NCBI GenBank assembly: GCA_025354165.1
Contig: JANXNI010000042.1
Span: 1-64,000, forward strand
Source of the DNA: Burkholderiales bacterium
Lineage (GTDB): Bacteria; Pseudomonadota; Gammaproteobacteria; Burkholderiales; Casimicrobiaceae
Length of the DNA stretch: 64,000 bases
Direction: 5' to 3'
Shown here: piece after piece, positions 1 to 64,000 of the stretch
Position numbering within the stretch: position 1 is the stretch's first letter
How the letters are laid out: the number at the start of each line of letters is the position of its first letter
Made by a program: the position numbers and the translations under genes
The notes under the pieces: model-generated
Told to the model about the DNA's origin: nothing
The model's input: the letters and a program-made list of their open reading frames with translations, nothing else
Databases searched by the model: none

Positions 1-183
1 TATATCTTTATCTCTCACGATTTGGCAGTCGTCAAGTACATGAGCGACGAGGTGATGGTGATGTCTGAGGGCAATGTGGTCGAGCAGGGCGACTCGGATG
101 CGATTTATGCCGCTCCGCAAGCCGCTTACACGAAAAAACTGCTGGATTCGATCCCGCGTGGACTGGTTTCGGCTGCTGTCTGA
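1..183 (+). CDS. C-terminal end of an oligopeptide/dipeptide-type ABC transporter ATPase (5' truncated by window)
   Basis: The window opens inside this gene; only about 60 C-terminal residues are present. The reading frame starts at base 1 and begins YIFISHDLAVVKYMSDEV, which is the switch (H-loop) histidine region of an ABC ATPase, followed by VMSEGNVVEQG and a tail with IYAAPQAAYTKKLLDSIP. This 'ISHDL..V.. M.G..VE.G....I...P.H.YT..LL..IP' layout is characteristic of the OppF/DppF/YejF group that powers peptide import through the inner membrane. Walker A and the signature motif lie outside the window. A peptide importer would fit the peptidase and TonB receptors downstream, but that functional link is inference. 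Confidence 0.85.
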   Translation, partial: YIFISHDLAVVKYMSDEVMVMSEGNVVEQGDSDAIYAAPQAAYTKKLLDSIPRGLVSAAV

Positions 184-239
184 CCGCCGATACTGCGCTC
201 GTAAGTAGCTGATTGCCACCTGACCGACTTCTCGCCCCT

Positions 240-257
240 TGTTGCAACGATGCAACG
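240..257. promoter_or_regulatory. 18-bp dyad motif, copy 1
   Basis: TGTTGCAACGATGCAACG has arms GTTGC and GCAAC separated by six bases. The same 18 bases with one change occur at 6026-6043, and in both places the motif ends exactly 9 nt before a copy of the 116-bp repeat and roughly 370-390 bp before a TonB-dependent receptor start. It may be an operator or a 5' extension of the repeat; which one is not known. Confidence 0.45.
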
Positions 258-266
258 CTGACATCG

Positions 267-382
267 CAGCTTTTTTACAGAACCATTGTTGGTAATAGGT
301 TGCGGGTCGATTTTGCTAATTGTCGACTTAAGCGGAAATCAGCACTCAGCCCCGATAGAAACGACGTTCTGTAAGAAAGCTG
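267..382 (+). repeat. 116-bp dispersed intergenic repeat, copy 1
   Basis: Begins CAGCTTTTTTACAGAAC and ends GTTCTGTAAGAAAGCTG, a 17-bp terminal inverted repeat with one mismatch, the best preserved pair in the window. The core GTCGAC is at element positions 56-61 and GCCCC at 83-87, the same positions as in the other five copies. It lies between the ABC ATPase end and the first TonB-dependent receptor. Confidence 0.85.
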
Positions 383-435
383 AATTGTCGTTTGTACAGG
401 CGTTTTGTTGCCGGGCTTCAGGAGTTGAGTAACAA

Positions 436-452
436 TTTCAAAGCGTTTGAAA
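436..452. promoter_or_regulatory. Short palindrome upstream of the first TonB-dependent receptor
   Basis: TTTCAAAGCGTTTGAAA is a perfect 7-bp dyad around GCG, followed by an AT-rich stretch (AATATAAGTTGTTAATAATC). The position, about 175 bp before the receptor start, would suit an operator. No regulator is identified. Confidence 0.3.
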
Positions 453-627
453 ATATAAGTTGTTAATAATCAATAGGTTGAGCGCCAAGCCATCGAGCGG
501 CGCGAAAGAGTTCCTAAGCGTAGAGATTGCGACCCCAACCCGGTGCAGGTAGGAAATAAGTCGTCTTGATGACAGAATCGAGGTGTCATCCTTTTTTTAT
601 CGCCCGCTTTGGGCCTCAGGGGTATTT

Positions 628-3375
628 ATGATTAAGAAGAAACAATTGGCTGTCGCAATTGCGGCAACTTTTGTAGCGACCGGCGTTGTTTACGCACAGA
701 CGCCACAGAAGGTCGAAAAAGTTGAAATTACGGGCTCGAACATTAAGCGGACAGACATCGAGACTGTCGCCCCGATCGATGTCATCACGCGTGAGCAGAT
801 CGAGCGCTCTGGTCAACCTACGATTGCTGAAGTGCTGCGTAATGTGCCAGCCAACACGGGTAACAGCTATTCGGAAAGCTTCTCAAACAGCTTTGCTCCG
901 GGCGCTTCCGGCATTTCGTTGCGCGGTCTTGGCCAAAAAGCAACCCTCGTCCTGATTAACGGTCGTCGTACCGCAGGTTACGGCTTCGCACAAAACCTTC
1001 AAGACACCTTCGTCGACCTGAACTCAATTCCGTCATCAGCGGTTGAGCGCATCGAAATTCTGAAAGATGGCGCATCAGCCATCTACGGTTCTGACGCACT
1101 GGCTGGCGTGGTCAACGTGATTCTGCGTAAAGACTATAAAGGTATTGAATTCTCGGCCGGTGGTGGCGTAGCCGCTGGTAACGGCGACTATCGCTTTAGC
1201 GCCACAGGCGGTTTTGGCGATCTGGGTCGTGACAAATACTCCGTACTGGGCGTGTTTGACTACTACAAGCGCGACATGGTGATGTTGAACGAGACCGACT
1301 TCGGTGCAAGCCGCGACGTGCGCGGCATCGGTGGTGGTCGTAACTATCAGTCGTTGACGGGTCTTGGCACGTGGCAGCAGTACACCAATGCAGGTGCTGC
1401 CCAGCAAAACTTCAGAGCGGTTGACAACTGCGCTGCTTCTGGTGGCACAGTCATGACTGGCCCACAAGCGGTTGCTGCTGGCTTGATCAACCTGTCGGGC
1501 AACCAGTCTGCTGCGACGCTCGCAACACTTAACGCCCGTGCTGCTGCTTCGAATACGTTCTGCACGTACGACGTTAACGGCGCGATTACAGCACTTCCTG
1601 GCACTGAGCGCTTCGGCTTCCTGGGTCGCGGTACAGTCGAAATTTCACCTACGCTGCAAGGCTACGGCGAAGTCGGTTTGTCCGAGGTCAAATCCAAGCA
1701 GATCTTCACCCAACCGTTCTTCAACACGACAGGGCTGAAGCCTACGGCTGCGGGTCTGCAGCCATTCGCCTACACGGTGAACTTTGCACCTGGTGTTGCT
1801 GGTAACCCATTCGGCACGCTCGCGCGTTACGCCGGTTCGCTTAGCGACATGGGCACCCGCGATTCGGAAATTAAGTCTGACTCGTATCGCCTGCTTGCTG
1901 GTTTGAAATACACCATCGGTCCATTCGACGGTGACAGCGCTGTGGGCTGGTCGCGCAACGAAGTGAACAACTTCAACTCTAACCGTCTGACCCTTGCTGG
2001 CGTGAGCTCTGCGTTCGGCATCACCACGGCCGCCCAGCCACCGGTTCCGACTGCCACGTCGTCGACGTACAACCTTAACAACTCGTCGCTCAACAGCGCC
2101 GCAGTTCGTGATTCGATTCGCGCGAACTTCAATCGCAAATCGACGTCTGAGTTGAAGTTCATCGACACGCGTGCTTCGACGGAATTCGGGCAACTTCCAG
2201 GTGGTCCTATCGGGCTCGCCGTTGGTGCAGAGTACCGCTCGGAGAGCCTTGTTGATTCGCCTGCGTTGATTGCTCAGCAAGGTCTGATCCTGGGTCAGGG
2301 CATTACGGCTACGAACGGTAGTCGCAACAGTTTCGCGATCTTCGCGGAAGCTGGGCTACCGATCCTCAAGACTCTTGAAGCCCAACTCGCCGTGCGTTCT
2401 GACCACTACAGCGACTACGGCAGCTCCACTGTGCCGAAAATCGGCCTGAAATGGAAACCAATCCCACAATTCGTTTTGCGTGCCAACTGGGGCGAAGGTT
2501 TCCGTGCTCCAACGCTGCCGGAGATTTCTCCTTCTGTCGCAACGTTCTTCACGCAGGTTAACGATCCGGTCACGAATGCAAACGGTGTGAACATTTCCGG
2601 TATTTACGCCGGTAATCCAAACCTCAAGGCTGAAACGACAAAGAGCACCACGATCGGTGCAGTGTTTGAACCTTCGCGTGACCTCAACATGAGCGTGAAC
2701 TGGTACAACATTGAGTGGAAAGACCAGATCGGCTCTTATGGCTTCCAGCAGCTTGTCAATGGCAACGGCATCATTGACGGCGTTCAGCGCGGCACAGTGG
2801 TTCGTGATGCGACAACCAACGCCATCGTTACGGTTTCTACGAACTTCACCAACCTGAGCAAAGTCACGACCAGTGGCCTTGATTTTGATGCGGTGTATCG
2901 CATGAATACGCTCTATGGTCGCCTCGCGTTTGACATGGGCGGTTCGTACATCGAACGGTACACGGTTGACGGTGGTGACTACGCGGGTAACAACGGCTAC
3001 GGCGCGTCGTTCCCACGTATCCGTGGTTTTGCTCGCGTGAACTGGGATCGCGGTCCTTGGTCTGGTGCGGCTACGGTTAACTATATCCATAGCTACTACC
3101 AGCAACTGGTGGCAGGATCTTATTACTCAACCGCGAACGACCCGCGTTATCAAACGGGCGTGCTCGGTGAAAAGATTGGCTCACGCACGACGCTTGATGT
3201 CTATGGCGGTTATGAATTCAACAACAAGTTGAAGATCAACGCTACGGTTATCAACGTCATGAATAGTCAGCCTCCGTACGATCCGGGCGCATCGTCAACT
3301 TACCTGTACGATTTCACGCAGTACGACGTTCGTGGACGTGCTTACCGCTTGAATTTGACCTACAAGTTCCGTTAA
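628..3375 (+). CDS. TonB-dependent outer-membrane receptor
   Basis: Encodes about 915 residues with the layout of a TonB-dependent receptor: signal peptide (MIKKKQLAVAIAATFVATG, cleavage near YAQ), a TonB-box-like stretch VEKVEITGSNIKR, a plug domain (roughly residues 40-160, with LRGLGQKATLVLINGRR and VERIEILKDGASAIYGSDA) and a long 22-strand barrel ending in an aromatic-rich strand YRLNLTYKFR. ATG 628 is preferred over the in-frame 583 start because CAGGGG precedes it and the signal peptide begins there. Such receptors take up siderophores, cobalamin, peptides or glycans at the expense of the proton motive force relayed by TonB. The substrate is unknown. An S9 peptidase lies downstream on the other strand and a second receptor follows, which hints at peptide-related substrates. 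Confidence 0.95.
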   Translation: MIKKKQLAVAIAATFVATGVVYAQTPQKVEKVEITGSNIKRTDIETVAPIDVITREQIERSGQPTIAEVLRNVPANTGNSYSESFSNSFAPGASGISLRGLGQKATLVLINGRRTAGYGFAQNLQDTFVDLNSIPSSAVERIEILKDGASAIYGSDALAGVVNVILRKDYKGIEFSAGGGVAAGNGDYRFSATGGFGDLGRDKYSVLGVFDYYKRDMVMLNETDFGASRDVRGIGGGRNYQSLTGLGTWQQYTNAGAAQQNFRAVDNCAASGGTVMTGPQAVAAGLINLSGNQSAATLATLNARAAASNTFCTYDVNGAITALPGTERFGFLGRGTVEISPTLQGYGEVGLSEVKSKQIFTQPFFNTTGLKPTAAGLQPFAYTVNFAPGVAGNPFGTLARYAGSLSDMGTRDSEIKSDSYRLLAGLKYTIGPFDGDSAVGWSRNEVNNFNSNRLTLAGVSSAFGITTAAQPPVPTATSSTYNLNNSSLNSAAVRDSIRANFNRKSTSELKFIDTRASTEFGQLPGGPIGLAVGAEYRSESLVDSPALIAQQGLILGQGITATNGSRNSFAIFAEAGLPILKTLEAQLAVRSDHYSDYGSSTVPKIGLKWKPIPQFVLRANWGEGFRAPTLPEISPSVATFFTQVNDPVTNANGVNISGIYAGNPNLKAETTKSTTIGAVFEPSRDLNMSVNWYNIEWKDQIGSYGFQQLVNGNGIIDGVQRGTVVRDATTNAIVTVSTNFTNLSKVTTSGLDFDAVYRMNTLYGRLAFDMGGSYIERYTVDGGDYAGNNGYGASFPRIRGFARVNWDRGPWSGAATVNYIHSYYQQLVAGSYYSTANDPRYQTGVLGEKIGSRTTLDVYGGYEFNNKLKINATVINVMNSQPPYDPGASSTYLYDFTQYDVRGRAYRLNLTYKFR

Positions 3376-3419
3376 TCGAGATGCTCTACGCTGCGGGTAA
3401 CCGCAGCGAAAGCAAAAAA

Positions 3420-3443
3420 GAGGGCTTCGGCCCTCTTTTTTTT
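3420..3443 (+). terminator. Rho-independent terminator after the first receptor
   Basis: GAGGGC-TTCG-GCCCTC stem-loop with a UUCG tetraloop followed by eight T residues, 45 bp after the receptor stop codon. Confidence 0.9.
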
Positions 3444-3796
3444 ATTGCGACCTGTAGCGATTGGTTTTGATAAGGCTATGCAGCGGTGCACTCATGGGCG
3501 CAAATACGTTTCAGCGTGCACAATAAAAGTCACCTTGACATTTCCCATTCTGGGTCGCGCGGCTTACGTCGCTGCCACAACCTGGCGCGCTTAGAAGAGC
3601 TCTACGGGCCGGATCTCCGGTCGAACGCGTTCCCTCGTGCGTTTGATGTTCGATAAAGCATCAAGACGCCTCGTGCGCAGCCTAATCTGATAGATGCTCC
3701 TCATCTAGGACAGGCGTTTGTCGCCGCATCGCTGCGGCCGCAAAGCGTGAAGTGGAATAGGGGGCCTCCCTCACGCAGCTTCGTGGATACGCCACA

Positions 3797-3823
3797 ATAA
3801 AAAACGGCCCCCAAGGGCCGTTT
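3797..3823 (-). terminator. Rho-independent terminator of the S9 peptidase gene
   Basis: Read on the minus strand, AAACGGCCC-TTGG-GGGCCGTTT is followed by a short T-run (TTTTTT then ATTG). It lies 30 bp past the peptidase stop codon. Confidence 0.8.
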
Positions 3824-3853
3824 GTCGTTGCCGAACTTCTGCTCAATCGGCGA

Positions 3854-5851
3854 CTATTTTCCGATTTGCTCATCGAGAAACTTGAGCACTTGCTTATACA
3901 GATCTACGTTGTTCTCCAGCCTGCCGTAACCGTGGCCCTCTTTGGCTTTGACCACGAATGCTTTTGCTGGATTGCCGGCCTCCTTCAGCGCTTTGTCCAT
4001 CCGGTAGATTTGGTCAATCGGCACGCGAATGTCGTCTTCGCCAGCGTAGAGGAACACGGCCCCTTTGATTTTGCTGGCATTGTTAACGGGAGAAATATCG
4101 CGGATGAACTGTGAGTCCAGGTCTTTAGTGCCTAAAACCGCTTTCCAGAACTCAACTCCAGAGTCGTTGCCGTAGGTATCGCCTTCAGGTGTCGTGAGCT
4201 GGTATTTGTAGTCAGTGACGGCCAAACCGGCAATCGCGCACTTGAACAAATCTGGTGTTTTCACCATTGCTTGCAATGCGGCATAACCGCCGTAGCTCGC
4301 GCCAGAGATGCAGACGCGTTTGGGATCGGTGTAGCCCTGCTCAACGGCCCATTTCAGCGCATCTTCATGGTCTTCTGACATCTTGCCGCCTACAGTGCCG
4401 AATCCTGCTGAGTAAACCTTGTTGCCCATGCCCGGCGTAATTCGGAAATTGGGCACGACGACAGCGTATCCACGCGATGCGAAAAGTTGACCTTCGCGTA
4501 CGCCAAATCCACCGCGGAATGTGTCGGCGCGGGCAAAAGGGCCACCGTGAATATGCACAATAGTGGGCAACTTGGTGCCAGGTTTGTAATCTTTTGGCAG
4601 AAACACGTAGCCCGGAATTTCGAGACCATCGCGTGTTTTATAGGTAAATGGCCGCTGTTCAACGAGTTTGCCGTCGAGCCACGGACGCGATGCGCCAATT
4701 TCTTCCAGGGTGCGTTTCTCTTCTTCCAGCAAATACCAGCGCGGTGGTTTCAAGTCCGAGAACGACGTGACCAACAAGCGCTTGCCGTTGCCAACGCGCA
4801 CAAATGAATTGATCGTGCCCGGCAGCGATGCGTCGATCAGTTTTTGCGTTTTGGCTCGTCCTTCGTCAACCCAAGTGACTTCCGGCTTGTCCGCTTCAAC
4901 ACGGTAGCCCAGAATCTGGTTGGTCTCAGGATGAATAATCGCGCCTGGAACGGTCTGTCCTTCTGAGTTTGCACCCATGTCGTAGCGCGGATGGCTGGCT
5001 ACCATTTCCCCGAGTTTTTTCGTATTCGGGTCGTAGCGATAGACCGCCATCGTGTCGCGATCTTTGTTAGTTGCCACCTGCATCATCTGATCGTCAGATT
5101 CAAACGCGAGCGGCACAATCACTGAGCCTTTGTCACGCGAGTAACGCGCAATTTCTTCCCAGGGAGCGCTCTCGCCTTTGCGGTAGTACACGACGCGCGT
5201 CAGCTCGTTTTTGACACCTGCGACTACCACACGAGGCACCTGTTTGCTATCGAGAGTCCATTCTTCGGTGAGATCGGCCGGACGACCTGACGTCAACAGT
5301 CGGGTGCGACCGTTGTTTAGATTGACGCGATACAAATCAACGGAATCGGCACTGGTCAGGTTACCCGATGCGATGATCTCATCGGTATTTCCGGGAATGG
5401 TGCTTTCCATGGTCAGACCGCGATAGATACGGTTGCCCGTTCCGCGTGTTTCACGGACGGTTGCCGCGAGTCGGCGAGAGCCAGAGCCATCGCGCCCCAC
5501 GACAAATAAACCACCGCCGTCAAACTGGCCTGGACCGGTCGGTGAGTTGGCTTGTCCCAGCGAGAACACCAGACGATCGTCGCCGACCCAGCGAACGCTG
5601 ACCACGTCGAAATCTTCAAACGAAGTGAGCAGAGTGCCTTTGCGGGTGTCGAGATCGAGCACCATCAGATTCATGCGGCCTTTGAGCGGCGCGGTCGCTG
5701 CGAGATATTTTCCGGAGCGCGATAAGGTGGGACCAGCCAACGAGGGGTTCTTGAAATACTCTTCAAGCGATACCGGTTCGGCAGCGACGGCGACCGACGC
5801 GGCCCCGACAAGGTTCAAGGCCAGCGCGAATGCCAGCACAAATTTCAACAT
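3854..5851 (-). CDS. Secreted S9-family (prolyl oligopeptidase-like) peptidase
   Basis: 665 residues. An N-terminal signal peptide (MLKFVLAFALALNLVGAASVAVAA) is followed by a beta-propeller-like region (about 30-390, with repeated YLAATAPLKGRMNLMVLDL-type blades) and a C-terminal alpha/beta hydrolase domain. The nucleophile motif GASYGGYA is near residue 520, the Asp is in GEDDIRVP near 604 and the His in EGHGYG near 640, giving a complete Ser-Asp-His triad. The family removes dipeptides or cleaves short peptides in the periplasm. It sits between two TonB-dependent receptors on the opposite strand and has its own terminator, so it forms a single-gene transcript. A role in processing imported peptides is inferred from the context. 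The exact subfamily (S9A-D) is uncertain; the domain order best fits acylaminoacyl-/dipeptidyl-peptidase-like S9C. Confidence 0.93.
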   Translation of the reverse strand: MLKFVLAFALALNLVGAASVAVAAEPVSLEEYFKNPSLAGPTLSRSGKYLAATAPLKGRMNLMVLDLDTRKGTLLTSFEDFDVVSVRWVGDDRLVFSLGQANSPTGPGQFDGGGLFVVGRDGSGSRRLAATVRETRGTGNRIYRGLTMESTIPGNTDEIIASGNLTSADSVDLYRVNLNNGRTRLLTSGRPADLTEEWTLDSKQVPRVVVAGVKNELTRVVYYRKGESAPWEEIARYSRDKGSVIVPLAFESDDQMMQVATNKDRDTMAVYRYDPNTKKLGEMVASHPRYDMGANSEGQTVPGAIIHPETNQILGYRVEADKPEVTWVDEGRAKTQKLIDASLPGTINSFVRVGNGKRLLVTSFSDLKPPRWYLLEEEKRTLEEIGASRPWLDGKLVEQRPFTYKTRDGLEIPGYVFLPKDYKPGTKLPTIVHIHGGPFARADTFRGGFGVREGQLFASRGYAVVVPNFRITPGMGNKVYSAGFGTVGGKMSEDHEDALKWAVEQGYTDPKRVCISGASYGGYAALQAMVKTPDLFKCAIAGLAVTDYKYQLTTPEGDTYGNDSGVEFWKAVLGTKDLDSQFIRDISPVNNASKIKGAVFLYAGEDDIRVPIDQIYRMDKALKEAGNPAKAFVVKAKEGHGYGRLENNVDLYKQVLKFLDEQIGK

Positions 5852-6025
5852 ATTGACTCCAAAAAGGGCATGTTCGTTACAGTAGCGAGTAGGATAGGGG
5901 ATCAGTGGCGAAACCGATTCGTCATTCGTCTCAACCCCTCGTCGTTTGTCTTAATTCTGGAGATAAACGACGTCAGGACGTGCGCATTGTCGCCGCCAAA
6001 GCACTGGTTGTCGTACCTCTGACGC

Positions 6026-6043
6026 TGTTGCAACGACGCAACG
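6026..6043. promoter_or_regulatory. 18-bp dyad motif, copy 2
   Basis: TGTTGCAACGACGCAACG differs from copy 1 (240-257) at one base and has the same 9-nt gap to the adjoining 116-bp repeat. It lies about 360 bp upstream of the second receptor start. Confidence 0.45.
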
Positions 6044-6052
6044 ACGTAAAAT

Positions 6053-6168
6053 CAACTTTCTCGCGAAACGCCTATCCAATATAGGAAAAAGTCGACTTTT
6101 TAAGAAAGTCGACTTTGTGCTAAAAATATGCGTAGCCCATAAATAACCGTCATCTAAGCGAAAAGCTG
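6053..6168 (+). repeat. 116-bp dispersed intergenic repeat, copy 2
   Basis: Runs from CAACTTTCTCGCG to GCGAAAAGCTG. AGTCGAC is at element positions 55-61 and GCCC at 83-86, matching the other copies without gaps. Unusually, AAGTCGACTTT also occurs a second time about 18 bp earlier inside this copy. Confidence 0.85.
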
Positions 6169-6402
6169 ATGGACAAGATTCCGGCAAAAAAATGCCTTGT
6201 TTCAATCCGAATCCGCTGCGCGAAATAGCAAGAGGTTCAAGAAAGTTACGACGAATCAAGAGCTTGCACATTTAGTTTTATTTTGTAACCACAATTTCGT
6301 ACCCCGATTACTTGCTTCCCGTAAATGTCAGCAAGCTGACAGCGAGCAATGCCTAATGCACAATCCACGTGTCATTTATTTGTCATCTTTCGGGGAACTA
6401 TT

Positions 6403-9102
6403 ATGAATACAAAACGAAAGCACATTGCTCTCGCGGTGATCAACGCGGTCGCAGTTATGGCGGTCACCAACGCCGCCTTCGCTCAGGATGCGCAACGAGT
6501 TGAACGCGTCGAGATTACGGGCTCTGCCATCAAACGTATCGACGCAGAATCCGCTGTACCCGTGACCGTTCTCAAAATGGAGGACCTTCGCAAGGAAGGC
6601 GTCACCACCATTGAGCAGGTCATGTCATTGCTTAGCTCGGTGCAAATGCAGCAGAGCACGGCTCAGATTGTCGGCTCCGGTTCGGCTGGTTCGTCATTTG
6701 CCAACCTCCGCGGTATTGGCGCAAACAAGACGCTTGTGCTGTTGAACGGACGACGCATCGCTAACAACGCGATTGACGGTGCCTCGCCTGACTTGAACCT
6801 CATACCTTTCGCGGCGCTTGCCCGTGTTGAAGTACTGCGCGACGGTGCGTCGGCGCTTTACGGCACTGATGCAATCGGCGGCGTGATCAACTTCATCACA
6901 CGTAATGACTACACGGGTGGCTCAGTCACAGTGGGGTACGATTCGCCACAGCATCCGGGCGGTAAGACAACGAGTGCGAACCTTGCTTTTGGCGTGGGTG
7001 ACTTAGCCACACAAGGCTTTAACGTGTTCGGCGTCGTTGACTATCAACGACAAGAACGAATCGGTGGAACAGACCGTCCGTTTAACACACGCTATGCGGG
7101 TGGTTTGTCGCCAACCCCATTCCCAGCCAACTATTATCAAGACGGCGATAGCGGAAATCCGGCAGCTCCAACCTGCAAATCGTCGCCGAATTTGATTTCC
7201 GACGGGGGAACAGGCTGTTTTCTGTCCACGTCAAGCTTCGTTGACTACACGCCGCAAACAGAGCGCTACTCTACCTTCCTGAAGGGAACGCTCGCGTTGG
7301 GAAGTAACGCCCGCTTGGGACTTGAATACTTCGGCAGTCAAAATCGTGTTGACTCGCAAATTGCGCCAGTGCCATACGGTGGCCTGTACATGAACCGAGT
7401 CATGCCCAATGGTCAGTTGAACCCCTACTATCCCGGGAACCCAGGCAGTTCAATTGCCACCCCAAATATCCCGCTTGATCCAAATTACACTGAAGACGGT
7501 GCATTGGCAAAAGGCCGTTTGCCAGGGTTCATCCACGTGAAATGGCGTGACTACCCCAACGGTCCTAGGGAAGATAGTCCCACAAACACTCAGCAACGTA
7601 TCGTGGCATCTCTCGAAGGCACTGCCGCAGGATGGGACTACCAATCGGCATTCACGTACAACGAAAATAAAATCCAGGATAACCTTGAGGGATACAGCAA
7701 CGGTGCAATGATTACTGCGGGCGTTCTTAACGGTGTTATCAATCCCTTTGGCCCTCTGTCAGCGGCCGGAACAGCGCTTATAAATCAAGCTGCGTTGAAC
7801 GGTAATCTCCAGAATGCCAAGGGCCAAGTCACGGGCTTTGATGCGCGTGCAAGTCGTGAATTAGGCGACTGGCTGGGCGCGGGGCGTTCGGCGGCAGTCG
7901 CTGTCGGCGCGGAGTACCGTCGTGAAAAATTCTCTCAGGCAGCCAACATTGATTACGCAACAAAGGTGATCTCTAGTACGGGTTTCGATCCAGCCACGTT
8001 GAATGTTGGATCGCGCAACGTCTATGCGGGATACGCCGAATTGAACGTGCCAATCATCAAGATGTTAGACGTCACCGCTGCGGTTCGATACGACAACTAC
8101 AGCGACGTAGGCAGCACCACGAATCCAAAGGTGAGCTTCCGCCTGCAACCGACTCAGCAAATTCTGGTTCGTGGTTCGTATTCGACCGGTTTCCGGGCAC
8201 CTTCACTGTACGAGATTAATTCTGCGCAATCGTATACCAACACTTCACAGTTCGACGACCCAGTCAACTGCCCTGGCGGCAATCCTATCGCGGGTAAGCC
8301 CCGTGCGGCCAATTGCCAACAGCAATTCCAGTCTTTGACCGGTGGCAACCTTAATCTGAAACCAGAAAAGTCCAAGAGCACGACATTGGGTATCGTGTTT
8401 GAACCAATCAAAGAAGCCAACATTGGTATTGATTTCTGGTGGATTAAGGTCACTGATCAGATCGGTTCACTGGCTGACACGACGGTGTTTGGATCGCCAG
8501 CGCAGTTTGCGTCGTTATTCCATCGCAACTCGCGCGGTAACCTTTCGACGGATGGTTCAGAGTGTCCTGATCCGGCCTCTTGCGGATATGTCGATCTGCG
8601 CACGCAGAACCTCGGCGGCCTGAACAGCAGCGGCATCGATTTAAGCGGAAGCTATCGCATGCAACTTGGCAGTTTCGGCTCGACACAGCTTCGCGTGCAG
8701 TCGTCCTACATTTCGAAATATGAGTATCAGGACTACGCCGGTGGGCCGTGGAACCAGAACGTAGGCATCTATTCTGGTACAGGTCCTATTTTGCGTTGGC
8801 AGCACAATGTAAATTTGACCTGGAACAAGGGGGCATATGACCTTGGCGTTGCCGCGCACTACAAGTCAGGTTACGTGGATCAGGATCCTACCTATAGTGT
8901 CTCGTCCTACACGACGTTTGATATTTACGGGGGCTGGAAGCCAATGAAAAATTTGTCGTTGACGGCAGGGATTCGCAATTTGCTTGATCGCGATCCACCA
9001 CTGTCCTATCAGACGGCAAAGTTCCAGGCTGGTTACGATCCGCGCTATTCCGATCCAACTGGTAGAACGTATTACCTGCGCGGAACTTACAACTTCCGTT
9101 GA
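6403..9102 (+). CDS. TonB-dependent outer-membrane receptor (second)
   Basis: About 899 residues: signal peptide (MNTKRKHIALAVINAV..., cleavage near AFAQ), TonB-box-like VERVEITGSAIKR, plug domain with LRGIGANKTLVLLNGRR and VEVLRDGASALYGTDA, then a beta-barrel ending in YYLRGTYNFR. ATG 6403 is chosen because CGGGGAA precedes it and the signal peptide starts there; an in-frame ATG at 6349 would add 18 unlikely residues. It is paralogous to the receptor at 628-3375 (same plug signatures and box) but not a recent duplicate, as the barrels differ widely. The extra Cys pairs in extracellular-looking regions (PTCKSSPN...GTGCF, NCPGG...ANCQQ, SECPDPASCGY) could form loop disulfides. The substrate is unknown. 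Confidence 0.95.
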   Translation: MNTKRKHIALAVINAVAVMAVTNAAFAQDAQRVERVEITGSAIKRIDAESAVPVTVLKMEDLRKEGVTTIEQVMSLLSSVQMQQSTAQIVGSGSAGSSFANLRGIGANKTLVLLNGRRIANNAIDGASPDLNLIPFAALARVEVLRDGASALYGTDAIGGVINFITRNDYTGGSVTVGYDSPQHPGGKTTSANLAFGVGDLATQGFNVFGVVDYQRQERIGGTDRPFNTRYAGGLSPTPFPANYYQDGDSGNPAAPTCKSSPNLISDGGTGCFLSTSSFVDYTPQTERYSTFLKGTLALGSNARLGLEYFGSQNRVDSQIAPVPYGGLYMNRVMPNGQLNPYYPGNPGSSIATPNIPLDPNYTEDGALAKGRLPGFIHVKWRDYPNGPREDSPTNTQQRIVASLEGTAAGWDYQSAFTYNENKIQDNLEGYSNGAMITAGVLNGVINPFGPLSAAGTALINQAALNGNLQNAKGQVTGFDARASRELGDWLGAGRSAAVAVGAEYRREKFSQAANIDYATKVISSTGFDPATLNVGSRNVYAGYAELNVPIIKMLDVTAAVRYDNYSDVGSTTNPKVSFRLQPTQQILVRGSYSTGFRAPSLYEINSAQSYTNTSQFDDPVNCPGGNPIAGKPRAANCQQQFQSLTGGNLNLKPEKSKSTTLGIVFEPIKEANIGIDFWWIKVTDQIGSLADTTVFGSPAQFASLFHRNSRGNLSTDGSECPDPASCGYVDLRTQNLGGLNSSGIDLSGSYRMQLGSFGSTQLRVQSSYISKYEYQDYAGGPWNQNVGIYSGTGPILRWQHNVNLTWNKGAYDLGVAAHYKSGYVDQDPTYSVSSYTTFDIYGGWKPMKNLSLTAGIRNLLDRDPPLSYQTAKFQAGYDPRYSDPTGRTYYLRGTYNFR

Positions 9103-9783
9103 TTGAGCGACCTAGAATCGGCGCGCTCCAATTTGGAGCGCGCCAGTTTGTGGAACTTTGCGCTAGTTGTGAGAGAAGAAGAGCGGCTCTAGGGCCGCTT
9201 TTTGTGTGGTGCGTGGAGCCCCGACGTGCTAAATGGCGTAGGGTTCCACGTCGCCTAGTGACGTTGAGCCCAGTTGCGCGTCCACGGACGATTTGAGCTG
9301 CATGTTTGACAGAAGCGTCCGGCACGATTCGATAAAGAACTTCACAAAAGAACGGGCAATTGTCCTCAGCAAACAGGTTTTTAAACGCATTGCTTTGCTG
9401 ATCAAGGGCCCAGCGCGCATTTTTGGCTTTTTTTTGCTATTGACTTGGTATGGAAGTGCACGTTTGCTGGCCGGGTTTCAAAGCAGATTTTCTCGGCTCC
9501 GCTTCGTTCAACGGAATGGGCAATTGCCACTTCGTCGCAGACGCGGCGTGTGCAAGTAAGCCAGCTATGACGGCAAAATTACAACCTGAAGCGGCGTGAG
9601 CTAGAAATTCAAGCGGCATGCCTATTGCTGGCTCTGCTAACCTTCGATTTTGAACGCTTTTATTTAGTCATCGTGTTGTCGGATATCGTACAACTAGCGA
9701 TGCAAAATGAGGCATAATAAGTTCGTTAAATTATATTTGCGCTAAAGCTGCGTATCCGGCTCATTGGCGAAGAGGAAAGATTT
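9103..9783. other. Intergenic region before exbB
   Basis: Contains a hairpin GGCGCGCTCCAATTTGGAGCGCGCC (9120-9144) and a terminator (9182-9203). The remaining ~580 bp hold no convincing gene; an 88-codon plus-strand frame at 9293-9559 has one hydrophobic stretch but no ribosome binding site or recognisable family. The exbB promoter probably lies in the AT-rich part at 9660-9740. Confidence 0.55.
9182..9203 (+). terminator. Rho-independent terminator after the second receptor
   Basis: AGCGGC-TCTAGG-GCCGCT followed by TTTT, about 80 bp after the receptor stop codon; a stronger hairpin without a T-run precedes it at 9120-9144. Confidence 0.75.
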
Positions 9784-10683
9784 GTGTCTATGAAATCATT
9801 TGTTTGTTCCGCGCAACGTGCTCTCGCCGCTCTGGCAGCCGTTTCTCTTGTCTCGTCTGCGTTGCTGCTGCCAATCGCTGCAATTGCTCAAACTCCAGCG
9901 GCGGCTCCAGCGACGACCGCGACTCCGGCAGTCCCCGCGACCACAACTCCCCCCGCTGTCGTTGCCGACGCGCCAGCTTTTCAGCCAGGCAAGCCTGCGG
10001 TTGAAAAAGTCGAAAACCCCTACGGCATCAAGGCGCTGTGGAACGAAGGTGACATTGTCGCCAAGACGACACTGATCCTTATGATCATCATGTCGATCGG
10101 CACCTGGTACATCATGATTTCCAAGCTGTTGGAGCTTTCCAAAATCGGACGCCAGGCCAAGGCTGCGGAATCCACTTTCTGGAACGCACCGACTGTGGCT
10201 CAAGGCGTCGAAACGCTTAAAGAGCAAAGTCCGTATCGATTCATCTCTGAAGCGGCACTCGAGTCCACCAAAAAGCATGATGGGCTCCTCGCGCATATCA
10301 GCTTCAGCGATTGGGTGGCGCAGGGCATTCAACGCGCCACCGAGAGCGTCCAGAGCAACATGCAAAACGGATTGGCCTTCCTGGCCTCGGTGGCGTCTAC
10401 CGCGCCGTTCGTCGGTCTCTTTGGTACGGTCTGGGGAATTTACAACGCGCTCGTCAAAATCGGCGTCTCAGGCCAAGCCTCGATCGACAAGGTTGCTGGC
10501 CCCGTGGGCGAAGCGCTCATCATGACCGCGATCGGCTTGGCCGTTGCCGTCCCTGCGGTGCTGGGTTACAACTTTATCGTTCGCAAGAACAAAACCACTC
10601 TCGAGAAGATTCGCAATTTTGGCTCAGATCTGCACTCCGTGTTGATCGGCTCTGCTGCGGCTGCAGCGGGCGGCAAGCGCTAG
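9784..10683 (+). CDS. exbB: ExbB/TolQ/MotA-family proton channel
   Basis: 299 residues. A signal-like N-terminus (SVKSFVC-type start, hydrophobic to about residue 37) and an Ala/Pro/Thr-rich linker precede the conserved core: TM1 near 95-115 (TLILMIIMSIGTWYIMI), a cytoplasmic segment, and TM2/TM3 with NGLAFLASVASTAPFVGLFGTVWGI and AGPVGEALIMTAIGLAVAVPAV. It forms the inner-membrane proton channel with ExbD and drives TonB. The start is probably GTG 9784, seven bases after AGAGGA; ATG 9790 in the same frame is the alternative. It heads exbB-exbD-exbD-tonB. The N-terminal extension is known from ExbB proteins of several proteobacteria. Confidence 0.95.
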   Translation: MSMKSFVCSAQRALAALAAVSLVSSALLLPIAAIAQTPAAAPATTATPAVPATTTPPAVVADAPAFQPGKPAVEKVENPYGIKALWNEGDIVAKTTLILMIIMSIGTWYIMISKLLELSKIGRQAKAAESTFWNAPTVAQGVETLKEQSPYRFISEAALESTKKHDGLLAHISFSDWVAQGIQRATESVQSNMQNGLAFLASVASTAPFVGLFGTVWGIYNALVKIGVSGQASIDKVAGPVGEALIMTAIGLAVAVPAVLGYNFIVRKNKTTLEKIRNFGSDLHSVLIGSAAAAAGGKR

Positions 10684-10716
10684 TCTGGCACCACCCAAGC
10701 GATCGGAGCCTGAATC

Positions 10717-11142
10717 ATGGGCATGAACGTAGGTAGTAGCGGCGACGAAGACCAGATCAATTCAAGCATCAACACCACGCCGCTAGTCGACGTGATGCTG
10801 GTACTTTTGATCATCTTCCTGATCACCATTCCGGTGGTCACGACATCGATCAAACTGAACCTTCCAAAAGAAGAAGTGCAGATTCGTGAATCGAAACCAG
10901 AAAATATCGTGATTTCGGTTAACGCCGATAGCAAGATGTTCATGTATGACACCCCGATCCGGGACATTCGTGATTTAACTGATCGCCTAAAAAAGGTTGC
11001 CAAAATGGATCCTCAGCCTGAGGTTCACATCCGGGGCGATTTGACGGCCACTTATGACGGTGTTGGTCGTGTCATCTTTGCCTGCCGCTCGGCGGGCATC
11101 TCAAAGATCGCGTTCTTGACAGAACCGCCAGCGCGGGAATAA
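10717..11142 (+). CDS. exbD: ExbD/TolR-family biopolymer transport protein
   Basis: 141 residues with a short cytoplasmic N-terminus, one transmembrane helix (residues about 24-46) containing the conserved Asp in NTTPLVDVMLVLLIIF, and a periplasmic C-terminal domain. That Asp is the proton-translocating residue in the family. The ribosome binding site GGAGC precedes ATG at a normal distance. It lies 33 bp after exbB, as expected for one operon. The start sequence (ATGGGCATGAACGTAGG) is nearly repeated in the next gene, which shows tandem duplication. Confidence 0.95.
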   Translation: MGMNVGSSGDEDQINSSINTTPLVDVMLVLLIIFLITIPVVTTSIKLNLPKEEVQIRESKPENIVISVNADSKMFMYDTPIRDIRDLTDRLKKVAKMDPQPEVHIRGDLTATYDGVGRVIFACRSAGISKIAFLTEPPARE

Positions 11143-11144
11143 CC

Positions 11145-11249
11145 ATGAAAGCAATCAAACTCATGGTCATCACCGTTACGCAACAAACCAGTCTGCGCGC
11201 GAACGCTCAAAATAGCGGCCACACGCAAAGGAGCCTGTCATGGGCATGA
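11145..11249 (+). CDS. Possible 34-codon ORF between the two exbD genes
   Basis: ATG 11145 is preceded by GGGA at a suitable distance and reads MKAIKLMVITVTQQTSLRA, ending in a TGA that overlaps the start of the following exbD. It has no recognised family. It could couple translation of the second exbD or be chance. Very tentative. Confidence 0.2.
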   Translation: MKAIKLMVITVTQQTSLRANAQNSGHTQRSLSWA

Positions 11250-11662
11250 ACGTAGGCAATAACAGCGGCGAAGGTGACGTCCTCGTCGACATGAACACTA
11301 CGCCGCTCATCGACGTGATGCTGGTGCTGTTGATCATGTTCATCATCACCATTCCGATTCAGTTGCATTCGGTGAATATGAATATGCCACCCGCTTCGAA
11401 TGTGAAGCCACCGGTCGAGCCCGAGATCGTCAAGATCGATATCAATGAGGCCAGCCAAATCTTCTGGAATGGCGCAATGGTCGCGGATAGGAACGAACTC
11501 CAAGCGAAGATGGCAGCGGCTGCCGCCCTGCCCACTCAGCCGGAGATTCACCTACGACCGAACAAGCTCGCCAGGTATGAGATCGTGGCCTACGTCATGG
11601 CGGCGTCGCAGCGCGCCGGACTGGTCAAGATGGGCATACTTGGTCATGAGCAATTCCTTTAA
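11240..11662 (+). CDS. exbD: Second ExbD/TolR-family protein
   Basis: 140 residues; same design as the preceding ExbD: short N-terminus, transmembrane helix with MNTTPLIDVMLVLLIMFI carrying the conserved Asp, periplasmic domain. Strong AAGGAG ribosome binding site. The two ExbD proteins differ in their periplasmic halves, so they are not redundant copies by sequence. Tandem exbD genes next to one exbB and tonB are known from TonB systems in Xanthomonas and relatives, where the second ExbD can be specialised; a specialised role here is inference. Confidence 0.94.
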   Translation: MGMNVGNNSGEGDVLVDMNTTPLIDVMLVLLIMFIITIPIQLHSVNMNMPPASNVKPPVEPEIVKIDINEASQIFWNGAMVADRNELQAKMAAAAALPTQPEIHLRPNKLARYEIVAYVMAASQRAGLVKMGILGHEQFL

Positions 11663-11707
11663 GCGCGTGCTGTAAGCACCAGACGATCAAGAAAGCGCTT
11701 ATATCGC

Positions 11708-12409
11708 ATGGATTACTCATACAAACCGAAACAATCGAACAGGCGCATGGTGGCTGTGGCCGCCGTGGTTGCTTTGCACATATTTATCGTTTACGCGCTG
11801 GTCACGGGACTCGCGCGCAAAGCGGTGGATGTCATCAAGAAGCCGCTGGAAGCGAAGATTGTGGAGGAGGTCAAACTTCCGCCACCGCCACCGCCACCGC
11901 CACCGCCACCACCGCCGCCAAAGACGCCTAATCTGCCGCCACCACCGCCTGCTGCTCCGCCGCCACCTTATGTGCCGCCGGTTGAAGTTGTCGTTGCTGC
12001 GCCAGTTGCGCCGTCAATCACGACCACCTCTGAGCCCCCCAAAACCGAGTACAAGATCGCGCCGCCAGTGCCACCCGCGCCACCCGCGCCTGTTGCACCG
12101 CCAGCGCCACCTAGACCTGCGGTAACGCGGATTGGCATCGGTTCATTGCCGCAGTCTTGTCGTCCTGACTCGCCTCCTGCGCGTGAGATGAACAAGGCCG
12201 GTGTGGATCGAATTGAGGGTACTATCCTCGCTACTGTGAATGCGGACGGTACGTTCAGCAACGTGCGTGCGGGGAACATCACGCCCGGGAGCATGCGTAA
12301 TGCAGTGCAACGGACATTCGCCAACGCACTGACGGACCCATCCTGCAAGACTAAGGGCGACGGCGACAAGTACGACGTTGAGATCCCGTTCCTGATGAAG
12401 CTGGACTAA
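11708..12409 (+). CDS. tonB: TonB energy transducer
   Basis: 233 residues: a cytoplasmic start (MDYSYKPKQSNRR), one transmembrane anchor (about residues 14-34, VAVAAVVALHIFIVYALV), a long proline-rich periplasmic linker (about 55-140) and a C-terminal domain (about 145-233) with two cysteines, related to the TonB C-terminal fold (GTILATVNADGTFSNVRAG). It contacts the TonB boxes of outer-membrane receptors. It is the last gene of exbB-exbD-exbD-tonB and a hairpin follows. The linker includes 14 consecutive prolines from a CCG/CCA repeat. Confidence 0.93.
   Translation: MDYSYKPKQSNRRMVAVAAVVALHIFIVYALVTGLARKAVDVIKKPLEAKIVEEVKLPPPPPPPPPPPPPPKTPNLPPPPPAAPPPPYVPPVEVVVAAPVAPSITTTSEPPKTEYKIAPPVPPAPPAPVAPPAPPRPAVTRIGIGSLPQSCRPDSPPAREMNKAGVDRIEGTILATVNADGTFSNVRAGNITPGSMRNAVQRTFANALTDPSCKTKGDGDKYDVEIPFLMKLD
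11879..11920 (+). repeat. CCGCCA-type microsatellite coding 14 prolines in tonB
   Basis: Fourteen proline codons, first ten a strict alternation of CCG and CCA. A hexanucleotide repeat of this kind may expand or contract in frame by two codons per unit, changing linker length without breaking the gene. Translation of such a run normally depends on EF-P. Confidence 0.9.
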
Positions 12410-12429
12410 ACGGCTGGGTCTGATGTCAT

Positions 12430-12458
12430 GCTGCGTGTCGGTTCAACCGACACGCAGC
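12430..12458 (+). terminator. Hairpin after the tonB operon
   Basis: A perfect 14-bp inverted repeat (GCTGCGTGTCGGTT/AACCGACACGCAGC) around one base, 20 bp after the tonB stop codon. No T-run follows, so it may stabilise the 3' end or act with Rho rather than terminate by itself. Confidence 0.6.
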
Positions 12459-12515
12459 CAGTATCAGTAAAGCATGGGTAGTTCATAATGCGATTTGATT
12501 TCAGCCAATGCGGTT

Positions 12516-13316
12516 ATGAGAAAAAATACGCTTAAAGAAAAAATGTTGCGCGGCGAATGCACCACCAACGGTTGGTGCGCGTTTGGTTCGTCTTATTCTG
12601 CAGAATTGCTCGGTCACGCAGGCTTTGACAGTGTGACGGTCGATATGCAACATGGCATGTTTGACTTCGCCCATGCAGTGCCGATGTTGCAAGCGCTCTC
12701 GGCGACTCCCGCAGTCCCCATTGTGCGAGCCCCCTGGAACGACACTGCCGTCATCATGCATCTGCTTGATGCTGGCGCGTTTGGCGTCATATGTCCGATG
12801 ATTAATAACCGGGCAGAAGCGGAGCGATTGGTAGCCGCGTGTCGCTACGCGCCCGTTGGCATGCGCAGTTTCGGACCGGCGCGTGGCCTGCTTTATGGCG
12901 GTGCAGATTATTTTGATCACGCCAATGACGAGATCGTCGTTTTGGCGATGATCGAAACTCTGGACGGAATCAAGAATCTTGACGATATCCTTGCCACGCC
13001 GGGCCTTGACGGCATCTACATCGGGCCGGCCGATTTGGCGCTCGTATTAGGCGCTCGTCCCGGTACCGACCTGACCGATCAGCGTTGTATCGACGCCATA
13101 GCCCATATTCTTGCCCGTGCAAAAGCGCATAAAAAATTTGCAGGGATCTTTTGCGCTGGCGGCCAGGTCGGTGCGATTCGCCGCAGCCAAGGTTTCCACA
13201 TGGTCACACTGACCCATGAGGGCGTCTATGTTGCGCAGGCTGCAAAGTCGCACATTGCCGCTTCGCTCATGGAATCTTCTGCGGGTGACATCCCGAAGCC
13301 ATCGACCGGCTACTAG
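12516..13316 (+). CDS. HpcH/HpaI-family aldolase
   Basis: About 266 residues. Family signatures include VTVDMQHGMFDF (catalytic His region), PIVRAPWNDTAVIMHLLDAGAFGVICPMI, GMRSFGPARG and GIYIGPADLAL near residue 180. These metal-dependent class II aldolases cleave 4-hydroxy-2-oxo acids such as 4-hydroxy-2-oxoheptanedioate to pyruvate and an aldehyde. The start is uncertain: ATG 12516 gives MRKNTLKEKMLRGE, the usual family start, whereas TTG 12495 adds seven residues; neither has a good ribosome binding site. It is followed 27 bp later by the lipocalin. No other aromatic degradation genes are nearby, so the substrate is unclear. Confidence 0.9.
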   Translation: MRKNTLKEKMLRGECTTNGWCAFGSSYSAELLGHAGFDSVTVDMQHGMFDFAHAVPMLQALSATPAVPIVRAPWNDTAVIMHLLDAGAFGVICPMINNRAEAERLVAACRYAPVGMRSFGPARGLLYGGADYFDHANDEIVVLAMIETLDGIKNLDDILATPGLDGIYIGPADLALVLGARPGTDLTDQRCIDAIAHILARAKAHKKFAGIFCAGGQVGAIRRSQGFHMVTLTHEGVYVAQAAKSHIAASLMESSAGDIPKPSTGY

Positions 13317-13342
13317 GCGATGCGCAAGTTACGCTGCCAATC

Positions 13343-13969
13343 GTGCAAGTGAAGCGCAGTGCGTTAGTTAAAGCTCGCGCTTTGCGTCCGACGGATGCGA
13401 TTCTGGCGGCGGCTCTACTCCTGTCCTCAGTATGGACGAACGCGGCGCACGCCTTGGACGTTAAACCCGTCGAATCATTTGATGTCAGTAGATACCTGGG
13501 TACCTGGCACGAGATTGCTTCGATTCCGCAATTCTTTCAACGCAAGTGCGTGCGTGACACAAAGGCAAGTTACAGCACGGCCGCCGACTCCCTGATCCGC
13601 GTCGATAATGTCTGCACACGCGAAGACGGTACGCGTGAGCGCGCAAGTGGGCGAGCTCGTGCGGGTGACCCGAATATCGCGGCAAAGCTTGAGGTAACGT
13701 TTCTTGAGCTGTTCGGCGAATACCGGTTCTGGGTTGCGGCTGATTACTGGGTCGTTGCGCTGGATCCCAATTACAGGTGGGCGGTCGTTGGACATCCGTC
13801 CCGCCGCTATGGCTGGATTTTGTCAAGGGAGCCGCTGCTGCCAACGGTCGCCGTCGCCGAAATCATCGGACGCTTGAAATCGCAGGGCTACGATGCCTGT
13901 GAGTTTATGGTGACGCCACAAACTGGCGGTCTGTCGCTTCGACGCCCACTCTGCAACACTTTGCCTTGA
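13343..13969 (+). CDS. Lipocalin-family protein (Blc-like)
   Basis: 208 residues. The N-terminal part has a signal peptide or anchor (AILAAALLLSSVWTNAAHA), followed by the lipocalin first motif GXW in DVSRYLGTWHEIASIPQFF (about residues 46-64) and the later motifs YWVVALDPNYRWAVVGHPSRRYGWILSREP. Bacterial lipocalins of this type bind fatty acids or lysophospholipids at the outer membrane. There is no clear lipobox, unlike E. coli Blc, so it may be periplasmic. The start is GTG 13343 or GTG 13349. Two Cys (CVRDTK and VCTRED) are at positions where related lipocalins form disulfides. Confidence 0.88.
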   Translation: MQVKRSALVKARALRPTDAILAAALLLSSVWTNAAHALDVKPVESFDVSRYLGTWHEIASIPQFFQRKCVRDTKASYSTAADSLIRVDNVCTREDGTRERASGRARAGDPNIAAKLEVTFLELFGEYRFWVAADYWVVALDPNYRWAVVGHPSRRYGWILSREPLLPTVAVAEIIGRLKSQGYDACEFMVTPQTGGLSLRRPLCNTLP

Positions 13970-14018
13970 TCGGCGTAAGCGCGACGGGGCGACGCGCGGT
14001 CAAAAACAACAAGCGCCG

Positions 14019-16133
14019 TTAAGACCTATCGCCCGGCGGTCGATTGCGCAGGAATGATTCGAGTTCTCCAACTTTGGCGGGCTCCAGCATCTCTAACGAG
14101 AGATCCCATTTTGGGGTGCCATCGTCGTCATTGGCCCCACGCGACTCCCAGTCAATCGATGCGAATGCGGGTTCCTCCCCCTCGAGCTCTTCGTGCACCT
14201 GCAACAGCAGCAGTATGTCGCGATAAGCGGCCAGACTAAAGCCAAGGCGTGAACCGCCCCGATTGTCATAGAGCAGCTCTTCCAGGAACTTGGGCGCGTC
14301 AGGCGTACCCCAATCGCGTTGCAAAATGGCGACCAGATGCGGGAAAGCTTCCAGTCCGTCGTCTAGCGCAAGTTCATGACCGTAATTGTCCCAGTCTGGC
14401 ATGCGACCGTTGAAATGCGTCCGGAATTTGGGAGCCAATTCGTCGTAGCCTGCACGATTATTGGTGCGCCGATAGAGATCGAAGATCATTAGCCATGCAG
14501 CTGGCGAGTCGCGTTCAGACGTCTGCGATTCAATGTGGTCGCGCAAAATGTCAATGGCCTGATCGCTGCGACCGAGATCGACGTAAACCTGCGCCTCGTC
14601 AGTCACTTGCGAGAGCTCCGAGACGTCGACGTGCCGAGTCGTGTCGCGAAGCTGAAACAGCGGGTTGTTCAGGCGATCCGATGCTTCTCGCTCGGCACTG
14701 ACGGTGGACGGAACGCGTAACAGCGGATTGACCGCAACGGCTGCCGACGGCGTCGACTGCGGCCGGGATGGCGTTTGTATCGGTGAAGCAAGCGCAGTAA
14801 CAGGCAGTGCGCTGGCGGCCGGGGTCTCGCTAATGCTGGTCGACGCAGTTGACAATGGATACGCAGGTCGAGTGGTCTCGAAAACGTCGTGATCAATCGG
14901 ACTTGCCAGATTCTCTTTCGTGGCAGCTGTCGAGAACGCCTGTGCCTTGCTTTGTGAGCTTCTTTGACGCCACAGGAACCCCAGCATCCCAAGTACCAAA
15001 AGCGCGCCCGGAATCCACAACCATTCACGCCAGTTCCCAACGGCCGCAGGCGCGAAAGTTGCATCGCCAGCTTTGACCATTGCCACTGAACCCGCAGTCG
15101 CGCCAGTACCCACCACAGCGGTGTCTGACTTGGCGGTCAGCCCGGCAGCGCTTAGCTGAGACTGTAACTCTGCCAGTCGGCGTTTTGCTACCACCAGATC
15201 GGCCTCAAGCCTCGGCGATAGATCTTCTTCAATGGGTGTGCTGAGCAAACGCGCGCGACGTTCGGCTGCAATGGCAGCCTGCAATTCATCGGTAACTCTA
15301 GCTGCACCCTGCGGCGAAAGCTCAAACGAGGGTAAATCGCTGGCTATTTTTAATCGTGGTACAGCCAGTGCCGCGAGCGAGGCGTCGGCGACTACTGCGC
15401 CGCCAGTGCCTGATCCGTCTTGCACACGAAGCTGATCCGGTTGCGTGTTTGCAGGCTTTGGGTCGATGCGCAGGGATTTATCGACGTTGGCAGACGATTT
15501 CGGGGAGCTGCGTTGTCGGTCTGACGACGAAGCACGGACATTCGCTCGTGCGGCTGCCGCTTTAGCGCGGGCGCGCTCCCGGCGCTCAGCCCGATCAGCA
15601 GCGCTAACCACTACCTTAGCGGCCGATGATGGCGGCGCAACAGCTTCATTCACGGTCACGCTGATGCCCGACGACACGGGCGGCGAAAACACTGGCGCGG
15701 CACGCACAGTTTCGGCTGCCTGAAGCGGCGGCGGATCAAGCAGTACTGTGTAGTCGCGGCGAATAGGATTGTCACAACCCGCCTCAATACTTACACGTAC
15801 GGCCGGGTCGTCCACCGAGCGATTACTGCGAACGATCAGGAGCGGAGGATTAGAAGTCGTTTGTAGCTCGACGCGAGCCTGCGTGATGACCGTGAGGCCA
15901 TCGCTGCGTAACGGATTAACCACCCGGTAGCAGCGCGCGTCAAGCGAATCACCGGTGGCACCAAGCAATGGAATGGCCAACCGCAACGGCTGGCCCAGAT
16001 ACGAAGACACCTGTTCACCGCCAAACGACAATGCATCAGCGACGGGTGAATAAGTTGTGACGCCAGATGCGACCAGACACGACGCGGCCACACCTAAAGC
16101 CAGGCGAGACTTGGCAGGTAATCGACGCGTCAA
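14019..16133 (-). CDS. FimV-like membrane protein
   Basis: About 704 residues. It has a hydrophobic signal segment (LALGVAASCLVASGV), a FimV N-terminal-like domain (about 35-140: LSFGGEQVSSYLGQPLRLAIPL, typical of the start of FimV/HP0495-like proteins), a long low-complexity Ala/Ser-rich region with a coiled-coil-like stretch (DLVVAKRRLAELQSQLSAAG), one transmembrane helix (WLWIPGALLVLGMLGFLW, near 370-387) and a C-terminal TPR-like region (VYVDLGRSDQAIDILRDHIE). FimV organises type IV pili and polarity in Pseudomonas; here no pilus genes are near and no LysM domain is visible, so function is only suggested. I choose TTG 16133 because GGGGAG lies six bases upstream; the longer frame to 16226 lacks this. 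Confidence 0.7.
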   Translation of the reverse strand: MTRRLPAKSRLALGVAASCLVASGVTTYSPVADALSFGGEQVSSYLGQPLRLAIPLLGATGDSLDARCYRVVNPLRSDGLTVITQARVELQTTSNPPLLIVRSNRSVDDPAVRVSIEAGCDNPIRRDYTVLLDPPPLQAAETVRAAPVFSPPVSSGISVTVNEAVAPPSSAAKVVVSAADRAERRERARAKAAAARANVRASSSDRQRSSPKSSANVDKSLRIDPKPANTQPDQLRVQDGSGTGGAVVADASLAALAVPRLKIASDLPSFELSPQGAARVTDELQAAIAAERRARLLSTPIEEDLSPRLEADLVVAKRRLAELQSQLSAAGLTAKSDTAVVGTGATAGSVAMVKAGDATFAPAAVGNWREWLWIPGALLVLGMLGFLWRQRSSQSKAQAFSTAATKENLASPIDHDVFETTRPAYPLSTASTSISETPAASALPVTALASPIQTPSRPQSTPSAAVAVNPLLRVPSTVSAEREASDRLNNPLFQLRDTTRHVDVSELSQVTDEAQVYVDLGRSDQAIDILRDHIESQTSERDSPAAWLMIFDLYRRTNNRAGYDELAPKFRTHFNGRMPDWDNYGHELALDDGLEAFPHLVAILQRDWGTPDAPKFLEELLYDNRGGSRLGFSLAAYRDILLLLQVHEELEGEEPAFASIDWESRGANDDDGTPKWDLSLEMLEPAKVGELESFLRNRPPGDRS

Positions 16134-16246
16134 TCCGAGCTCCCCATGGAACAGAACACATGCCTCCGTTGTTATTGGGAAGAGTGTAACGAAGAAACCC
16201 TGTTCGAGCCATGCCAGAACACGCATGCTCAGTGCACCGATAGCGG

Positions 16247-16894
16247 CTAATCGATTGACGCAACATTAAAGAACTCACGCTCGCCCCGCATGTCAGCAAT
16301 ACGCGCTATCAAAAGCTCAACGTCCGATGGTGAGCCAACAAAATTGAGGCCTTCGGTATTCACGAACAGGACGGGCGCAGCGTCGTAGTTGTGGAAGAAA
16401 CGGGCGTAGGCGTCCGCGAGTCGTGCCAGATAGCTTGGGCGCATCTTCTGTTCGAAACGAATACCGCGATGGGCCACCCTTTGCACCAGCACGTCAGTTG
16501 GAGCTTGCAACGCGATCACCAGATCGGGCCTCGGTGAATGGGGTTGCAGGTGCGAATAAAGCTTGTGATAGAGCGTCAGCTCGTCGGAAGAGAGGGTTAG
16601 CGCAGCAAAGAGTGGATCTTTTTCCAGAAGAAAATCTGCGACAACGCCGCGCGAAAACAGGCTGATCTGAGACAAAGCTTTAACCTGATCGGCGCGCTGA
16701 AACAGGAAATTTAGCTGCGTGGCCAAAGCAAATCGCTCCGGCTCGGCATAAAAGCGCTCCAGAAACGGATTGTCCGCAGGCGCCTCGAGCAGCAAATCGC
16801 GACCCAGTTTCAGAGCGAGCTTGCGCGCAAGGCTCGTCTTGCCAACGCCAATAGCGCCTTCCACAACGATGTATCGAAGATCGTTCAGTTCCAT
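16247..16894 (-). CDS. Deoxynucleoside kinase family protein
   Basis: 215 residues. The P-loop VEGAIGVGKTSLARKLA is at residues 11-27, followed by ANPFLERFYAEP-type sequence (DNPFLERFYAEPERFALATQ) and the RDL-like motif region LVQRVAHRGIRFEQKM. These match the deoxyadenosine/deoxyguanosine kinase family, which phosphorylates deoxynucleosides in salvage. The gene overlaps the end of folK by 10 bp, so the two are translationally coupled. In Burkholderiales a kinase of this type often sits between folK and panB; panB is not present here. Confidence 0.9.
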   Translation of the reverse strand: MELNDLRYIVVEGAIGVGKTSLARKLALKLGRDLLLEAPADNPFLERFYAEPERFALATQLNFLFQRADQVKALSQISLFSRGVVADFLLEKDPLFAALTLSSDELTLYHKLYSHLQPHSPRPDLVIALQAPTDVLVQRVAHRGIRFEQKMRPSYLARLADAYARFFHNYDAAPVLFVNTEGLNFVGSPSDVELLIARIADMRGEREFFNVASID

Positions 16895-17397
16895 AGCGTA
16901 TTGTGGCTGAGTTTTTGGATGCCGGTGGGATCAATCCGTCGCAAGCAATCGCGCGCACTACCGCGTCCCGGAATCACGATGAAGGGTGCAATTTCAATGA
17001 GCGGAATCAGCACAAAATCACGCTGATGCATTCGCGGATGTGGCAGGTCGAGATCGGTTGTTTCGATTGCAGTGCCGCCGTAGAGCAGCAGATCAATATC
17101 GAGCGAGCGGGGCCCATTCCGCGTACCGTCGCGAACGCGTCCGTGAGCGGTCTCGATGCCGGAAGTTGCAAGCCACAAATCGTGAGCGGACAACGTGGTT
17201 CTAACGGCAATCACTGCATTTACGTAGTCAGGTTGGGGTTCGTCACTCCCCCATGCGGGGCTTTGGTAGAGGGACGATGTCCCGATGATTTCAACACCAG
17301 GTATCGCGCGGATTGCAGTTCGCGCCGTCATCAGTTGCTCGGCTGGATTGTCGAGATTGCTACCCAGTGCGAGATACGCGACGACTGACTTCGTCAC
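16885..17397 (-). CDS. folK: 2-amino-4-hydroxy-6-hydroxymethyldihydropteridine pyrophosphokinase
   Basis: 170 residues. Signatures: AYLALGSNLDNP at the N-terminus, SSLYQSPAWG, DYVNAVIAV and the diagnostic NGPRSLDIDLLLYGG near residue 96, then LPHPRMHQRDFVLIPL. It transfers pyrophosphate from ATP to the pterin in folate biosynthesis. It overlaps the pcnB stop by 4 bp (ATGA) and the kinase start by 10 bp, so pcnB-folK-kinase form a tightly packed operon. Confidence 0.97.
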   Translation of the reverse strand: MTKSVVAYLALGSNLDNPAEQLMTARTAIRAIPGVEIIGTSSLYQSPAWGSDEPQPDYVNAVIAVRTTLSAHDLWLATSGIETAHGRVRDGTRNGPRSLDIDLLLYGGTAIETTDLDLPHPRMHQRDFVLIPLIEIAPFIVIPGRGSARDCLRRIDPTGIQKLSHNTLWN

Positions 17398-18845
17398 GCG
17401 TTATCGGCTGTCTCACTAGCGCCGCCATCCGAGGCACCCTCACCATCGCGCCGCCGCCCACGACCACCGCGTGAACGACGGCGACGTGCCGGGCCGTCCG
17501 TGCCGGTGCCCGCTGGGCTCGTGTGGCGCGCCTGCGCACGTTGCCGTTGGCTAATCAACTCTTGACGAATTTCAGGGTCAGATTCGATGAAATTAGTCCA
17601 CCAGTCGGCTAATTCTTGTTCTACCTCGCCAGCTGCAGCGCGAAGCAGCAAAAAGTCGTAAGCAGCGCGGAAACGCGCCTGCTCAACCACGCGCAGTGCC
17701 GCCTTGCTGGTGCGCTGCTCGAAGCGCGGCTGCATGAGCCAAATCTCGCGTGTGACGCCAGCAAATCGCTGCGGCAACGTGATCGTTTCGCGCTGCCCGT
17801 CGATCACTTCTTCCATCGCCTGCATTAGCGCAGGAATCCGGTTTTCGCCGCCCGCTTCGATCTCGCTCCAGCGTTTTGCGACTTCGTGCCACAAGAGGCT
17901 CGCAAACAGGAACGCAGGAGAAACCGGCTTGTCTTCACGGACGCGGCGATCCGTATTGTCGAGCGCCAGCTCAATGAATTTTTGCCCGCCGGGCTGCTGA
18001 TAAATCAGGTCGAGCAGCGGCAATAAACCCTCGGCCAAACCATGTTTACGCAACGCAGCCAGCGTCTCGTTCGCATAGCCAGACAGCAACAGTTTTTGAA
18101 TTTCGTCGAACAGCCGTGCAGGCGGTACGTTTTTGATGAGGGCGGCGTTCTCGCGAATCGGCACGGCGGTTGTCTTGGCGATTTCGCACTTGAGCTTCAC
18201 CGCAAGCCGTATCGCGCGCAGCATGCGAACCGGATCTTCACGGTAGCGAACGTCGGCTTTGCCGATTAGACGCAGCGAGCGTTTTTCGATGTCCTTGAGA
18301 CCACCGAGAAAGTCAACGACGACGTCGCGCATCGGGTCGTAATACAGCGCGTTGATTGTGAAGTCGCGTCGTGCGGCATCTTCAGCCTGCGTGCCATACA
18401 CATTGTCGGAAGTGATGCGTCCGGTCGAATCGGATTCAACCTCGCCCGCGCCCTTGCTGCCGTCCGTCGTTTTAACGGTATTGCTGCGGAAGGTTGATAC
18501 TTCAATCGTCTCGTCGCCAAACATCACATGAACCAGTCGAAAACGACGCCCGATGATGAAAGCGCGGCGAAATTCGTGCTTCACGTCCTCGGGCCGGGCG
18601 TTGGTCGCAACGTCAAAATCTTTCGGCACTACGCCCAGCAAGGCGTCGCGAACGGCACCGCCCACGATGTACGCCTCAAACCCGGCACGCTGCAATTTGT
18701 CGCAGACATACACGGCGTTTTTGCTCATGTGTTCGCTGTGGATACCCAGCGCTTTACCGGAATGCTCCTTGCGGACGGCTGTTTTTTTGGGGAGGACGCG
18801 CTCGATGAATGCTTTGATCACTCGGCAAAACCTAGGTAGGCGCAT
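17394..18845 (-). CDS. pcnB: Poly(A) polymerase I
   Basis: Up to 483 residues. The nucleotidyltransferase motif AYIVGGAVRDALLG and the metal-binding DFDVATNA are near residues 58-82, followed by RRDFTINALYYDPM, IGKADVRYREDPVRMLRAIRL and the RNA-binding C-terminal region ending in a basic tail (RRRRSRGGRGRRRDGE). It adds 3' poly(A) tails that promote RNA decay. The basic tail and the FIERVLPKK start separate it from CCA-adding enzymes. ATG 18845 is the longest start; an in-frame GTG at 18821 (giving VIKAFIERVL) matches the usual family start and may be the true one. First gene of pcnB-folK-kinase. Confidence 0.95.
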   Translation of the reverse strand: MRLPRFCRVIKAFIERVLPKKTAVRKEHSGKALGIHSEHMSKNAVYVCDKLQRAGFEAYIVGGAVRDALLGVVPKDFDVATNARPEDVKHEFRRAFIIGRRFRLVHVMFGDETIEVSTFRSNTVKTTDGSKGAGEVESDSTGRITSDNVYGTQAEDAARRDFTINALYYDPMRDVVVDFLGGLKDIEKRSLRLIGKADVRYREDPVRMLRAIRLAVKLKCEIAKTTAVPIRENAALIKNVPPARLFDEIQKLLLSGYANETLAALRKHGLAEGLLPLLDLIYQQPGGQKFIELALDNTDRRVREDKPVSPAFLFASLLWHEVAKRWSEIEAGGENRIPALMQAMEEVIDGQRETITLPQRFAGVTREIWLMQPRFEQRTSKAALRVVEQARFRAAYDFLLLRAAAGEVEQELADWWTNFIESDPEIRQELISQRQRAQARHTSPAGTGTDGPARRRRSRGGRGRRRDGEGASDGGASETADNA

Positions 18846-19092
18846 CGAGTCGGCCGCTATCTTTCGACAGCGCTCGTTGATGCAGTGCCCCGCAGCGTCG
18901 TCATGTCGCTAACCGCCTGGCGTTTGTATGCCGACGGCTAGGGAAATGACCCCGAGGGGCGGTGGAAGGGTGATTCGCTTTGGAGCGATTATATCGACGA
19001 AGACGGCGCGGCGCGGGCCGGGCGTCAGTTTCCAGCCAGCGTGACGCGTCTAAAATTGATTGATTCCCCAACCCAAGAGCGATACACACGCC

Positions 19093-19623
19093 ATGAGCTT
19101 CGACAAACTCTCCTCCGGTCGCGATGCGCCAAACGACATCAATGTAGTCATCGAAATCCCGATGAATGGCGAGCCAATCAAGTACGAAGTCGACAAGGAA
19201 AGTGGCGCGATTTTTGTGGATCGCTTCATGTCGACCGCGATGCACTACCCGTGCAATTACGGCTACATCCCGAAAACGCTTTCGGGCGATGGCGATCCAG
19301 CCGATGTGCTGGTGCTCTCGCCAGTGCCGCTGATGCCCGGCGTCGTGGTGCGCTGCCGCCCTATTGGCATGCTCAAAATGCAGGACGAAGCGGGTAGTGA
19401 CGAAAAAATCCTCGCGGTGCCGGTTGACAAGCTGACCAGTATTTATCGCAACGTGCAAAGCCCGCGTGACTTGCCACCGATTGAGATTGACCGCATTACG
19501 CACTTTTTTGAGCACTACAAAGACCTGGAGCCGGGCAAATTCGTCAATGTGCTCGGCTGGACCGATGCAGCGGATGCGCGTACTGAAATCGTTGCGGCTA
19601 TGGAGCGATTTAGCAAGAAGTAG
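19093..19623 (+). CDS. ppa: Inorganic pyrophosphatase (family I)
   Basis: 176 residues from ATG 19093 (MSFDKLSSGRDAP). The conserved core GEPIKYEVDKESGAIFVDR, MHYPCNYGYIPKTLSGDGDPADVLVLS (with the DGDPADVL signature carrying metal-binding Asp residues) and AVPVDKLT are present. It hydrolyses pyrophosphate and drives biosynthetic reactions. An in-frame ATG 11 codons upstream exists but the family start is MSF. It stands alone, followed by a REP-like palindrome. Confidence 0.97.
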   Translation: MSFDKLSSGRDAPNDINVVIEIPMNGEPIKYEVDKESGAIFVDRFMSTAMHYPCNYGYIPKTLSGDGDPADVLVLSPVPLMPGVVVRCRPIGMLKMQDEAGSDEKILAVPVDKLTSIYRNVQSPRDLPPIEIDRITHFFEHYKDLEPGKFVNVLGWTDAADARTEIVAAMERFSKK

Positions 19624-19636
19624 TAGTTTTTTCGGG

Positions 19637-19701
19637 CTGTGGTAGCGGTTCTACCGCGATTGCCTGATGCCCGAGAAATCGCGATAGAACCGCTCCCACA
19701 G
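19637..19701. repeat. REP-like palindrome after ppa
   Basis: The arms CTGTGGTAGCGGTTCTACCG... and ...CGATAGAACCGCTCCCACAG are 25 bp long and 23 of 25 positions pair; 15 bp separate them. The outer GTGGGAGCGG head resembles the REP family of pseudomonads. No RAYT transposase is in the window. Confidence 0.75.
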
Positions 19702-19864
19702 TTTGCTGGCGGGTACGCCTTCGCGATATTCGCGCCCTACGCGCCGTTGACTCCAACACCGCGCCAATCGCGCCGCGCTGGCACCATTCGTCGCACGTGC
19801 ATGACGCCATCGCTCCTTCACGCAAACATTCATCCATCGAAACCGAAACGCGACGGAGTCCATG

Positions 19865-20374
19865 ATGAGTGAATTTGCAGCCCAAATCCTGAAGAACACG
19901 CCGATCTGGGTGTGGGCCATTCTGGCCGTATTGATTTATCTGGGGAGCAAGCAACTTAAGCCGCGCGTGGTCAAGCGCTACTCGGTGCTGATTGCGCCAG
20001 TCGTATTTTTGATTGTGGGCCTGACGGCGGCCGGTCGCGGACCGGTAGGCTTGGCGGCGTGGGCGGCGTCTCTAATCAGCATTGCCGCCGTGACGTTCTT
20101 TGTCTGGCAACCGACCAACGGTGCGCGCTACGAAGCCAATGGCGATCGTCTTCACGTGCCGGGCAGCGTCGTGCCAATGCTGTTGATGCTCACGATATTT
20201 CTTCTGAACTACGTGATCAACGTCGTGCTTGCGATCCATCCGGCCTTTCGCGGTGAACTCGCCTGGCAGGTCGGGCCGGCGCTAATATTCGGCGCACTCT
20301 CAGGCGTGTTCAATGGGCGCGCGGCTACACTGTTCCGCATGAATCGCACAAGTCCATCCGCTGTTGCTGCGTAG
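19865..20374 (+). CDS. Inner-membrane protein, DUF6622-like
   Basis: 169 residues from ATG 19865, six bases after GGAG (the ATG at 19862 is too close). Five hydrophobic segments are visible: IWVWAILAVLIYLGS, VLIAPVVFLIVGLTA, GLAAWAASLISIAAVTFFVW, VPMLLMLTIFLLNYVINVVLA and LAWQVGPALIFGALSGVFNGRA. The positions suggest a small integral membrane protein with cytoplasmic C-terminus. I associate it with the DUF6622 family from memory. It ends 17 bp before the sensor kinase gene and is likely in the same transcript; it might assist signal perception, but that is speculation. Confidence 0.75.
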   Translation: MSEFAAQILKNTPIWVWAILAVLIYLGSKQLKPRVVKRYSVLIAPVVFLIVGLTAAGRGPVGLAAWAASLISIAAVTFFVWQPTNGARYEANGDRLHVPGSVVPMLLMLTIFLLNYVINVVLAIHPAFRGELAWQVGPALIFGALSGVFNGRAATLFRMNRTSPSAVAA

Positions 20375-20391
20375 GCCGAAATAAGCCAAAC

Positions 20392-21543
20392 ATGGACGCC
20401 AAGCTTGTAGCTCGCTTGAACCCGGGCACGGACTATCACCCGATGCAGGTGATTCCAATCTTCAGGCGCTGGCGTCCATCGATGCTGCGAAACTTAGTCC
20501 TCACTGGCATCCTGTGCGCAGTGATCGCAGCGATCATCTCCATCACGATTGCCGCGTTTGGCGGAAGCTTGACCTGGCTGCGCATTTACCAAATTACTAC
20601 CGTGACGCTGGCCATTGGCTATACCCAGCACTACGTCTACAAATTTTTCATCAGCTTGGCTAGACGGCGACCGGGGTGGGCGCGCTGGATCATGAATCCC
20701 GTGATTCTCGGCCTCGTGCTTCCTGTGGGCGGCATTTACATCGGCTATTCCATCGGGTTGGCGATTGTCACGCGTGGCACCGTCTTCAGGTTCAACGAAG
20801 GCTGGCGCGAGTTCGTATTTGCCTCCTGCATCGCCGTGGCGATTGGTTGGGCGCTTTGGGAATCGGTCGAAGCGGCGCGCAAACGGGAGGTCGAAGCGCG
20901 CGAACGTGCCGAACTCGAAGCTTCCGTCGCCCGAGCTGATCGAGAACGCGCAACGGCTGAATTGAAGACGCTGCGCGCCCAGGTCGAGCCGCATTTTCTC
21001 TACAACACGCTGTCGAACGTGGTCAGCCTCATCGAGCGTGAGCCGAAGACCGCGAAGCACATGACCGAGCGGCTGATTGGCTATCTGCGGCACACATTGG
21101 ACGCATCGCGTCGTGAGCACGCGACCGTGGGGGATGAGTTTGAAATCATCGCGGATTATCTGGAGATTTTGCGTATTCGCATGGGCGAACGGCTGTGGTA
21201 CTCGCTCGAAGCGTCGGATGCTGTGCGCGCCATGCCGCTGTCACCCATGCTGCTGCAACCGTTGGTTGAGAACGCGATCAAGCACGGGCTCGAGCCAAAA
21301 ATCGAAGGCGGCAACGTGACCGTGTCTGCGCGTGTCGAGGATGGCGCGCTGCGAATCGAGATCGCCGATACCGGGTTGGGCTTTGGCGTTGCCACGGATA
21401 CGGGCGGCAGTGGTAGCGGGCTGGCGAACGTTCGCGCGCGATTGAAAGCGCTGTACGGCGATACCGCGAAGCTCACGATTGACCAGCTCGCCGAACCGGC
21501 AACGGGTACAAAAATCAACCTTTTCATCCCAGTTCAGGCATAG
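20392..21543 (+). CDS. LytS-type sensor histidine kinase
   Basis: 383 residues. Four transmembrane segments (about 37-62, 70-88, 102-125, 140-158), then a coiled-coil (EAARKREVEARERAELEASV), the His_kinase domain with the phosphoacceptor motif QVEPHFLYNTLSNVVSLIE near residue 200, and an ATPase domain with LQPLVENAIKHGLEP (N box) and IADTGLGFG (G1). This arrangement matches LytS/YehU/AlgZ kinases that pair with LytTR regulators. It is followed directly by a 116-bp repeat and then by the partner regulator. The stop codon TAG ends at the base before the repeat. Confidence 0.94.
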   Translation: MDAKLVARLNPGTDYHPMQVIPIFRRWRPSMLRNLVLTGILCAVIAAIISITIAAFGGSLTWLRIYQITTVTLAIGYTQHYVYKFFISLARRRPGWARWIMNPVILGLVLPVGGIYIGYSIGLAIVTRGTVFRFNEGWREFVFASCIAVAIGWALWESVEAARKREVEARERAELEASVARADRERATAELKTLRAQVEPHFLYNTLSNVVSLIEREPKTAKHMTERLIGYLRHTLDASRREHATVGDEFEIIADYLEILRIRMGERLWYSLEASDAVRAMPLSPMLLQPLVENAIKHGLEPKIEGGNVTVSARVEDGALRIEIADTGLGFGVATDTGGSGSGLANVRARLKALYGDTAKLTIDQLAEPATGTKINLFIPVQA

Positions 21544-21659
21544 CAACTTTTTCATGAAATGACATCTGAATGGGGGCTGATGATGATAAATGGCTAAAGT
21601 CAACTATCGATTAAAAGTGAAGCTAGCCCTCGTGCATACGTGCTTTCAGCTATAAGTTG
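21544..21659 (+). repeat. 116-bp dispersed intergenic repeat, copy 3 (inside the two-component operon)
   Basis: Starts at the base after the kinase stop codon and ends 22 bp before the regulator start. Element positions 55-61 read AGTCAAC and 83-86 GCCC. The ends are CAACTTTTTC and AAGTTG: position 3 is A and position 114 is T, whereas most copies have G and C there, a paired change that keeps the stem. Confidence 0.85.
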
Positions 21660-21681
21660 TTAAAAATTTTCAAGGCGCTTT

Positions 21682-22479
21682 ATGTCAAATTTCACCGCAT
21701 TGATTGCCGAAGACGAATCCCACTTGGCTCTGGCGTTGAAAGACGCGCTCGCCCGAACCTGGCCCGAATTGCGCATCGTCGACGTCGTTGGCAACGGCCC
21801 CGCCGCGATTCACGCCGTGGATCAGCATGCGCCGGATGTACTGTTTTTAGACATTCGCATGCCGGGCCTCACGGGGCTGCAAGTGGCGGAGCGCCTGGCT
21901 GGCAGCGAAGGCCCATTGGTCGTTTTCGTCACCGCGTACAACGAGTACGCCGTGCAAGCTTTCGAACGCGAGGCCGTGGACTATCTGGTGAAGCCGGTCA
22001 ACGATCAGCGTCTCGCTGAAACCGTTGACCGCCTCAAACGGCGATTGACCGCGAACGAACAGGCCCCAGAAACCAGCGAACTCACGCGCGCGCTCGACCT
22101 GATCAAACGGCTCGCGGGTGGCGGCAACGGCAGCACGGGTGCAGCCAACGCGTCGTACCTGAAATTTTTCCGCGCCGGGATTGGCGACACGGTACGCATC
22201 GTGCCCGTCGACGAGGTCACGCATCTGCAGGCGCAGGACAAATACGTCTCGCTCTACACCGCTGACGGCGAGCAATTAATCCGCATTTCGCTCAAGGAAT
22301 TGGCCGATCAACTTGACCCGAATCTCTTCGTGCAGGTTCATCGCTCAACGATAGTCAACATGCGCTCAGTCGTCACCGCAGATCGCGATTTCACAGGCCG
22401 TGTGATGCTCACGCTCAAAGACGTGAAGGAAAAAGTGCAAGTGTCGCGGCAGTACGCGCATTTGTTTACGCGGATGTGA
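21682..22479 (+). CDS. LytTR-family response regulator
   Basis: 265 residues. The receiver domain (1-120) has the phosphoacceptor Asp in VLFLDIRMPG (near residue 57), a Thr in VVFVTAYNEYAV and Lys in DYLVKPVND. The LytTR DNA-binding domain (about 165-262) contains VTHLQAQDKYVSLYTADGEQ and LFVQVHRSTIVNMRSV. It binds direct-repeat DNA sites as a dimer when phosphorylated. It is the partner of the kinase upstream; a 138-bp spacer almost filled by the repeat lies between them. No obvious direct-repeat target is visible at the operon start. Confidence 0.95.
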   Translation: MSNFTALIAEDESHLALALKDALARTWPELRIVDVVGNGPAAIHAVDQHAPDVLFLDIRMPGLTGLQVAERLAGSEGPLVVFVTAYNEYAVQAFEREAVDYLVKPVNDQRLAETVDRLKRRLTANEQAPETSELTRALDLIKRLAGGGNGSTGAANASYLKFFRAGIGDTVRIVPVDEVTHLQAQDKYVSLYTADGEQLIRISLKELADQLDPNLFVQVHRSTIVNMRSVVTADRDFTGRVMLTLKDVKEKVQVSRQYAHLFTRM

Positions 22480-22507
22480 TGAGGGACGCTAACCAGCGCC
22501 CCTCATC
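22478..22507. terminator. Bidirectional-looking terminator between convergent genes
   Basis: GATGAGGG-A-CGCT-AACC-AGCG-C-CCCTCATC overlaps the regulator stop codon and precedes AATTCTT. The minus-strand collagen-like gene ends at 22544, so the hairpin could also serve it, although no T-run is seen on that side. Confidence 0.65.
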
Positions 22508-22543
22508 AATTCTTAACCGTACTTTTGTGCGGCGCGGTCGCTT

Positions 22544-23668
<1,125 letters not shown>

Positions 23669-23779
23669 TTCAGTTTCCCCTGGATTCAGATGTATCGGAT
23701 GTATTTTGTGGACGTATCAACGGGCGAAATCGCCGCCAGATTTATCGTAGGTATCGCGTGTGAGGTGCTGTGGCGGAAA

Positions 23780-24577
23780 TCAGCCGGACTGAGGTTTTCG
23801 TCGCCGCGCTCGCAGTCCGAAAGCAAGCGTCGCCAGCATCAGCAGCGCTAGAGCCCAATGACTCAACGTAGGAATGATTTCGCCTTGGCCGAACCATCGG
23901 GGCGCATTTCCCGCTGCATTGCGGTTCGTCTGCCCAGGGGCTAACCAAAGGCCCGAAGCCCGTATCCAGTCGACAGACACATTGCTGATCAATTGGCCAC
24001 TCAGCAGATCGATTGAAGCGAATTGGCCAGGTGTGCTGCTCACGAGCAGGATTGGTAGCGCAGCGGTGCCCGTGATGGTGAGACCATTCGCAACCTGTTG
24101 AACGCTACCGGCAGCAAAGGTATAGATTTTGCCGACCGTACTGGTCAGTCGAAGGATGCCGAACGTTGTGTTTCCGCTGATAGTCGAGCTCGTTACACAT
24201 GGCGCATTGTCAACAAAATTGACGGCTCCAGTGCCCGCTGAAAAGCTACCAGCGTTACTCCAGTTACCGCTAAGTGAAATCACGCCGCTGCCCCCACTGA
24301 CTACGCCACCGGATTGAATGATGATGTTGCGCACGTTGATGATCTGGCCGCTGTCAACGTTGAGTGTTCCGGCGACCAGAAGATCCGAGCACGCCAGATC
24401 ATAAATGCCGCCACCGGTGCTGCTTGACGTGCCGACAGGAACTTCCATATCGGCGTGTACAGGCAACGCGAGCAGTCCAGCCGCAGCCACAATTGCAACA
24501 ATGCTGATCTGCCGGAACAATCCCGAATCGGCGGGGCGGGAGCTATGCGACCGATCGCGCGTTAACAGTGTCAGCAT
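23780..24577 (-). CDS. Surface protein with IPTL-CTERM sorting signal
   Basis: 265 residues. N-terminal hydrophobic segment (ISIVAIVAAAGLLALPVHA), a middle of short beta-strand-like repeats (SGGVVSGGSGVISLSGNWSN..., SLDLLSGQLISNVSVDW), and a C-terminus IPTLSHWALALLMLATLAF followed by RARRRK. The C-terminal pattern - IPTL, Trp, hydrophobic helix, basic cluster - is the IPTL-CTERM signal that is processed by a dedicated exosortase (EpsH/XrtH type). No exosortase gene is in the window, so it must act in trans. The gene is likely cotranscribed with the collagen-like gene downstream. Confidence 0.85.
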   Translation of the reverse strand: MLTLLTRDRSHSSRPADSGLFRQISIVAIVAAAGLLALPVHADMEVPVGTSSSTGGGIYDLACSDLLVAGTLNVDSGQIINVRNIIIQSGGVVSGGSGVISLSGNWSNAGSFSAGTGAVNFVDNAPCVTSSTISGNTTFGILRLTSTVGKIYTFAAGSVQQVANGLTITGTAALPILLVSSTPGQFASIDLLSGQLISNVSVDWIRASGLWLAPGQTNRNAAGNAPRWFGQGEIIPTLSHWALALLMLATLAFGLRARRRKPQSG

Positions 24578-24805
24578 CGAGTGTCCCTTGGTACATGGAT
24601 CGGATTCTTCTGATTGCCGAACTATTGTTCAGCTTTACGGGCGCAATGTCAAACCAATTGAGCCCTCCAAAACATCGGGCAATCCGAAACTTTGCAGCCT
24701 GTACCGATGCTGCACACGGGCGCGATCCGTGATACTTACTGTTCATTGACGACGTGCCAGCTAAGCATTGACGTTAACCAAGATCTGATGATTTGGCGCC
24801 ACAAA

Positions 24806-25912
24806 ATGAGTTCAAGCAGCACCGCACGTCCACGCATTTGTCTCAACATGATCGTCAAAAACGAGACCGCTGTCATCGAGCGCTGTTTAGCGTCGGTACG
24901 CGATCATATCGATGCATGGGTTATCGTCGACACTGGATCAACCGACGATACGCAAGAAAAAATTCGTAATGCACTCAAAGGCATTTCCGGCGCGTTGCAC
25001 GAGCGAGAATGGCGCAACTTCGGCAGCAATCGCAGCGAAGCCGTGGCACTGGCCTACGAAGCTGATTGCGATTACTTTCTGTTCATTGACGCCGACGACG
25101 TACTGCTAGCCCCACCGCATTTCCGTTGGCCAAAACTGACGCATGACGCCTACGAACTTTGGCTCAACTACGGCGCACATCGATACGTGCGGCAAGTGCT
25201 GGTGTCCGCCAAATTGAGGTGGGGCTGGGTCGGCGTGCTGCACGAATACCCCGAGGCGACTCCCGCTGCGGTGGGCATTGGCCGACTGGATCAGCCGCAG
25301 GTTCGCGCGTCGACGGAAGGCGCACGATCCGGCGATCCGCACAAATATGAGCACGATGCCGAGCTGCTGCTGCAAGGTCTTGCCGCAGAGCCGGACAACC
25401 TTCGCTATCTGTTTTACTTGGCGCAAAGTTATCGCGATGCTGGCAAGCTCGACGCCGCACTCGCTACCTACGAGCGTCGCGTTGCGGCGGGCGGGTGGGA
25501 AGAAGAAGCATGGCGCTCCATGCTCGAAGCCGCCCGCTTAAAGGAACGCTTGGGTCGATGTCACAGCGAAGTGCACATCAGCTATCTCGACGTATTTGAG
25601 CGGCGTCCCACGCGTGCCGAACCTCTCACCGATCTCGCTCGCATCCTGAGGGGGCGTAACGAATTCGCGCAGGCCTACGTCTACACGAAGCACGCAGCGT
25701 CGTTACTGCCACCGGATGATCGTCTATTCGTTGAAACCGACTGCTACGTTTGGCGCGCACTCGATGAACTGGCGATTGCCGCGTATTTCACAAACCGGTT
25801 TGCCGAATGTAAGTCAATTTGTGATGACCTGCTCTCTCGCAATGTTGTGCCAGTTTCGGAGGTGGCGCGCATCACCGCCAATCGGGATTTCGCAATCTCA
25901 AAAATGCGATGA
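24806..25912 (+). CDS. Family 2 glycosyltransferase with TPR-like C-terminus
   Basis: About 368 residues. The N-terminal GT2 fold shows ICLNMIVKNETAVIERCLAS and VIVDTGSTDDTQE, then DYFLFIDADDVLL, the DXD-type metal site (near residue 100). The C-terminal half (about 200-368) has helical repeats such as LRYLFYLAQSYRDAGKLDAA. Related proteins transfer sugars onto surface polysaccharides or proteins. ATG 24806 (MSSSSTARPR) is chosen; ATG 24788 and the longer 24692 frame are possible and no ribosome binding site decides. Its neighbour genes encode surface proteins, so it could glycosylate them, which is inference. Confidence 0.88.
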   Translation: MSSSSTARPRICLNMIVKNETAVIERCLASVRDHIDAWVIVDTGSTDDTQEKIRNALKGISGALHEREWRNFGSNRSEAVALAYEADCDYFLFIDADDVLLAPPHFRWPKLTHDAYELWLNYGAHRYVRQVLVSAKLRWGWVGVLHEYPEATPAAVGIGRLDQPQVRASTEGARSGDPHKYEHDAELLLQGLAAEPDNLRYLFYLAQSYRDAGKLDAALATYERRVAAGGWEEEAWRSMLEAARLKERLGRCHSEVHISYLDVFERRPTRAEPLTDLARILRGRNEFAQAYVYTKHAASLLPPDDRLFVETDCYVWRALDELAIAAYFTNRFAECKSICDDLLSRNVVPVSEVARITANRDFAISKMR

Positions 25913-26338
25913 ATATTTCATCGAGTGCGAAAATATTTCGTTGATGAAATCGACAATTGCTGGGAAGCCCGCGTGGCTGCTGGTTGCGGCCGTCGAAGCT
26001 TTAGCGGCGCAGTTTTATCGCGCTGCGCTGGCAAGCGGTCGTCTCGATGCTTATCGCCGTTCATGCGCGTCGATTCAATCCGGCAGCACGCTGCTAACCC
26101 TTGGGCAACTGGACGAGAAAAGCGCCTTCTGACCTCGAGCTTGATCGTCACGTGGAGCCGGGCAACATGCGCGCGCATTTCTTCCGTTCACTTACCGAGC
26201 GCGGGATTGTGCCGTGCGGAGACGGCAGGGCTAACACTGAACGCGCTTTCACCTCGCCAGTCGCGCTACAACCGTTCACTTACCGGGAATGCGGCGAAGC
26301 TGCTGGCGAGCGCGTGGAACTGATTTCGGTGTACGCAG
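25913..26338. other. Intergenic region, possibly decayed coding DNA
   Basis: No intact gene. On the plus strand, 25944-26132 (MKSTIAGKPAWLLVAAVEAL...) and, in the next frame, about 26101-26364 (LDRHVEPGNMRAHFFRSL...) both read like protein and overlap, as if one gene had a frameshift near 26120. No family was recognised, and no start signal is clear. Confidence 0.35.
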
Positions 26339-27352
26339 CTAGGCTTTTGCGTAAAACACATTGAAATCCTTCTGCTCGTCCTGCCAAAGTTGAGGCTCGG
26401 TGAAACCTGCTTCCAGGAGGATAGCGCGGAATTGTGCGGGCGAATATTTGTACGAATTTTCAGTGTGAATGCGCTCGCCTCGCGTGAACCGGCGAGCTGC
26501 GCCGCGAATGCGAACGGTAACATCGCACCGAGCTTCAACGTGCATTTCGATACGACCTAATGCCACGTTATAAAACCCGCGATGTTGCCAGTCACGCACG
26601 TTGAAATCGGTGCCTAACAATTGATTGACATGGCGTAGCGTGTTCAGATTGAACGCCGCGGTAACGCCCAACGCATCGTCGTAAGCCGCGTCTAATCTTG
26701 TGGCGTCTTTTTTGGCATCGACGCCGATCAGTAAGCCGCTACCGGCCGTTTCGCAATGCGCGCGAATTTGTTTCAAAAACCAGAGCGCTTCGTCTGGCAA
26801 AAAATTGCCGATCGATGAACCGGGATAGACGAAGAGAGTCGGCTCCTTGCTCATCACCGACGTGACATCTAGAACGCGCGAAAAATCTGTGATGAGGCCC
26901 GCAAGCTCGGGCGCGTCGGCGTTGCCAGCGAGGCGAGCGAGTGCTTCTTGTGCGGCGGTTTCCGAGATGTCTACTGCGACGTAGCGCGACGGCTTGAGCC
27001 TGGCGAACCATGCCTCGGCTTTTACTGAGTCGCCCGACCCCAAATCTACAAACTGCTTGCCAGTACCGATGACCGCTGCGATTTCGCTACGATATTTCTC
27101 AAAGATCGCGGCTTCGGTGCGCGTCGGGTAATACTCCGGTGTGAGTACGATAGCGTTGTAAAGCGTCGAACCAATCGCATCATAAAAAAACTTCGGCGGA
27201 ATGCTCGCAGCGGGCGCAAGCAGACCGCGCTCCAGCGCATCCAGCTCGGTTTTGGCATCGAGCTTTAAGGTGTTAATGATCGTAAAGCTGCGTCCGACCG
27301 GTGCGGTGGCTTCGGCGATGCGATGAGTCGTTATCAGGTGAGGCGTCGCCAT
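26339..27352 (-). CDS. egtD: L-histidine N(alpha)-methyltransferase of ergothioneine synthesis
   Basis: 337 residues. Family blocks: PPKFFYDAIGSTLYNAIVLTPEYYPTRTE, SAM-binding FVDLGSGDSVKAE near residue 102, VAVDISETAA, and LFVYPGSSIGNFLPDEALWFL, all characteristic of EgtD (Methyltransf_33). It trimethylates histidine to hercynine. It starts 9 bp after egtB ends on the same strand, so the two are cotranscribed. This pair alone is the minimal ergothioneine route in many bacteria when a C-S lyase is supplied elsewhere. Confidence 0.96.
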   Translation of the reverse strand: MATPHLITTHRIAEATAPVGRSFTIINTLKLDAKTELDALERGLLAPAASIPPKFFYDAIGSTLYNAIVLTPEYYPTRTEAAIFEKYRSEIAAVIGTGKQFVDLGSGDSVKAEAWFARLKPSRYVAVDISETAAQEALARLAGNADAPELAGLITDFSRVLDVTSVMSKEPTLFVYPGSSIGNFLPDEALWFLKQIRAHCETAGSGLLIGVDAKKDATRLDAAYDDALGVTAAFNLNTLRHVNQLLGTDFNVRDWQHRGFYNVALGRIEMHVEARCDVTVRIRGAARRFTRGERIHTENSYKYSPAQFRAILLEAGFTEPQLWQDEQKDFNVFYAKA

Positions 27353-27361
27353 GAAGAGTCC

Positions 27362-28621
27362 CTACTTGGCTAACCGAATACCGCTGAACTGCCAGCGCTT
27401 CTCGGGTTGGAAAAAGTTGCGATAGGTGACGCGGGTGTGTCCCGGTGATGTCGCGGATGAACTACCGCGCAGCACAAACTGGTTGCACATGAACTTGCCG
27501 TTGTATTCACCAACCGCACCGGTCGCCGGTGTAAAGCCGGGGTGGCCGAGATAGGCCGACGCAGTCCATTGCCAGCGCTCGCCGAAGCATTGTGCCAGCG
27601 CGCTGGAGTTCGTCCCGGCATGGGAAACGCTGACTGCGTGCTCCCATTCTGCCTCGGTCGGTAACCTTGCGTCGGCCCAGCGTGCATAAGCGTCGGCCTC
27701 AAAAAAACTGACGTGACACACTGGGGCTTCAAGATCCAGCGCCTGAGTGCCGTGCAGCGTAAATTCAGTCCACGCGCCGTGGTCTTCGCGCCAATACATC
27801 GGTGCGCACCAATGATCGTTACGCACGCGATCCCAGCCCTCGGAGAGCCACAACTCGTGACGTGTGTAGCCACCGTCCGCGATGAAAGCGAGGTATTCGC
27901 GATTACTGACAAGGTGATTGGCGATTTGATAGGGCCGCAAAAAAACCTGATGACGCGGTGATTCATTGTCAAACGCAAATTGCCCGTTGTGCCGGGCGTC
28001 GTGGCCGATTTCAACAAGGCCACCCGCGAATGATGACCACGACGATGCGCTCCTGACGGTAGGGCTACCAGTTATAGGTGTCTCTAGATACACCGGTGAA
28101 CACGGGTTCATCGAGAGCATGTGTTTCAGATCAGTCAGCATCAATTCCTGATGCTGCTGTTCGTGATTAAGTCCCAGCGTGACCAGGCTGTGGACAGCGG
28201 CAGCGTGCGATGGAATGGCAAGAAATTCGAGCATTGCCGCATCAACGTGGGCGCGATATTGGTGAACGCGATCCAGCGAAGGCCGTGAAAGCAGACCGCG
28301 TTCAGGACGCGGATGTTTGTCGCCAATGCCGTTGTAATAACTGTTGAACAACATTTTGAACGCCGGATCGAAAACGCGATACGTATCAGCGTACGGCTCA
28401 AGGATGAAGGTTTCAAAGAACCAGCTGGTGTGCGCCATGTGCCACTTGATGGGGCTGGCGTCCGCCATCGATTGCACCTGACAATCCTCGGGCGAAAGCG
28501 GCGCGACGAGCGTATCCGTGTGCGCCCTGACCTGCGAAAACTGTTCGGCTAACGATTGCGGCTTAAGCGCTGTTTGGTCAAGCGCACGCAGAGGAGCCTG
28601 GGACGTCATAACTTGATGCAT
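27362..28621 (-). CDS. egtB: Ergothioneine biosynthesis protein EgtB (hercynine oxygenase-type)
   Basis: 419 residues. The N-terminal DinB-like half carries the iron ligands in IKWHMAHTSWFFE and LNHEQQHQEL (near residue 150). The C-terminal half is a formylglycine-generating/sulfatase-modifying domain (PYQIANHLVSNREYLAFI, PTEAEWEHA, MCNQFVLRGS, FSGIRLA). The enzyme joins the sulfur of a thiol (gamma-glutamylcysteine or cysteine) to hercynine using O2. ATG 28621 follows AAGGAAG at about 10 bp. It forms an operon with egtD; egtA, egtC and egtE were not seen, so which thiol is used and which lyase completes the pathway is open. Confidence 0.96.
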   Translation of the reverse strand: MHQVMTSQAPLRALDQTALKPQSLAEQFSQVRAHTDTLVAPLSPEDCQVQSMADASPIKWHMAHTSWFFETFILEPYADTYRVFDPAFKMLFNSYYNGIGDKHPRPERGLLSRPSLDRVHQYRAHVDAAMLEFLAIPSHAAAVHSLVTLGLNHEQQHQELMLTDLKHMLSMNPCSPVYLETPITGSPTVRSASSWSSFAGGLVEIGHDARHNGQFAFDNESPRHQVFLRPYQIANHLVSNREYLAFIADGGYTRHELWLSEGWDRVRNDHWCAPMYWREDHGAWTEFTLHGTQALDLEAPVCHVSFFEADAYARWADARLPTEAEWEHAVSVSHAGTNSSALAQCFGERWQWTASAYLGHPGFTPATGAVGEYNGKFMCNQFVLRGSSSATSPGHTRVTYRNFFQPEKRWQFSGIRLAK

Positions 28622-28722
28622 ATTCTTTGCCGCTTCCTTGTTCCAGATTCATTGCGATTGATCGACAGCTCAAGCGCAATACGCGTTGTTCACACGGGAA
28701 TCCAATCTTACGTGCAAAACGG

Positions 28723-29385
28723 TTAACTGGTTTCGACCGACCATGCACCACCGGCCAGATACGCTATTCCTCCATAGCGCTCGGCAAGGTGCTCCGTTCT
28801 GAAGCCCGACATCGCGCACAATTTCCGCCAGGGCGCATCATAGTCTGCGAAGGTCGTACAGTAAGGGCGTTGCCGCCACTGCACCCACGGATTCAGGATG
28901 GCCAGCGGCCCAGCGAAGAATTTGCCACCCGCCAGAGCGAATCGTGCGTCCGGCTTTGCGGCGGCCATCAGCGCGGCGAGCGCGGCGTCAGATTGCAATA
29001 CGTCATGCGTGAACATTAGCAAAAAGGCGTTGACCTGGCCCCCTGCGACGTGTGCCGACATTGCTTCGACCGCACTGTCGATGAATTGAATGTTGGCCAG
29101 ACGCTGCGATCGGGCGCGCGCTTTCGCCTGCTGCATCATGGCCGCGCAGGGCTCTACCGCCAATACTTTGCCGCCTGGGCCTACGGATGCAGACAGCGCC
29201 GCCAACGATTTGCCCGTGCCGCAACCGACGTCCATCACCACGTCACACGCGGTCAGCCGAAGTAGCTGGTGCGCATCGCGTCGAATCGGCTCCAGTCGCG
29301 GCGTCAGGTCGTCGTAGCGCTCGGCGAGCTGCGTGTACTGGTTGTTGGAGCGGGAGAGGTCGGCTGAGAAATCGAGTAGCTGCAT
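28723..29385 (-). CDS. Class I SAM-dependent methyltransferase
   Basis: 220 residues from ATG 29385 (MQLLDFSADLSRSNNQYTQL). The SAM-binding motif VVMDVGCGTGKSLAALSA is at about 49-66, then VLAVEPCAAMM and a motif-II-like block AFLLMFTHDVLQ. The longer in-frame start at 29559 adds 58 residues lacking any conserved sequence. The substrate is unknown; phospholipid, quinone and small-molecule methyltransferases share this fold. It lies 101 bp upstream of egtB (about 100 bp gap) on the same strand and could be in the same transcript. Confidence 0.85.
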   Translation of the reverse strand: MQLLDFSADLSRSNNQYTQLAERYDDLTPRLEPIRRDAHQLLRLTACDVVMDVGCGTGKSLAALSASVGPGGKVLAVEPCAAMMQQAKARARSQRLANIQFIDSAVEAMSAHVAGGQVNAFLLMFTHDVLQSDAALAALMAAAKPDARFALAGGKFFAGPLAILNPWVQWRQRPYCTTFADYDAPWRKLCAMSGFRTEHLAERYGGIAYLAGGAWSVETS

Positions 29386-29539
29386 GGGAACCCGGCTGGC
29401 ACAGATTGATCTAATCGAAAGTCGCGACGCCGCAAAATTCCTTACAGCCAAGGCAATGCGGCGCCCAATATCGGGTTCGATGGTGTGCCAACGAGATAGT
29501 TCACAACCCGCAAACGGGGCGTACGGCCCGCTGCAACCG

Positions 29540-30787
29540 TCAGCGGTCAGACAGCTCAAGCCGGGCGCGCACGCCCTGATGCGCCGGTGGAATGCCCGAC
29601 GCGAAAATCACGCCGCCGCTCACCAGCAGCGCCGAAATGCCGAACGGCACTACCGCTGCCCCAAACGCAAGTGGCACAGCGACTGAGCAACTATTGCTGA
29701 GCACCGAGCGCAGGCCCACGGCCTCACCGCCGCGACCGGCGGGCGACGCCGCATGCAGCAGCGAAAGCATGTTCGGCTGGCTCATGCCGACAGCGCAGCC
29801 GAACAGCAGCCCCAGCGCCATCAAGGCGGGCGCAACACCGGCCCACGGCAGCGCCATAAACACGATGGTGACGACCGCGAGCGAAGCCCGCAAAATCTGC
29901 CACTCGTTCGCCCGCCGCGACAACCAGGGCATGGCCGCACGCGCCGCGAATGTACCCACCGCGAACAGCGAAAACACCAACCCAATCACCGATGCCGAAT
30001 ACCCCATCCGATGCCCCAACACCGGCAGCATCACAATGAACAAATCCCACGACGCGCTCATGATCATGTTGACCCAATAAATTCGGCGCATTTCGGGCGT
30101 TGCCAGCAGGTCAAACACACGGGGCTTTTGCGGCACCTCTCGTGCCTCACCGTCCTCATTTATCGCCGATTCCTGCTCCAGCGCTGCGATTGGAGGCGCG
30201 TCTGGGCGTGGTAAATCCCGAGCACGTGTCACCACCAGCCAGGCCGCGACACAGGCAAACAGGGCGAGGGCAGCAAACGAGGCCCGAAAACCCAACGCGT
30301 CAATCAAAATCCCCGCGATAAAAGGGCCAAAGGTGCTCGACGCGGAATGCCCCAGGGCGAACCAGCCGAAGTTCGCCAGCCGTTCAGACGGCGTCGCGTT
30401 TGCGACCAAATGCCCCACTGTGTGCTGCGACGCCACCGACAGCACATTGAAGCCGAAGCCAATCGTCAACGCCGTCAGCAACAGCGTTGGCAGCGACAGA
30501 TAAATCACCGGCATCCACGCGCCGACAAGCACGAGCCCGATCCCGAGCCGCATCACCCGCGTTGCGCCCACGCGATCCACCCAGCGCCCAATCGACAGCG
30601 CCGTTAGCACTGAAATGATTGAGAACAGCGCCATGAACACGCCGACCAGATACTCCGCGTTTCCCGTCTGCAAAATGTAGAGCGAACCGGTAACCCGACC
30701 GCCTGACAACGCCATATGCCCGGTCAGGTTGATCAGGATCAGAGGAAGCAGGAAAGGAGGAAGGCGCGAGAGGAACGAGGAGAGCAC
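29540..30787 (-). CDS. Major facilitator superfamily transporter
   Basis: 415 residues with about 12 transmembrane helices. The MFS loop 2-3 motif appears as LSIGRWVDRVGATRVMRLG near residue 65; the second half has GYSASVIGLVFSLFAVGTFAARAAMPWLSRR. A polar cytoplasmic loop between helices 6 and 7 (DLPRPDAPPIAALEQESAINEDGEAREVPQKP) is normal for the family. The substrate is unknown, probably an exporter. It starts close to recQ on the opposite strand. Confidence 0.9.
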   Translation of the reverse strand: MLSSFLSRLPPFLLPLILINLTGHMALSGGRVTGSLYILQTGNAEYLVGVFMALFSIISVLTALSIGRWVDRVGATRVMRLGIGLVLVGAWMPVIYLSLPTLLLTALTIGFGFNVLSVASQHTVGHLVANATPSERLANFGWFALGHSASSTFGPFIAGILIDALGFRASFAALALFACVAAWLVVTRARDLPRPDAPPIAALEQESAINEDGEAREVPQKPRVFDLLATPEMRRIYWVNMIMSASWDLFIVMLPVLGHRMGYSASVIGLVFSLFAVGTFAARAAMPWLSRRANEWQILRASLAVVTIVFMALPWAGVAPALMALGLLFGCAVGMSQPNMLSLLHAASPAGRGGEAVGLRSVLSNSCSVAVPLAFGAAVVPFGISALLVSGGVIFASGIPPAHQGVRARLELSDR

Positions 30788-30904
30788 ATGCTGATTTTAG
30801 GGGGCATCAACCGGTAAGTCGTGCTCGCAGCTCGCAATTCTGCGTCGTGTCGGCTCCCTCCGCGTGGTGGGGGAAAGGCAGGCAAACTTGCTAACCTTCA
30901 CCCC

Positions 30905-32743
30905 ATGACCCAAACCGCTCTAGAAATCCTCAAAACAACCTTCGGCTATTCAAGCTTTCGCGGCCCGCAGGCTGACATCATTGATTGCGTTGCGTCCGGC
31001 CATGATGCGCTCGTGCTCATGCCCACCGGTGGCGGCAAATCGCTGTGCTACCAAATCCCCGCGCTGCTTCGCCCCGGTCTGGCGATTGTGGTGTCGCCGC
31101 TCATCGCGCTCATGCAGGATCAGGTGGACGCATTGCGCGAGCTGGGCGTCGCCTCCGCGTTTTTGAATTCGTCGCTATCGCCCGTGGAGGCGACGAAGGT
31201 CGAGCGGCAGTTCATGACCGGCGAAATCAAGCTCCTGTACGTCGCGCCCGAGCGCCTCATGATGGAGAGTTTTTTAACGCAACTTGATCTGCTGCGAGAT
31301 CGCAATCAGCTTGCGCTATTCGCCATCGACGAGGCCCACTGCGTGTCGCAATGGGGTCACGATTTCCGCTCGGACTACTTGCAGTTGGCTGTCCTTGCAG
31401 ATCGCTTTCCGGGCGTGCCGCGCGTTGCATTGACCGCTACCGCCGACGCGTTGACACGAACCGAAATTCGCCTGCGCCTCAAACTCGACGACGCGCGTGA
31501 ATTCGTCTCCAGCTTTGATCGTCCGAACATCCGCTACACCATCACCGCGCGCGGCGACGAGCGCGAACAGTTGCTCGCCTTCCTTGCGGCACACGAGGGT
31601 GAGGCGGGCATCGTCTACTGCCTGTCACGAAAAAAAGTGGAAGCCACGTCTGAATGGCTTACTGAACAAGGCGTCAGGGCGCTGCCGTACCACGCCGGGA
31701 TGGACGCCGAAGCACGGCGCAAAAATCAGTCGCGTTTTTTGCGTGAATCAGGCCTCATCATGGTCGCCACCATCGCGTTCGGCATGGGCATCGACAAGCC
31801 CGACGTGCGCTTCGTCGTGCATCTCGATTTGCCGAAAAGTGTCGAGAGCTATTATCAGGAAACGGGCCGCGCTGGACGAGATGGCGAAGCCTCCGAAGCG
31901 CTTATGGTGTACGGCCTGACCGATGTCGTGCAACAGCTCCGATTCATCGACGCCAGTGGGGCCAGCGACGACTTCAAGCGCACCGGGCGCGTCAAGCTTG
32001 ACGCCTTGCTTGGCCTCTGCGAAACCAACGCCTGCCGACGCGGACGGCTCCTCGCCTATTTTGGCGAAATCAAGCCTGACGGCTACGCCTGCGGCAACTG
32101 TGACACCTGCTTAAGCCCGCCGAAAACGTGGGACGCAACCGAGCAGGTCGGTATGGCGTTAGCCGCGATTGAGGCCACCGGCCAGTGCTACGGCGCGACC
32201 TACGTCATCGAAGTGTTGCGCGGCGTCAACACCACGCAAATCCGCACGCGCGGTCACGATCAATCCGACGTGTACGGCATCGGCACCGCGTTCGACGATC
32301 CCGCGTGGAGGAACGTCATCCGTCAGATCGTCACGCTCGGTTGGGCGGAAATTGATGTCACGAATTACGGTGCCTTGCGCCTGACACACGCCGCCGCGCC
32401 CGTGATGCGCGGCGAGGTCACCGCGATGCTGCGCAAACTCGCCGAGGTCAAAACCTTCGGCAGCGTTGCGAAAGCCGCACCAAAGCGAACCAGTCGCAAA
32501 AACACGGTCGAACTGCCAGTGGACGAGGTGTTGCACGAAGCGCTCAAGCGCTGGCTGGTCGAAACCGCCGCCGCAGAAGACGTCGCCCCCTTCGCCATCC
32601 TGCACGACAACGTGCTCAAAGAAATCGCCAGCCGCAAACCGAAAGAGCGCAGCAAACTCGCCGATATCAACGGCATCGGCGAGAACAAATTGCGCAAATA
32701 TAGTGACGCAATTCTCAAACTGGTGTCGGATTTTCCGGGATAA
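30905..32743 (+). CDS. recQ: ATP-dependent DNA helicase RecQ
   Basis: 612 residues from ATG 30905 ([20 protein letters not shown]); the longer GTG 30821 frame adds unconserved sequence. Walker [15 protein letters not shown] is at 41-54, DEAH in [17 protein letters not shown] near 140, then the helicase C-domain ([24 protein letters not shown]), zinc-binding Cys ([12 protein letters not shown]...YACGNCDTC), winged helix and an HRDC domain ([19 protein letters not shown]). It unwinds branched DNA in recombination repair. The stop codon overlaps the next 116-bp repeat by two bases. Confidence 0.97.
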
Positions 32744-32857
32744 GCTTTTAGCTGTAACCCATACTGAATAGGGGCTGAAGGCAAAAAAGTGCCAAAGCCG
32801 ACTTTTGGCGAATTGAGCAGCTATCCCTTATTAAATGGTCGTTATGTGAAAAAGCTG
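32742..32857 (-). repeat. 116-bp dispersed intergenic repeat, copy 4
   Basis: Read on the minus strand it begins CAGCTTTTTCACATAACGAC, with AGTCGGC at positions 55-61 and GCCCC at 83-87. On the plus strand it overlaps the last two bases of the recQ stop codon. The far end reads AAGCTT, so the end base is mismatched here. Confidence 0.85.
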
Positions 32858-32887
32858 AATGATCGCGTGCGGACTAAAAACGTGAAT

Positions 32888-33205
32888 TCACTCAAGGCTG
32901 AGTAGCGCGCCGACCGACTGCCCAAGCTGCTCCACCAGCTCTGGATCCATGTATTTGTACTCGTCTGGAATGTCCAGCACATGGATGGTTTTGCCATCGA
33001 GCAACCGCGAGAACTCCGCGACAAGCCGCGACCTGTGCTTCTCCTCCATCACGAAAATCACGTCCACCCAAAGAATGTCATCCGCAGAAACTTTGCGCCG
33101 CGCATTCGTGCTCGTGCCCGCCGAGCGAACGGACATTAGCGGATGCTTGCGGAAAATTTGCTCAGCTGTAGGGCTGCGCCATTGGTTGCGGGAGCAGATG
33201 AACAG
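32888..33205 (-). pseudogene. Low-molecular-weight protein tyrosine phosphatase-like gene without a standard start
   Basis: The frame encodes ALFICSRNQWRSPTAEQIF, which has the phosphatase loop C-X5-R-S (Cys at 33196-33194), then SVRSAGTSTNARRKVSADDI, VMEEKHRSRLVAEF and HVLDIPDEYKYMDPELVEQL. This agrees with the small (about 110-residue) LMW-PTP-like family. The first ATG in frame, 33136, lies after the catalytic loop. Upstream there is only CTG 33205 and a TGA about 60 bp further; an ATG at 33234 is in another frame. Either translation starts at an unusual codon, or a base was lost in the A-rich run around 33212-33220, or the gene is damaged. The C-terminal part is intact. It follows a TIR-like gene across an inverted repeat. 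Confidence 0.6.
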
Positions 33206-33253
33206 GGCGTTTTGTTTTTGTCCGAGCCCGGCATTGCTTCTTTCTATCGGCGC

Positions 33254-33357
33254 GTAGGGTGCGTTTCAACGCACCCAAATTGATACGGGCCAACGCGGAT
33301 TAGGCAAATGACGCTTCGAGTTTTGTGTTTACGAGGTGAGTTAAAAACGCACCCTAC
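33254..33357. repeat. Inverted repeat GTAGGGTGCGTTT / AAACGCACCCTAC
   Basis: A 13-bp perfect inverted pair (33254-33266 and 33345-33357) 78 bp apart; the left arm is also half of a local hairpin GGGTGCGTT-TC-AACGCACCC. It sits between the 3' end of the TIR-like gene and the 5' side of the phosphatase-like gene, on the edge of the sequence where a start codon for the latter would be expected. Confidence 0.7.
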
Positions 33358-33363
33358 CTCGCT

Positions 33364-34348
33364 TCACTCAGCGAACGCTACGGTGAGGCCAGAACGAACC
33401 ATATAGCTATCTAGACTCTTCAGACCGTCAAATATTTGCGCTAGCCGATAGTCGAATGGAAGCACCTCAGTGATCTTTCCGCTAGATCCAGTTTGCCGGG
33501 GAATAGGCAACATTGCGCGCGCCATCAACCGACACCAAAATATTTCTCGCCACATGCGTGGAAGCGTAATAAATGTCGCACCAGTATCCGACTGCAAGTT
33601 GGTCGGGATGGCAGTTCGCCCAAGGTTCCTTGAAGTTTTCATTTTGGATTCCATCCTCTTCGCTCGAAACCAAAATGCGTATGTTCACATCCCTTTTTGA
33701 AATAGCCGTTGTTGTCCAATTGGTGACGATAACTTCCCAGTCTGAGCTAGGGTCGGAAAAAATGACGCAATTCTCGACGTAGGCAAAGGACGGTGGATTT
33801 ACGACTCCGTATGGTTCTGGACTTGTCTCGGAGGCAGACGACAGCACCAGACCTATCGCTTTGCACAACTCGTCTGTGACGAGTGTTTTGATGCTCTTAA
33901 ACTGGCTTGATTTCTTATCGAAATTCGCCTCTTCGAGCTTGTATTGAATTGGCCACCGTTTATGTGCAAGATCGAACGGAAGCTGCTTGGGCTCTCCGAA
34001 GGCAGTATTCATCACCGAGATCACACGCGAATCTGTAATCTCACTAAATGCATAGCCAAGTTCGATAAGTACATTTGGATTGGGTGATCGCTTTTGGGCG
34101 ACGGAAGCTGAGCAAAGGGTCAAATCGGCCACAAAGACAGCACACTTTGAAATTTTTCCGAAAATTGCGTTTGCGATGTCAGGCGTTCCGGGAATTCCTG
34201 CGGTGTCGTGGTCAAGCCGTATTGCCTCGTCTAAGTCTTGATCGCCATTAAGCTTCCTTATTGCTTCCTTGATGCAATCTCTTACAAAGTAGCGATTCGT
34301 GGTTGCGGGGGAATCGCTTTGCCACGAGTAAAAGATTGACCTCTTCAC
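33364..34348 (-). pseudogene. TIR-like nucleotide-binding protein gene with an apparent 3' frameshift
   Basis: The main frame (33482-34348, 288 codons) starts MKRSIFYSWQSDSPATTNRY and continues with AIRLDHDTAGIPGTPDIANA, KISKCAVFVADLTLCS and SPNPNVLIELGYAFSEI. I recognise this as a TIR-like family with FYSWQSD and a conserved NPNVxxELGYA; TIR-like proteins often act as NAD-consuming or signal-sensing effectors in bacterial immunity. After DGARNVAYSP the frame ends NWI-stop, but the next frame continues GSSGKITEVLPFDYRLAQIF to a stop at 33364. A one-base change in the C4 run at 33498-33501 would join them into about 325 residues. The gene is less GC-rich by eye than its neighbours. It overlaps the antitoxin stop by 4 bp. 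Confidence 0.65.
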
Positions 34349-34635
34349 ACTGGCGTCGCATGCAACTTAAGCCCCAGCGCGCTCACTACTTTCATGATCG
34401 TCGCAAACTCCGGGTTACCTTCTGGGGAAAGCGCTTTGTAAAGACTCTCGCGCCCGAGGCCGGTGTCGCGGGCGATTTGTGCCATTCCTTTGGCGCGAGC
34501 GATATCGCCTAGCGCGGCGGCTACGAGTGCGGGATCGCCTTCCTCGAATGCGGCTTCAAGATATGCGGCGATGTCTTCCTCGGTCTCAAGGTGCTCGGCG
34601 GGGTCCCATGTGCGGGTTTTCAATGTGCTTGCCAT
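34345..34635 (-). CDS. HigA-like antitoxin (addiction module antidote)
   Basis: 96 residues. The DNA-binding helix-turn-helix lies in the C-terminal half (GMAQIARDTGLGRESLYKALSPEGNPEFATIMKVVSALGL), preceded by EDIAAYLEAAFEEGDPALVAAALGDIARA. This is the family of probable addiction-module antidote proteins found next to RelE/HigB-type toxins, which here lies just upstream (9-bp gap). The order toxin then antitoxin is typical for this family. The last codons overlap the start of the TIR-like gene by 4 bp, which would couple the TIR-like gene to the module. Confidence 0.9.
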   Translation of the reverse strand: MASTLKTRTWDPAEHLETEEDIAAYLEAAFEEGDPALVAAALGDIARAKGMAQIARDTGLGRESLYKALSPEGNPEFATIMKVVSALGLKLHATPV

Positions 34636-34644
34636 ACTGCTCTC

Positions 34645-34935
34645 CTAAACGATGCGGGCCAGTTCGAGTGCGGATTTGATGTCGCGATCCTGCGTGCGCT
34701 TGTCGCCGCCCGCGAGCAGGATCACTACGGTCTGTCCACGCTGAACAAAGTAAACGCGGTAACCCGGCCCGTAGTCAATGCGCAGTTCGGAAACGCCTTC
34801 GCCGACTGCCTTCACGTCACCGGGGTTACCTAGCGACAATCGACGAACGCGAATGTCAATCCGCGCTCTAGCCTGCCGATCCCGCAGCGCCGAAAACCAC
34901 GCGGCGTAAGTCTCCGTTTGCCGGATTTCAATCAT
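34645..34935 (-). CDS. HigB/RelE-type toxin
   Basis: 96 residues: IEIRQTETYAAWFSALRDRQ, ARIDIRVRRLSLGNPGDVKAVGEGVSELRIDYGPGYRVYFVQRG and LLAGGDKRTQDRDI, a close fit to the addiction-module killer family whose members cut mRNA on the ribosome. The cognate antitoxin follows 9 bp downstream. The promoter would lie at about 34940-34970, between the toxin and lysE-like gene, but no palindromic operator is obvious. Confidence 0.92.
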   Translation of the reverse strand: MIEIRQTETYAAWFSALRDRQARARIDIRVRRLSLGNPGDVKAVGEGVSELRIDYGPGYRVYFVQRGQTVVILLAGGDKRTQDRDIKSALELARIV

Positions 34936-34971
34936 GTTGAATTGTATCGCATGGGATACGCGCTTCTGCGG

Positions 34972-35583
34972 TCAACTCCGTAGCGGCAACGCCACCCCAA
35001 TCGCCACAAACACCCCACCACAAACTTGATTAAAGCGCCGTCCGACGCGGCGCAGCCACGGGCTGATGCGGTTGGCCATGCTTGCTATGAAAAATTCGGT
35101 GGCGATTTCGACGGCGGCGAAGGTGCTGGCCATGACGATGAATTGCAACAACAGGCTGCCGTGCGGGTCCATGAACTGTGGCAGGAACGCGGCGAAGAAG
35201 AGGGTGGCCTTCGGATTGGTGATCGCGGACAGTGCGCCCTGATGAAACATCGACCAGCCCGCTCGCGGTTCCGCTGAACTTGCAGCTTCAAGGCTCAACG
35301 ACGGCGAGCGCCACACCTGAATGCCGAGCCAGACGAGGTATGCGCCGCCTAGCCACTTAAGCACCGTCAGCCACACGAGCGATGTTTGCAGCAGCGCGCC
35401 AATGCCAAACATCGAGAGCGCAATCACGATGACAAAACCGAGCGCGCCACCGACGATTGTGTACATCGCCTTGCGCCGCCCGTGCAGCGCGCCATGCGTG
35501 AGCGCGAGTAGCCCGTTAGGCCCGGGCGAGAGCGAAAGCCCGGTCGCCGCCAGCAGATAGATGAGCCAAGTATGAATGTCCAT
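34972..35583 (-). CDS. LysE/RhtB-family amino-acid exporter
   Basis: 203 residues from ATG 35583 (MDIHTWLIYLLAATGLSLSPGPNGLLALTHG); a TTG start at 35592 is less likely. The SPGPN motif in the first helix, five to six transmembrane segments, and the family block AISLSMFGIGALLQTSLVWLTVLKWLGGAYLVWLGIQVW-type region (residues 50-95) are typical of RhtB/LysE exporters. The substrate is unknown; members export threonine, homoserine, lysine and similar compounds. It ends 36 bp before the toxin gene start, same strand. Confidence 0.93.
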   Translation of the reverse strand: MDIHTWLIYLLAATGLSLSPGPNGLLALTHGALHGRRKAMYTIVGGALGFVIVIALSMFGIGALLQTSLVWLTVLKWLGGAYLVWLGIQVWRSPSLSLEAASSAEPRAGWSMFHQGALSAITNPKATLFFAAFLPQFMDPHGSLLLQFIVMASTFAAVEIATEFFIASMANRISPWLRRVGRRFNQVCGGVFVAIGVALPLRS

Positions 35584-36004
35584 AGCTGGCAATGCTGCCG
35601 TGTGAGAGAACGCGGGTCAAGCGGGGCTACCAGACGTTTGGGACGTTCGCGCGGTTGCGCCGCGCTGTCTGAATCTCACGCTGCGGCACCCCCATGCACG
35701 AAGCGGGGGTAGCTCAACGCAGCGCGAAGTGTCGGTGCACGAGGCCTTTCACCATACGAGCTTATTTCCGCTAATCGACGTCGAAGATGGACTCGGCCAC
35801 GTCGTAGATGTAGGTGTCGTCCGACAGCATTTCAGGCTGTGGGATGATCGACCGCTATACAACGACAGAACAGAATTCAGTACAAGTTGGGCGCCGTTTC
35901 TGACCAGCCAACCTTCGACTCGGTTGGGTCGGTAACTTCCGGACCCGTATTTCAATATCAGGCAGCTCGATCTGCTTCGTCATCATTAAAGACAAGAGGA
36001 CACC
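35584..36004. other. Intergenic region upstream of the collagen-like lipoprotein
   Basis: No gene recognised. A short inverted pair ACCCCCATGCACGAAGCGGGGGT is at about 35688-35710. The frames present (for example 35729-35935) lack conserved sequence. Confidence 0.5.
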
Positions 36005-36268
36005 ATGAAATTAGCACTCTACGCAACACTTCTGATTCCGTTTACCCTGCTCACCGCGTGCGAGCGCGCAGCAACCCCGCCCACTCCGGTGGTCGTCACG
36101 CCCGCACCTGTGGTGGTTCCAGCGCCCGTTGCTGTGCCAGGCCCCGCAGGACCCGCTGGCGCTTCGGGGGCACAAGGCGAGCCTGGAAAACCGGGCGCAT
36201 CGGGTGAACCAGGCAAGCCCGGCGACAGCACTACAGTTATCGTGACACCTCCGGCGCCGTCGAAGTAG
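36005..36268 (+). CDS. Small collagen-like lipoprotein
   Basis: 87 residues. Signal peptide with lipobox LLTAC (Cys 19) targeting lipid attachment, then a Pro/Val-rich stretch (TPAPVVVPAPVAVP) and ten Gly-X-Y triplets (GPA GPA GAS GAQ GEP GKP GAS GEP GKP GDS) before a short C-terminus. The Gly-X-Y block could trimerise as a collagen-like stalk. AGAGGA precedes ATG at a good distance. The gene stands alone; no family function is known to me. Confidence 0.8.
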   Translation: MKLALYATLLIPFTLLTACERAATPPTPVVVTPAPVVVPAPVAVPGPAGPAGASGAQGEPGKPGASGEPGKPGDSTTVIVTPPAPSK

Positions 36269-36841
36269 TCCACTACCCAAGTTATTAATCGGCGTTCGTC
36301 GCCTACTCTGCACCCGCGCGTTTGCACCCGGCACTATCCGTCAAGGTGTGGATCGTGGTGCGTTGGGGCAACCTACGGTTAGGCGATGGCGGGCGTGACT
36401 TTGTTCATCGTGTTCTCATCGACTGCGGTTCATTTCGCGCCTGCAGCGTGCCACGAGGGGGCCGTAGCCCCATTCGTCGCCACCGTTCTCAAGTGCAGCT
36501 GCAACGAAGCAAGACCGCATGAAATGAACGCGTTGAACCAAAATGATTGTTGCTACGCGGTCACCTGCAGCTGAAGCTTCAATAGTGAATTAGTCAGAAT
36601 TCCTTACGATGCTGCATGACACCCATCAGAAAAACGACGCACTGCCGAGCAATTTGCATGTGGCGAATACGCCGTAAGCATTAATAATTGCCGCGCGTTA
36701 GCGGCTTTGCTGAGAAGTGAGAGCCTGAATTTGACTGTGTGCGATGCCGATCCTGTGCGGCTGACGCACAATACCGAAGTGACAGCGAACAACCCTAAAA
36801 TTCGCTAATAATTACGACGGTATGAAATCAAGGTGGAACTC
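36269..36841. other. Intergenic region before malic enzyme
   Basis: 573 bp with no convincing gene. A 62-codon plus-strand frame at 36386-36574 has a hydrophobic start and several Cys but no ribosome binding site. An AT-rich stretch at 36740-36830 probably contains the maeB promoter. Confidence 0.5.
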
Positions 36842-39133
36842 ATGGGCGACGGCACGAAAGTAGCACAAACTCTCAAAGAGGCGGCACTCGAATATCACCG
36901 CTATCCGCGTCCGGGCAAGCTTGAGATTGCCGCGACCAAGACCATGACCAACCAGCGTGATCTGGCGTTGGCATATTCACCGGGCGTCGCGTTCGCCTGC
37001 GAAGAGATCGTACGCGACCCGGCTGAGTCGTACAACATGACGGCGCGCGGCAATCTGGTCGGCGTGGTGACCAACGGCACGGCGGTGCTGGGCCTCGGCA
37101 ACATCGGACCGCTCGCGGCCAAGCCGGTGATGGAAGGCAAAGCTGTTCTATTCAAAAAATTCGCCGGTATCGATTGCTTTGATATCGAGATGAATGAGTC
37201 CGATCCGGACAAGTTGGTCGAACACATTGCAGCGCTGGAGCCCACGTTCGGCGGTATCAACCTTGAAGACATCAAGGCACCGGAATGCTTCTACGTGGAG
37301 AAGAAGCTGCGCGAGCGCATGAAGATTCCAGTTTTCCACGACGATCAGCACGGCACCGCGATCATCGTCGGCGCGGCTGTGACGAACGGCCTGCGCGTTG
37401 TCGGCAAAAAACCGGAAGACGTGAAGCTCGTGTGCTCAGGCGCGGGTGCGGCGGCGCTGGCATGCCTCGACATGCTCGTGGCTATCGGCATCAAGATTGA
37501 AAATATTTGGGTGTCCGACATCAAAGGCGTAGTCTGGCAGGGCCGCGTTGAGGAGATGGACGACAACAAGGCGCGCTACGCCAAGGTGACTGACCTGCGC
37601 ACTGTGGATCAACTGCTGGATGGCGCAGACGTGTTCCTGGGGCTTTCTGCGGCACGCGTTTTGAAGCCGGAATGGTTGGCCAAGATGGCGAAGAGCCCGC
37701 TGATTCTGGCGCTGGCTAATCCTGAGCCGGAAATCATGCCGGACATCGCGAAGGCCGCACGTCCCGATGCGATCATCGCCACGGGGCGCAGCGACTACCC
37801 GAATCAGGTGAACAACGTTCTCTGCTTCCCGTTCATCTTCCGTGGCGCGCTGGACGTCGGCGCGACGACGGTGAACGAGGCGATGAAAGTTGCTGCGGTG
37901 AAGGCTATTGCTGACCTCGCGATGGCAGAGCAAAACGATCAGGTCGCGGCGGCGTACGGCGACACCGGTTCGCTCTCGTTCGGGCCGGAGTATCTGATCC
38001 CGAAACCATTCGACCCGCGACTGATTGTTCGCATTGCGCCCGCGGTCGCCAAGGCTGCGATGGATTCCGGCGTGGCGACGCGTCCGATCAAGGATTTTGA
38101 AGCGTACAAGCACCAGCTCGCGCAGTTTGTCTATCATTCCGGCGCCGTGATGAAGCCGATCTTCGACGCGGCACGCAATTCTCCATGCCGCGTGGTGTTC
38201 GCGGAGGGCGAAGATGAGCGCGTGATGCGCGCCGTTCAAGTGGTGATTGATGAAGGCATCGCCAAGCCGATCCTCATTGCACGTCCTGCGGTGTTCGAAA
38301 AGCGGTTGGAGAAATTCGGACTGCGCATGAAACCCGGCGTCGACATTGAGCTCATCAATCCGGAGCAGGATCATCGCTTCCGTGCCTATTGGCAGGAATA
38401 TCACCAGTTGACGCAGCGCTCCGGTATCACCGCGCCGCTGGCCAAAATTGAGATGCGCCGTCGCCTGACGCTGATTGGCGCGATGATGGTTCGCAAGGGT
38501 GATGCTGACGCGATGATTTGCGGCACGTATGGGACACATGACATCCATCTGGAATACATTAATCAGGTGCTTGGCTTGCGTAATGGTGCGCATGAATATG
38601 CGGCGATGAACGGACTTATGTTGCCAGGACGTCTGCTGTTTTTGGTCGACACGCACGTCAATTACGATCCAACCGCCGAGCAATTGGCCGAGATCACCAT
38701 CATGGCTTCGGACGAGTTGCAGCGCTTCGGCATCACGCCGAAAGTGGCGCTGTTGTCGCACTCCAATTTCGGGACGGCCAATACGCCGTCGGCGCTGAAA
38801 ATGCGCGAGGCTTTGAAACTCATTCGTGCGCGCGCACCGCAGCTGGAGGTCGACGGCGAAATGCACGGCGATTCTGCGCTTGACGAAGATTCGCGCAAAG
38901 GTGTGGGCGATTCGCCGCTTACGGGTTCTGCCAATTTGCTGGTGTTCCCGAACATTGATGCCGCGAATATTTCATACAACCTGTTGAAGACGGCTGCCGG
39001 CAATAACGTTGCCGTGGGCCCAATTCTGCTGGGATGTGCGAAGCCGGTTCATATTCTGACGCCGAGCGCGACGGTGCGCCGCATTGTGAACATGACCGCG
39101 CTGGCCGTGGTGGACGCGAACAACGCACGCTAG
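36842..39133 (+). CDS. maeB: NADP-dependent malic enzyme with phosphotransacetylase-like C-terminus
   Basis: 763 residues from ATG 36842; GTG 36833 is the alternative. The N-terminal malic enzyme (about 15-410) has the motifs [28 protein letters not shown] and [16 protein letters not shown]. The C-terminal half (about 425-763) resembles phosphotransacetylase ([35 protein letters not shown]). It converts malate to pyruvate with NADPH; in long-form MaeB the PTA-like domain is catalytically silent and binds acetyl-CoA as an inhibitor. Strong AAGGTGGA precedes the start. It stands alone; a REP-like palindrome follows. Confidence 0.96.
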
Positions 39134-39137
39134 ATTT

Positions 39138-39241
39138 TTGTAGGAGCAATGCAAGTCGCGAAAAACGATGGCCTCCGAGCCATAGTTTTTTTGGGCAAAG
39201 CTCGCCATGTCACCAATCGCGACGCATGTCGCTCCTACAAT
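39138..39241. repeat. REP-like inverted repeat between maeB and a methyltransferase
   Basis: TTGTAGGAGCAATGCAAGTC (start of arm 1) and its counterpart GACGCATGTCGCTCCTACAA pair at 18 of 24 positions over arms of 24 bp; about 55 bp separate them. The right arm ends 5 bp before the methyltransferase ATG, so it could influence its translation. Confidence 0.7.
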
Positions 39242-39246
39242 TGGGC

Positions 39247-39882
39247 ATGCACGATCAAAGCACTCCCTCCCAATGGATGACTCGCCACGCGGGTTTTGTG
39301 AAAGCGAAAACGTCGTTGCTTGACGTCGCATGCGGGCGCGGGCGACACGCGAAGTTCTTCGCATCACGCGGTGTTTTAGTCACTGCTGTTGATCGCGACG
39401 CGGCTGCGCTGACTTCCATTCGCGGTACTAACGGCGTGATCCTCGAGCAGCGCGATCTTGAAAATAATCCTTGGCCCTACGCGCCGGAATCATTTGATTG
39501 CATTCTCGTGTGCAACTACTTGTGGCGTCCGACGGCTGCGGCGTTGCTGGCGAGCCTGAAGCCGGGCGGCCTCCTGTTGTACGAGACATTCATGGTCGGC
39601 AACGAGCGCTTCGGTAGCCCGTCACGGCCTGATTTTTTGTTGCGCCCGAATGAGTTGCTGCAATGGGTCAATGGCTCGTTCAAGGCACTGGCGTTTGAGC
39701 AAAATCAGGAAATAGGCCCCGACGGCGCACCGGTCGCAATGAAGCAAAAAATTGCGGCGTTCAAATTCTTTCCGCAACCAGCGGTTCCCGTTGTGGTCGA
39801 GGACACGGCGGTCGACGCCGGAGTTGAAGTGGGTGACGTGGCCGACGAAAACGGCGGCAAAGATAGCGCTGCTGTCGGGTAG
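39247..39882 (+). CDS. Class I SAM-dependent methyltransferase, TehB-like
   Basis: 211 residues from ATG 39247 (MHDQSTPSQWMTRHAGFV), with an upstream frame extension to 39034 that is only a shadow of maeB. SAM motif: LLDVACGRGRHAKFFASRG near residues 24-42, then VTAVDRDAAAL and LLASLKPGGLLLYETFMVGN. The family resembles tellurite-resistance TehB and other small-molecule methyltransferases. The C-terminal 35 residues are low complexity. The substrate is unknown. Confidence 0.82.
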   Translation: MHDQSTPSQWMTRHAGFVKAKTSLLDVACGRGRHAKFFASRGVLVTAVDRDAAALTSIRGTNGVILEQRDLENNPWPYAPESFDCILVCNYLWRPTAAALLASLKPGGLLLYETFMVGNERFGSPSRPDFLLRPNELLQWVNGSFKALAFEQNQEIGPDGAPVAMKQKIAAFKFFPQPAVPVVVEDTAVDAGVEVGDVADENGGKDSAAVG

Positions 39883-39939
39883 TCTGGTCGTCGGATAGGA
39901 CGCGTATTTGCATAACGACCCGGCCGTCTCGTGTAGTCG

Positions 39940-40857
39940 TCATGCAGACCGCAGAGAAGCGCCATCCACGCGAACCCTGCCCGCGCGTATAGCTTCGGCA
40001 ACGAGCCAATCGGCGTAAGCCTCATCACTCATCCGGAAAAACTGCGCGTTGTAATCGCGATGCACACCGATGCGGGCGACGTAAGCGGGCACATCCGCAA
40101 GCGCCATTTCGCCGCGCCACATCATCGAATAGATAAACATGCCTTTCACTACGCTCTTCGCGATTTTCATATCGTCCGCGGCGAAGGCTTCGAGCTTGGC
40201 GCTGGCCCGTGATAGCGCACCTGCGTAGTCCGTAAACATCGGGCCGTGTCCAGGGATCACGAGCGCCACATCCAGCTCGGCGAGACGATTGAATGTGGCA
40301 CGTTGTGCGGCTAGCGGTTTCGGGTCAATCGCTTGCGGCGGCACAAAACCGTAGCCGCTTTCCCACAGCGCATCGGCCGAAATGAGGACGCGCAACTTCG
40401 GCGAATGAAATACCAACGAACCCATGTCGTGCCCGGGCGTGGCAATCGCGTGCCACGACTCACCGCCGAGCTGCATCTGTTGCCCCGGCTCAATCACGTC
40501 ATCCCAAGCAAAACGTTCGCATTCCTGATCAGCGTAGGAGAGCATTTGCTCCGGCGCGTCCCAGTTCACGAGTGCGGGTTGCTCGTCAACAGGCACCGCG
40601 ATGGAGCAACCTGGATGCGCGCGCTGCAAGTCCGCGTTGCCGCCGATATGGTCGCTGTGAATGTGCGTGTTAATGATCCGATCAAGCGAAGAGTTGCCCC
40701 ATTTTTCGAGTACAGCGTTGACTTGGGCGAATGTCACATCATTGAATTTTCCGTAGCCAGAATCAACGAGCGTCGCGCCCTCACGGTCACGAAACATGAC
40801 GTGATTAGCGGATAGCCAATCGCGTTCAATAAACGAAATATTCGGCGGCAACGTCAC
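39940..40857 (-). CDS. Metallo-beta-lactamase fold hydrolase
   Basis: 305 residues. The zinc-binding signature THIHSDHIGGNADL is near residue 61-74; a second His in ATPGHDMGSLVF, Asp in VLISADALWE and His in VIPGHGPMF complete the metal site. This resembles the glyoxalase II/quinolone-hydrolase branch of the MBL fold; the actual substrate is unknown. It overlaps the end of the threonine dehydratase gene upstream by 4 bp (ATGA), so the two are cotranscribed. Confidence 0.9.
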   Translation of the reverse strand: MTLPPNISFIERDWLSANHVMFRDREGATLVDSGYGKFNDVTFAQVNAVLEKWGNSSLDRIINTHIHSDHIGGNADLQRAHPGCSIAVPVDEQPALVNWDAPEQMLSYADQECERFAWDDVIEPGQQMQLGGESWHAIATPGHDMGSLVFHSPKLRVLISADALWESGYGFVPPQAIDPKPLAAQRATFNRLAELDVALVIPGHGPMFTDYAGALSRASAKLEAFAADDMKIAKSVVKGMFIYSMMWRGEMALADVPAYVARIGVHRDYNAQFFRMSDEAYADWLVAEAIRAGRVRVDGASLRSA

Positions 40858-42095
40858 TCCGCGACACCCAACAAATGCGGCGCAAATCCATGCTCCTCAA
40901 GCTCTGCGAGTAGCTGCGTCACATGTGGACGATCACGCGTTTCCAGTGTCAATTCCACTTCCGTTGACTTTACGCTGAACACCCCGAATAGTCGCTGATG
41001 CTCCACGTCGACGACGTTTGCTCCAACGTCGGCCACCACTTTCGTCAACTTCGCCAGCGCACCGGCAACATCTGGCAGCTTGACACGGACGCGGATCAGG
41101 CGCCCCTCGCGCACAAGATTGCGCATAAGGATGCTCGCCAGGATTCGTGAATCAATATTGCCGCCGCAAAGCACCACGCCGACTTTCTTGCCGACGAAGC
41201 GGTCTTTGTATTGCAACAGCGCTGCGATGCCGGTCGCTCCTGCACCTTCGGTCACCGTCTTCTCGATCTCGATCAATAGCGCAATCGCTTCTTCAATCGT
41301 TGATTCGTCAACCAGCAGCATGTCCTTCACAAGCGCACGAATGATAGTCAGCGGCAGCTCTCCAATATCGCGCACCGCGAGGCCTTCAGCGATGGTTTCT
41401 GAGCCCACGCTGACCGGCTCGCCGCGCAGTCGTTGTGCCATCGCCGAAAAGGTCTTCGACTCGACGCCATAGATTTCGATGTCCGGCTTCACCGCGCGCG
41501 CTGCCACCGTGCATCCCGCGAGCAAACCACCGCCACCGACCGGAATCACCAGCGTGTCCAGCTGCGGCGCGGCCTCCAGCATTTCCAGCGCCAGCGTGCC
41601 TTGTCCGGCAACGATGAAGGGATCATCAAACGGATGCACGAACGTGTACTGGTGCTTCACGGCAAGTTCATGCGCATGGGTCGACGCTTCGGCCAATGTA
41701 TTGCCAATCAGCACGACTGTCGCGCCGTGGCCCTCGGTGTTTCGAACCTTTACAAATGGCGTGTAAGCCGGCATCACAATCGTAGCCGGAATGCCGAGTC
41801 TGCCCGCGTGATACGCGACACCCTGCGCATGATTTCCAGCACTCATCGCGATCACGCCGCGTGACTTTTCTTCAGTCGTGAGGGAGAGCAATTTGTTCAA
41901 CGCACCCCGCTCTTTAAAGCTCGCGGTGAACTGTAAATTCTCGAACTTGAGCCACACGTCGCAATTGAAAATTCGCGACAAGGTCTTCGAATGCAGGCAG
42001 GGCGTGTTCGCAACCGCACCCGCGATTTTGTCGCGGGCGGATTGCACGTCGGCGAGGGTGACGGGTAGGTCGTGCAGAGCGATTTGGGTAGTCAT
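40854..42095 (-). CDS. Threonine ammonia-lyase with C-terminal ACT domain
   Basis: 413 residues. PLP-enzyme signatures: LQFTASFKERGALNKLL (Schiff-base Lys near residue 61), MSAGNHAQGVAYHA, VIPVGGGGLLAG (phosphate-binding) and GAGATGIAAL. The C-terminal 90 residues (RLIRVRVKLPDVAGALAKLTKVV) are an ACT domain that would bind a regulator such as isoleucine or valine. This size fits biodegradative/TdcB-type or short IlvA with one ACT domain. It is the first gene of a two-gene operon with the MBL hydrolase. Confidence 0.92.
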   Translation of the reverse strand: MTTQIALHDLPVTLADVQSARDKIAGAVANTPCLHSKTLSRIFNCDVWLKFENLQFTASFKERGALNKLLSLTTEEKSRGVIAMSAGNHAQGVAYHAGRLGIPATIVMPAYTPFVKVRNTEGHGATVVLIGNTLAEASTHAHELAVKHQYTFVHPFDDPFIVAGQGTLALEMLEAAPQLDTLVIPVGGGGLLAGCTVAARAVKPDIEIYGVESKTFSAMAQRLRGEPVSVGSETIAEGLAVRDIGELPLTIIRALVKDMLLVDESTIEEAIALLIEIEKTVTEGAGATGIAALLQYKDRFVGKKVGVVLCGGNIDSRILASILMRNLVREGRLIRVRVKLPDVAGALAKLTKVVADVGANVVDVEHQRLFGVFSVKSTEVELTLETRDRPHVTQLLAELEEHGFAPHLLGVAE

Positions 42096-42283
42096 GCGCT
42101 TGATTGTAAGAGGGGCGAAATCGCCGGCGCATGATTGTTCATGTCATTGGCATTCCGGCACGAAAATCGGCAAAGTTCTGTTGGGCCTGTTGTCGTTTAA
42201 GACGCATCACTGACGCACATCAATGTCTGTACCGCTCGAATGTGAAACGCTTGCGTTCGTTGCCAAGTACCGGGAGACGGATC

Positions 42284-42871
42284 ATGCCTCACTTATGTCT
42301 ACGCATCATTCGTGAGGAGCATGCCGCGTTGGCCGCGATGTTGCGCTCGCTGACGCTTATGGTTGAGCGCGGCCCGAAGCGAGATACCCACACTTTTTTC
42401 AGCGTGCTGCGTGCGATGCTTTTCTATGTGGATGAGTTTCCGGAGCGATTGCATCACCCGAAAGAAACTGAATTGCTGTTTCCCAAGGTCAGGCATCATG
42501 CTCCGGAGATCAGCGCTGAGCTAGATCGTCTGGATCGCGATCACGCCAAAGGCGAGGCTGGCATTCGCGAGTTGCAGCACCTGCTATTGGCCTGGGAGTT
42601 CATGGGGGAAATGCGTCGCGGCGCGTTCGAAGGCGCGTGCCTGCGCTACGTGAATTTCTACCTCGATCACATGCGACTGGAGGAGGCGCTTATCCTGCCT
42701 GCGGCCGAGCGCTGCCTGAGCGCGGAGGAGTGGAGTGAGCTTGACAATGCGTTCGCCAGTAACCGCGATCCGCTGACACGGCAGTTTGCGCCAGATCCCG
42801 CCTATGAGCGCTTGTTTGCAACCATACTGCTAAAAGCGCCGGCTCCGATTGGGGTGGGTGAAGACGTTTAA
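42284..42871 (+). CDS. Hemerythrin-like domain protein
   Basis: 195 residues from ATG 42284, seven bases after GGGAG, which fixes the start; the frame to 42131 is not needed. The His/Glu ligands of a hemerythrin-like four-helix bundle are visible: IREEHAALAAMLRSL, FPERLHHPKETELLFPKV, DHAKGEAGIREL and FYLDHMRLEEALILP. Proteins of this class bind a di-iron centre and sense or carry oxygen, or act in iron-sulfur repair and nitric oxide stress. It is not a full YtfE, as the N-terminal ScdA part is missing. A 116-bp repeat follows 9 bp after the stop. Confidence 0.88.
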   Translation: MPHLCLRIIREEHAALAAMLRSLTLMVERGPKRDTHTFFSVLRAMLFYVDEFPERLHHPKETELLFPKVRHHAPEISAELDRLDRDHAKGEAGIRELQHLLLAWEFMGEMRRGAFEGACLRYVNFYLDHMRLEEALILPAAERCLSAEEWSELDNAFASNRDPLTRQFAPDPAYERLFATILLKAPAPIGVGEDV

Positions 42872-42880
42872 ATCCACATA

Positions 42881-42996
42881 CAGCTTTATGACAAAAAGAC
42901 GGCTGCATATGGGCGTAGAGCTTAAAATGCAAATTGTTGACTTTGTCGTTTTATGAGCTGTATCCCATATAAAGTCGTCATTTTATGAAAAAGCTA
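42881..42996 (-). repeat. 116-bp dispersed intergenic repeat, copy 5
   Basis: Read on the minus strand: TAGCTTTTTCATAAAATGAC at the start, AGTCAAC at positions 55-61, GCCC at 83-86 and AAGCTG at the end. It lies between convergent genes, 9 bp past the hemerythrin gene's stop and 24 bp before that of the DUF3999 gene. Its alignment with copy 3 is especially close in the middle. Confidence 0.85.
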
Positions 42997-43005
42997 TTAG
43001 CTGAA

Positions 43006-43022
43006 TTTTTAGAGGTGCCCTT
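43006..43022. repeat. Short match to the end of the 145-bp inverted repeat element
   Basis: TTTTTAGAGGTGCCCTT repeats, with small changes, the terminus of the element at 58137-58281 (CTTTAGAGGTGCCCTCC). It touches the stop codon of the DUF3999 gene at 43021. At this length it could be a remnant or chance. Confidence 0.4.
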
Positions 43023-44418
43023 AACGTTTTGATGGTCGCAGCAAATTCACCGCAAGCCCGCAAAGCACGATGACAGCCAAGCCCAAAACGCCCCATAGCA
43101 AGAATGATTTTTGTGTTGCCACGCCGAATATTTCGGCAGCGGCACTGGGCTTCGCGGGCGGTTGATTGACGCTGACCGTGGCCGTCAATAGGGGCAGCGA
43201 GAACTCGCCGCCGCTTTGATAGTTGGGCATGAGCGTGGTCACGGGCACAGCGGTGGATTGCGCGCCTGCGTTGCCGGTGGCGATCGTGAATGGGCCATCG
43301 CCGGTGGCGATGAAAAGCACGTTGAGCGGCGCGTATTCCAGTGCTAGCGTGATCGGCACGCCGGTCAGGCTGTAGCCGCGCAATGCCTCGACGCGAACGA
43401 GAGGCTCCAACGGCGACAACATCGGCACTGACGGGTTGATGCTTTGTGCGGTGTTGTTTGAGGCAAGTCGATAGACGACCGTATTTGCCACCGTTCGCCA
43501 CGGATCGCCACTGCGTGAGCGCGTGAGCATGCGGACGGGCATGAGCGCGTTCTCCGTGCTCGTTTGCAGGCGTATTGCGTTGGCGCGCAAGCCCGGTTTG
43601 ATTGTCCAGTCGGCGTAGCCTTCCGCCGCGCTTTGTGGCGCACCGAGTTCGATGACGACCGCTTCGGCGCGGTTGGTATTGAGCACACCGACAGTGCGCA
43701 ATGCCGTGACGGCAAGGCTTGGCGTGTCGGACCAGGTCAGTCGCAAATACTGCCCTTCAAGCCGTTGACCCGAAGGCAAATCGACGCGACGATTGCTTGG
43801 CCCGTCGCTGCCGAAATCAAACACCGGTGATTGCGACGCGAGGGTTCGCCAGCTCTTCAGATCGGTGCTTGCCTCAAGCGTTACCTTCACGATCAGCGAG
43901 GGTGGCAACCTGCCTTCCAGCTCGACGGCGCGTAGTTCGCTTTTGAGATTGCGTGTGTCGAACAGCAGGCCGCGCACGGTGGTGGCTTCGCGCTTCTGAT
44001 CCTTTCCGATGGTGGCCGCGCCGACTTCTATCACCCGTCGATTTGGGCCGTCGATGATGCGCAACGCGGGCGCAGCGGTGGCAGTTCCCGCGCCGATGGC
44101 GGCCGCGTAAATCGGCAGCGCCGCGAAGCGTTCGCCTGCCACGTCCTGCGTGTTCGGCGCTTGCTGTGAGGTGTCAATCACTGCGTGTGGCAGCGACAAC
44201 CCCGCCGCGTTGAATACGCGCAGATCACCACCATTGACGCCGCGCAAAGCGTTGATTGACGGGCCGGGCAGCGCAGCGCGCGCAATCGCAGTGCCGCCGG
44301 GGACAACGACCGTCGCTCGCGTCGTGAACTCTTCGACCGTTTGTGCGTTGACCTCAAGCACCATCAGAAATGCCGCGAGCAGGATTGCGCTGAGGCGCGT
44401 CAGGCTGTGCGCAGTCAT
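43021..44418 (-). CDS. DUF3999 family membrane-anchored protein
   Basis: 465 residues. Signal peptide (MTAHSLTRLSAILLAAFLMV), a long periplasmic part with two beta-rich domains (e.g. VKVTLEASTDLKSWRTLASQSPVFDF near residue 180, resembling the DUF3999 repeat) and one C-terminal transmembrane helix (LLWGVLGLAVIVLCGLAVNLL). The function is unknown. The gene starts with 4 bp overlapping the DUF2339 gene stop, and DUF3999 and DUF2339 genes co-occur widely, which suggests a joint complex in the inner membrane. Confidence 0.88.
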   Translation of the reverse strand: MTAHSLTRLSAILLAAFLMVLEVNAQTVEEFTTRATVVVPGGTAIARAALPGPSINALRGVNGGDLRVFNAAGLSLPHAVIDTSQQAPNTQDVAGERFAALPIYAAAIGAGTATAAPALRIIDGPNRRVIEVGAATIGKDQKREATTVRGLLFDTRNLKSELRAVELEGRLPPSLIVKVTLEASTDLKSWRTLASQSPVFDFGSDGPSNRRVDLPSGQRLEGQYLRLTWSDTPSLAVTALRTVGVLNTNRAEAVVIELGAPQSAAEGYADWTIKPGLRANAIRLQTSTENALMPVRMLTRSRSGDPWRTVANTVVYRLASNNTAQSINPSVPMLSPLEPLVRVEALRGYSLTGVPITLALEYAPLNVLFIATGDGPFTIATGNAGAQSTAVPVTTLMPNYQSGGEFSLPLLTATVSVNQPPAKPSAAAEIFGVATQKSFLLWGVLGLAVIVLCGLAVNLLRPSKR

Positions 44419-47348
44419 GCCTTGTCTCCAACGATTACGCTTGCGTTCATTGCTTCGGCTTCATTTGAGGGAGTGGGTGTGATCGGTGTCGAGGGCGCGG
44501 CAACTGCGGCAGGAGGCAAAGGCGCAAAGTACCCCACCGCCACCATCAAAATGCCCACGCCAATGAACGCAACGATGCGTTCGCCACCGCCTGAGTTGGC
44601 GAGATCCACCAGCAATAGCTTCATGACCGTCAGCGCAAGCAACGCCGCGCCTGCCTGCCAAATAATGCGCGCGCCTTTGCGGTGTCCGATGAACATCGAG
44701 GCGACGCCGAGGAGCGTCCACAACACCGAATATCCCGCCTGCACGAAGAACGAGGACGACAGCGCGCCGCTATTCCACTCGATGCCCCGGAAGTGATGCG
44801 CAAAGCGCAGCCACACCGTGTTCACCACGACGAATGCAGCGAATGCGAGCACGCCAAATAGCGCGGCGCTGCGCAGAGGCGATGTCGCACTCACCAGCGT
44901 TGATTCGCGTAGTTGCTTCAACCAGAGTGCAACGCTGGCAATGGCGATGAAGGACAGCAAATCCACGGGGTTCAGGAGCGGGATGTACGGCAGCGGATCA
45001 ACATTGCCACCGGCGGTGCATGCCATCACCAGCGCGCCTAGCGTAGTCAATAGCGCTACGCCTGAACCGGCATAAATTGCGTATTCACGCTGGAACCGAT
45101 CCAGCGGCCAGCGCGCGGGTTGCGCGGCCCAAACGCGCTTCGACGCCAGCGCCAGCATGATGAAAGTACTTGCTACGATGAGGATCGCGGCGGCCCAGTC
45201 GGTCGCATACAAATGGCCCGCGCTGATGGCGCGGTCGAGCACGCTGCCGACCAGCAGGATTAACAGTAGCGTGTTGCCAGCGTGAACGATGCGCCACCAG
45301 CGTGTCGGCGACAGCGCGTCAATGCCGCGCAGCATGGCGAAGTGCATCGCCAGCATCGCGAGCCAGAGCAGGGCATCGAGCCACAACGCGAGATGCGGTG
45401 TGATGATCAGATGCAAGGTCGCGGCGGCAACCAGAAACGGCAACACGACGACGACCGGGAAACGTGCGCTCGACCAACCCGTGCGCCGCCATGCCTGAAA
45501 CGCGATGAACGACAAGGCGACGAAAGTGAAGCTAAACCACATGAAGCGTGTGGCGTCGCTTGCATGAATGCGCGACGACAGTATTTCCGCCCAAACGCCG
45601 AACAGCAACCAGCCAAAGCCCGTCAGAAAAAAGAGTGTGCTGGCGGTGTCTGTCAGTGTTGTGTTCGTTTTGCCGTCGCCCGGGCCATCTCCAGCAAACG
45701 TGAGATGTGCCGCCCGTGAGTCCGCATACGCCCACCATGAGATCGCGAGGCTGCCGATAGCGAGCATCAGCATGCCAATGAAGTGGCTATTGGCGAACGC
45801 ATGTATCGCGGGGACTGGATTGCCTTCGAATGACGCCGCGAAAGCCAGCGCCGCGAGCAGTTGCATCAATGCACCAAAAGCCTGACCCATCCAGCGCTTC
45901 TGCTGTGTCGCCAGCCAATAAACACCTGCGCCTTCAATCGCCCACACCGCAGCGGTTAGTCGTCCATCTACGGCTAAAGGTACGGCGAGCGTTGCGAAGA
46001 TGAGCGCCAACGCGGCGTAACTCAATGTGAGCCAGCGCGCCATCACGGGCTCGCGACTGCGCAATGCGAACGCGAGGATCAGGTAGATCGCGCTCGCGAT
46101 CACTGCCGATATCGCTGCGCCGTATTCGATGTGGGAAACAAGCTGCGTCTGCAACGCAAAACTCACAATCGGTGTGCCGAAAATCAGCATACCGTCCAGC
46201 GTTTGGCCCTTTTTATTGGAGTGGCGCAACGCGTATAAAAGCCCAATGGCAACGTAGATCGCGAAGAACGCGATCAGAAATGGCTGTGTGCTCGTGTACT
46301 GTTCCGGCGCGTATTTGAGCGCGCCCCACATCGTCGCGACCAGAAACGTCGAAACAAAGCCAAGCAGGTTCAGCACGCGCCAGGGACGCAGCCATGCAAC
46401 GATGCCGATGGCGACGTTGAGCAGCAGGTAGTAACCGAACAAGGCCACGTGATTGCCGGAGCCGGTGGACACGAGAATCGGTGTTGCGAACGCTCCGGCA
46501 AATCCGACCACGGCGAGCGCCTGCTTGTTTGCCAGTAGTGCAAGTAGCGTTGACAACGCGCAGACGATCGCCATCAACACAAACGCAGCAAGCGGCGGTA
46601 TGAACGCGTACAACTTGAACGCTGCAAAGATTGTGAGGTAAAGCACCGCCACACCGGCACCTTGAAGAAGAATCGCGTAGTTCGAGCGCGTCGTGTCGTC
46701 CGCGTTTGCCCGAGCCAGGCGGAAGCCCTGAACGAGCAACGCAATGCCGACGAGCCCAATGCCAGCCAATCGCAATTCGGCTGGGAACAACGCATTGTCT
46801 GCCGCCCATTTCGCGAGAAAGGACAGGCCAATGAAAAGCACGATTGCTCCCACGCGAGCGACGGTGTTGCCACCCAAGAGCCAGGCTTTTGCGCGCGCTG
46901 CGAGTACTTCGACGGCGTTTGGCTTTGGTGGCGCTCTGAGCGCGGTTTCCGGCGGACGTGACGGCGCGGCAGGATTGATTGGTGGCATCGGTGTAGCCGT
47001 CGACGTTGCCGGATTTGGCGAATCGCTCAGCACAGGCGCGGTCATTGCCGACGTTGCCTCGGTGGTTGCAACGACAGCACCTGCATTCATTGCTTGTTCG
47101 GAAGCAACGACTGGCACCACGGCCGCAGGCGTCTCAACTTTCGACGCTGCGGCCGCCACGACGGCTGGCACTGCTGCCTGTGACACCGATATATTGGTCA
47201 GCCGCGCCACTTCGCTGCGCACAGCCTTCCGCAGCGTCCATCCTGCAAGCGCTCCGAGCAGTGCACCCACGATCCATTCCCAGTCGCCGCTGTGCGGCGA
47301 CAAAAGAACGCCAATCAGCGCTCCCCAGATGGCTCCCCAAATAATCAT
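44415..47348 (-). CDS. DUF2339 family polytopic membrane protein
   Basis: 977 residues from ATG 47348 (MIIWGAIWGALIGVLLSPHSG), seven bases after GGGG; the longer frame to 47387 is unlikely. The N-terminal hydrophobic pair is followed by a polar Ala/Pro-rich region (60-160) and then more than 20 transmembrane segments (e.g. NTVARVGAIVLFIGLSFLAKWA, FLVATMWGALKY). This is the DUF2339 pattern. The biochemical function is unknown. It is translationally coupled with the DUF3999 gene downstream; both could be used in cell envelope or surface processes, but the sequence does not show which. Confidence 0.9.
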   Translation of the reverse strand: MIIWGAIWGALIGVLLSPHSGDWEWIVGALLGALAGWTLRKAVRSEVARLTNISVSQAAVPAVVAAAASKVETPAAVVPVVASEQAMNAGAVVATTEATSAMTAPVLSDSPNPATSTATPMPPINPAAPSRPPETALRAPPKPNAVEVLAARAKAWLLGGNTVARVGAIVLFIGLSFLAKWAADNALFPAELRLAGIGLVGIALLVQGFRLARANADDTTRSNYAILLQGAGVAVLYLTIFAAFKLYAFIPPLAAFVLMAIVCALSTLLALLANKQALAVVGFAGAFATPILVSTGSGNHVALFGYYLLLNVAIGIVAWLRPWRVLNLLGFVSTFLVATMWGALKYAPEQYTSTQPFLIAFFAIYVAIGLLYALRHSNKKGQTLDGMLIFGTPIVSFALQTQLVSHIEYGAAISAVIASAIYLILAFALRSREPVMARWLTLSYAALALIFATLAVPLAVDGRLTAAVWAIEGAGVYWLATQQKRWMGQAFGALMQLLAALAFAASFEGNPVPAIHAFANSHFIGMLMLAIGSLAISWWAYADSRAAHLTFAGDGPGDGKTNTTLTDTASTLFFLTGFGWLLFGVWAEILSSRIHASDATRFMWFSFTFVALSFIAFQAWRRTGWSSARFPVVVVLPFLVAAATLHLIITPHLALWLDALLWLAMLAMHFAMLRGIDALSPTRWWRIVHAGNTLLLILLVGSVLDRAISAGHLYATDWAAAILIVASTFIMLALASKRVWAAQPARWPLDRFQREYAIYAGSGVALLTTLGALVMACTAGGNVDPLPYIPLLNPVDLLSFIAIASVALWLKQLRESTLVSATSPLRSAALFGVLAFAAFVVVNTVWLRFAHHFRGIEWNSGALSSSFFVQAGYSVLWTLLGVASMFIGHRKGARIIWQAGAALLALTVMKLLLVDLANSGGGERIVAFIGVGILMVAVGYFAPLPPAAVAAPSTPITPTPSNEAEAMNASVIVGDKA

Positions 47349-47496
47349 CAAATTTCCCCGGTATTTCGCGTAATCCAGCCGCAACAATACTCGCTAAAGA
47401 CTGGGTCGCGCAACGCATTTGCAATCGTTTCGTATTTCGATACTACCGGTGCGCCTGTGTAGGGGAAATGTAGGTTGCCGTGCGTATCTTTTGCAG

Positions 47497-50400
47497 CTAT
47501 TTCAGCGCCAGAAAAAAATCTCGCACCATGCGTGCGCGATCGTTGAGCAACGGCACCGGGCGCTCTATTTTCACCTTGTCTTGCCCGTGCAAACGGTAGC
47601 GCCCATCTTTCTGGATCAACGTGATGAGTTTGATCGGTTCGAAGCTGGGTTTGGGTTTGAATGTGATGATCGTGCGCTCGGGCGCGCTGTCGATTTTCTT
47701 GACGCCGACTGCTTTGCCTGCGATGCGCAATTGATGCGCGGAAACCAGCGATTCCGTTGCTGGAGGTAGCAAACCGAATCTGTCAATCAATTCTTCTTTC
47801 AAGTCGTTCAACGAGTCTTCGTCTTCACAGTTGGCAAGGCGTTTGTAGATCACCAGTCGTTCATGCACACCGGCGCAATAGTCATTGGGTAGCAACGCGG
47901 GAACATGAAGATTCACTTCGGTTGTGACGCCCAACGGCTCATCGAGATCGGGCTCGCGGCCGGCCTTCAAGGCGCGAACGGCTTGATTGAGCATTTCGCT
48001 GTACAGCGAGAAGCCAATCTCCTGCATTTCACCCGACTGATTGTCGCCCAGCACTTCGCCCGCACCACGAATTTCGAGGTCGTGCATGGAGAGATAAAAG
48101 CCGGCGCCGAGGTCTTCCAGTTGTGTGATCGCTTCGAGCCGTTTCTTGGCGTCAGCGCTGATCGCATCATCACCAGGAATGAGCAGGTAGGCGTAAGCCT
48201 GATGGTGCGAACGCCCGACGCGACCGCGCAGTTGGTGTAGCTGGGCAAGGCCGAATTTGTCTGCACGATTGATGAGAATCGTATTCGCGTTGGCGACGTC
48301 AATGCCGGTCTCAATGATGGTGGAGCACAGCAGAATCTGAAAGCGCTGCTGATAGAAATCGCGCATCACGCCTTCGAGTTGCGTCGCGCCCATCTGACCA
48401 TGACCCACGCGCACGCGTGCCTCTGGCACGATGGCTTCCAGCCGTTCGCGCATATTTTCGATGGTCTCGATTTCGTTGTGAAGGAAGTACACCTGACCCC
48501 CGCGTTTCAGCTCGCGCAGAATGGCCTCACGGATGAGGCCATCACCCCCTTTCGCCACGAAGGTTTTAATGGCAAGACGCTTCTGCGGCGCGGTTGCGAT
48601 CACACTGAAATCGCGAATACCTTCGAGACTCATTGCGAGCGTGCGCGGGATTGGTGTCGCGGTGAGCGTCAACACATCAACCTCGGCGCGTAGCTTCTTC
48701 AACTGCTCTTTTTGGCGCACGCCGAAACGATGTTCTTCGTCGATGATGACGAGGCCGAGATTCTTGAATTTGATGTCAGGCTGAATGAGCTTGTGGGTGC
48801 CGATGACGAGATCGACTTTACCCTCGGCCATGCCTTCCAGCGTGGCCTTGATTTCTTTCGGTGAACGAAAACGTGACAGCTCCTCGATGCGAATCGCCCA
48901 AGGCGCGAAGCGATCCTTGAACGTGTTGTAATGCTGCTCGGTCAACAACGTTGTCGGCACGAGTAGTGCTACCTGTTTCCCGCCCATAAGCGCGACAAAT
49001 GCGGCGCGCAACGCGACTTCTGTTTTTCCGAAACCCACGTCACCACAGACCAGCCTGTCCATCGGTTTCGCGGCGACCAAATCCTGAATGACCGCTTGAA
49101 TCGCAGCGCTCTGATCGGGTGTTTCTTCGAAACCAAAGCCCGCCGCGAAGGCCTCGTAATCGTTCCAGTCTACTTTGAATGCGTGACCCGTTCGTGCAGC
49201 CCGTTGCGCGTAAATGTTGAGTAATTCGGCGGCAGTGTCGCGGGCTTGCTGAGCCGCCTTTTTCTTCGCCTTTTCCCAATGTCCAGAGCCCAACGTGTGC
49301 AGCGGCGCATGCTCAGGAGAGGTGCCGCTGTAGCGGGAAATCAGATGCAGGTTTGATACCGGCACGTAAAGCTGCGCATCGCTCGCGTACTGCAAATGCA
49401 GAAACTCGGTTGGACCTTCGCCCAAGTCGAGCGACACAAGGCCGAGATAGCGGCCAATGCCGTGCTCTTCATGCACGACCGGGTCGCCGACCTTGACCTC
49501 CGACAGATCCTTCAACATCGAATCGATATTGCTGGTCTTTACGCGTTTGCGACGGGTCGATCGCGTGCTGCTCGGATAAATTTCAGCCTCGGTGACGAAG
49601 CTCAGTTTCTCGTCAACGAGGATCGTTCCGGTGAATAGCGGCGCAGGGGTGATGCAGAACCCTTCGGTTGCTGCGAGGAAGCCGGCGAAATCTTCAACGT
49701 TGTGCGGCGTCAGGCCGTGCTCAACGAACATTTCCTGTAGCGTTTGCAGACGGCCTGGACTTTCGGCACAAAGCAGCACGCGGCCACTATGCTGTGTTGC
49801 GTTTGCCAGGAAATCAGCCAGTGCACCCAGCGGGCGTTGCATGCGCCGGTCAATCTCCATCGGCGGTACGCGACGAGTTGTGTCGCTTTCGCCGGCCTTC
49901 AGTTCATAGCGCGAGTACGCTTTCAACTCATGCAAAAAATCATCGCGCCCAAGGTACAACTCGGTCGGTTCGAGTAATGGCCGCGCGCTGTCGCCACGTA
50001 GCAAACCCCAACGTTCGCGCGTCTCGCGCTCGAAGTCGGTGAGGACGCCGTGTACATCGCCGAGCAGTGCGAACACCGCATCTCTGGGGGCATGGTCGAA
50101 CAGCGTTTCCGCCTTATCGAAAAAGAGAGGTAAGTAATATTCAATGCCGCCTGGAAAGATGCCGTTCGATACGTCTTTGTACGCGGCGGACTTCGATGGA
50201 TCACCCTCGAATACTTCGCGAAATCGCTGGCGGAAAACGGTGCGTCCTGCCTCGTCAGTGGGGAACTCGCGCGCGGGCAACAGCGACAGATCGTTGACCG
50301 GATACAAGGTGCGCTGCGTGTCCGGCTCAAACGTTTTGATCGACTCAATTTCATCATCGAACAAATCGAGTCGAACTGGTAACGTGCCGCCCGTCGGGAA

Positions 50401-50937
50401 GATGTCGATGATGCCGCCGCGTACCGCAAATTCACCTTGTGAGACGACTTGCGTGACATGGGTGTAACCGCCAAGCGTCATTTGCCGACGCAGCTTTTCG
50501 ACGTCGAGTTTCTGCCCTTTTTTGAGCGCAAATGTGCGCGCGGCAACGAAGCTGCGCGGAGCCTGTTTCTGAGTGGCCGTCGTCGCCGCGACAATCATCA
50601 CGTCGCACGCATGCGTGGCCAGCGCGTAGAGCGCTTTCAGGCGATCACTTACCAGATCAGGGTGTGGCGAGAAATGATCGTAGGGTAGCGTTTCCCAGTC
50701 GGAGAACTCGCGTACGCGGAGCGACGGGTCGAACCAGGCGATCTCAACGGTGAGCTGATGTACGTCCTGGGCGTCCGCGCAGGTGACGATCAGCGTGCGA
50801 TTGCTTTCGCGCAGCGTTGCGGCGAGCCGGGCTAGCGCGAGCGCAGTACCCGCACCTTCTGGACGAGCGACCATGGCACGCTCACCGTTTCGAGGCAGGG
50901 AAGGAAGTAACGCGGTAGTTTCAGAAGAAGCGGGCAA
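47497..50937 (-). CDS. mfd: Transcription-repair coupling factor
   Basis: 1146 residues. UvrB-like N-terminus (to about 350), RNA-polymerase interacting domain with VGDPVVHEEHGIGRYLGLVS near 480, then helicase motifs: VCGDVGFGKTEVALRAAF (Walker A, near 634), LVIIDEEHRFGV (DEEH, near 730), GRVGRSHHQAYAYLL and a TRCF C-terminal domain (FGLLPPATESLVSAHQL). It removes stalled RNA polymerase and recruits UvrA. The start is TTG 50937, supported by GAGG seven bases upstream and the lack of an ATG before residue 22 (MVARPEGAG). Stand-alone gene. Confidence 0.97.
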   Translation of the reverse strand: MPASSETTALLPSLPRNGERAMVARPEGAGTALALARLAATLRESNRTLIVTCADAQDVHQLTVEIAWFDPSLRVREFSDWETLPYDHFSPHPDLVSDRLKALYALATHACDVMIVAATTATQKQAPRSFVAARTFALKKGQKLDVEKLRRQMTLGGYTHVTQVVSQGEFAVRGGIIDIFPTGGTLPVRLDLFDDEIESIKTFEPDTQRTLYPVNDLSLLPAREFPTDEAGRTVFRQRFREVFEGDPSKSAAYKDVSNGIFPGGIEYYLPLFFDKAETLFDHAPRDAVFALLGDVHGVLTDFERETRERWGLLRGDSARPLLEPTELYLGRDDFLHELKAYSRYELKAGESDTTRRVPPMEIDRRMQRPLGALADFLANATQHSGRVLLCAESPGRLQTLQEMFVEHGLTPHNVEDFAGFLAATEGFCITPAPLFTGTILVDEKLSFVTEAEIYPSSTRSTRRKRVKTSNIDSMLKDLSEVKVGDPVVHEEHGIGRYLGLVSLDLGEGPTEFLHLQYASDAQLYVPVSNLHLISRYSGTSPEHAPLHTLGSGHWEKAKKKAAQQARDTAAELLNIYAQRAARTGHAFKVDWNDYEAFAAGFGFEETPDQSAAIQAVIQDLVAAKPMDRLVCGDVGFGKTEVALRAAFVALMGGKQVALLVPTTLLTEQHYNTFKDRFAPWAIRIEELSRFRSPKEIKATLEGMAEGKVDLVIGTHKLIQPDIKFKNLGLVIIDEEHRFGVRQKEQLKKLRAEVDVLTLTATPIPRTLAMSLEGIRDFSVIATAPQKRLAIKTFVAKGGDGLIREAILRELKRGGQVYFLHNEIETIENMRERLEAIVPEARVRVGHGQMGATQLEGVMRDFYQQRFQILLCSTIIETGIDVANANTILINRADKFGLAQLHQLRGRVGRSHHQAYAYLLIPGDDAISADAKKRLEAITQLEDLGAGFYLSMHDLEIRGAGEVLGDNQSGEMQEIGFSLYSEMLNQAVRALKAGREPDLDEPLGVTTEVNLHVPALLPNDYCAGVHERLVIYKRLANCEDEDSLNDLKEELIDRFGLLPPATESLVSAHQLRIAGKAVGVKKIDSAPERTIITFKPKPSFEPIKLITLIQKDGRYRLHGQDKVKIERPVPLLNDRARMVRDFFLALK

Positions 50938-51019
50938 AGCAAAACCTCACGAGAGGCCCCGCCTCACGCGATATCAGTCGAACAAGTTGAAATTATAGGG
51001 AGCGGGTGTCGCTCGGCAT

Positions 51020-51484
51020 TTACTGTGTCGGCGAAGACCGCAGCGGCGTTACCTTGCCGTTACCTATCAAAAACTCCACACGCAAAATCGCTTCACCTTT
51101 TTCGTCCTTGTGCGTGTAGCCAACGACAGAAACTTTCTCACCGACTTTAACGGGCACGACTTTCCACGATTCCATGCGTGTAAGCGGCGCGAGTTCGATT
51201 TCCCAGACTTTGTCGTGTCGCTTTGGCGCTTTGGCAGAGCCGAGAATCATTACGGCATCAACATTTGCGCCTTGTCTGGGTATGGCAAATCGTGTGAGTG
51301 CAGCGGGCGGAGCGGCTCCGTTCACTTCGAGCATGAATTCGGCGTGCGGGTTCTGCCATTTCACGCTTTTAACGACACCTTCTAGGTAAATCGGTTTCGT
51401 TTCGTCAAAACTACTCCAACCGTGATGAGCGAATGCCGCGGGACCCAGGAGCGCGAGCACCGAAACAAGAAGTACGCGAAACAT
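51020..51484 (-). CDS. DUF6152 family secreted protein
   Basis: 154 residues with a cleavable signal peptide (MFRVLLVSVLALLGPAAFAHHG). After it come SSFDETKPIYLEGVVKSVKWQNPHAE and VPVKVGEKVSVVGYTHKDEKG, which I associate with DUF6152 proteins, small periplasmic beta-rich domains often containing HHGW at the N-terminus. Possibly metal-related, but function is unknown. It lies 45 bp after the DUF6644 gene on the same strand. A 17-bp tandem duplication with its AGGA ribosome-binding sequence directly precedes the start. Confidence 0.85.
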   Translation of the reverse strand: MFRVLLVSVLALLGPAAFAHHGWSSFDETKPIYLEGVVKSVKWQNPHAEFMLEVNGAAPPAALTRFAIPRQGANVDAVMILGSAKAPKRHDKVWEIELAPLTRMESWKVVPVKVGEKVSVVGYTHKDEKGEAILRVEFLIGNGKVTPLRSSPTQ

Positions 51485-51518
51485 AATGAATCCTGAATGT
51501 GAATGAATCCTGAATGTG
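51485..51518. repeat. 17-bp tandem duplication in the ribosome-binding region of the DUF6152 gene
   Basis: AATGAATCCTGAATGTG occurs twice in a row (51485-51501, 51502-51518). On the minus strand each copy carries AGGATTCATT, so the ribosome binding site is duplicated; the copy next to ATG 51484 has AGGA at a 7-nt distance. Confidence 0.85.
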
Positions 51519-51529
51519 AACCGAATAAG

Positions 51530-52039
51530 TTAGACGTATGCTATCCAGCGGCCGCAAATAATTATGGCGATCCATAACACGAGCGAGAAGACGGCTTGCC
51601 CGCGCGTCAGAAGACTCGCAGGATTCAACGGTCCGCGACTGTGCAAAATCGCGGCATTGGTACCTGCCGTAAACAACAGCAGCATTTTCAAAAGAAACGC
51701 GCCGTTGCCAATGAAATCCGACGCCCGCGCGAGGAACATGAGGCCGCCGACCGTCGCCGCGAGCGTGAACCCAAGCAGCGTCCACGGGAGCGTTGCCGTG
51801 GCCAGCGTACGCACATCTATTGAACCGACTCCGAACGGGCGCACGCCGGCCAGACGCAAATCAACGATCCACAACGAGCCGAACGTGATCGCGATGGCGA
51901 TGATGTGTAGCGCCTCCAGCGTCGGATAAACCAGTGGCGCAGAGCGCAGCCAGACGGCAAACGGCCAGTGGCTCAGCGCGAGCGTAATGGCGGGATTCAA
52001 AGCGGGAAATTGACGAGCACAGTAAGTGGATTCTTCCAC
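51530..52039 (-). CDS. DUF6644-like membrane protein
   Basis: 169 residues with four transmembrane helices: PLVYPTLEALHIIAIAITFGSLWIVDL (about 35-60), TATLPWTLLGFTLAATVGGLMFLA, GAFLLKMLLLFTAGTNAAIL and AVFSLVLWIAIIICGRWIAYV. A His in LEALHIIAIA and a His in AAILHSRG are spaced like haem ligands in small membrane cytochromes. The four-helix arrangement matches proteins annotated DUF6644, commonly beside DUF6152 genes. Function is unknown. It is upstream of and in the same direction as the DUF6152 gene. Confidence 0.8.
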   Translation of the reverse strand: MEESTYCARQFPALNPAITLALSHWPFAVWLRSAPLVYPTLEALHIIAIAITFGSLWIVDLRLAGVRPFGVGSIDVRTLATATLPWTLLGFTLAATVGGLMFLARASDFIGNGAFLLKMLLLFTAGTNAAILHSRGPLNPASLLTRGQAVFSLVLWIAIIICGRWIAYV

Positions 52040-52278
52040 GGAACGAGCGGGGACCGGTACGGCAAACAGGTGATTTCACTTGTAAATCGACAATGACTAA
52101 GCTGGCCTTGATTTAGTAATGGATTGAAAGGTAAATGACGGCAGCCGCTGGTATCTTTTCGTGTACTGCTATATGTTGCCCAAGTATTGTCGCCCAATCC
52201 GCAGCGATACTTCGGGCACCGTCATACCCGCGCTCGAAGGCCGCAACCGCCTTCACCATGCTTCGAGGAGGAAGTCAT

Positions 52279-53616
52279 ATGGATGCCGACCCAAGTCCGA
52301 GACCCATTTACAAGTCGCTGTACTTTCAGGTCATCACGGCCATCGTGATCGGTGTGTTGCTCGGTCATTTCGCGCCGCAATATGGCGAGGCAATGAAGCC
52401 GCTGGGTGATGGCTTCATCAAGCTCATCAAGATGATCATCGCGCCGATCATTTTCTGCACCGTGGTGGTTGGTATCGCCGGCATGGAAGACATGAAAAAG
52501 GTCGGCAAGACCGGCGGATTAGCGCTCCTGTATTTCGAGGTGGTGAGTTCAATTGCGTTGATCGTTGGCCTGGTGATCGTGAATGTCGTTCAGCCCGGCG
52601 TTGGCATGAACGTTGATCCGCATACGCTCGACACCAAGAGCCTCGCTGCGTACACCGGGCCGGGCAAGATGCAGGGCACGGTCGATTTTTTGCTGGGCAT
52701 CATCCCGTCGACGGTGGTCGATGCATTTGCCAAGGGCGAGATGCTGCAGGTGTTGCTGTTCGCAATGATGTTCGGCTTCGCATTGCACCGTTTTGGTGGG
52801 CGCGGTACGCTGGTGTTTGACTTGATCGAGAAGACCTCGCATGTGCTGTTCACCATTGTCGGTTTCATCATGAAGCTCGCGCCGATCGGTGCGTTTGGCG
52901 CGATGGCATTTACGATTGGCAAGTACGGCGTCGGCTCGCTGGTATCGCTGGCGCAGCTTATGGCGACGTTCTACGCGACGTGCCTGATCTTTATCTTTGT
53001 GGTGCTGGGATCGATTGCAAAGTTCAACGGCTTCTCGATCTGGAAATTCATCAAGTACATCAGGGAAGAATTGCTGATTGTGCTCGGCACATCGTCGTCC
53101 GAGTCGGTGCTGCCGCGCATGATGGCGAAGATGGAAACGCTAGGCGCGAAAAAATCAACCGTTGGGCTTGTGATCCCGACCGGCTATTCATTCAATCTTG
53201 ACGGTACGTCAATCTATCTCACGATGGCTGCCGTGTTCATCGCGCAGGCTACCAACACGCCAATGACGCTGATTCAGCAGCTCACGCTGCTTGCCGTGCT
53301 GCTGCTTACGTCCAAAGGCGCGGCTGGCGTCACCGGCAGCGGATTCATCGTGCTCGCCGCGACGTTATCGGCCGTGGGCGGCGTACCCGTCGCCGGACTC
53401 GCGCTGATTCTCGGGATTGATCGTTTCATGTCGGAGGCGCGGGCGCTGACTAACCTGATTGGCAATGGGGTGGCGACGCTGGTCGTTGCGCGCTGGACGG
53501 GTGATCTGGACGTCGCCGTGATGCAGAAACGGCTGGATGAAGGGCCGACGGAGGCGACGGCGGATCATCCCGAGGAAGTGATTGACGCGGTGACGAGTCA
53601 TATTGCGAAGGCTTAG
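52279..53616 (+). CDS. dctA: C4-dicarboxylate:cation symporter DctA
   Basis: 445 residues from ATG 52279, with a strong GAGGAGGAAG just upstream; the longer frame to 52135 has no conserved sequence. The protein begins [21 protein letters not shown] and has the family blocks [45 protein letters not shown] (serine-rich re-entrant loop), [19 protein letters not shown] and [20 protein letters not shown]. It takes up succinate, fumarate and malate with protons or sodium. It stands alone and is followed by a REP-like palindrome; a DctB/DctD pair is not in the window. Confidence 0.97.
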
Positions 53617-53624
53617 CCATCGCG

Positions 53625-53664
53625 TTGTAGGAGCGGCGAAAGCCGCGAAAGGCCGCTCCTACAA
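53625..53664. repeat. REP-like palindrome after dctA
   Basis: A 40-bp near-perfect palindrome with arms TTGTAGGAGCGGC and GCCGCTCCTACAA and an inner hairpin GCGGCGAAAGCCGC. It starts 9 bp after the dctA stop and ends 12 bp before the DUF6356-like stop on the other strand, so it may end both messages. Confidence 0.8.
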
Positions 53665-53675
53665 ACCCTTTGCCA

Positions 53676-53912
53676 TCAGTGCTGATTGCGCTTCGTCACC
53701 ATGCGCGTGTGCAATTCGGTAATCGCTTTGCTACCGGTCTTCTCGAACGCAAACGGCAACACCGCGTGAACGAAGCAGGCGAGACTTGCTTTGAGCAGCG
53801 CCCAGCCAAAGCTGCCCGCTACTACGAAATGCTCGCCGTACGTCTCGCCGACTGACGCTGGATGCTCGGCAAAAGCGCGATTGACAGTAGTAATAAATGA
53901 GCAGTTTTGCAT
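53676..53912 (-). CDS. Small DUF6356-like membrane protein
   Basis: 78 residues. FAEHPASVGETYGEHFVVAGSFGWALLKASLACFVHAVLPFAF includes one hydrophobic helix; the pattern HPxSVGExYxEH..VA..FG is what I recall of DUF6356 proteins in alpha- and betaproteobacteria. The function is unknown. No strong ribosome binding site precedes ATG 53912. The gene is convergent with dctA. Confidence 0.65.
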   Translation of the reverse strand: MQNCSFITTVNRAFAEHPASVGETYGEHFVVAGSFGWALLKASLACFVHAVLPFAFEKTGSKAITELHTRMVTKRNQH

Positions 53913-54041
53913 GGCTGATTTGCCGTTGAGTTGATAGCAAAATCATAGGACTCGAAGCGTGCAAGGCGTTTGCGAGTTTGATGTGTTGGCGCAGTGATGT
54001 GAGCAGTAAAATCTACAAAAGTGTAATTTTTGGAGTAAATT

Positions 54042-54503
54042 TTGCTCGACAAGGTAGATAGGAAGATTTTGGAACTCCTGCAGGTTGATGCCACGCTCGC
54101 GCTGGCGTCACTGGCCGAACAGGTCAATCTCACCCAGACACCGTGCTGGCGGCGCGTCCAACGACTGGAGGCCGAGGGCTACATCACACGCCGCGTGGCG
54201 CTTTGCGATCCACAAAAATTAAACGTTGGCGTCACCGTGTTTGTGTCAATCAAGACGCGACAGCACAACGTGAAATGGCTGGAGCAATTCGCCGCCGCCG
54301 TCAGCGCAATTCCCGAAGTTGTCGAGTTCTACCGGATGAGCGGCGACATCGATTACCTGCTACGCGTCGTAGTGCCGGACATCGCGGGCTACGACCTCGT
54401 CTACAAAAAACTCATCCGCTCGACCGAGTTGTTCGACGTCAGCTCTTCGTTTGCGATGGAACAAATCAAGTACACGACCGCGCTGCCAGTAACCGCCGCC
54501 TGA
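54042..54503 (+). CDS. Lrp/AsnC-family transcriptional regulator
   Basis: 153 residues. The N-terminal helix-turn-helix LDKVDRKILELLQVDATLALASLAEQVNLTQTPCWRRVQRLEAEGYI is typical of Lrp, followed by the RAM domain (VTVFVSIKTRQHN, VVEFYRMSGDIDYLLRVVV). Lrp proteins bind DNA as dimers to octamers and respond to amino acids. The start is TTG 54042, seven bases after TGGAG. The target is unknown; the adjacent genes include small membrane protein genes on the other strand. Confidence 0.95.
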   Translation: MLDKVDRKILELLQVDATLALASLAEQVNLTQTPCWRRVQRLEAEGYITRRVALCDPQKLNVGVTVFVSIKTRQHNVKWLEQFAAAVSAIPEVVEFYRMSGDIDYLLRVVVPDIAGYDLVYKKLIRSTELFDVSSSFAMEQIKYTTALPVTAA

Positions 54504-54509
54504 CCACAA

Positions 54510-54625
54510 CAGCTTTTCTATGAAAGCACTACTGCATGGGGGCTAAAGTCATAAAGCGCAATAACTCGACTTATGAAAAAAATGGCTTTTAGCCCCGGTG
54601 CCAACGTCATGTAACGAAAAAGCTG
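54510..54625 (-). repeat. 116-bp dispersed intergenic repeat, copy 6
   Basis: Read on the minus strand: CAGCTTTTTCGTTACATGAC start, AGTCGAG at positions 55-61, GCCCC at 83-87 and AAGCTG at the end. It fills the gap between the Lrp gene stop (54503) and the permease stop (54626-54628), ending exactly at the latter. Confidence 0.85.
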
Positions 54626-55810
54626 CTATCGCCCTCCGAGCATTTTTTCGTCACCCAGTCGCCGCGCGAACGCGAACAGCGCGACGACGCAAATCAGCGC
54701 GGGCACGGCCCACATCGCGACCCATTCCAGCGGCAGGATCGCCTCTGCTCGCAGCACTTTCGAGAGTACTGCGAACTGCCCGTTGACCGGCACCCAAACG
54801 TCCCACCACGGCGCTTTGGTCTGGCGCAACCAGCTGATCAGCGGCAACAAACCGACCAGCGACACCGCCAGCGTGAGTGAGCTTTGCGCCTCTTTCGCCG
54901 TCTTGCCCGCCGCGCCGAACGCGAGCAACACGCCGGGCACCATGAACGCAAACGGAATCAACACCGCCATGAATCCGGTGAACTCGCGGGTGCCGAAATT
55001 GAACGGCAACCCAAGCTTTCCCAGCGGCACCAATTTCAGTGCGATTAGAAACCCCAGCATCGACGCCGTGACCGCCAGCAGGTTCACCACGGCGACCGCC
55101 ATCCACTTGCCGATTGCAAGCTCGGACACCGCAACGGGCGTCGTCAGCAGCGGCTCCAGCGTCTGCCGTTCGCGCTCGCCTGCGGTCACGTCCAGCGCGG
55201 CCGCAATCGCGCCCATAAGGCCGGCAAACAACGCGTAAAAACTCATCATTTGCAGGAACCGCGCACTGCGTTGCTCGACGCTCGATAAATCCAGTTCTTC
55301 CAGTTGCACGGGCCGCGCGACCGACGGCGCAATGCCGCGCAAAATCATGCGCTCGTTGCCGATCATCGCGGCATAGCTGCGCACTTCGCCCGCGAGCCGC
55401 CCGGCAATCGGTGCAGAGCGTTCACGGCTTGACAACGTGACCAGCGTGATGGTCACTGGGCGACCGCTGGCAAGCGCCGTTGCATAGTTCGGATCGACCA
55501 CCAGCACCGCATCCAGCTCGCCGTTTTTCACGCGTGTTTCGTAGTTCTGGGGATCGGCGTCCACCTTGATGCCACGACGCTCTAGGTAGCGCACAAAATC
55601 GGGCGCAAACTGCGCGTTGACAATCGGCGCGGTGATTTGGTCGATGCGCCCCTGAATCGATTGCGCCACGAAGTACAACAGGCACACTACCAGCGGCCCG
55701 GAAATCGCCACGCCAAACAGCGCCATAAAAATGCTCTTGCGATCGCGCAGCAGATCAACGATTTCTTTGCGAGCGACCAGCGCGAGACGGGTGAAAGAAA
55801 AGCCGTTCAT
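54626..55810 (-). CDS. ABC-2 type transporter permease, NatB-like
   Basis: 394 residues. An N-terminal transmembrane helix (IFMALFGVAISGPLVVCLLYFVAQ), a long periplasmic domain (about 50-180) and then five helices starting with LQMMSFYALFAGLMGAIAAALD. The loop between them holds VTAGERERQTLEPLLTTPV, the ABC-2 signature. Together with the overlapping ATPase gene (4-bp overlap) it forms an exporter of the NatAB/YhaP class. The substrate is unknown. It is the last gene of the hydrolase-ATPase-permease operon. Confidence 0.92.
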   Translation of the reverse strand: MNGFSFTRLALVARKEIVDLLRDRKSIFMALFGVAISGPLVVCLLYFVAQSIQGRIDQITAPIVNAQFAPDFVRYLERRGIKVDADPQNYETRVKNGELDAVLVVDPNYATALASGRPVTITLVTLSSRERSAPIAGRLAGEVRSYAAMIGNERMILRGIAPSVARPVQLEELDLSSVEQRSARFLQMMSFYALFAGLMGAIAAALDVTAGERERQTLEPLLTTPVAVSELAIGKWMAVAVVNLLAVTASMLGFLIALKLVPLGKLGLPFNFGTREFTGFMAVLIPFAFMVPGVLLAFGAAGKTAKEAQSSLTLAVSLVGLLPLISWLRQTKAPWWDVWVPVNGQFAVLSKVLRAEAILPLEWVAMWAVPALICVVALFAFARRLGDEKMLGGR

Positions 55811-56586
55811 GCGAACAACCCTTCTTCGCTACCGATGAGCTTCACGAATGCGTCTTCGAGGCTGTCGAGGCCCGTGACCGCCAGCACCTCCTGCGGCGTG
55901 CCCGAGAACACCGCGTGCCCCTTATTGATGATCACAATGCGGTCGCATAACGCGGCCACCTCCTGCATGATGTGGCTGGAAAAAAGCACGCATTTGCCTT
56001 GGGCCTTCAGCCCGCGAATCAGGTCGCGCATGCTGCGCGTGGACATGATGTCGAGGCCGTTCGTGGGCTCGTCGAGCAGCACTGTTTGCGGGTTATGAAC
56101 GAGTGCGCGCGCGATGGCGACTTTCATGCGCTCGCCTTGCGAGAAGCCCTGCGTCGGGCGGTCTGCAAGCGCATGCAGGCCGAGTTCGTCAATCAACGCA
56201 GTCGAGCGTTCCTGCGAATCGGCCGCAGACATACCCTGCAAACGGCCAAAGTAGTTGATGTTTTCACGCGCCGTGAGCCGCCAGTAAAGTCCTTTCGCGT
56301 CACCCAGCACACCGAGGCGCTGGCGCACCGTCGCGCGTTCGCTGGCGAGGTCAGCACCATCGATTCGCGCACGCCCCGCATCAGATGACAGGAGCGTCGA
56401 CAACATGCGCAGCGTCGTCGTTTTACCTGCACCATTTGGCCCAAGAAGGCCTGTGACCTCGCCGTCCTTGGCGGTGAAGCTTACGTTGTCGACGGCGGTG
56501 ACGATTCGCGTGCTCGCTTTCAATGCAAATGCTGACCTACGCTCGCGTACCGTGAAGCGTTTGCAGAGGCCTTCCACTTCAATCAT
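55807..56586 (-). CDS. ABC transporter ATP-binding protein, NatA-like
   Basis: 259 residues. Walker A in VTGLLGPNGAGKTTTLRML (near 47-65), the signature in TQGFSQGERMKVAIARAL (near 150) and Walker B in TVLLDEPTNGLDI. The H-loop is VLFSSHIMQEV. It overlaps the hydrolase gene by 4 bp and the permease gene by 4 bp, so all three are translationally coupled. It would power the ABC-2 permease downstream. Confidence 0.96.
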   Translation of the reverse strand: MIEVEGLCKRFTVRERRSAFALKASTRIVTAVDNVSFTAKDGEVTGLLGPNGAGKTTTLRMLSTLLSSDAGRARIDGADLASERATVRQRLGVLGDAKGLYWRLTARENINYFGRLQGMSAADSQERSTALIDELGLHALADRPTQGFSQGERMKVAIARALVHNPQTVLLDEPTNGLDIMSTRSMRDLIRGLKAQGKCVLFSSHIMQEVAALCDRIVIINKGHAVFSGTPQEVLAVTGLDSLEDAFVKLIGSEEGLFA

Positions 56587-58091
56587 GGCCTGGCCTCCAG
56601 CGGCGACGTGTAGAACAGTGGGCGCGGCAGTTTCAGCTCCGCTTCGCAGGGATCAAAGGCGCCAGCAATGTTGCCTGCTTCGATAAATTTCGTGATGATC
56701 CGGCGCACACACGGTAGCGGCGACGCAATGTGTCCAACGCCTGTCACCACGATGTGTTTGCTGTTGGACAACGTCTTAGCGGCGAGCGAGCCTTGGGCCG
56801 GCGGCGTCACTGGATCCTGCGTGCCCGAGAGCAACAACGTCGGGATGTCACTGGTCGTTGGCTCAAAAAACTCTGGCGCGACTTTGCCATGCGGAAAGCC
56901 CTTGCAGAAGCCATAAAACAGGTCGTTAAGCGGCTGGAATCTTGGGTTTGCCGTAGGCGTCCGGTTCAACATGTCCTCTGCACACATGACCGCAAATCGT
57001 TGTGCGATTGCGATATCACCCTCGCCGATGGACGAGGCTGACATCGTCGCGGCGAGCGGCGCGAAATTTCCCAGCGCCGCCTGATTAATCAAATTCGGCA
57101 CCATGCGGGAGGCTTCCGGCATGTAAAGCATCGGCCACATCAGCGTGACCAGCGTGCGGTCAGACACCACGCCATTGATCGGTTTTCCGCTTGCGGGATG
57201 CGCGAAAATCACGGCGTGCGGTTTCGCGCGAAGCTCAGAAAGCAAGCTGTCGAACGTCGCCAAAATGTTGGGATAAGCCTTGGCGCATCCGTTGCTGGCG
57301 GCGCACGCGGCAAGCGTTGATCGCAGTTCCGCCTCGGACGTTGCCAACGCGTCATCCGGCAGATGCAGGCTGGTCGGAGCCACGCCATCGAGCACCGCCG
57401 TACGAATGCTTTGCGGATAGCGCTTCATGTAGCGCAGCGCCACGCGCGAGCCGTAGCTGCCGCCCCACACATTAATTTTCTCCTGGCCGAGTGCCTTGCG
57501 AACGAGTTCCAGATCGTCAATGTAATCGTCAGTGCGATGGGTTGCGGGGTTGCCCTTTAGCGTAGCGATGCATTTGGCCCAATCGCGTTGTATGGCCTCA
57601 TCGGAATTGCTGAACGCCTCCTTCAACGGATCAACGTTCGGGTCGGCGGCCGCAGCGTCGCAGGTCAGCGTTTTGCTCTTGCCCGTGCCGCGCTGATCTA
57701 CCAGCACAATGTCGCGAGTCTTGCGCAAATCGCCCAGTGCGCTCACCAAACTACCGATGTCGCTGGCCGCCTGACCGGGACCACCGGCGAAGAAATAGAC
57801 AGGATTGGGTTCCGGGTTACGCGCCAACGCGGGCAGCACGGCAACGTGAATGTTGATCGTCTTGCTCGCGCCGCTCTTGTTGGCGTAGTCCTCCGGCACT
57901 GCCAGGGTTGCACAGCGCGCAATCGAGTCAATGTGCTTGAGGCGACAGTCAGTAAAAGTGATGGCAGTGTCGGCTCTAACGGGTTTGCGCGAGTCGCATG
58001 CAGTTAATGCAAGCGTTGTGACCAATGGAATCGCGAACAGCACCGTCGCAGCAAGTCGCATTCTTTCGCGCTTTAAAAGGTTGAATTTCAT
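56583..58091 (-). CDS. Alpha/beta hydrolase lipoprotein, TAP-like C-terminus (peptidase S33 family)
   Basis: 502 residues from ATG 58091; ATG 58061 is a shorter option. A lipoprotein signal (lipobox LTAC, about residue 31) leads to a hydrolase with the nucleophile motif VWGGSYGSRVALRYM (about 205), then the Asp and His in TLLLSGTQDPVTPP and VTGVGHIASPLPC. The N-terminal FFAGGPGQAASDIG is the oxyanion-hole HGGPG-type block of S33 peptidases. Such enzymes release N-terminal residues of short peptides or hydrolyse esters. It is the first gene of a coupled operon with an ABC exporter, so it may process the exported compound in the periplasm, which is inference. Confidence 0.88.
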   Translation of the reverse strand: MKFNLLKRERMRLAATVLFAIPLVTTLALTACDSRKPVRADTAITFTDCRLKHIDSIARCATLAVPEDYANKSGASKTINIHVAVLPALARNPEPNPVYFFAGGPGQAASDIGSLVSALGDLRKTRDIVLVDQRGTGKSKTLTCDAAAADPNVDPLKEAFSNSDEAIQRDWAKCIATLKGNPATHRTDDYIDDLELVRKALGQEKINVWGGSYGSRVALRYMKRYPQSIRTAVLDGVAPTSLHLPDDALATSEAELRSTLAACAASNGCAKAYPNILATFDSLLSELRAKPHAVIFAHPASGKPINGVVSDRTLVTLMWPMLYMPEASRMVPNLINQAALGNFAPLAATMSASSIGEGDIAIAQRFAVMCAEDMLNRTPTANPRFQPLNDLFYGFCKGFPHGKVAPEFFEPTTSDIPTLLLSGTQDPVTPPAQGSLAAKTLSNSKHIVVTGVGHIASPLPCVRRIITKFIEAGNIAGAFDPCEAELKLPRPLFYTSPLEARP

Positions 58092-58136
58092 GCCGCAAGC
58101 GTAGCAGTGCGAGCGCATCGGACTTCGACGAGTTTC

Positions 58137-58281
58137 AGGGCGCCTCTAAAAACTCATTTGTGGGGCGCATTGTGTCGTCGCGCGGTGCTCGCAATCCTCA
58201 CGTACCAAGGCGTACGCTCCGGTTGCTGCGCTCCGGGCTCCTAACACTGCATCCCCAAAAATGAGTCTTTAGAGGTGCCCT
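58137..58281. repeat. 145-bp inverted-repeat element
   Basis: The ends are AGGGCGCCTCTAAAAACTCA and, on the other strand, AGGGCACCTCTAAAGACTCA, continuing to 29 bp of near-matching inverted repeat. Between the arms is a GC-rich hairpin-like region (GCTCCGGTTGCTGCGCTCCGG). It lies in the 265-bp gap between the hydrolase start and the hypothetical gene and shows no coding sequence. This is MITE-like in form. No flanking target duplication was found. Confidence 0.75.
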
Positions 58282-58356
58282 CCTAGCCATGCGACGAATC
58301 ACGCAAGGGAGGGCGCGGATTGCGTGCACGACAATCGACTACGACCAGTAACCGCG

Positions 58357-58935
58357 CTAGCGCGTGCCCTCAGCCGCACCACGTACGGTGTCGATAAAGC
58401 GCTGTCCCGCTGCCGCGCCGACCTGTTGATCCAGAATCTGACGCAATTCGTTGATTGCCGTTCGCATTTGCTGAGCGTCTTTGCAGTTCTCAATCTTGAT
58501 CGCAAGTCGATCTGCGTCGGGGCCGAGAATATCGTGCAACGTGTGTATCGCGGCGCGCCTGACCGCTTGCACTTGCGCTGCGGTAGGTTCGGGCAGGCCA
58601 TCGTTGCCGACAGCGTTCGGCGCGGGAATGGCAGGGCTCGCAGTGACAGTTGCGGGGCCTCCCGTACCCGATGCGCTCGCGCCCTTTCCGATCGCGGCTC
58701 CAATGCCGACTGGCGGCGCAACCACAGCCGGGACAATAAGCCCCTGCGTCTCCAGCTCGGCTAACAAAAAATCGATCTCTGAGCCACGCACAAACGCGGC
58801 CAGACGCTCGGTCGTTGCCGTGCCGTCGATAAGGATGAGCAATCGCCGTAGCTCGGCGCGCAGGCCCAGCGCACGGGCCTGCACCTCGGCAACGCCAGCA
58901 GGGGATTTACGATAAATTGATTTTGGATTCAGCAT
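58357..58935 (-). CDS. Hypothetical protein with Ala/Gly/Pro-rich linker
   Basis: 192 residues from ATG 58935 (MLNPKSIYRKSPAGVAEVQAR), preceded by GGGGTC; the frame to 58956 is slightly longer. The N-terminal part (1-70: LRAELRRLLILIDGTATTERLAAF... LLAELETQGLI) looks like a winged-helix-type segment found in betaproteobacterial proteins of this start. A glycine- and alanine-rich linker follows (IGAAIGKGASASGTGGPATV), then a helical C-terminal domain (VRRAAIHTLHDILGPDADRLAIKIENC). The function is unknown. It is flanked by the 145-bp element. Confidence 0.75.
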   Translation of the reverse strand: MLNPKSIYRKSPAGVAEVQARALGLRAELRRLLILIDGTATTERLAAFVRGSEIDFLLAELETQGLIVPAVVAPPVGIGAAIGKGASASGTGGPATVTASPAIPAPNAVGNDGLPEPTAAQVQAVRRAAIHTLHDILGPDADRLAIKIENCKDAQQMRTAINELRQILDQQVGAAAGQRFIDTVRGAAEGTR

Positions 58936-58956
58936 ATTGACCCCGAACTCTATCAA

Positions 58957-59263
58957 GAAGCCCGAGCTGACGTGAAACTTACGCCATAGGGACGCAAAGT
59001 TTTACTATGGATTTTTCTGATGAACGGCACGCCTCACACCTATTTACCCTTGCCGCTACGGTTAGCCATCGCTCTGCTGTTGCCTTTCACTTGATATCGG
59101 CGGTCAGTTTGCCAGTTCGCGGGTGCTGTCGGAAGCAGCGCGTTCGCTATCCAGAAACCGTTGAGCCGTTTGCCCGCAATGGGCCAGCCGATTGATTCGG
59201 CCAGACACATTTATTTGCCAGTTCACAATGGTTGCCGGGAAGGTCCGCATGGTTAGAGTCATG
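58957..59263. other. Gap between the hypothetical gene and the acylase gene
   Basis: No gene, repeat or strong terminator seen. Small plus-strand frames (59007-59195) have no conserved sequence or ribosome binding site. Confidence 0.55.
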
Positions 59264-61696
59264 CTACGGCTGGCCGCCCAGGAGAAGTGTTCCAGACGGG
59301 GTCGAAGTCGAAAGATTGATGTAAGCAGAAGGCCCGCCGGAACCCCAACGCGTTACCAGATCACGGTAGTGTCCCGAAAATGGGTTTCCGGACTGACCCG
59401 TTGAATAAATGATCGTCGCTGCATTCGCGTCGGCGATGGACAAGTCATAGACGGCGCGCAGGCTGGCTGCAAATTCGTTGGCGAAGGGGTTCGGCTCCCG
59501 AAGGCGAACTTTGCCGACCATCACGGAGTAGGTGTCGCCTGCGGTAGGCGTCGTTATTTCAAATAGTTTGGACAAGACGGGCACGTTGGAGAAGGGGCGG
59601 TGTTCGCTGCGTGCGACGTGGGCGGTGTCCCAGCGCCATGAGGACACGTCGTTGCCATAACGTTTGCTCAGATCGTCCAGCGCGGAATCAAATGCCGCAT
59701 TGACGATTTCTTCACATGTTTCGTTCTTCGCGGTGGTCTTGTCGTTGCACCACCATGCGTCGTTTCGCAAAAGTATGCCGTTCACCGCCACGCGGAAATC
59801 GCGACGACCGAAGATCGCGGCAAACAGCTCGGAACCCACTTCGTCGGCGAGTATTCGTTTGGCGAGCTCACGATTCCAGGCCCAATGGACGAGGGCCGCG
59901 ACTGCGGGATCGTTGTCGGCACCGACGATTCCGTCTTTCGCAAACGTTGTCAGCGCACGACGCGCGTCACTAGCAAGAGCATGTTTAGAGGTTAGCTTTG
60001 GCAGCCATTGCAAAAGCGGCGTGTCGTGCGTGTGCTTCAAGTCATGCTGAATCGCACGCAAACTCTGCTCGTCGTGTTTGGGCTTTGCTGCCAGCAGCTC
60101 TTCGATGCGAAGTTTCCGGCCCTTATGCGCCCATTCCCCGCTAATGAAATGCGGGTAGTCGTCACCAACGATGCGGTTGTTGGCGGTGGCGAGATAGCTG
60201 GCAACCGCCTGCTGCGGCATCTGCTCAAACGTGAGAAAGCCTGCCCAATCGTATTTCGCGTCCCAACCCGGTGACGGCGCGAGACCATTGATGTCGTTGT
60301 CGGGCTTTCGGATCGGAACGCGGCCTGGCGCGATAAAGGCGGTGTTGCCCAGCGTGTCAGCCATCACCACGTTCTGTTGCGGTGCGACGTAGCCGCGTAA
60401 AGTTTCCTTCAGTTCGGATACTGTTTGCGCTTTGTTCATGCGTGCGGCAACAAGTACCGTTTGGTTGTTCGCGTCAAGCGCTGTCCAGCGCATCGCCATT
60501 GCGAATTTTTTGGTGTTGATCGCGTTCGCCGTGGGCGCATGCGCGTCCGAAATAATCGGGCCATGACGCGATTCGCGCACGCTAATTTGCACGTCCGGCT
60601 CACCTTTAACTTTGAACGTTTCGCTACGCGTCGTGAGCTTTAACCAGCCATCAGGTGTACGTGCTTCGCCCTTGCTGTTGATCTCTTCCAGATACAAATC
60701 CTGGACATCCGGACCGGTGTTGGTGAAGCCCCAGGCGACGCCCTTGGTGCGCCCCAGAATGACCGAAGGCCCGCCTGGCAGCGTCGCACCGGTGACCTCA
60801 ATACCCGGCGCTTTTTGTTTTGTGTAATACCAGATCGCTGGAGCCGCGAGCGACAAGTGCGGGTCGTTCGCGAGCAGCGGTTTCCCGCTAACTGTCTTGC
60901 TGCCATTCACCACCCAATTGTTGGAGCCGATTCCTTCTGTTCCGGCGGAGAGGAACATGAGTTCAGGCGATGAATCGACGCTCGCGGTTTTTGCTTCTGC
61001 GGTCGGCAAAGTATCAATTGATTTGTACAGCGACGCATAGTCTCCATGCGCAGGCAATGTGTCGCCTGGTTGCGGCGGCAACAACTCATCAATCCTTGAA
61101 ACTGGCATCCGCGCCGCCATCTGTAATCGCAGCAATTCGTTACCCCAGTTACCACCCAAATCGTACGCCATGATGATGCCCCACGCCACCGTGTCCACCG
61201 GCTCCCATATACCCGGCTGCACGCCGAGAATGACGAACTCTGGCGGGCGCACGGTCATGGCGTCTCGCACGTAGGCGTTCACGCCATCCGCATACGCCTG
61301 AAGGAGCGCTTTTGCCTCCGGCGGAAAGCCATCAAACTGCGCTTTCGCCGCGCGATAAACCCCGAGTGTGCGCAGGAATTTGTCGGTCTCAAGCGCCTTC
61401 GGCCCGAGGATTTCCGCGAGTTCTCCCCGTCCGACGCGCCGATTCATTTCCAGTTGCCAGAGCCGATCTCGCGCATGCATGAAGCCCACGGCGAACCAGA
61501 GATCACGCTCGGATTTCGCTTCAATCGTGGGGATGCCGTCGGCGTCCAGTGTGATCGTGGTTTCGCCGAGCGGGGCCTTGATCGCGTATTGCGCGTTGTC
61601 CGCCGGTAAGCTGCGCCACACATAAATCGCAAATCCGCAGGTGACAACTGCCACGATGGCAATCAAGCCCAGAAATATTCTTTTTAGCCAGCGCAC
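59264..61696 (-). CDS. Penicillin acylase-family amidohydrolase
   Basis: 810 residues. An N-terminal hydrophobic segment (RIFLGLIAIVAVVTCGFAIYVW) is followed by the alpha chain (TITLDADGIPTIEAKSERDLWFAVGFMHARDRLWQLEMNRR), and the beta chain starts at the N-terminal nucleophile Ser in GIGSNNWVVNGSKTVSG (near 257), with NDPHLSLAAPAIWY after it. These N-terminal nucleophile hydrolases are autocleaved and cut amides, such as acyl-homoserine lactones or beta-lactam side chains. The natural substrate is unknown. It is divergent from clpB, sharing about 86 bp of intergenic sequence. Confidence 0.93.
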   Translation of the reverse strand: MRWLKRIFLGLIAIVAVVTCGFAIYVWRSLPADNAQYAIKAPLGETTITLDADGIPTIEAKSERDLWFAVGFMHARDRLWQLEMNRRVGRGELAEILGPKALETDKFLRTLGVYRAAKAQFDGFPPEAKALLQAYADGVNAYVRDAMTVRPPEFVILGVQPGIWEPVDTVAWGIIMAYDLGGNWGNELLRLQMAARMPVSRIDELLPPQPGDTLPAHGDYASLYKSIDTLPTAEAKTASVDSSPELMFLSAGTEGIGSNNWVVNGSKTVSGKPLLANDPHLSLAAPAIWYYTKQKAPGIEVTGATLPGGPSVILGRTKGVAWGFTNTGPDVQDLYLEEINSKGEARTPDGWLKLTTRSETFKVKGEPDVQISVRESRHGPIISDAHAPTANAINTKKFAMAMRWTALDANNQTVLVAARMNKAQTVSELKETLRGYVAPQQNVVMADTLGNTAFIAPGRVPIRKPDNDINGLAPSPGWDAKYDWAGFLTFEQMPQQAVASYLATANNRIVGDDYPHFISGEWAHKGRKLRIEELLAAKPKHDEQSLRAIQHDLKHTHDTPLLQWLPKLTSKHALASDARRALTTFAKDGIVGADNDPAVAALVHWAWNRELAKRILADEVGSELFAAIFGRRDFRVAVNGILLRNDAWWCNDKTTAKNETCEEIVNAAFDSALDDLSKRYGNDVSSWRWDTAHVARSEHRPFSNVPVLSKLFEITTPTAGDTYSVMVGKVRLREPNPFANEFAASLRAVYDLSIADANAATIIYSTGQSGNPFSGHYRDLVTRWGSGGPSAYINLSTSTPSGTLLLGGQP

Positions 61697-61721
61697 TTTT
61701 GCTCCCCATTTGACGCGGATC

Positions 61722-61750
61722 AGTTGAATTCAGGGAAGATTACCCTACAT
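61722..61750 (+). promoter_or_regulatory. Sigma-32-like promoter upstream of clpB
   Basis: AGTTGAA (-35-like) and CCCTACAT (-10-like, consensus CCCCATnT), with 14 bp between them, end 32 bp before the clpB start. The fit to the heat-shock consensus CTTGAAA-N13-15-CCCCAT is good but not exact. Heat-shock control of clpB is known in other proteobacteria. Confidence 0.55.
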
Positions 61751-61782
61751 ATAGCGCTAACAACTTCTAAGAGGGACGCCCC

Positions 61783-64000
61783 ATGCGTTTCGACAAACTC
61801 ACCACCAAATTTCAGCAGGCCTTTGCCGATGCGCAGTCTATCGCGGTCGGATTGGACGCGACCCAGATCGAACCACAACACTTGCTGATGGCGCTGCTTG
61901 AGCAGGAAGACGGCGGCACTAAACCGCTGCTTCAACGCGCAGGCGTCAACGTCGGCAAACTCGAAAAAGACCTTAAAGCTAGCATCGAACGGCTGCCGCG
62001 CCAGCAGGGCGGCGATGGCAATGTGACGGTCGGTCGCGACCTAAATGGCTTGCTTAACTTGACCGACAAAGAAGCGATGAAGCGGAATGATCAGTTCATT
62101 GCATCCGAGCTTTTTTTACTCGTGCTCGCGAGCGACAAAAGTGAAACCGGTCGCGTTTTCAAGGACGCGGGCGCTAACGCCAAGACGTTGCAAGCCTCGA
62201 TTGATGCAGTGCGCGGCGGCAGCGGCATGGACTCGCAAGAGGCCGACAGCCAGCGTCAGGCGCTGGACAAATATACGGTCGATCTCACCGAGCGTGCGCG
62301 TATGGGCAAGCTCGATCCGGTGATCGGCCGCGATGATGAAATTCGCCGTGTGATTCAGGTGCTGCAACGTCGTACTAAGAATAACCCCGTGTTGATTGGT
62401 GAACCGGGTGTAGGCAAAACCGCAATTGTTGAAGGCCTGGCGCAACGCATCGTCAACGGCGAAGTGCCGGAAGGCTTGAAGAGCAAACGCGTGCTCTCGC
62501 TTGACTTCGCGGCTATGGTCGCGGGTGCGAAATATCGTGGCGAATTTGAAGAGCGGCTCAAAGCGGTGCTCAAAGATCTCGCAAAGGATGAAGGCCAGAC
62601 GATTGTCTTTATCGACGAATTGCATACGATGGTCGGTGCTGGCAAAGCCGACGGCGCGATGGATGCAGGCAACATGCTAAAACCCGCCCTCGCTCGCGGC
62701 GAGCTGCATTGCGTCGGCGCAACTACGCTTGATGAGTATCGGAAATACATCGAGAAAGACGCCGCGCTGGAACGCCGTTTCCAGAAGGTTTTAGTCGGTG
62801 AGCCGTCGGTGGAATCGACCGTCGCCATCCTGCGGGGCCTCAAAGAAAAATACGAAGTCCACCACGGCGTGGACATCACCGATGCGGCGATCATCGCTGC
62901 GGCAGAACTGTCGCATCGCTACATCACGGATCGCTTTTTGCCCGACAAAGCCATCGACCTGATTGATGAGGCCGCGAGCCGAATCAAGATGGAGATCGAC
63001 TCCAAGCCTGAGGTAATGGACAAGCTGGAGCGCCGCATCATTCAATTGAAGATCGAGCGTGAAGCCGTTAAAAAAGAAAAGGACGACGCGTCGAAAAAGC
63101 GCCTTAACCTGATCGACGAAGAAATCCTGAAACTTGAGCGTGAATACGCCGATTACGATGAAATTCTTCGCGGCGAAAAGGCGGCTGTGCAGGGCTCGCA
63201 GGGCGTCAAAGAACAGATCGAAAAGCTGAAATTGGAAATGGACGAAGCCCGCCGTCGCGGCGACTTCGCGCGCATGTCCGAGATTCAGTATGGCAAGCTG
63301 CCGGAGCTGGAAGCGAAGCTTAAGGCGTCCGAAACTACGAAAATGGAGGCCGACAACGCTGGCAAACCTGCCAAGGCAAAGCTCCTGCGCACGCAAGTCG
63401 GTGCAGAAGAAATCGCCGAAGTCGTTTCGCGCGCAACAGGTATTCCTGTCAGCAAAATGATGACAGGCGAACGCGACAAACTGCTGCACATCGAAGACGC
63501 GCTGCACAAACGCGTGATCGGTCAGGATGAAGCGGTATCGGTCGTCGCAGACGCAATCCGTCGATCCCGCGCAGGTCTCAGCGATCCGAACAAACCGTAC
63601 GGCTCGTTCCTGTTCCTCGGGCCCACTGGCGTCGGTAAAACTGAGCTGACGAAAGCGCTCGCGCAGTTCCTCTTCGACTCCGAGGCCGCGCTCATCCGCA
63701 TTGATATGAGCGAGTACATGGAGAAACATTCGGTTGCTCGCCTGATCGGCGCGCCGCCCGGCTACGTCGGCTTTGACGAAGGGGGCCAGCTCACAGAGCA
63801 GGTGCGCCGCAAACCCTATAGCGTGATCCTGTTTGACGAAGTCGAGAAGGCGCATCCAGATGTATTCAACGTACTCTTGCAAGCGCTTGACGATGGCCGT
63901 ATGACGGATGGTCAAGGCCGCACGGTGGACTTTAAAAACACCGTGATGATCATGACTAGCAATCTAGGCGGTGCGAAGATTCAGGCGATGATCGATTCAC
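61783..64000 (+). CDS. clpB: ATP-dependent disaggregase ClpB (3' end cut by the window)
   Basis: About 739 residues are visible, still open at base 64000. The start is ATG 61783 ([19 protein letters not shown]), with AGAGGGA upstream. The N-domain (1-145) is followed by nucleotide-binding domain 1 with [18 protein letters not shown] near 206, Walker B in [10 protein letters not shown], then a coiled-coil middle domain (about 400-520: [20 protein letters not shown]) and domain 2 with [19 protein letters not shown] near 612 and [16 protein letters not shown]. ClpB rescues aggregated proteins with DnaK. The end of domain 2 and the C-terminus lie outside the window. Confidence 0.97.

Follow-up and report, generated by a model that had tools for sequence, protein, structure and literature searches.

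The six copies of a 116-bp intergenic element in the window (the 64-kb stretch of DNA analyzed here) belong to a genome-wide family, found in one group of environmental bacteria, with a defined site design, a constrained length, conserved positions, species-specific sequence dialects and over-dispersed spacing, and without covariation; the sequences suggest that the elements are binding sites of a candidate chromosome-organizing factor. In the reading that we prefer, and in which we have moderate confidence, each element is a rigidly spaced dyad site, recurring about every 10 kb, that acts at the level of DNA and is recognized by a putative DNA-bending or DNA-wrapping factor, which could be a dedicated nucleoid protein or gyrase. 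The factor, the wrapping and the architectural role are what we infer from the observed features.

An earlier note on this DNA had described the six copies (Table 1). The alignment of all six showed that each is exactly 116 bp long and gap-free over 116 columns, with G56, T57, C58 and G83, C84, C85, C86 invariant in six of six copies and A55 present in five. The copies stand out clearly from unrelated window sequence: in a leave-one-out matrix they scored 41.0–72.9 bits, while the best unrelated place reached at most 2.7 bits. The proposed terminal inverted repeat proved correct as a symmetry but not as a feature limited to the ends, since the symmetry spans the whole 116 bp with the dyad at 58/59. 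The plus and minus orientations assigned to the copies turned out to be arbitrary, because each copy also scores high on the opposite strand. For copies 4 and 6, conserved gene adjacency was looked for in the gap comparison between species, and none was found.

Table 1. Copies of the element in the window, with their surroundings and occupied counterparts in other genomes
Copy	Position	Length (bp)	Strand	Context	Occupied counterparts
1	267..382	116	none	upstream of gene for TonB-dependent receptor	matching site (by coordinates) in G005, G012
2	6053..6168	116	none	gap between divergent genes for S9 peptidase and TonB-dependent receptor	orthologous gap in G005; matching site (by coordinates) in G012
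3	21544..21659	116	none	0 bp from stop codon of sensor kinase gene, 22 bp from start of LytTR regulator gene	orthologous gap in G005, G012, G014, G013
4	32742..32857	116	none	overlaps last two bases of recQ stop codon	
5	42881..42996	116	none	gap between convergent genes for hemerythrin-domain and DUF3999 proteins	orthologous gap in G005, G012, G001
6	54510..54625	116	none	convergent gap nearly filled; 6 and 0 bp to two called stop codons	

The family is not confined to these six copies. The 621 kb sampled of the window genome contain 58 copies, 52 of them exactly 116 bp long, which gives about 440 per genome, and the many same-length intergenic matches that, according to the note, would support a family are seen in this sample, as is the same design in congeners. 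In the seven congeners modeled the elements are mostly 116–118 bp long, while their sequence differs as species dialects, and all copies within one genome share one dialect. The identity of paralogues was on average 0.54 and at most 0.72 among 52 G000 copies (1326 pairs), and its highest values were 0.64, 0.62, 0.63 and 0.53 in G005, G011, G013 and G002, respectively. The center of the element (columns 39–59), which was not used by the finder, is conserved in G000, G005, G011 and G013, and weakly in G002. The G013 set comprised 17 copies, the G002 set was the weakest (66 bits), and the G007 set has a high control (21 bits). When a similar iterative procedure was applied as a finder control to G017, G019, G020 and the small congeners G009 and G016, it gave at most two places per start model. 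Nothing convincing was found in the stretches sampled from four genomes of three other genera, viral contigs gave no exact matches to one degenerate pattern, and the 108 and 51 kb sampled from two small-genome congeners yielded no element; R1 gave five matches genome-wide in G009. Either the reading factor is dispensable at the genus level, or its dialect in the small-genome congeners was missed.

The consensus of 33 copies is a palindrome, which is partly built in because its two arms were pooled. At either end it continues for about 3 bp more (YAW before CAGCTTTT), to about 122 bp, which in part explains why the copies abut stop codons. The half-site is 58–59 bp long, and two facing halves are rigidly spaced around the dyad; the element has YAW-CARCTTTT ends, a box at about columns 18–36, an A-tract block at about columns 44–47, and a dyad core, such as AGTCGACT. 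In G005 the elements of 118, 117 and 116 bp numbered 19, 12 and 3 versus 18.4, 13.2 and 2.4 expected, which shows that the half-site lengths combine independently. The specificity per element was 66–103 bits in five dialects. The A/T-only block was poor in TpA in three of the four dialects tested, with 28 versus 51.8 ± 3.9 expected in G000 (0 of 5000 permutations as low), 1 versus 11.6 in G005, and 2 versus 10.0 in G013, while this avoidance was not seen in G011 (15 versus 14.8). The periodicity of AT content had its peak at 9.5 bp in two dialects and at 7.5–8.25 bp in three, with none of the five peaking at 10.5 bp, and the AT-column power between 9.5 and 11 bp had p values of 0.001–0.039 in the five dialects. 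The idea that the A/T class is kept independently of base identity was rejected, as informative consensus bases differing between dialects keep the A/T-versus-G/C class about half the time. Because of this result and of the periodicity away from 10.5 bp, the argument for wrapping is a weak one. Local inverted repeats, read as sub-dyads, were also seen by eye in the arms of G013, G011 and G007.

From one species to another, the elements mostly keep their positions and change in sequence. Orthologous intergenic gaps were scored as occupied in both genomes, in the first only, in the second only, or in neither. The closest pair, G005 and G012, gave 7/1/0/75, where the one extra element is weak; G005 and G013 gave 4/0/0/39 despite their different consensus, and G000 and G002 gave 3/0/0/24, while the comparison of G000 with G005 included two G000-only sites and one strong G005-only site. 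The orthologous copies of G005 and G012 are 53–66% identical with 0–1 gap (eight pairs), and the G000 and G005 copies compared align with 1–14 gaps (five pairs; 116 versus 117–118 bp). Copies at orthologous sites resemble each other no more than paralogues do, which means that the divergence at shared sites reaches the paralogue level.

The spacing of the elements is too even for chance. Over 139 intervals the mean was 10.7 kb, or about one element per 11 kb, with a mean CV of 0.52 versus 0.85 ± 0.07, and no interval was under 2 kb versus 17.4 expected, with none of 4000 nulls as low. Over-dispersed recurrence of this kind, at steps of roughly 10 kb, is a feature of topological-domain boundaries that the elements share. 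Among the G000 gaps of at least 110 bp, an element is present in 57% of the convergent, 20% of the co-directional and 19% of the divergent ones. The element ends lie close to stop codons, and 9 of 48 start-side neighbors in G000 start within 30 bp of the element, where start distances and the widths of gaps are approximations, as genes were called with a simple codon-usage ORF caller. No strand asymmetry was detected in 23 co-directional copies (p 0.22).

In the mechanism that we propose, each element would be a double-stranded DNA recognition site composed of the two facing half-sites, at which a protein complex may bend or wrap about 120 bp. The bound element could then serve as a chromosome-architecture mark, such as a supercoil barrier, an anchor or a topoisomerase loading site, and these marks would recur at intervals of about 10 kb, for the most part where transcription units end. 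If the reading factor changes its specificity in a lineage, all sites of the genome would drift to a new dialect in the same places. More tentatively, the family could be a genus-specific system of about 400 composite 116–122-bp dyad sites that would divide the chromosome into loops of fairly uniform size, near 10 kb, its sites being inherited vertically in place and its recognition sequence rewritten genome-wide several times as the putative reading factor evolved, in a cis–trans co-evolution of an architectural code. The roughly 10-kb supercoil domains of bacteria are generally not regarded as bounded by fixed sequences. A hard-wired, evenly spaced and position-conserved family, if true, would make fixed domain boundaries directly testable, and the dialects provide a natural experiment: the specificity of one factor appears to have switched at hundreds of sites while the sites were retained.

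The earlier note had compared the element to a structured RNA and to ERIC-like repeats, and both the structured-RNA and the mobile-repeat readings fail their tests. A structured RNA, or a processing or termination signal acting in the transcript, would agree with the location of the element ends near stop codons and with the folding of all six window copies, which is better than the mean of their own shuffles (z −1.2 to −6.5). However, a check for covariation found no compensatory excess over shuffles for dyad pairing or local hairpins. The arm pairing within copies was 31.48 of 58 versus 31.32 ± 0.48 for permuted arms (33 copies). An arm-to-arm hairpin was rejected, as double changes in 9 of 34 pairs among the six copies were no excess over shuffles, and none was seen with 33 copies; local arm hairpins had no covariation in G000, G005, G011, G002 and G013, and pairing within arms gave no excess and no outstanding helix (104, 38, 40, 26 and 32 halves of five dialects). 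The RNA reading is also opposed by the lack of strand asymmetry and of a conserved T-run in the flanks, and by the nine close G000 neighbors, which hardly leave space for a terminator to be followed by a separate promoter, so that an action in the transcript seems very unlikely. An existing Rfam entry does not explain the element either, since none was at the gathering score in the window and one copy, searched at E<5, had no credible match. The conservation is column-by-column and motif-like, which counts for the DNA-site reading. The contrast with decaying transposons drawn in the note holds, as the sequence has diverged and the length has not, but the likeness to ERIC does not extend to mobility. 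Ancient small mobile repeats of MITE, REPIN or ERIC type might have spread once, evenly spaced by transposition immunity, which can space insertions, and persist only as remains; the intergenic, symmetrical, hundreds-strong family and the sites occupied only in G000 or G005 fit this history. Still, the positions are mostly kept between species, close paralogues are lacking, and 2–9-bp flank repeats in 42 G000 and 32 G005 copies were nowhere clearly above permutation (largest 7 versus 6.6 at 2 bp). Y1_Tnp had 15 matches in five genomes, and a RAYT link was rejected because the 10 of these 15 loci that were examined had neither an element pair scoring over 12 bits nor an arm scoring over 20 bits. 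Moreover, the dialect changes at fixed positions and the length kept despite saturation would require selection after insertion, and we consider a mobile origin quite improbable. Gene conversion among copies, producing concerted evolution in place of selection on each site, would account for the single dialect per genome and for orthologues being no closer than paralogues. Yet with about 13% of the genome sampled, recent conversion should have left some near-identical pairs, and none was found among paralogues with the maximal identities given above, which leaves this explanation extremely unlikely.

The elements could alternatively be hard-wired strong sites of gyrase (or topoisomerase IV), with a wrapped segment of about 120–130 bp and the cleavage gate at the dyad, where sites downstream of genes would absorb positive supercoils and the dialects would follow the drift of the enzyme; we regard this as unlikely. 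The elements were found in one genus only, whereas gyrase is universal, and their overall peak period is 7.5–9.5 bp. On the other hand, the length, the dyad, the AT-column power at 9.5–11 bp and the preference for 3′ ends and convergent gaps resemble the 130-bp gyrase motif with its phased 10-bp G/C variation, and gyrase is enriched downstream of operons (PMC6379681, in part). Co-evolving chromosomal gyrase sites were proposed as a hypothesis (PMC6463007, in part), and the element spacing is near that of the 10-kb domains named in part of PMC3420936. The specificity of the elements contrasts, however, with a gyrase motif described as too degenerate for standard algorithms (PMC6379681, in part).

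The DNA-site reading was also compared with known systems. REPINs and REP-BIME, which are associated with RAYTs, are likewise hundreds of extragenic symmetrical elements with two inverted halves and a critical spacer length, but their 16-mers are highly conserved, compensatory changes are common in their hairpins, and they come with a RAYT (PMC3116915, in part). The elements described here lack covariation, keep their positions, are absent from the 10 Y1_Tnp loci examined, and in the 52 copies compared do not form near-identical groups around a master sequence. ERIC/RU-1 (127 bp) and the MITEs RUP, NEMIS, RPE and CIR (~110 bp) are similar in size, palindrome or inverted repeat and mostly intergenic location, but are small mobile elements (PMC2229807, in part), while the elements here have no target duplication, kept orthologous positions and a species-specific consensus; the comparison with ERIC covered length and behavior. 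The DNA uptake sequences of Neisseriaceae are also genome-wide motifs, with species dialects tracking the cognate receptor (PMC3630211, in part), but they are 10–12-mers in thousands of copies and not evenly spaced 116–118-bp dyads. The strong sites of gyrase (Mu SGS) and its motif in E. coli, which are ~130–150 bp long with a central gate, two arms and phased composition and are enriched downstream of operons, are comparable to the elements in size, two-armed layout and location, and perhaps in phasing, but they are degenerate or single-copy, and the parts of PMC6379681 and PMC6463007 cited here do not describe a fixed-sequence dialect family. A literature search on evenly spaced intergenic palindromic repeats found no matching report among the matches listed. 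Sites of the matS/MatP type are palindromic, as are the elements, and are read by an architectural protein, but they are 13 bp long and confined to one macrodomain, whereas the elements are distributed chromosome-wide.

The six intergenic copies proposed in the earlier note were confirmed, and they could be aligned without gaps over 116 columns with the GTC and GCCC positions invariant. With a matrix trained on five copies and used to find the sixth in the window, the held-out copy scored 41.0–72.9 bits versus at most 2.7 bits for the best unrelated place. The inverted repeat noticed at the termini is present, but it is not only terminal and spans the full length of the element as two facing halves around a dyad at columns 58/59; the opposite strand of every window copy likewise scored high in the matrix scan. 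The symmetrised 33-copy consensus, in which both arms were pooled and palindromy is partly by construction, runs from CAGCTTTTCGCTGAAATGACCATTGCATAGGGGCTA... to the dyad AGTCGACT, and each end of the element extends about 3 bases further (YAW). No Rfam family reached its gathering score within the window, and one copy used as a query at E<5 returned only rows far under their gathering scores.

Coordinates of the elements and of other observed features
Sequence	Position	Feature
Window	267-382	Copy 1
Window	6053-6168	Copy 2
Window	21544-21659	Copy 3
Window	32742-32857	Copy 4
Window	42881-42996	Copy 5
Window	54510-54625	Copy 6
Window	19637-19701	REP-like inverted repeat of 25 bp outside the 116-bp family; 92% complementarity, 15-nt spacer, GGTAGCGGTTCTACCGCGATT-type arm
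Window	23106-23405 and 11879-11965	Low-complexity coding repeats (period 9; CCGCCA/CCGCCACC runs)
Window	10717-11662	Two adjacent ORFs, an apparent tandem gene duplication, with common 36- and 67-nt stretches (86-87% identity)
Own genome (G000), contig C58	14400-14648	Sole Y1_Tnp (RAYT-like) match in this genome; one in-frame TAA
Own genome (G000), contig C4	159400	Strong lone arm (38.7 bits) without partner arm; sole orphan arm >16 bits in the 621-kb sample, contig-edge copy aside
G011 (congener)		Seven Y1_Tnp matches
G006		Longer GTAGGAGCGGC..GCCGCTCCTACA hairpin adjoining the orthologue of copy 3

The search for further intergenic copies was run on the source genome, G000, where R1, a covariance model from the six window copies, gave at least 150 matches with both strands counted (best 150 of 1121 candidates). 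A 462-kb sample contained 41 copies above 15 bits, with a reversed-sequence control of at most 3.9, while a 621-kb sample (the window, C72:1-360,000 and C4, one extra contig-edge copy excluded) contained 58 copies among 275 gaps of ≥80 bp. Exactly 116 bp was the length of 52 of the 58, and the total extrapolates to about 440 elements per 4.72 Mb. The identity of these 52 copies was 0.54 on average and at most 0.72 (1326 pairs), so that no copy in the sample stems from a recent duplication.

The design is common to the seven congeners modelled, while the consensus differs by species. Neither modal length nor centre was forced by the finder, because it used only columns 1–38 of each arm and allowed lengths of 112–123 (108–125 for G013, 113–120 for G007).

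Species dialects of the element in seven congeners
Genome	Copies	Lengths	Remarks
G005	36 in 427 kb	118/117/116 bp = 19/12/3, two others
G011	21 in 200 kb	20 exactly 118 bp	centre TTTTYRAAAA
G013	17 in 200 kb	16 exactly 118 bp	arms ACGAC...GGT
G002	16 in 200 kb	13 of 116 bp
G012	9 in 140 kb	116-118 bp
G014	7 in 116 kb	116-118 bp
G007	20 in 120 kb	15 of 118 bp	control 21 bits

At E≤0.001 R1 matched 13 of 16 congeners and none of 23 genomes outside the genus. This distribution on its own is weak evidence for restriction to the genus, because R1 misses G002, which carries a version; therefore, stretches from other genera were scanned with five species models. No family was found in 339 kb from G017 and G023 (one genus), G019 and G020; only the G013 model gave single rows above control (9 vs 5, 13 vs 6, 16 vs 6), and with an iterative finder on G017, G019 and G020 single rows did not grow into a set. 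The samples of two small-genome congeners, G009 (108 kb of 2.5 Mb) and G016 (51 kb of 2.6 Mb), contained no elements, possibly reflecting loss coupled to genome reduction; R1 nevertheless lists five matches across G009.

Occupancy was compared in orthologous gaps, defined by reciprocal-best neighbour genes. The counts (both/first only/second only/neither), which are not independent as the pairs share sites, were 7/1/0/75 for G005-G012, 4/2/1/46 for G000-G005, 4/0/0/39 for G005-G013, 3/0/0/24 for G000-G002, 3/0/0/19 for G012-G013, 2/0/0/15 for G000-G012, and 1/0/0/6-15 for each of five further pairs; G011 pairs had no shared gaps with the element and are uninformative. The G005-only site relative to G012 scored 21 bits (length 113), the two G000-only sites relative to G005 scored 41 and 36 bits, and the G005-only site relative to G000 was strong (75 bits). 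The copy 1 site, matched by coordinates, is also filled in G005 and G012, and at the copy 3 locus, aligned by eye in nine genomes, the element is clear in five and altered or doubtful in the others. G005 and G012 proteins have a median identity of 91% (99 sampled orthologues), while their orthologous copies are only 53–66% identical, as paralogues are, with 0 or 1 gap in 8/8 pairs; the five G000/G005 pairs, at wider distance, have 1–14 gaps because lengths shift from 116 to 117–118. Length agreed within 1 bp in 7/7 shared G005-G012 element pairs, versus 3/31 element-free orthologous gaps of ≥80 bp (approximate, as it depends on our gene calls). Place and length kept while the sequence diverges would be expected if stabilising selection acts on motif and length.

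In a 42-copy G000 set, overlap with called genes never exceeded 20 bp; in G005, 1 of 32 copies went beyond this, into a weak ORF. Elements occupied 21/83 convergent, 26/355 co-directional and 11/82 divergent gene pairs in G000, at a median distance of 22 bp to stops (n=68; 14 within 3 bp) and 109 bp to starts (n=48; 9 within 30 bp). Convergent pairs with an element numbered 10/27 in G011, 6/27 in G002, 4/29 in G013 and 8/56 in G005, where divergent pairs were as many (8/55). The 139 intervals from seven stretches of five species had a mean of 10.7 kb and a minimum of 2.26 kb. Compared with 4000 nulls of random gap choice weighted by gap type and width, the mean CV was 0.52 versus 0.85±0.07, and no interval was below 2 kb versus 17.4±3.5 expected (0/4000 nulls as low); the low CV was clear in 6/7 stretches (G002, p 0.22). 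Along the G005 chromosome R1 matched throughout, at 98 places in nine bins (6–15 per bin).

The structured RNA that had been suggested earlier was not borne out. The covariation check, run on arm pairing and local helices, gave none beyond expectation: arms of the same copy paired at 31.48/58 versus 31.32±0.48 for arms of different copies (33 copies), no helix was prominent within 104, 38, 40, 26 and 32 halves of five dialects, and 23 co-directional copies had no strand asymmetry (p 0.22). The half-lengths in G005 combine randomly (expected 18.4/13.2/2.4 for 118/117/116 bp), as two independent half-sites would. In the A/T-only block, TpA was avoided in G000 (28 vs 51.8±3.9 expected; 84/104 halves), G005 (1 vs 11.6; 24/38) and G013 (2 vs 10.0; 24/32), but not in G011 (15 vs 14.8; 26/40). 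We interpret this avoidance as a sign that minor-groove shape is read.

Among known repeats, the likeness to ERIC proposed earlier holds for fixed length with diverged sequence but not for mobility: ERIC and other MITEs are mobile according to PMC2229807, while here no target duplication beyond chance was found (42 G000 and 32 G005 copies) and the places are mostly fixed between species. REPINs accompany a RAYT and have compensatory hairpin changes (PMC3116915, PMC8049555); here no element lay at the 10 Y1_Tnp loci examined out of 15, and compensatory changes did not exceed expectation. The closest evolutionary parallel is DUS dialects, although DUS (PMC3630211) are short and abundant, unlike the elements. 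No account of such a family was found in the literature searched, a collection with few subscription papers.

The element is a rigid two-half dyad site that stays in place and is read out as DNA; its dialects differ by lineage, and its copies are evenly spaced. It would be read by a protein, and the even spacing, gene-end placement and AT-column periodicity suggest that it may be bent or wrapped and have a role in chromosome topology. AT columns had power at 9.5–11 bp in five dialects (p 0.001–0.039), although the strongest period overall was 9.5 bp for only G000 and G013, against 8.25 for G005 and G002 and 7.5 for G011; the A/T class is not retained where bases differ between dialects, which counts against bending or wrapping. 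Gyrase would be the best known candidate factor, given its 130-bp motif with phased composition and downstream enrichment (PMC6379681), the Mu SGS as a known site (PMC6463007) and comparable 10-kb domains (PMC3420936). However, the element specificity of 66–103 bits would probably fit a dedicated factor better.
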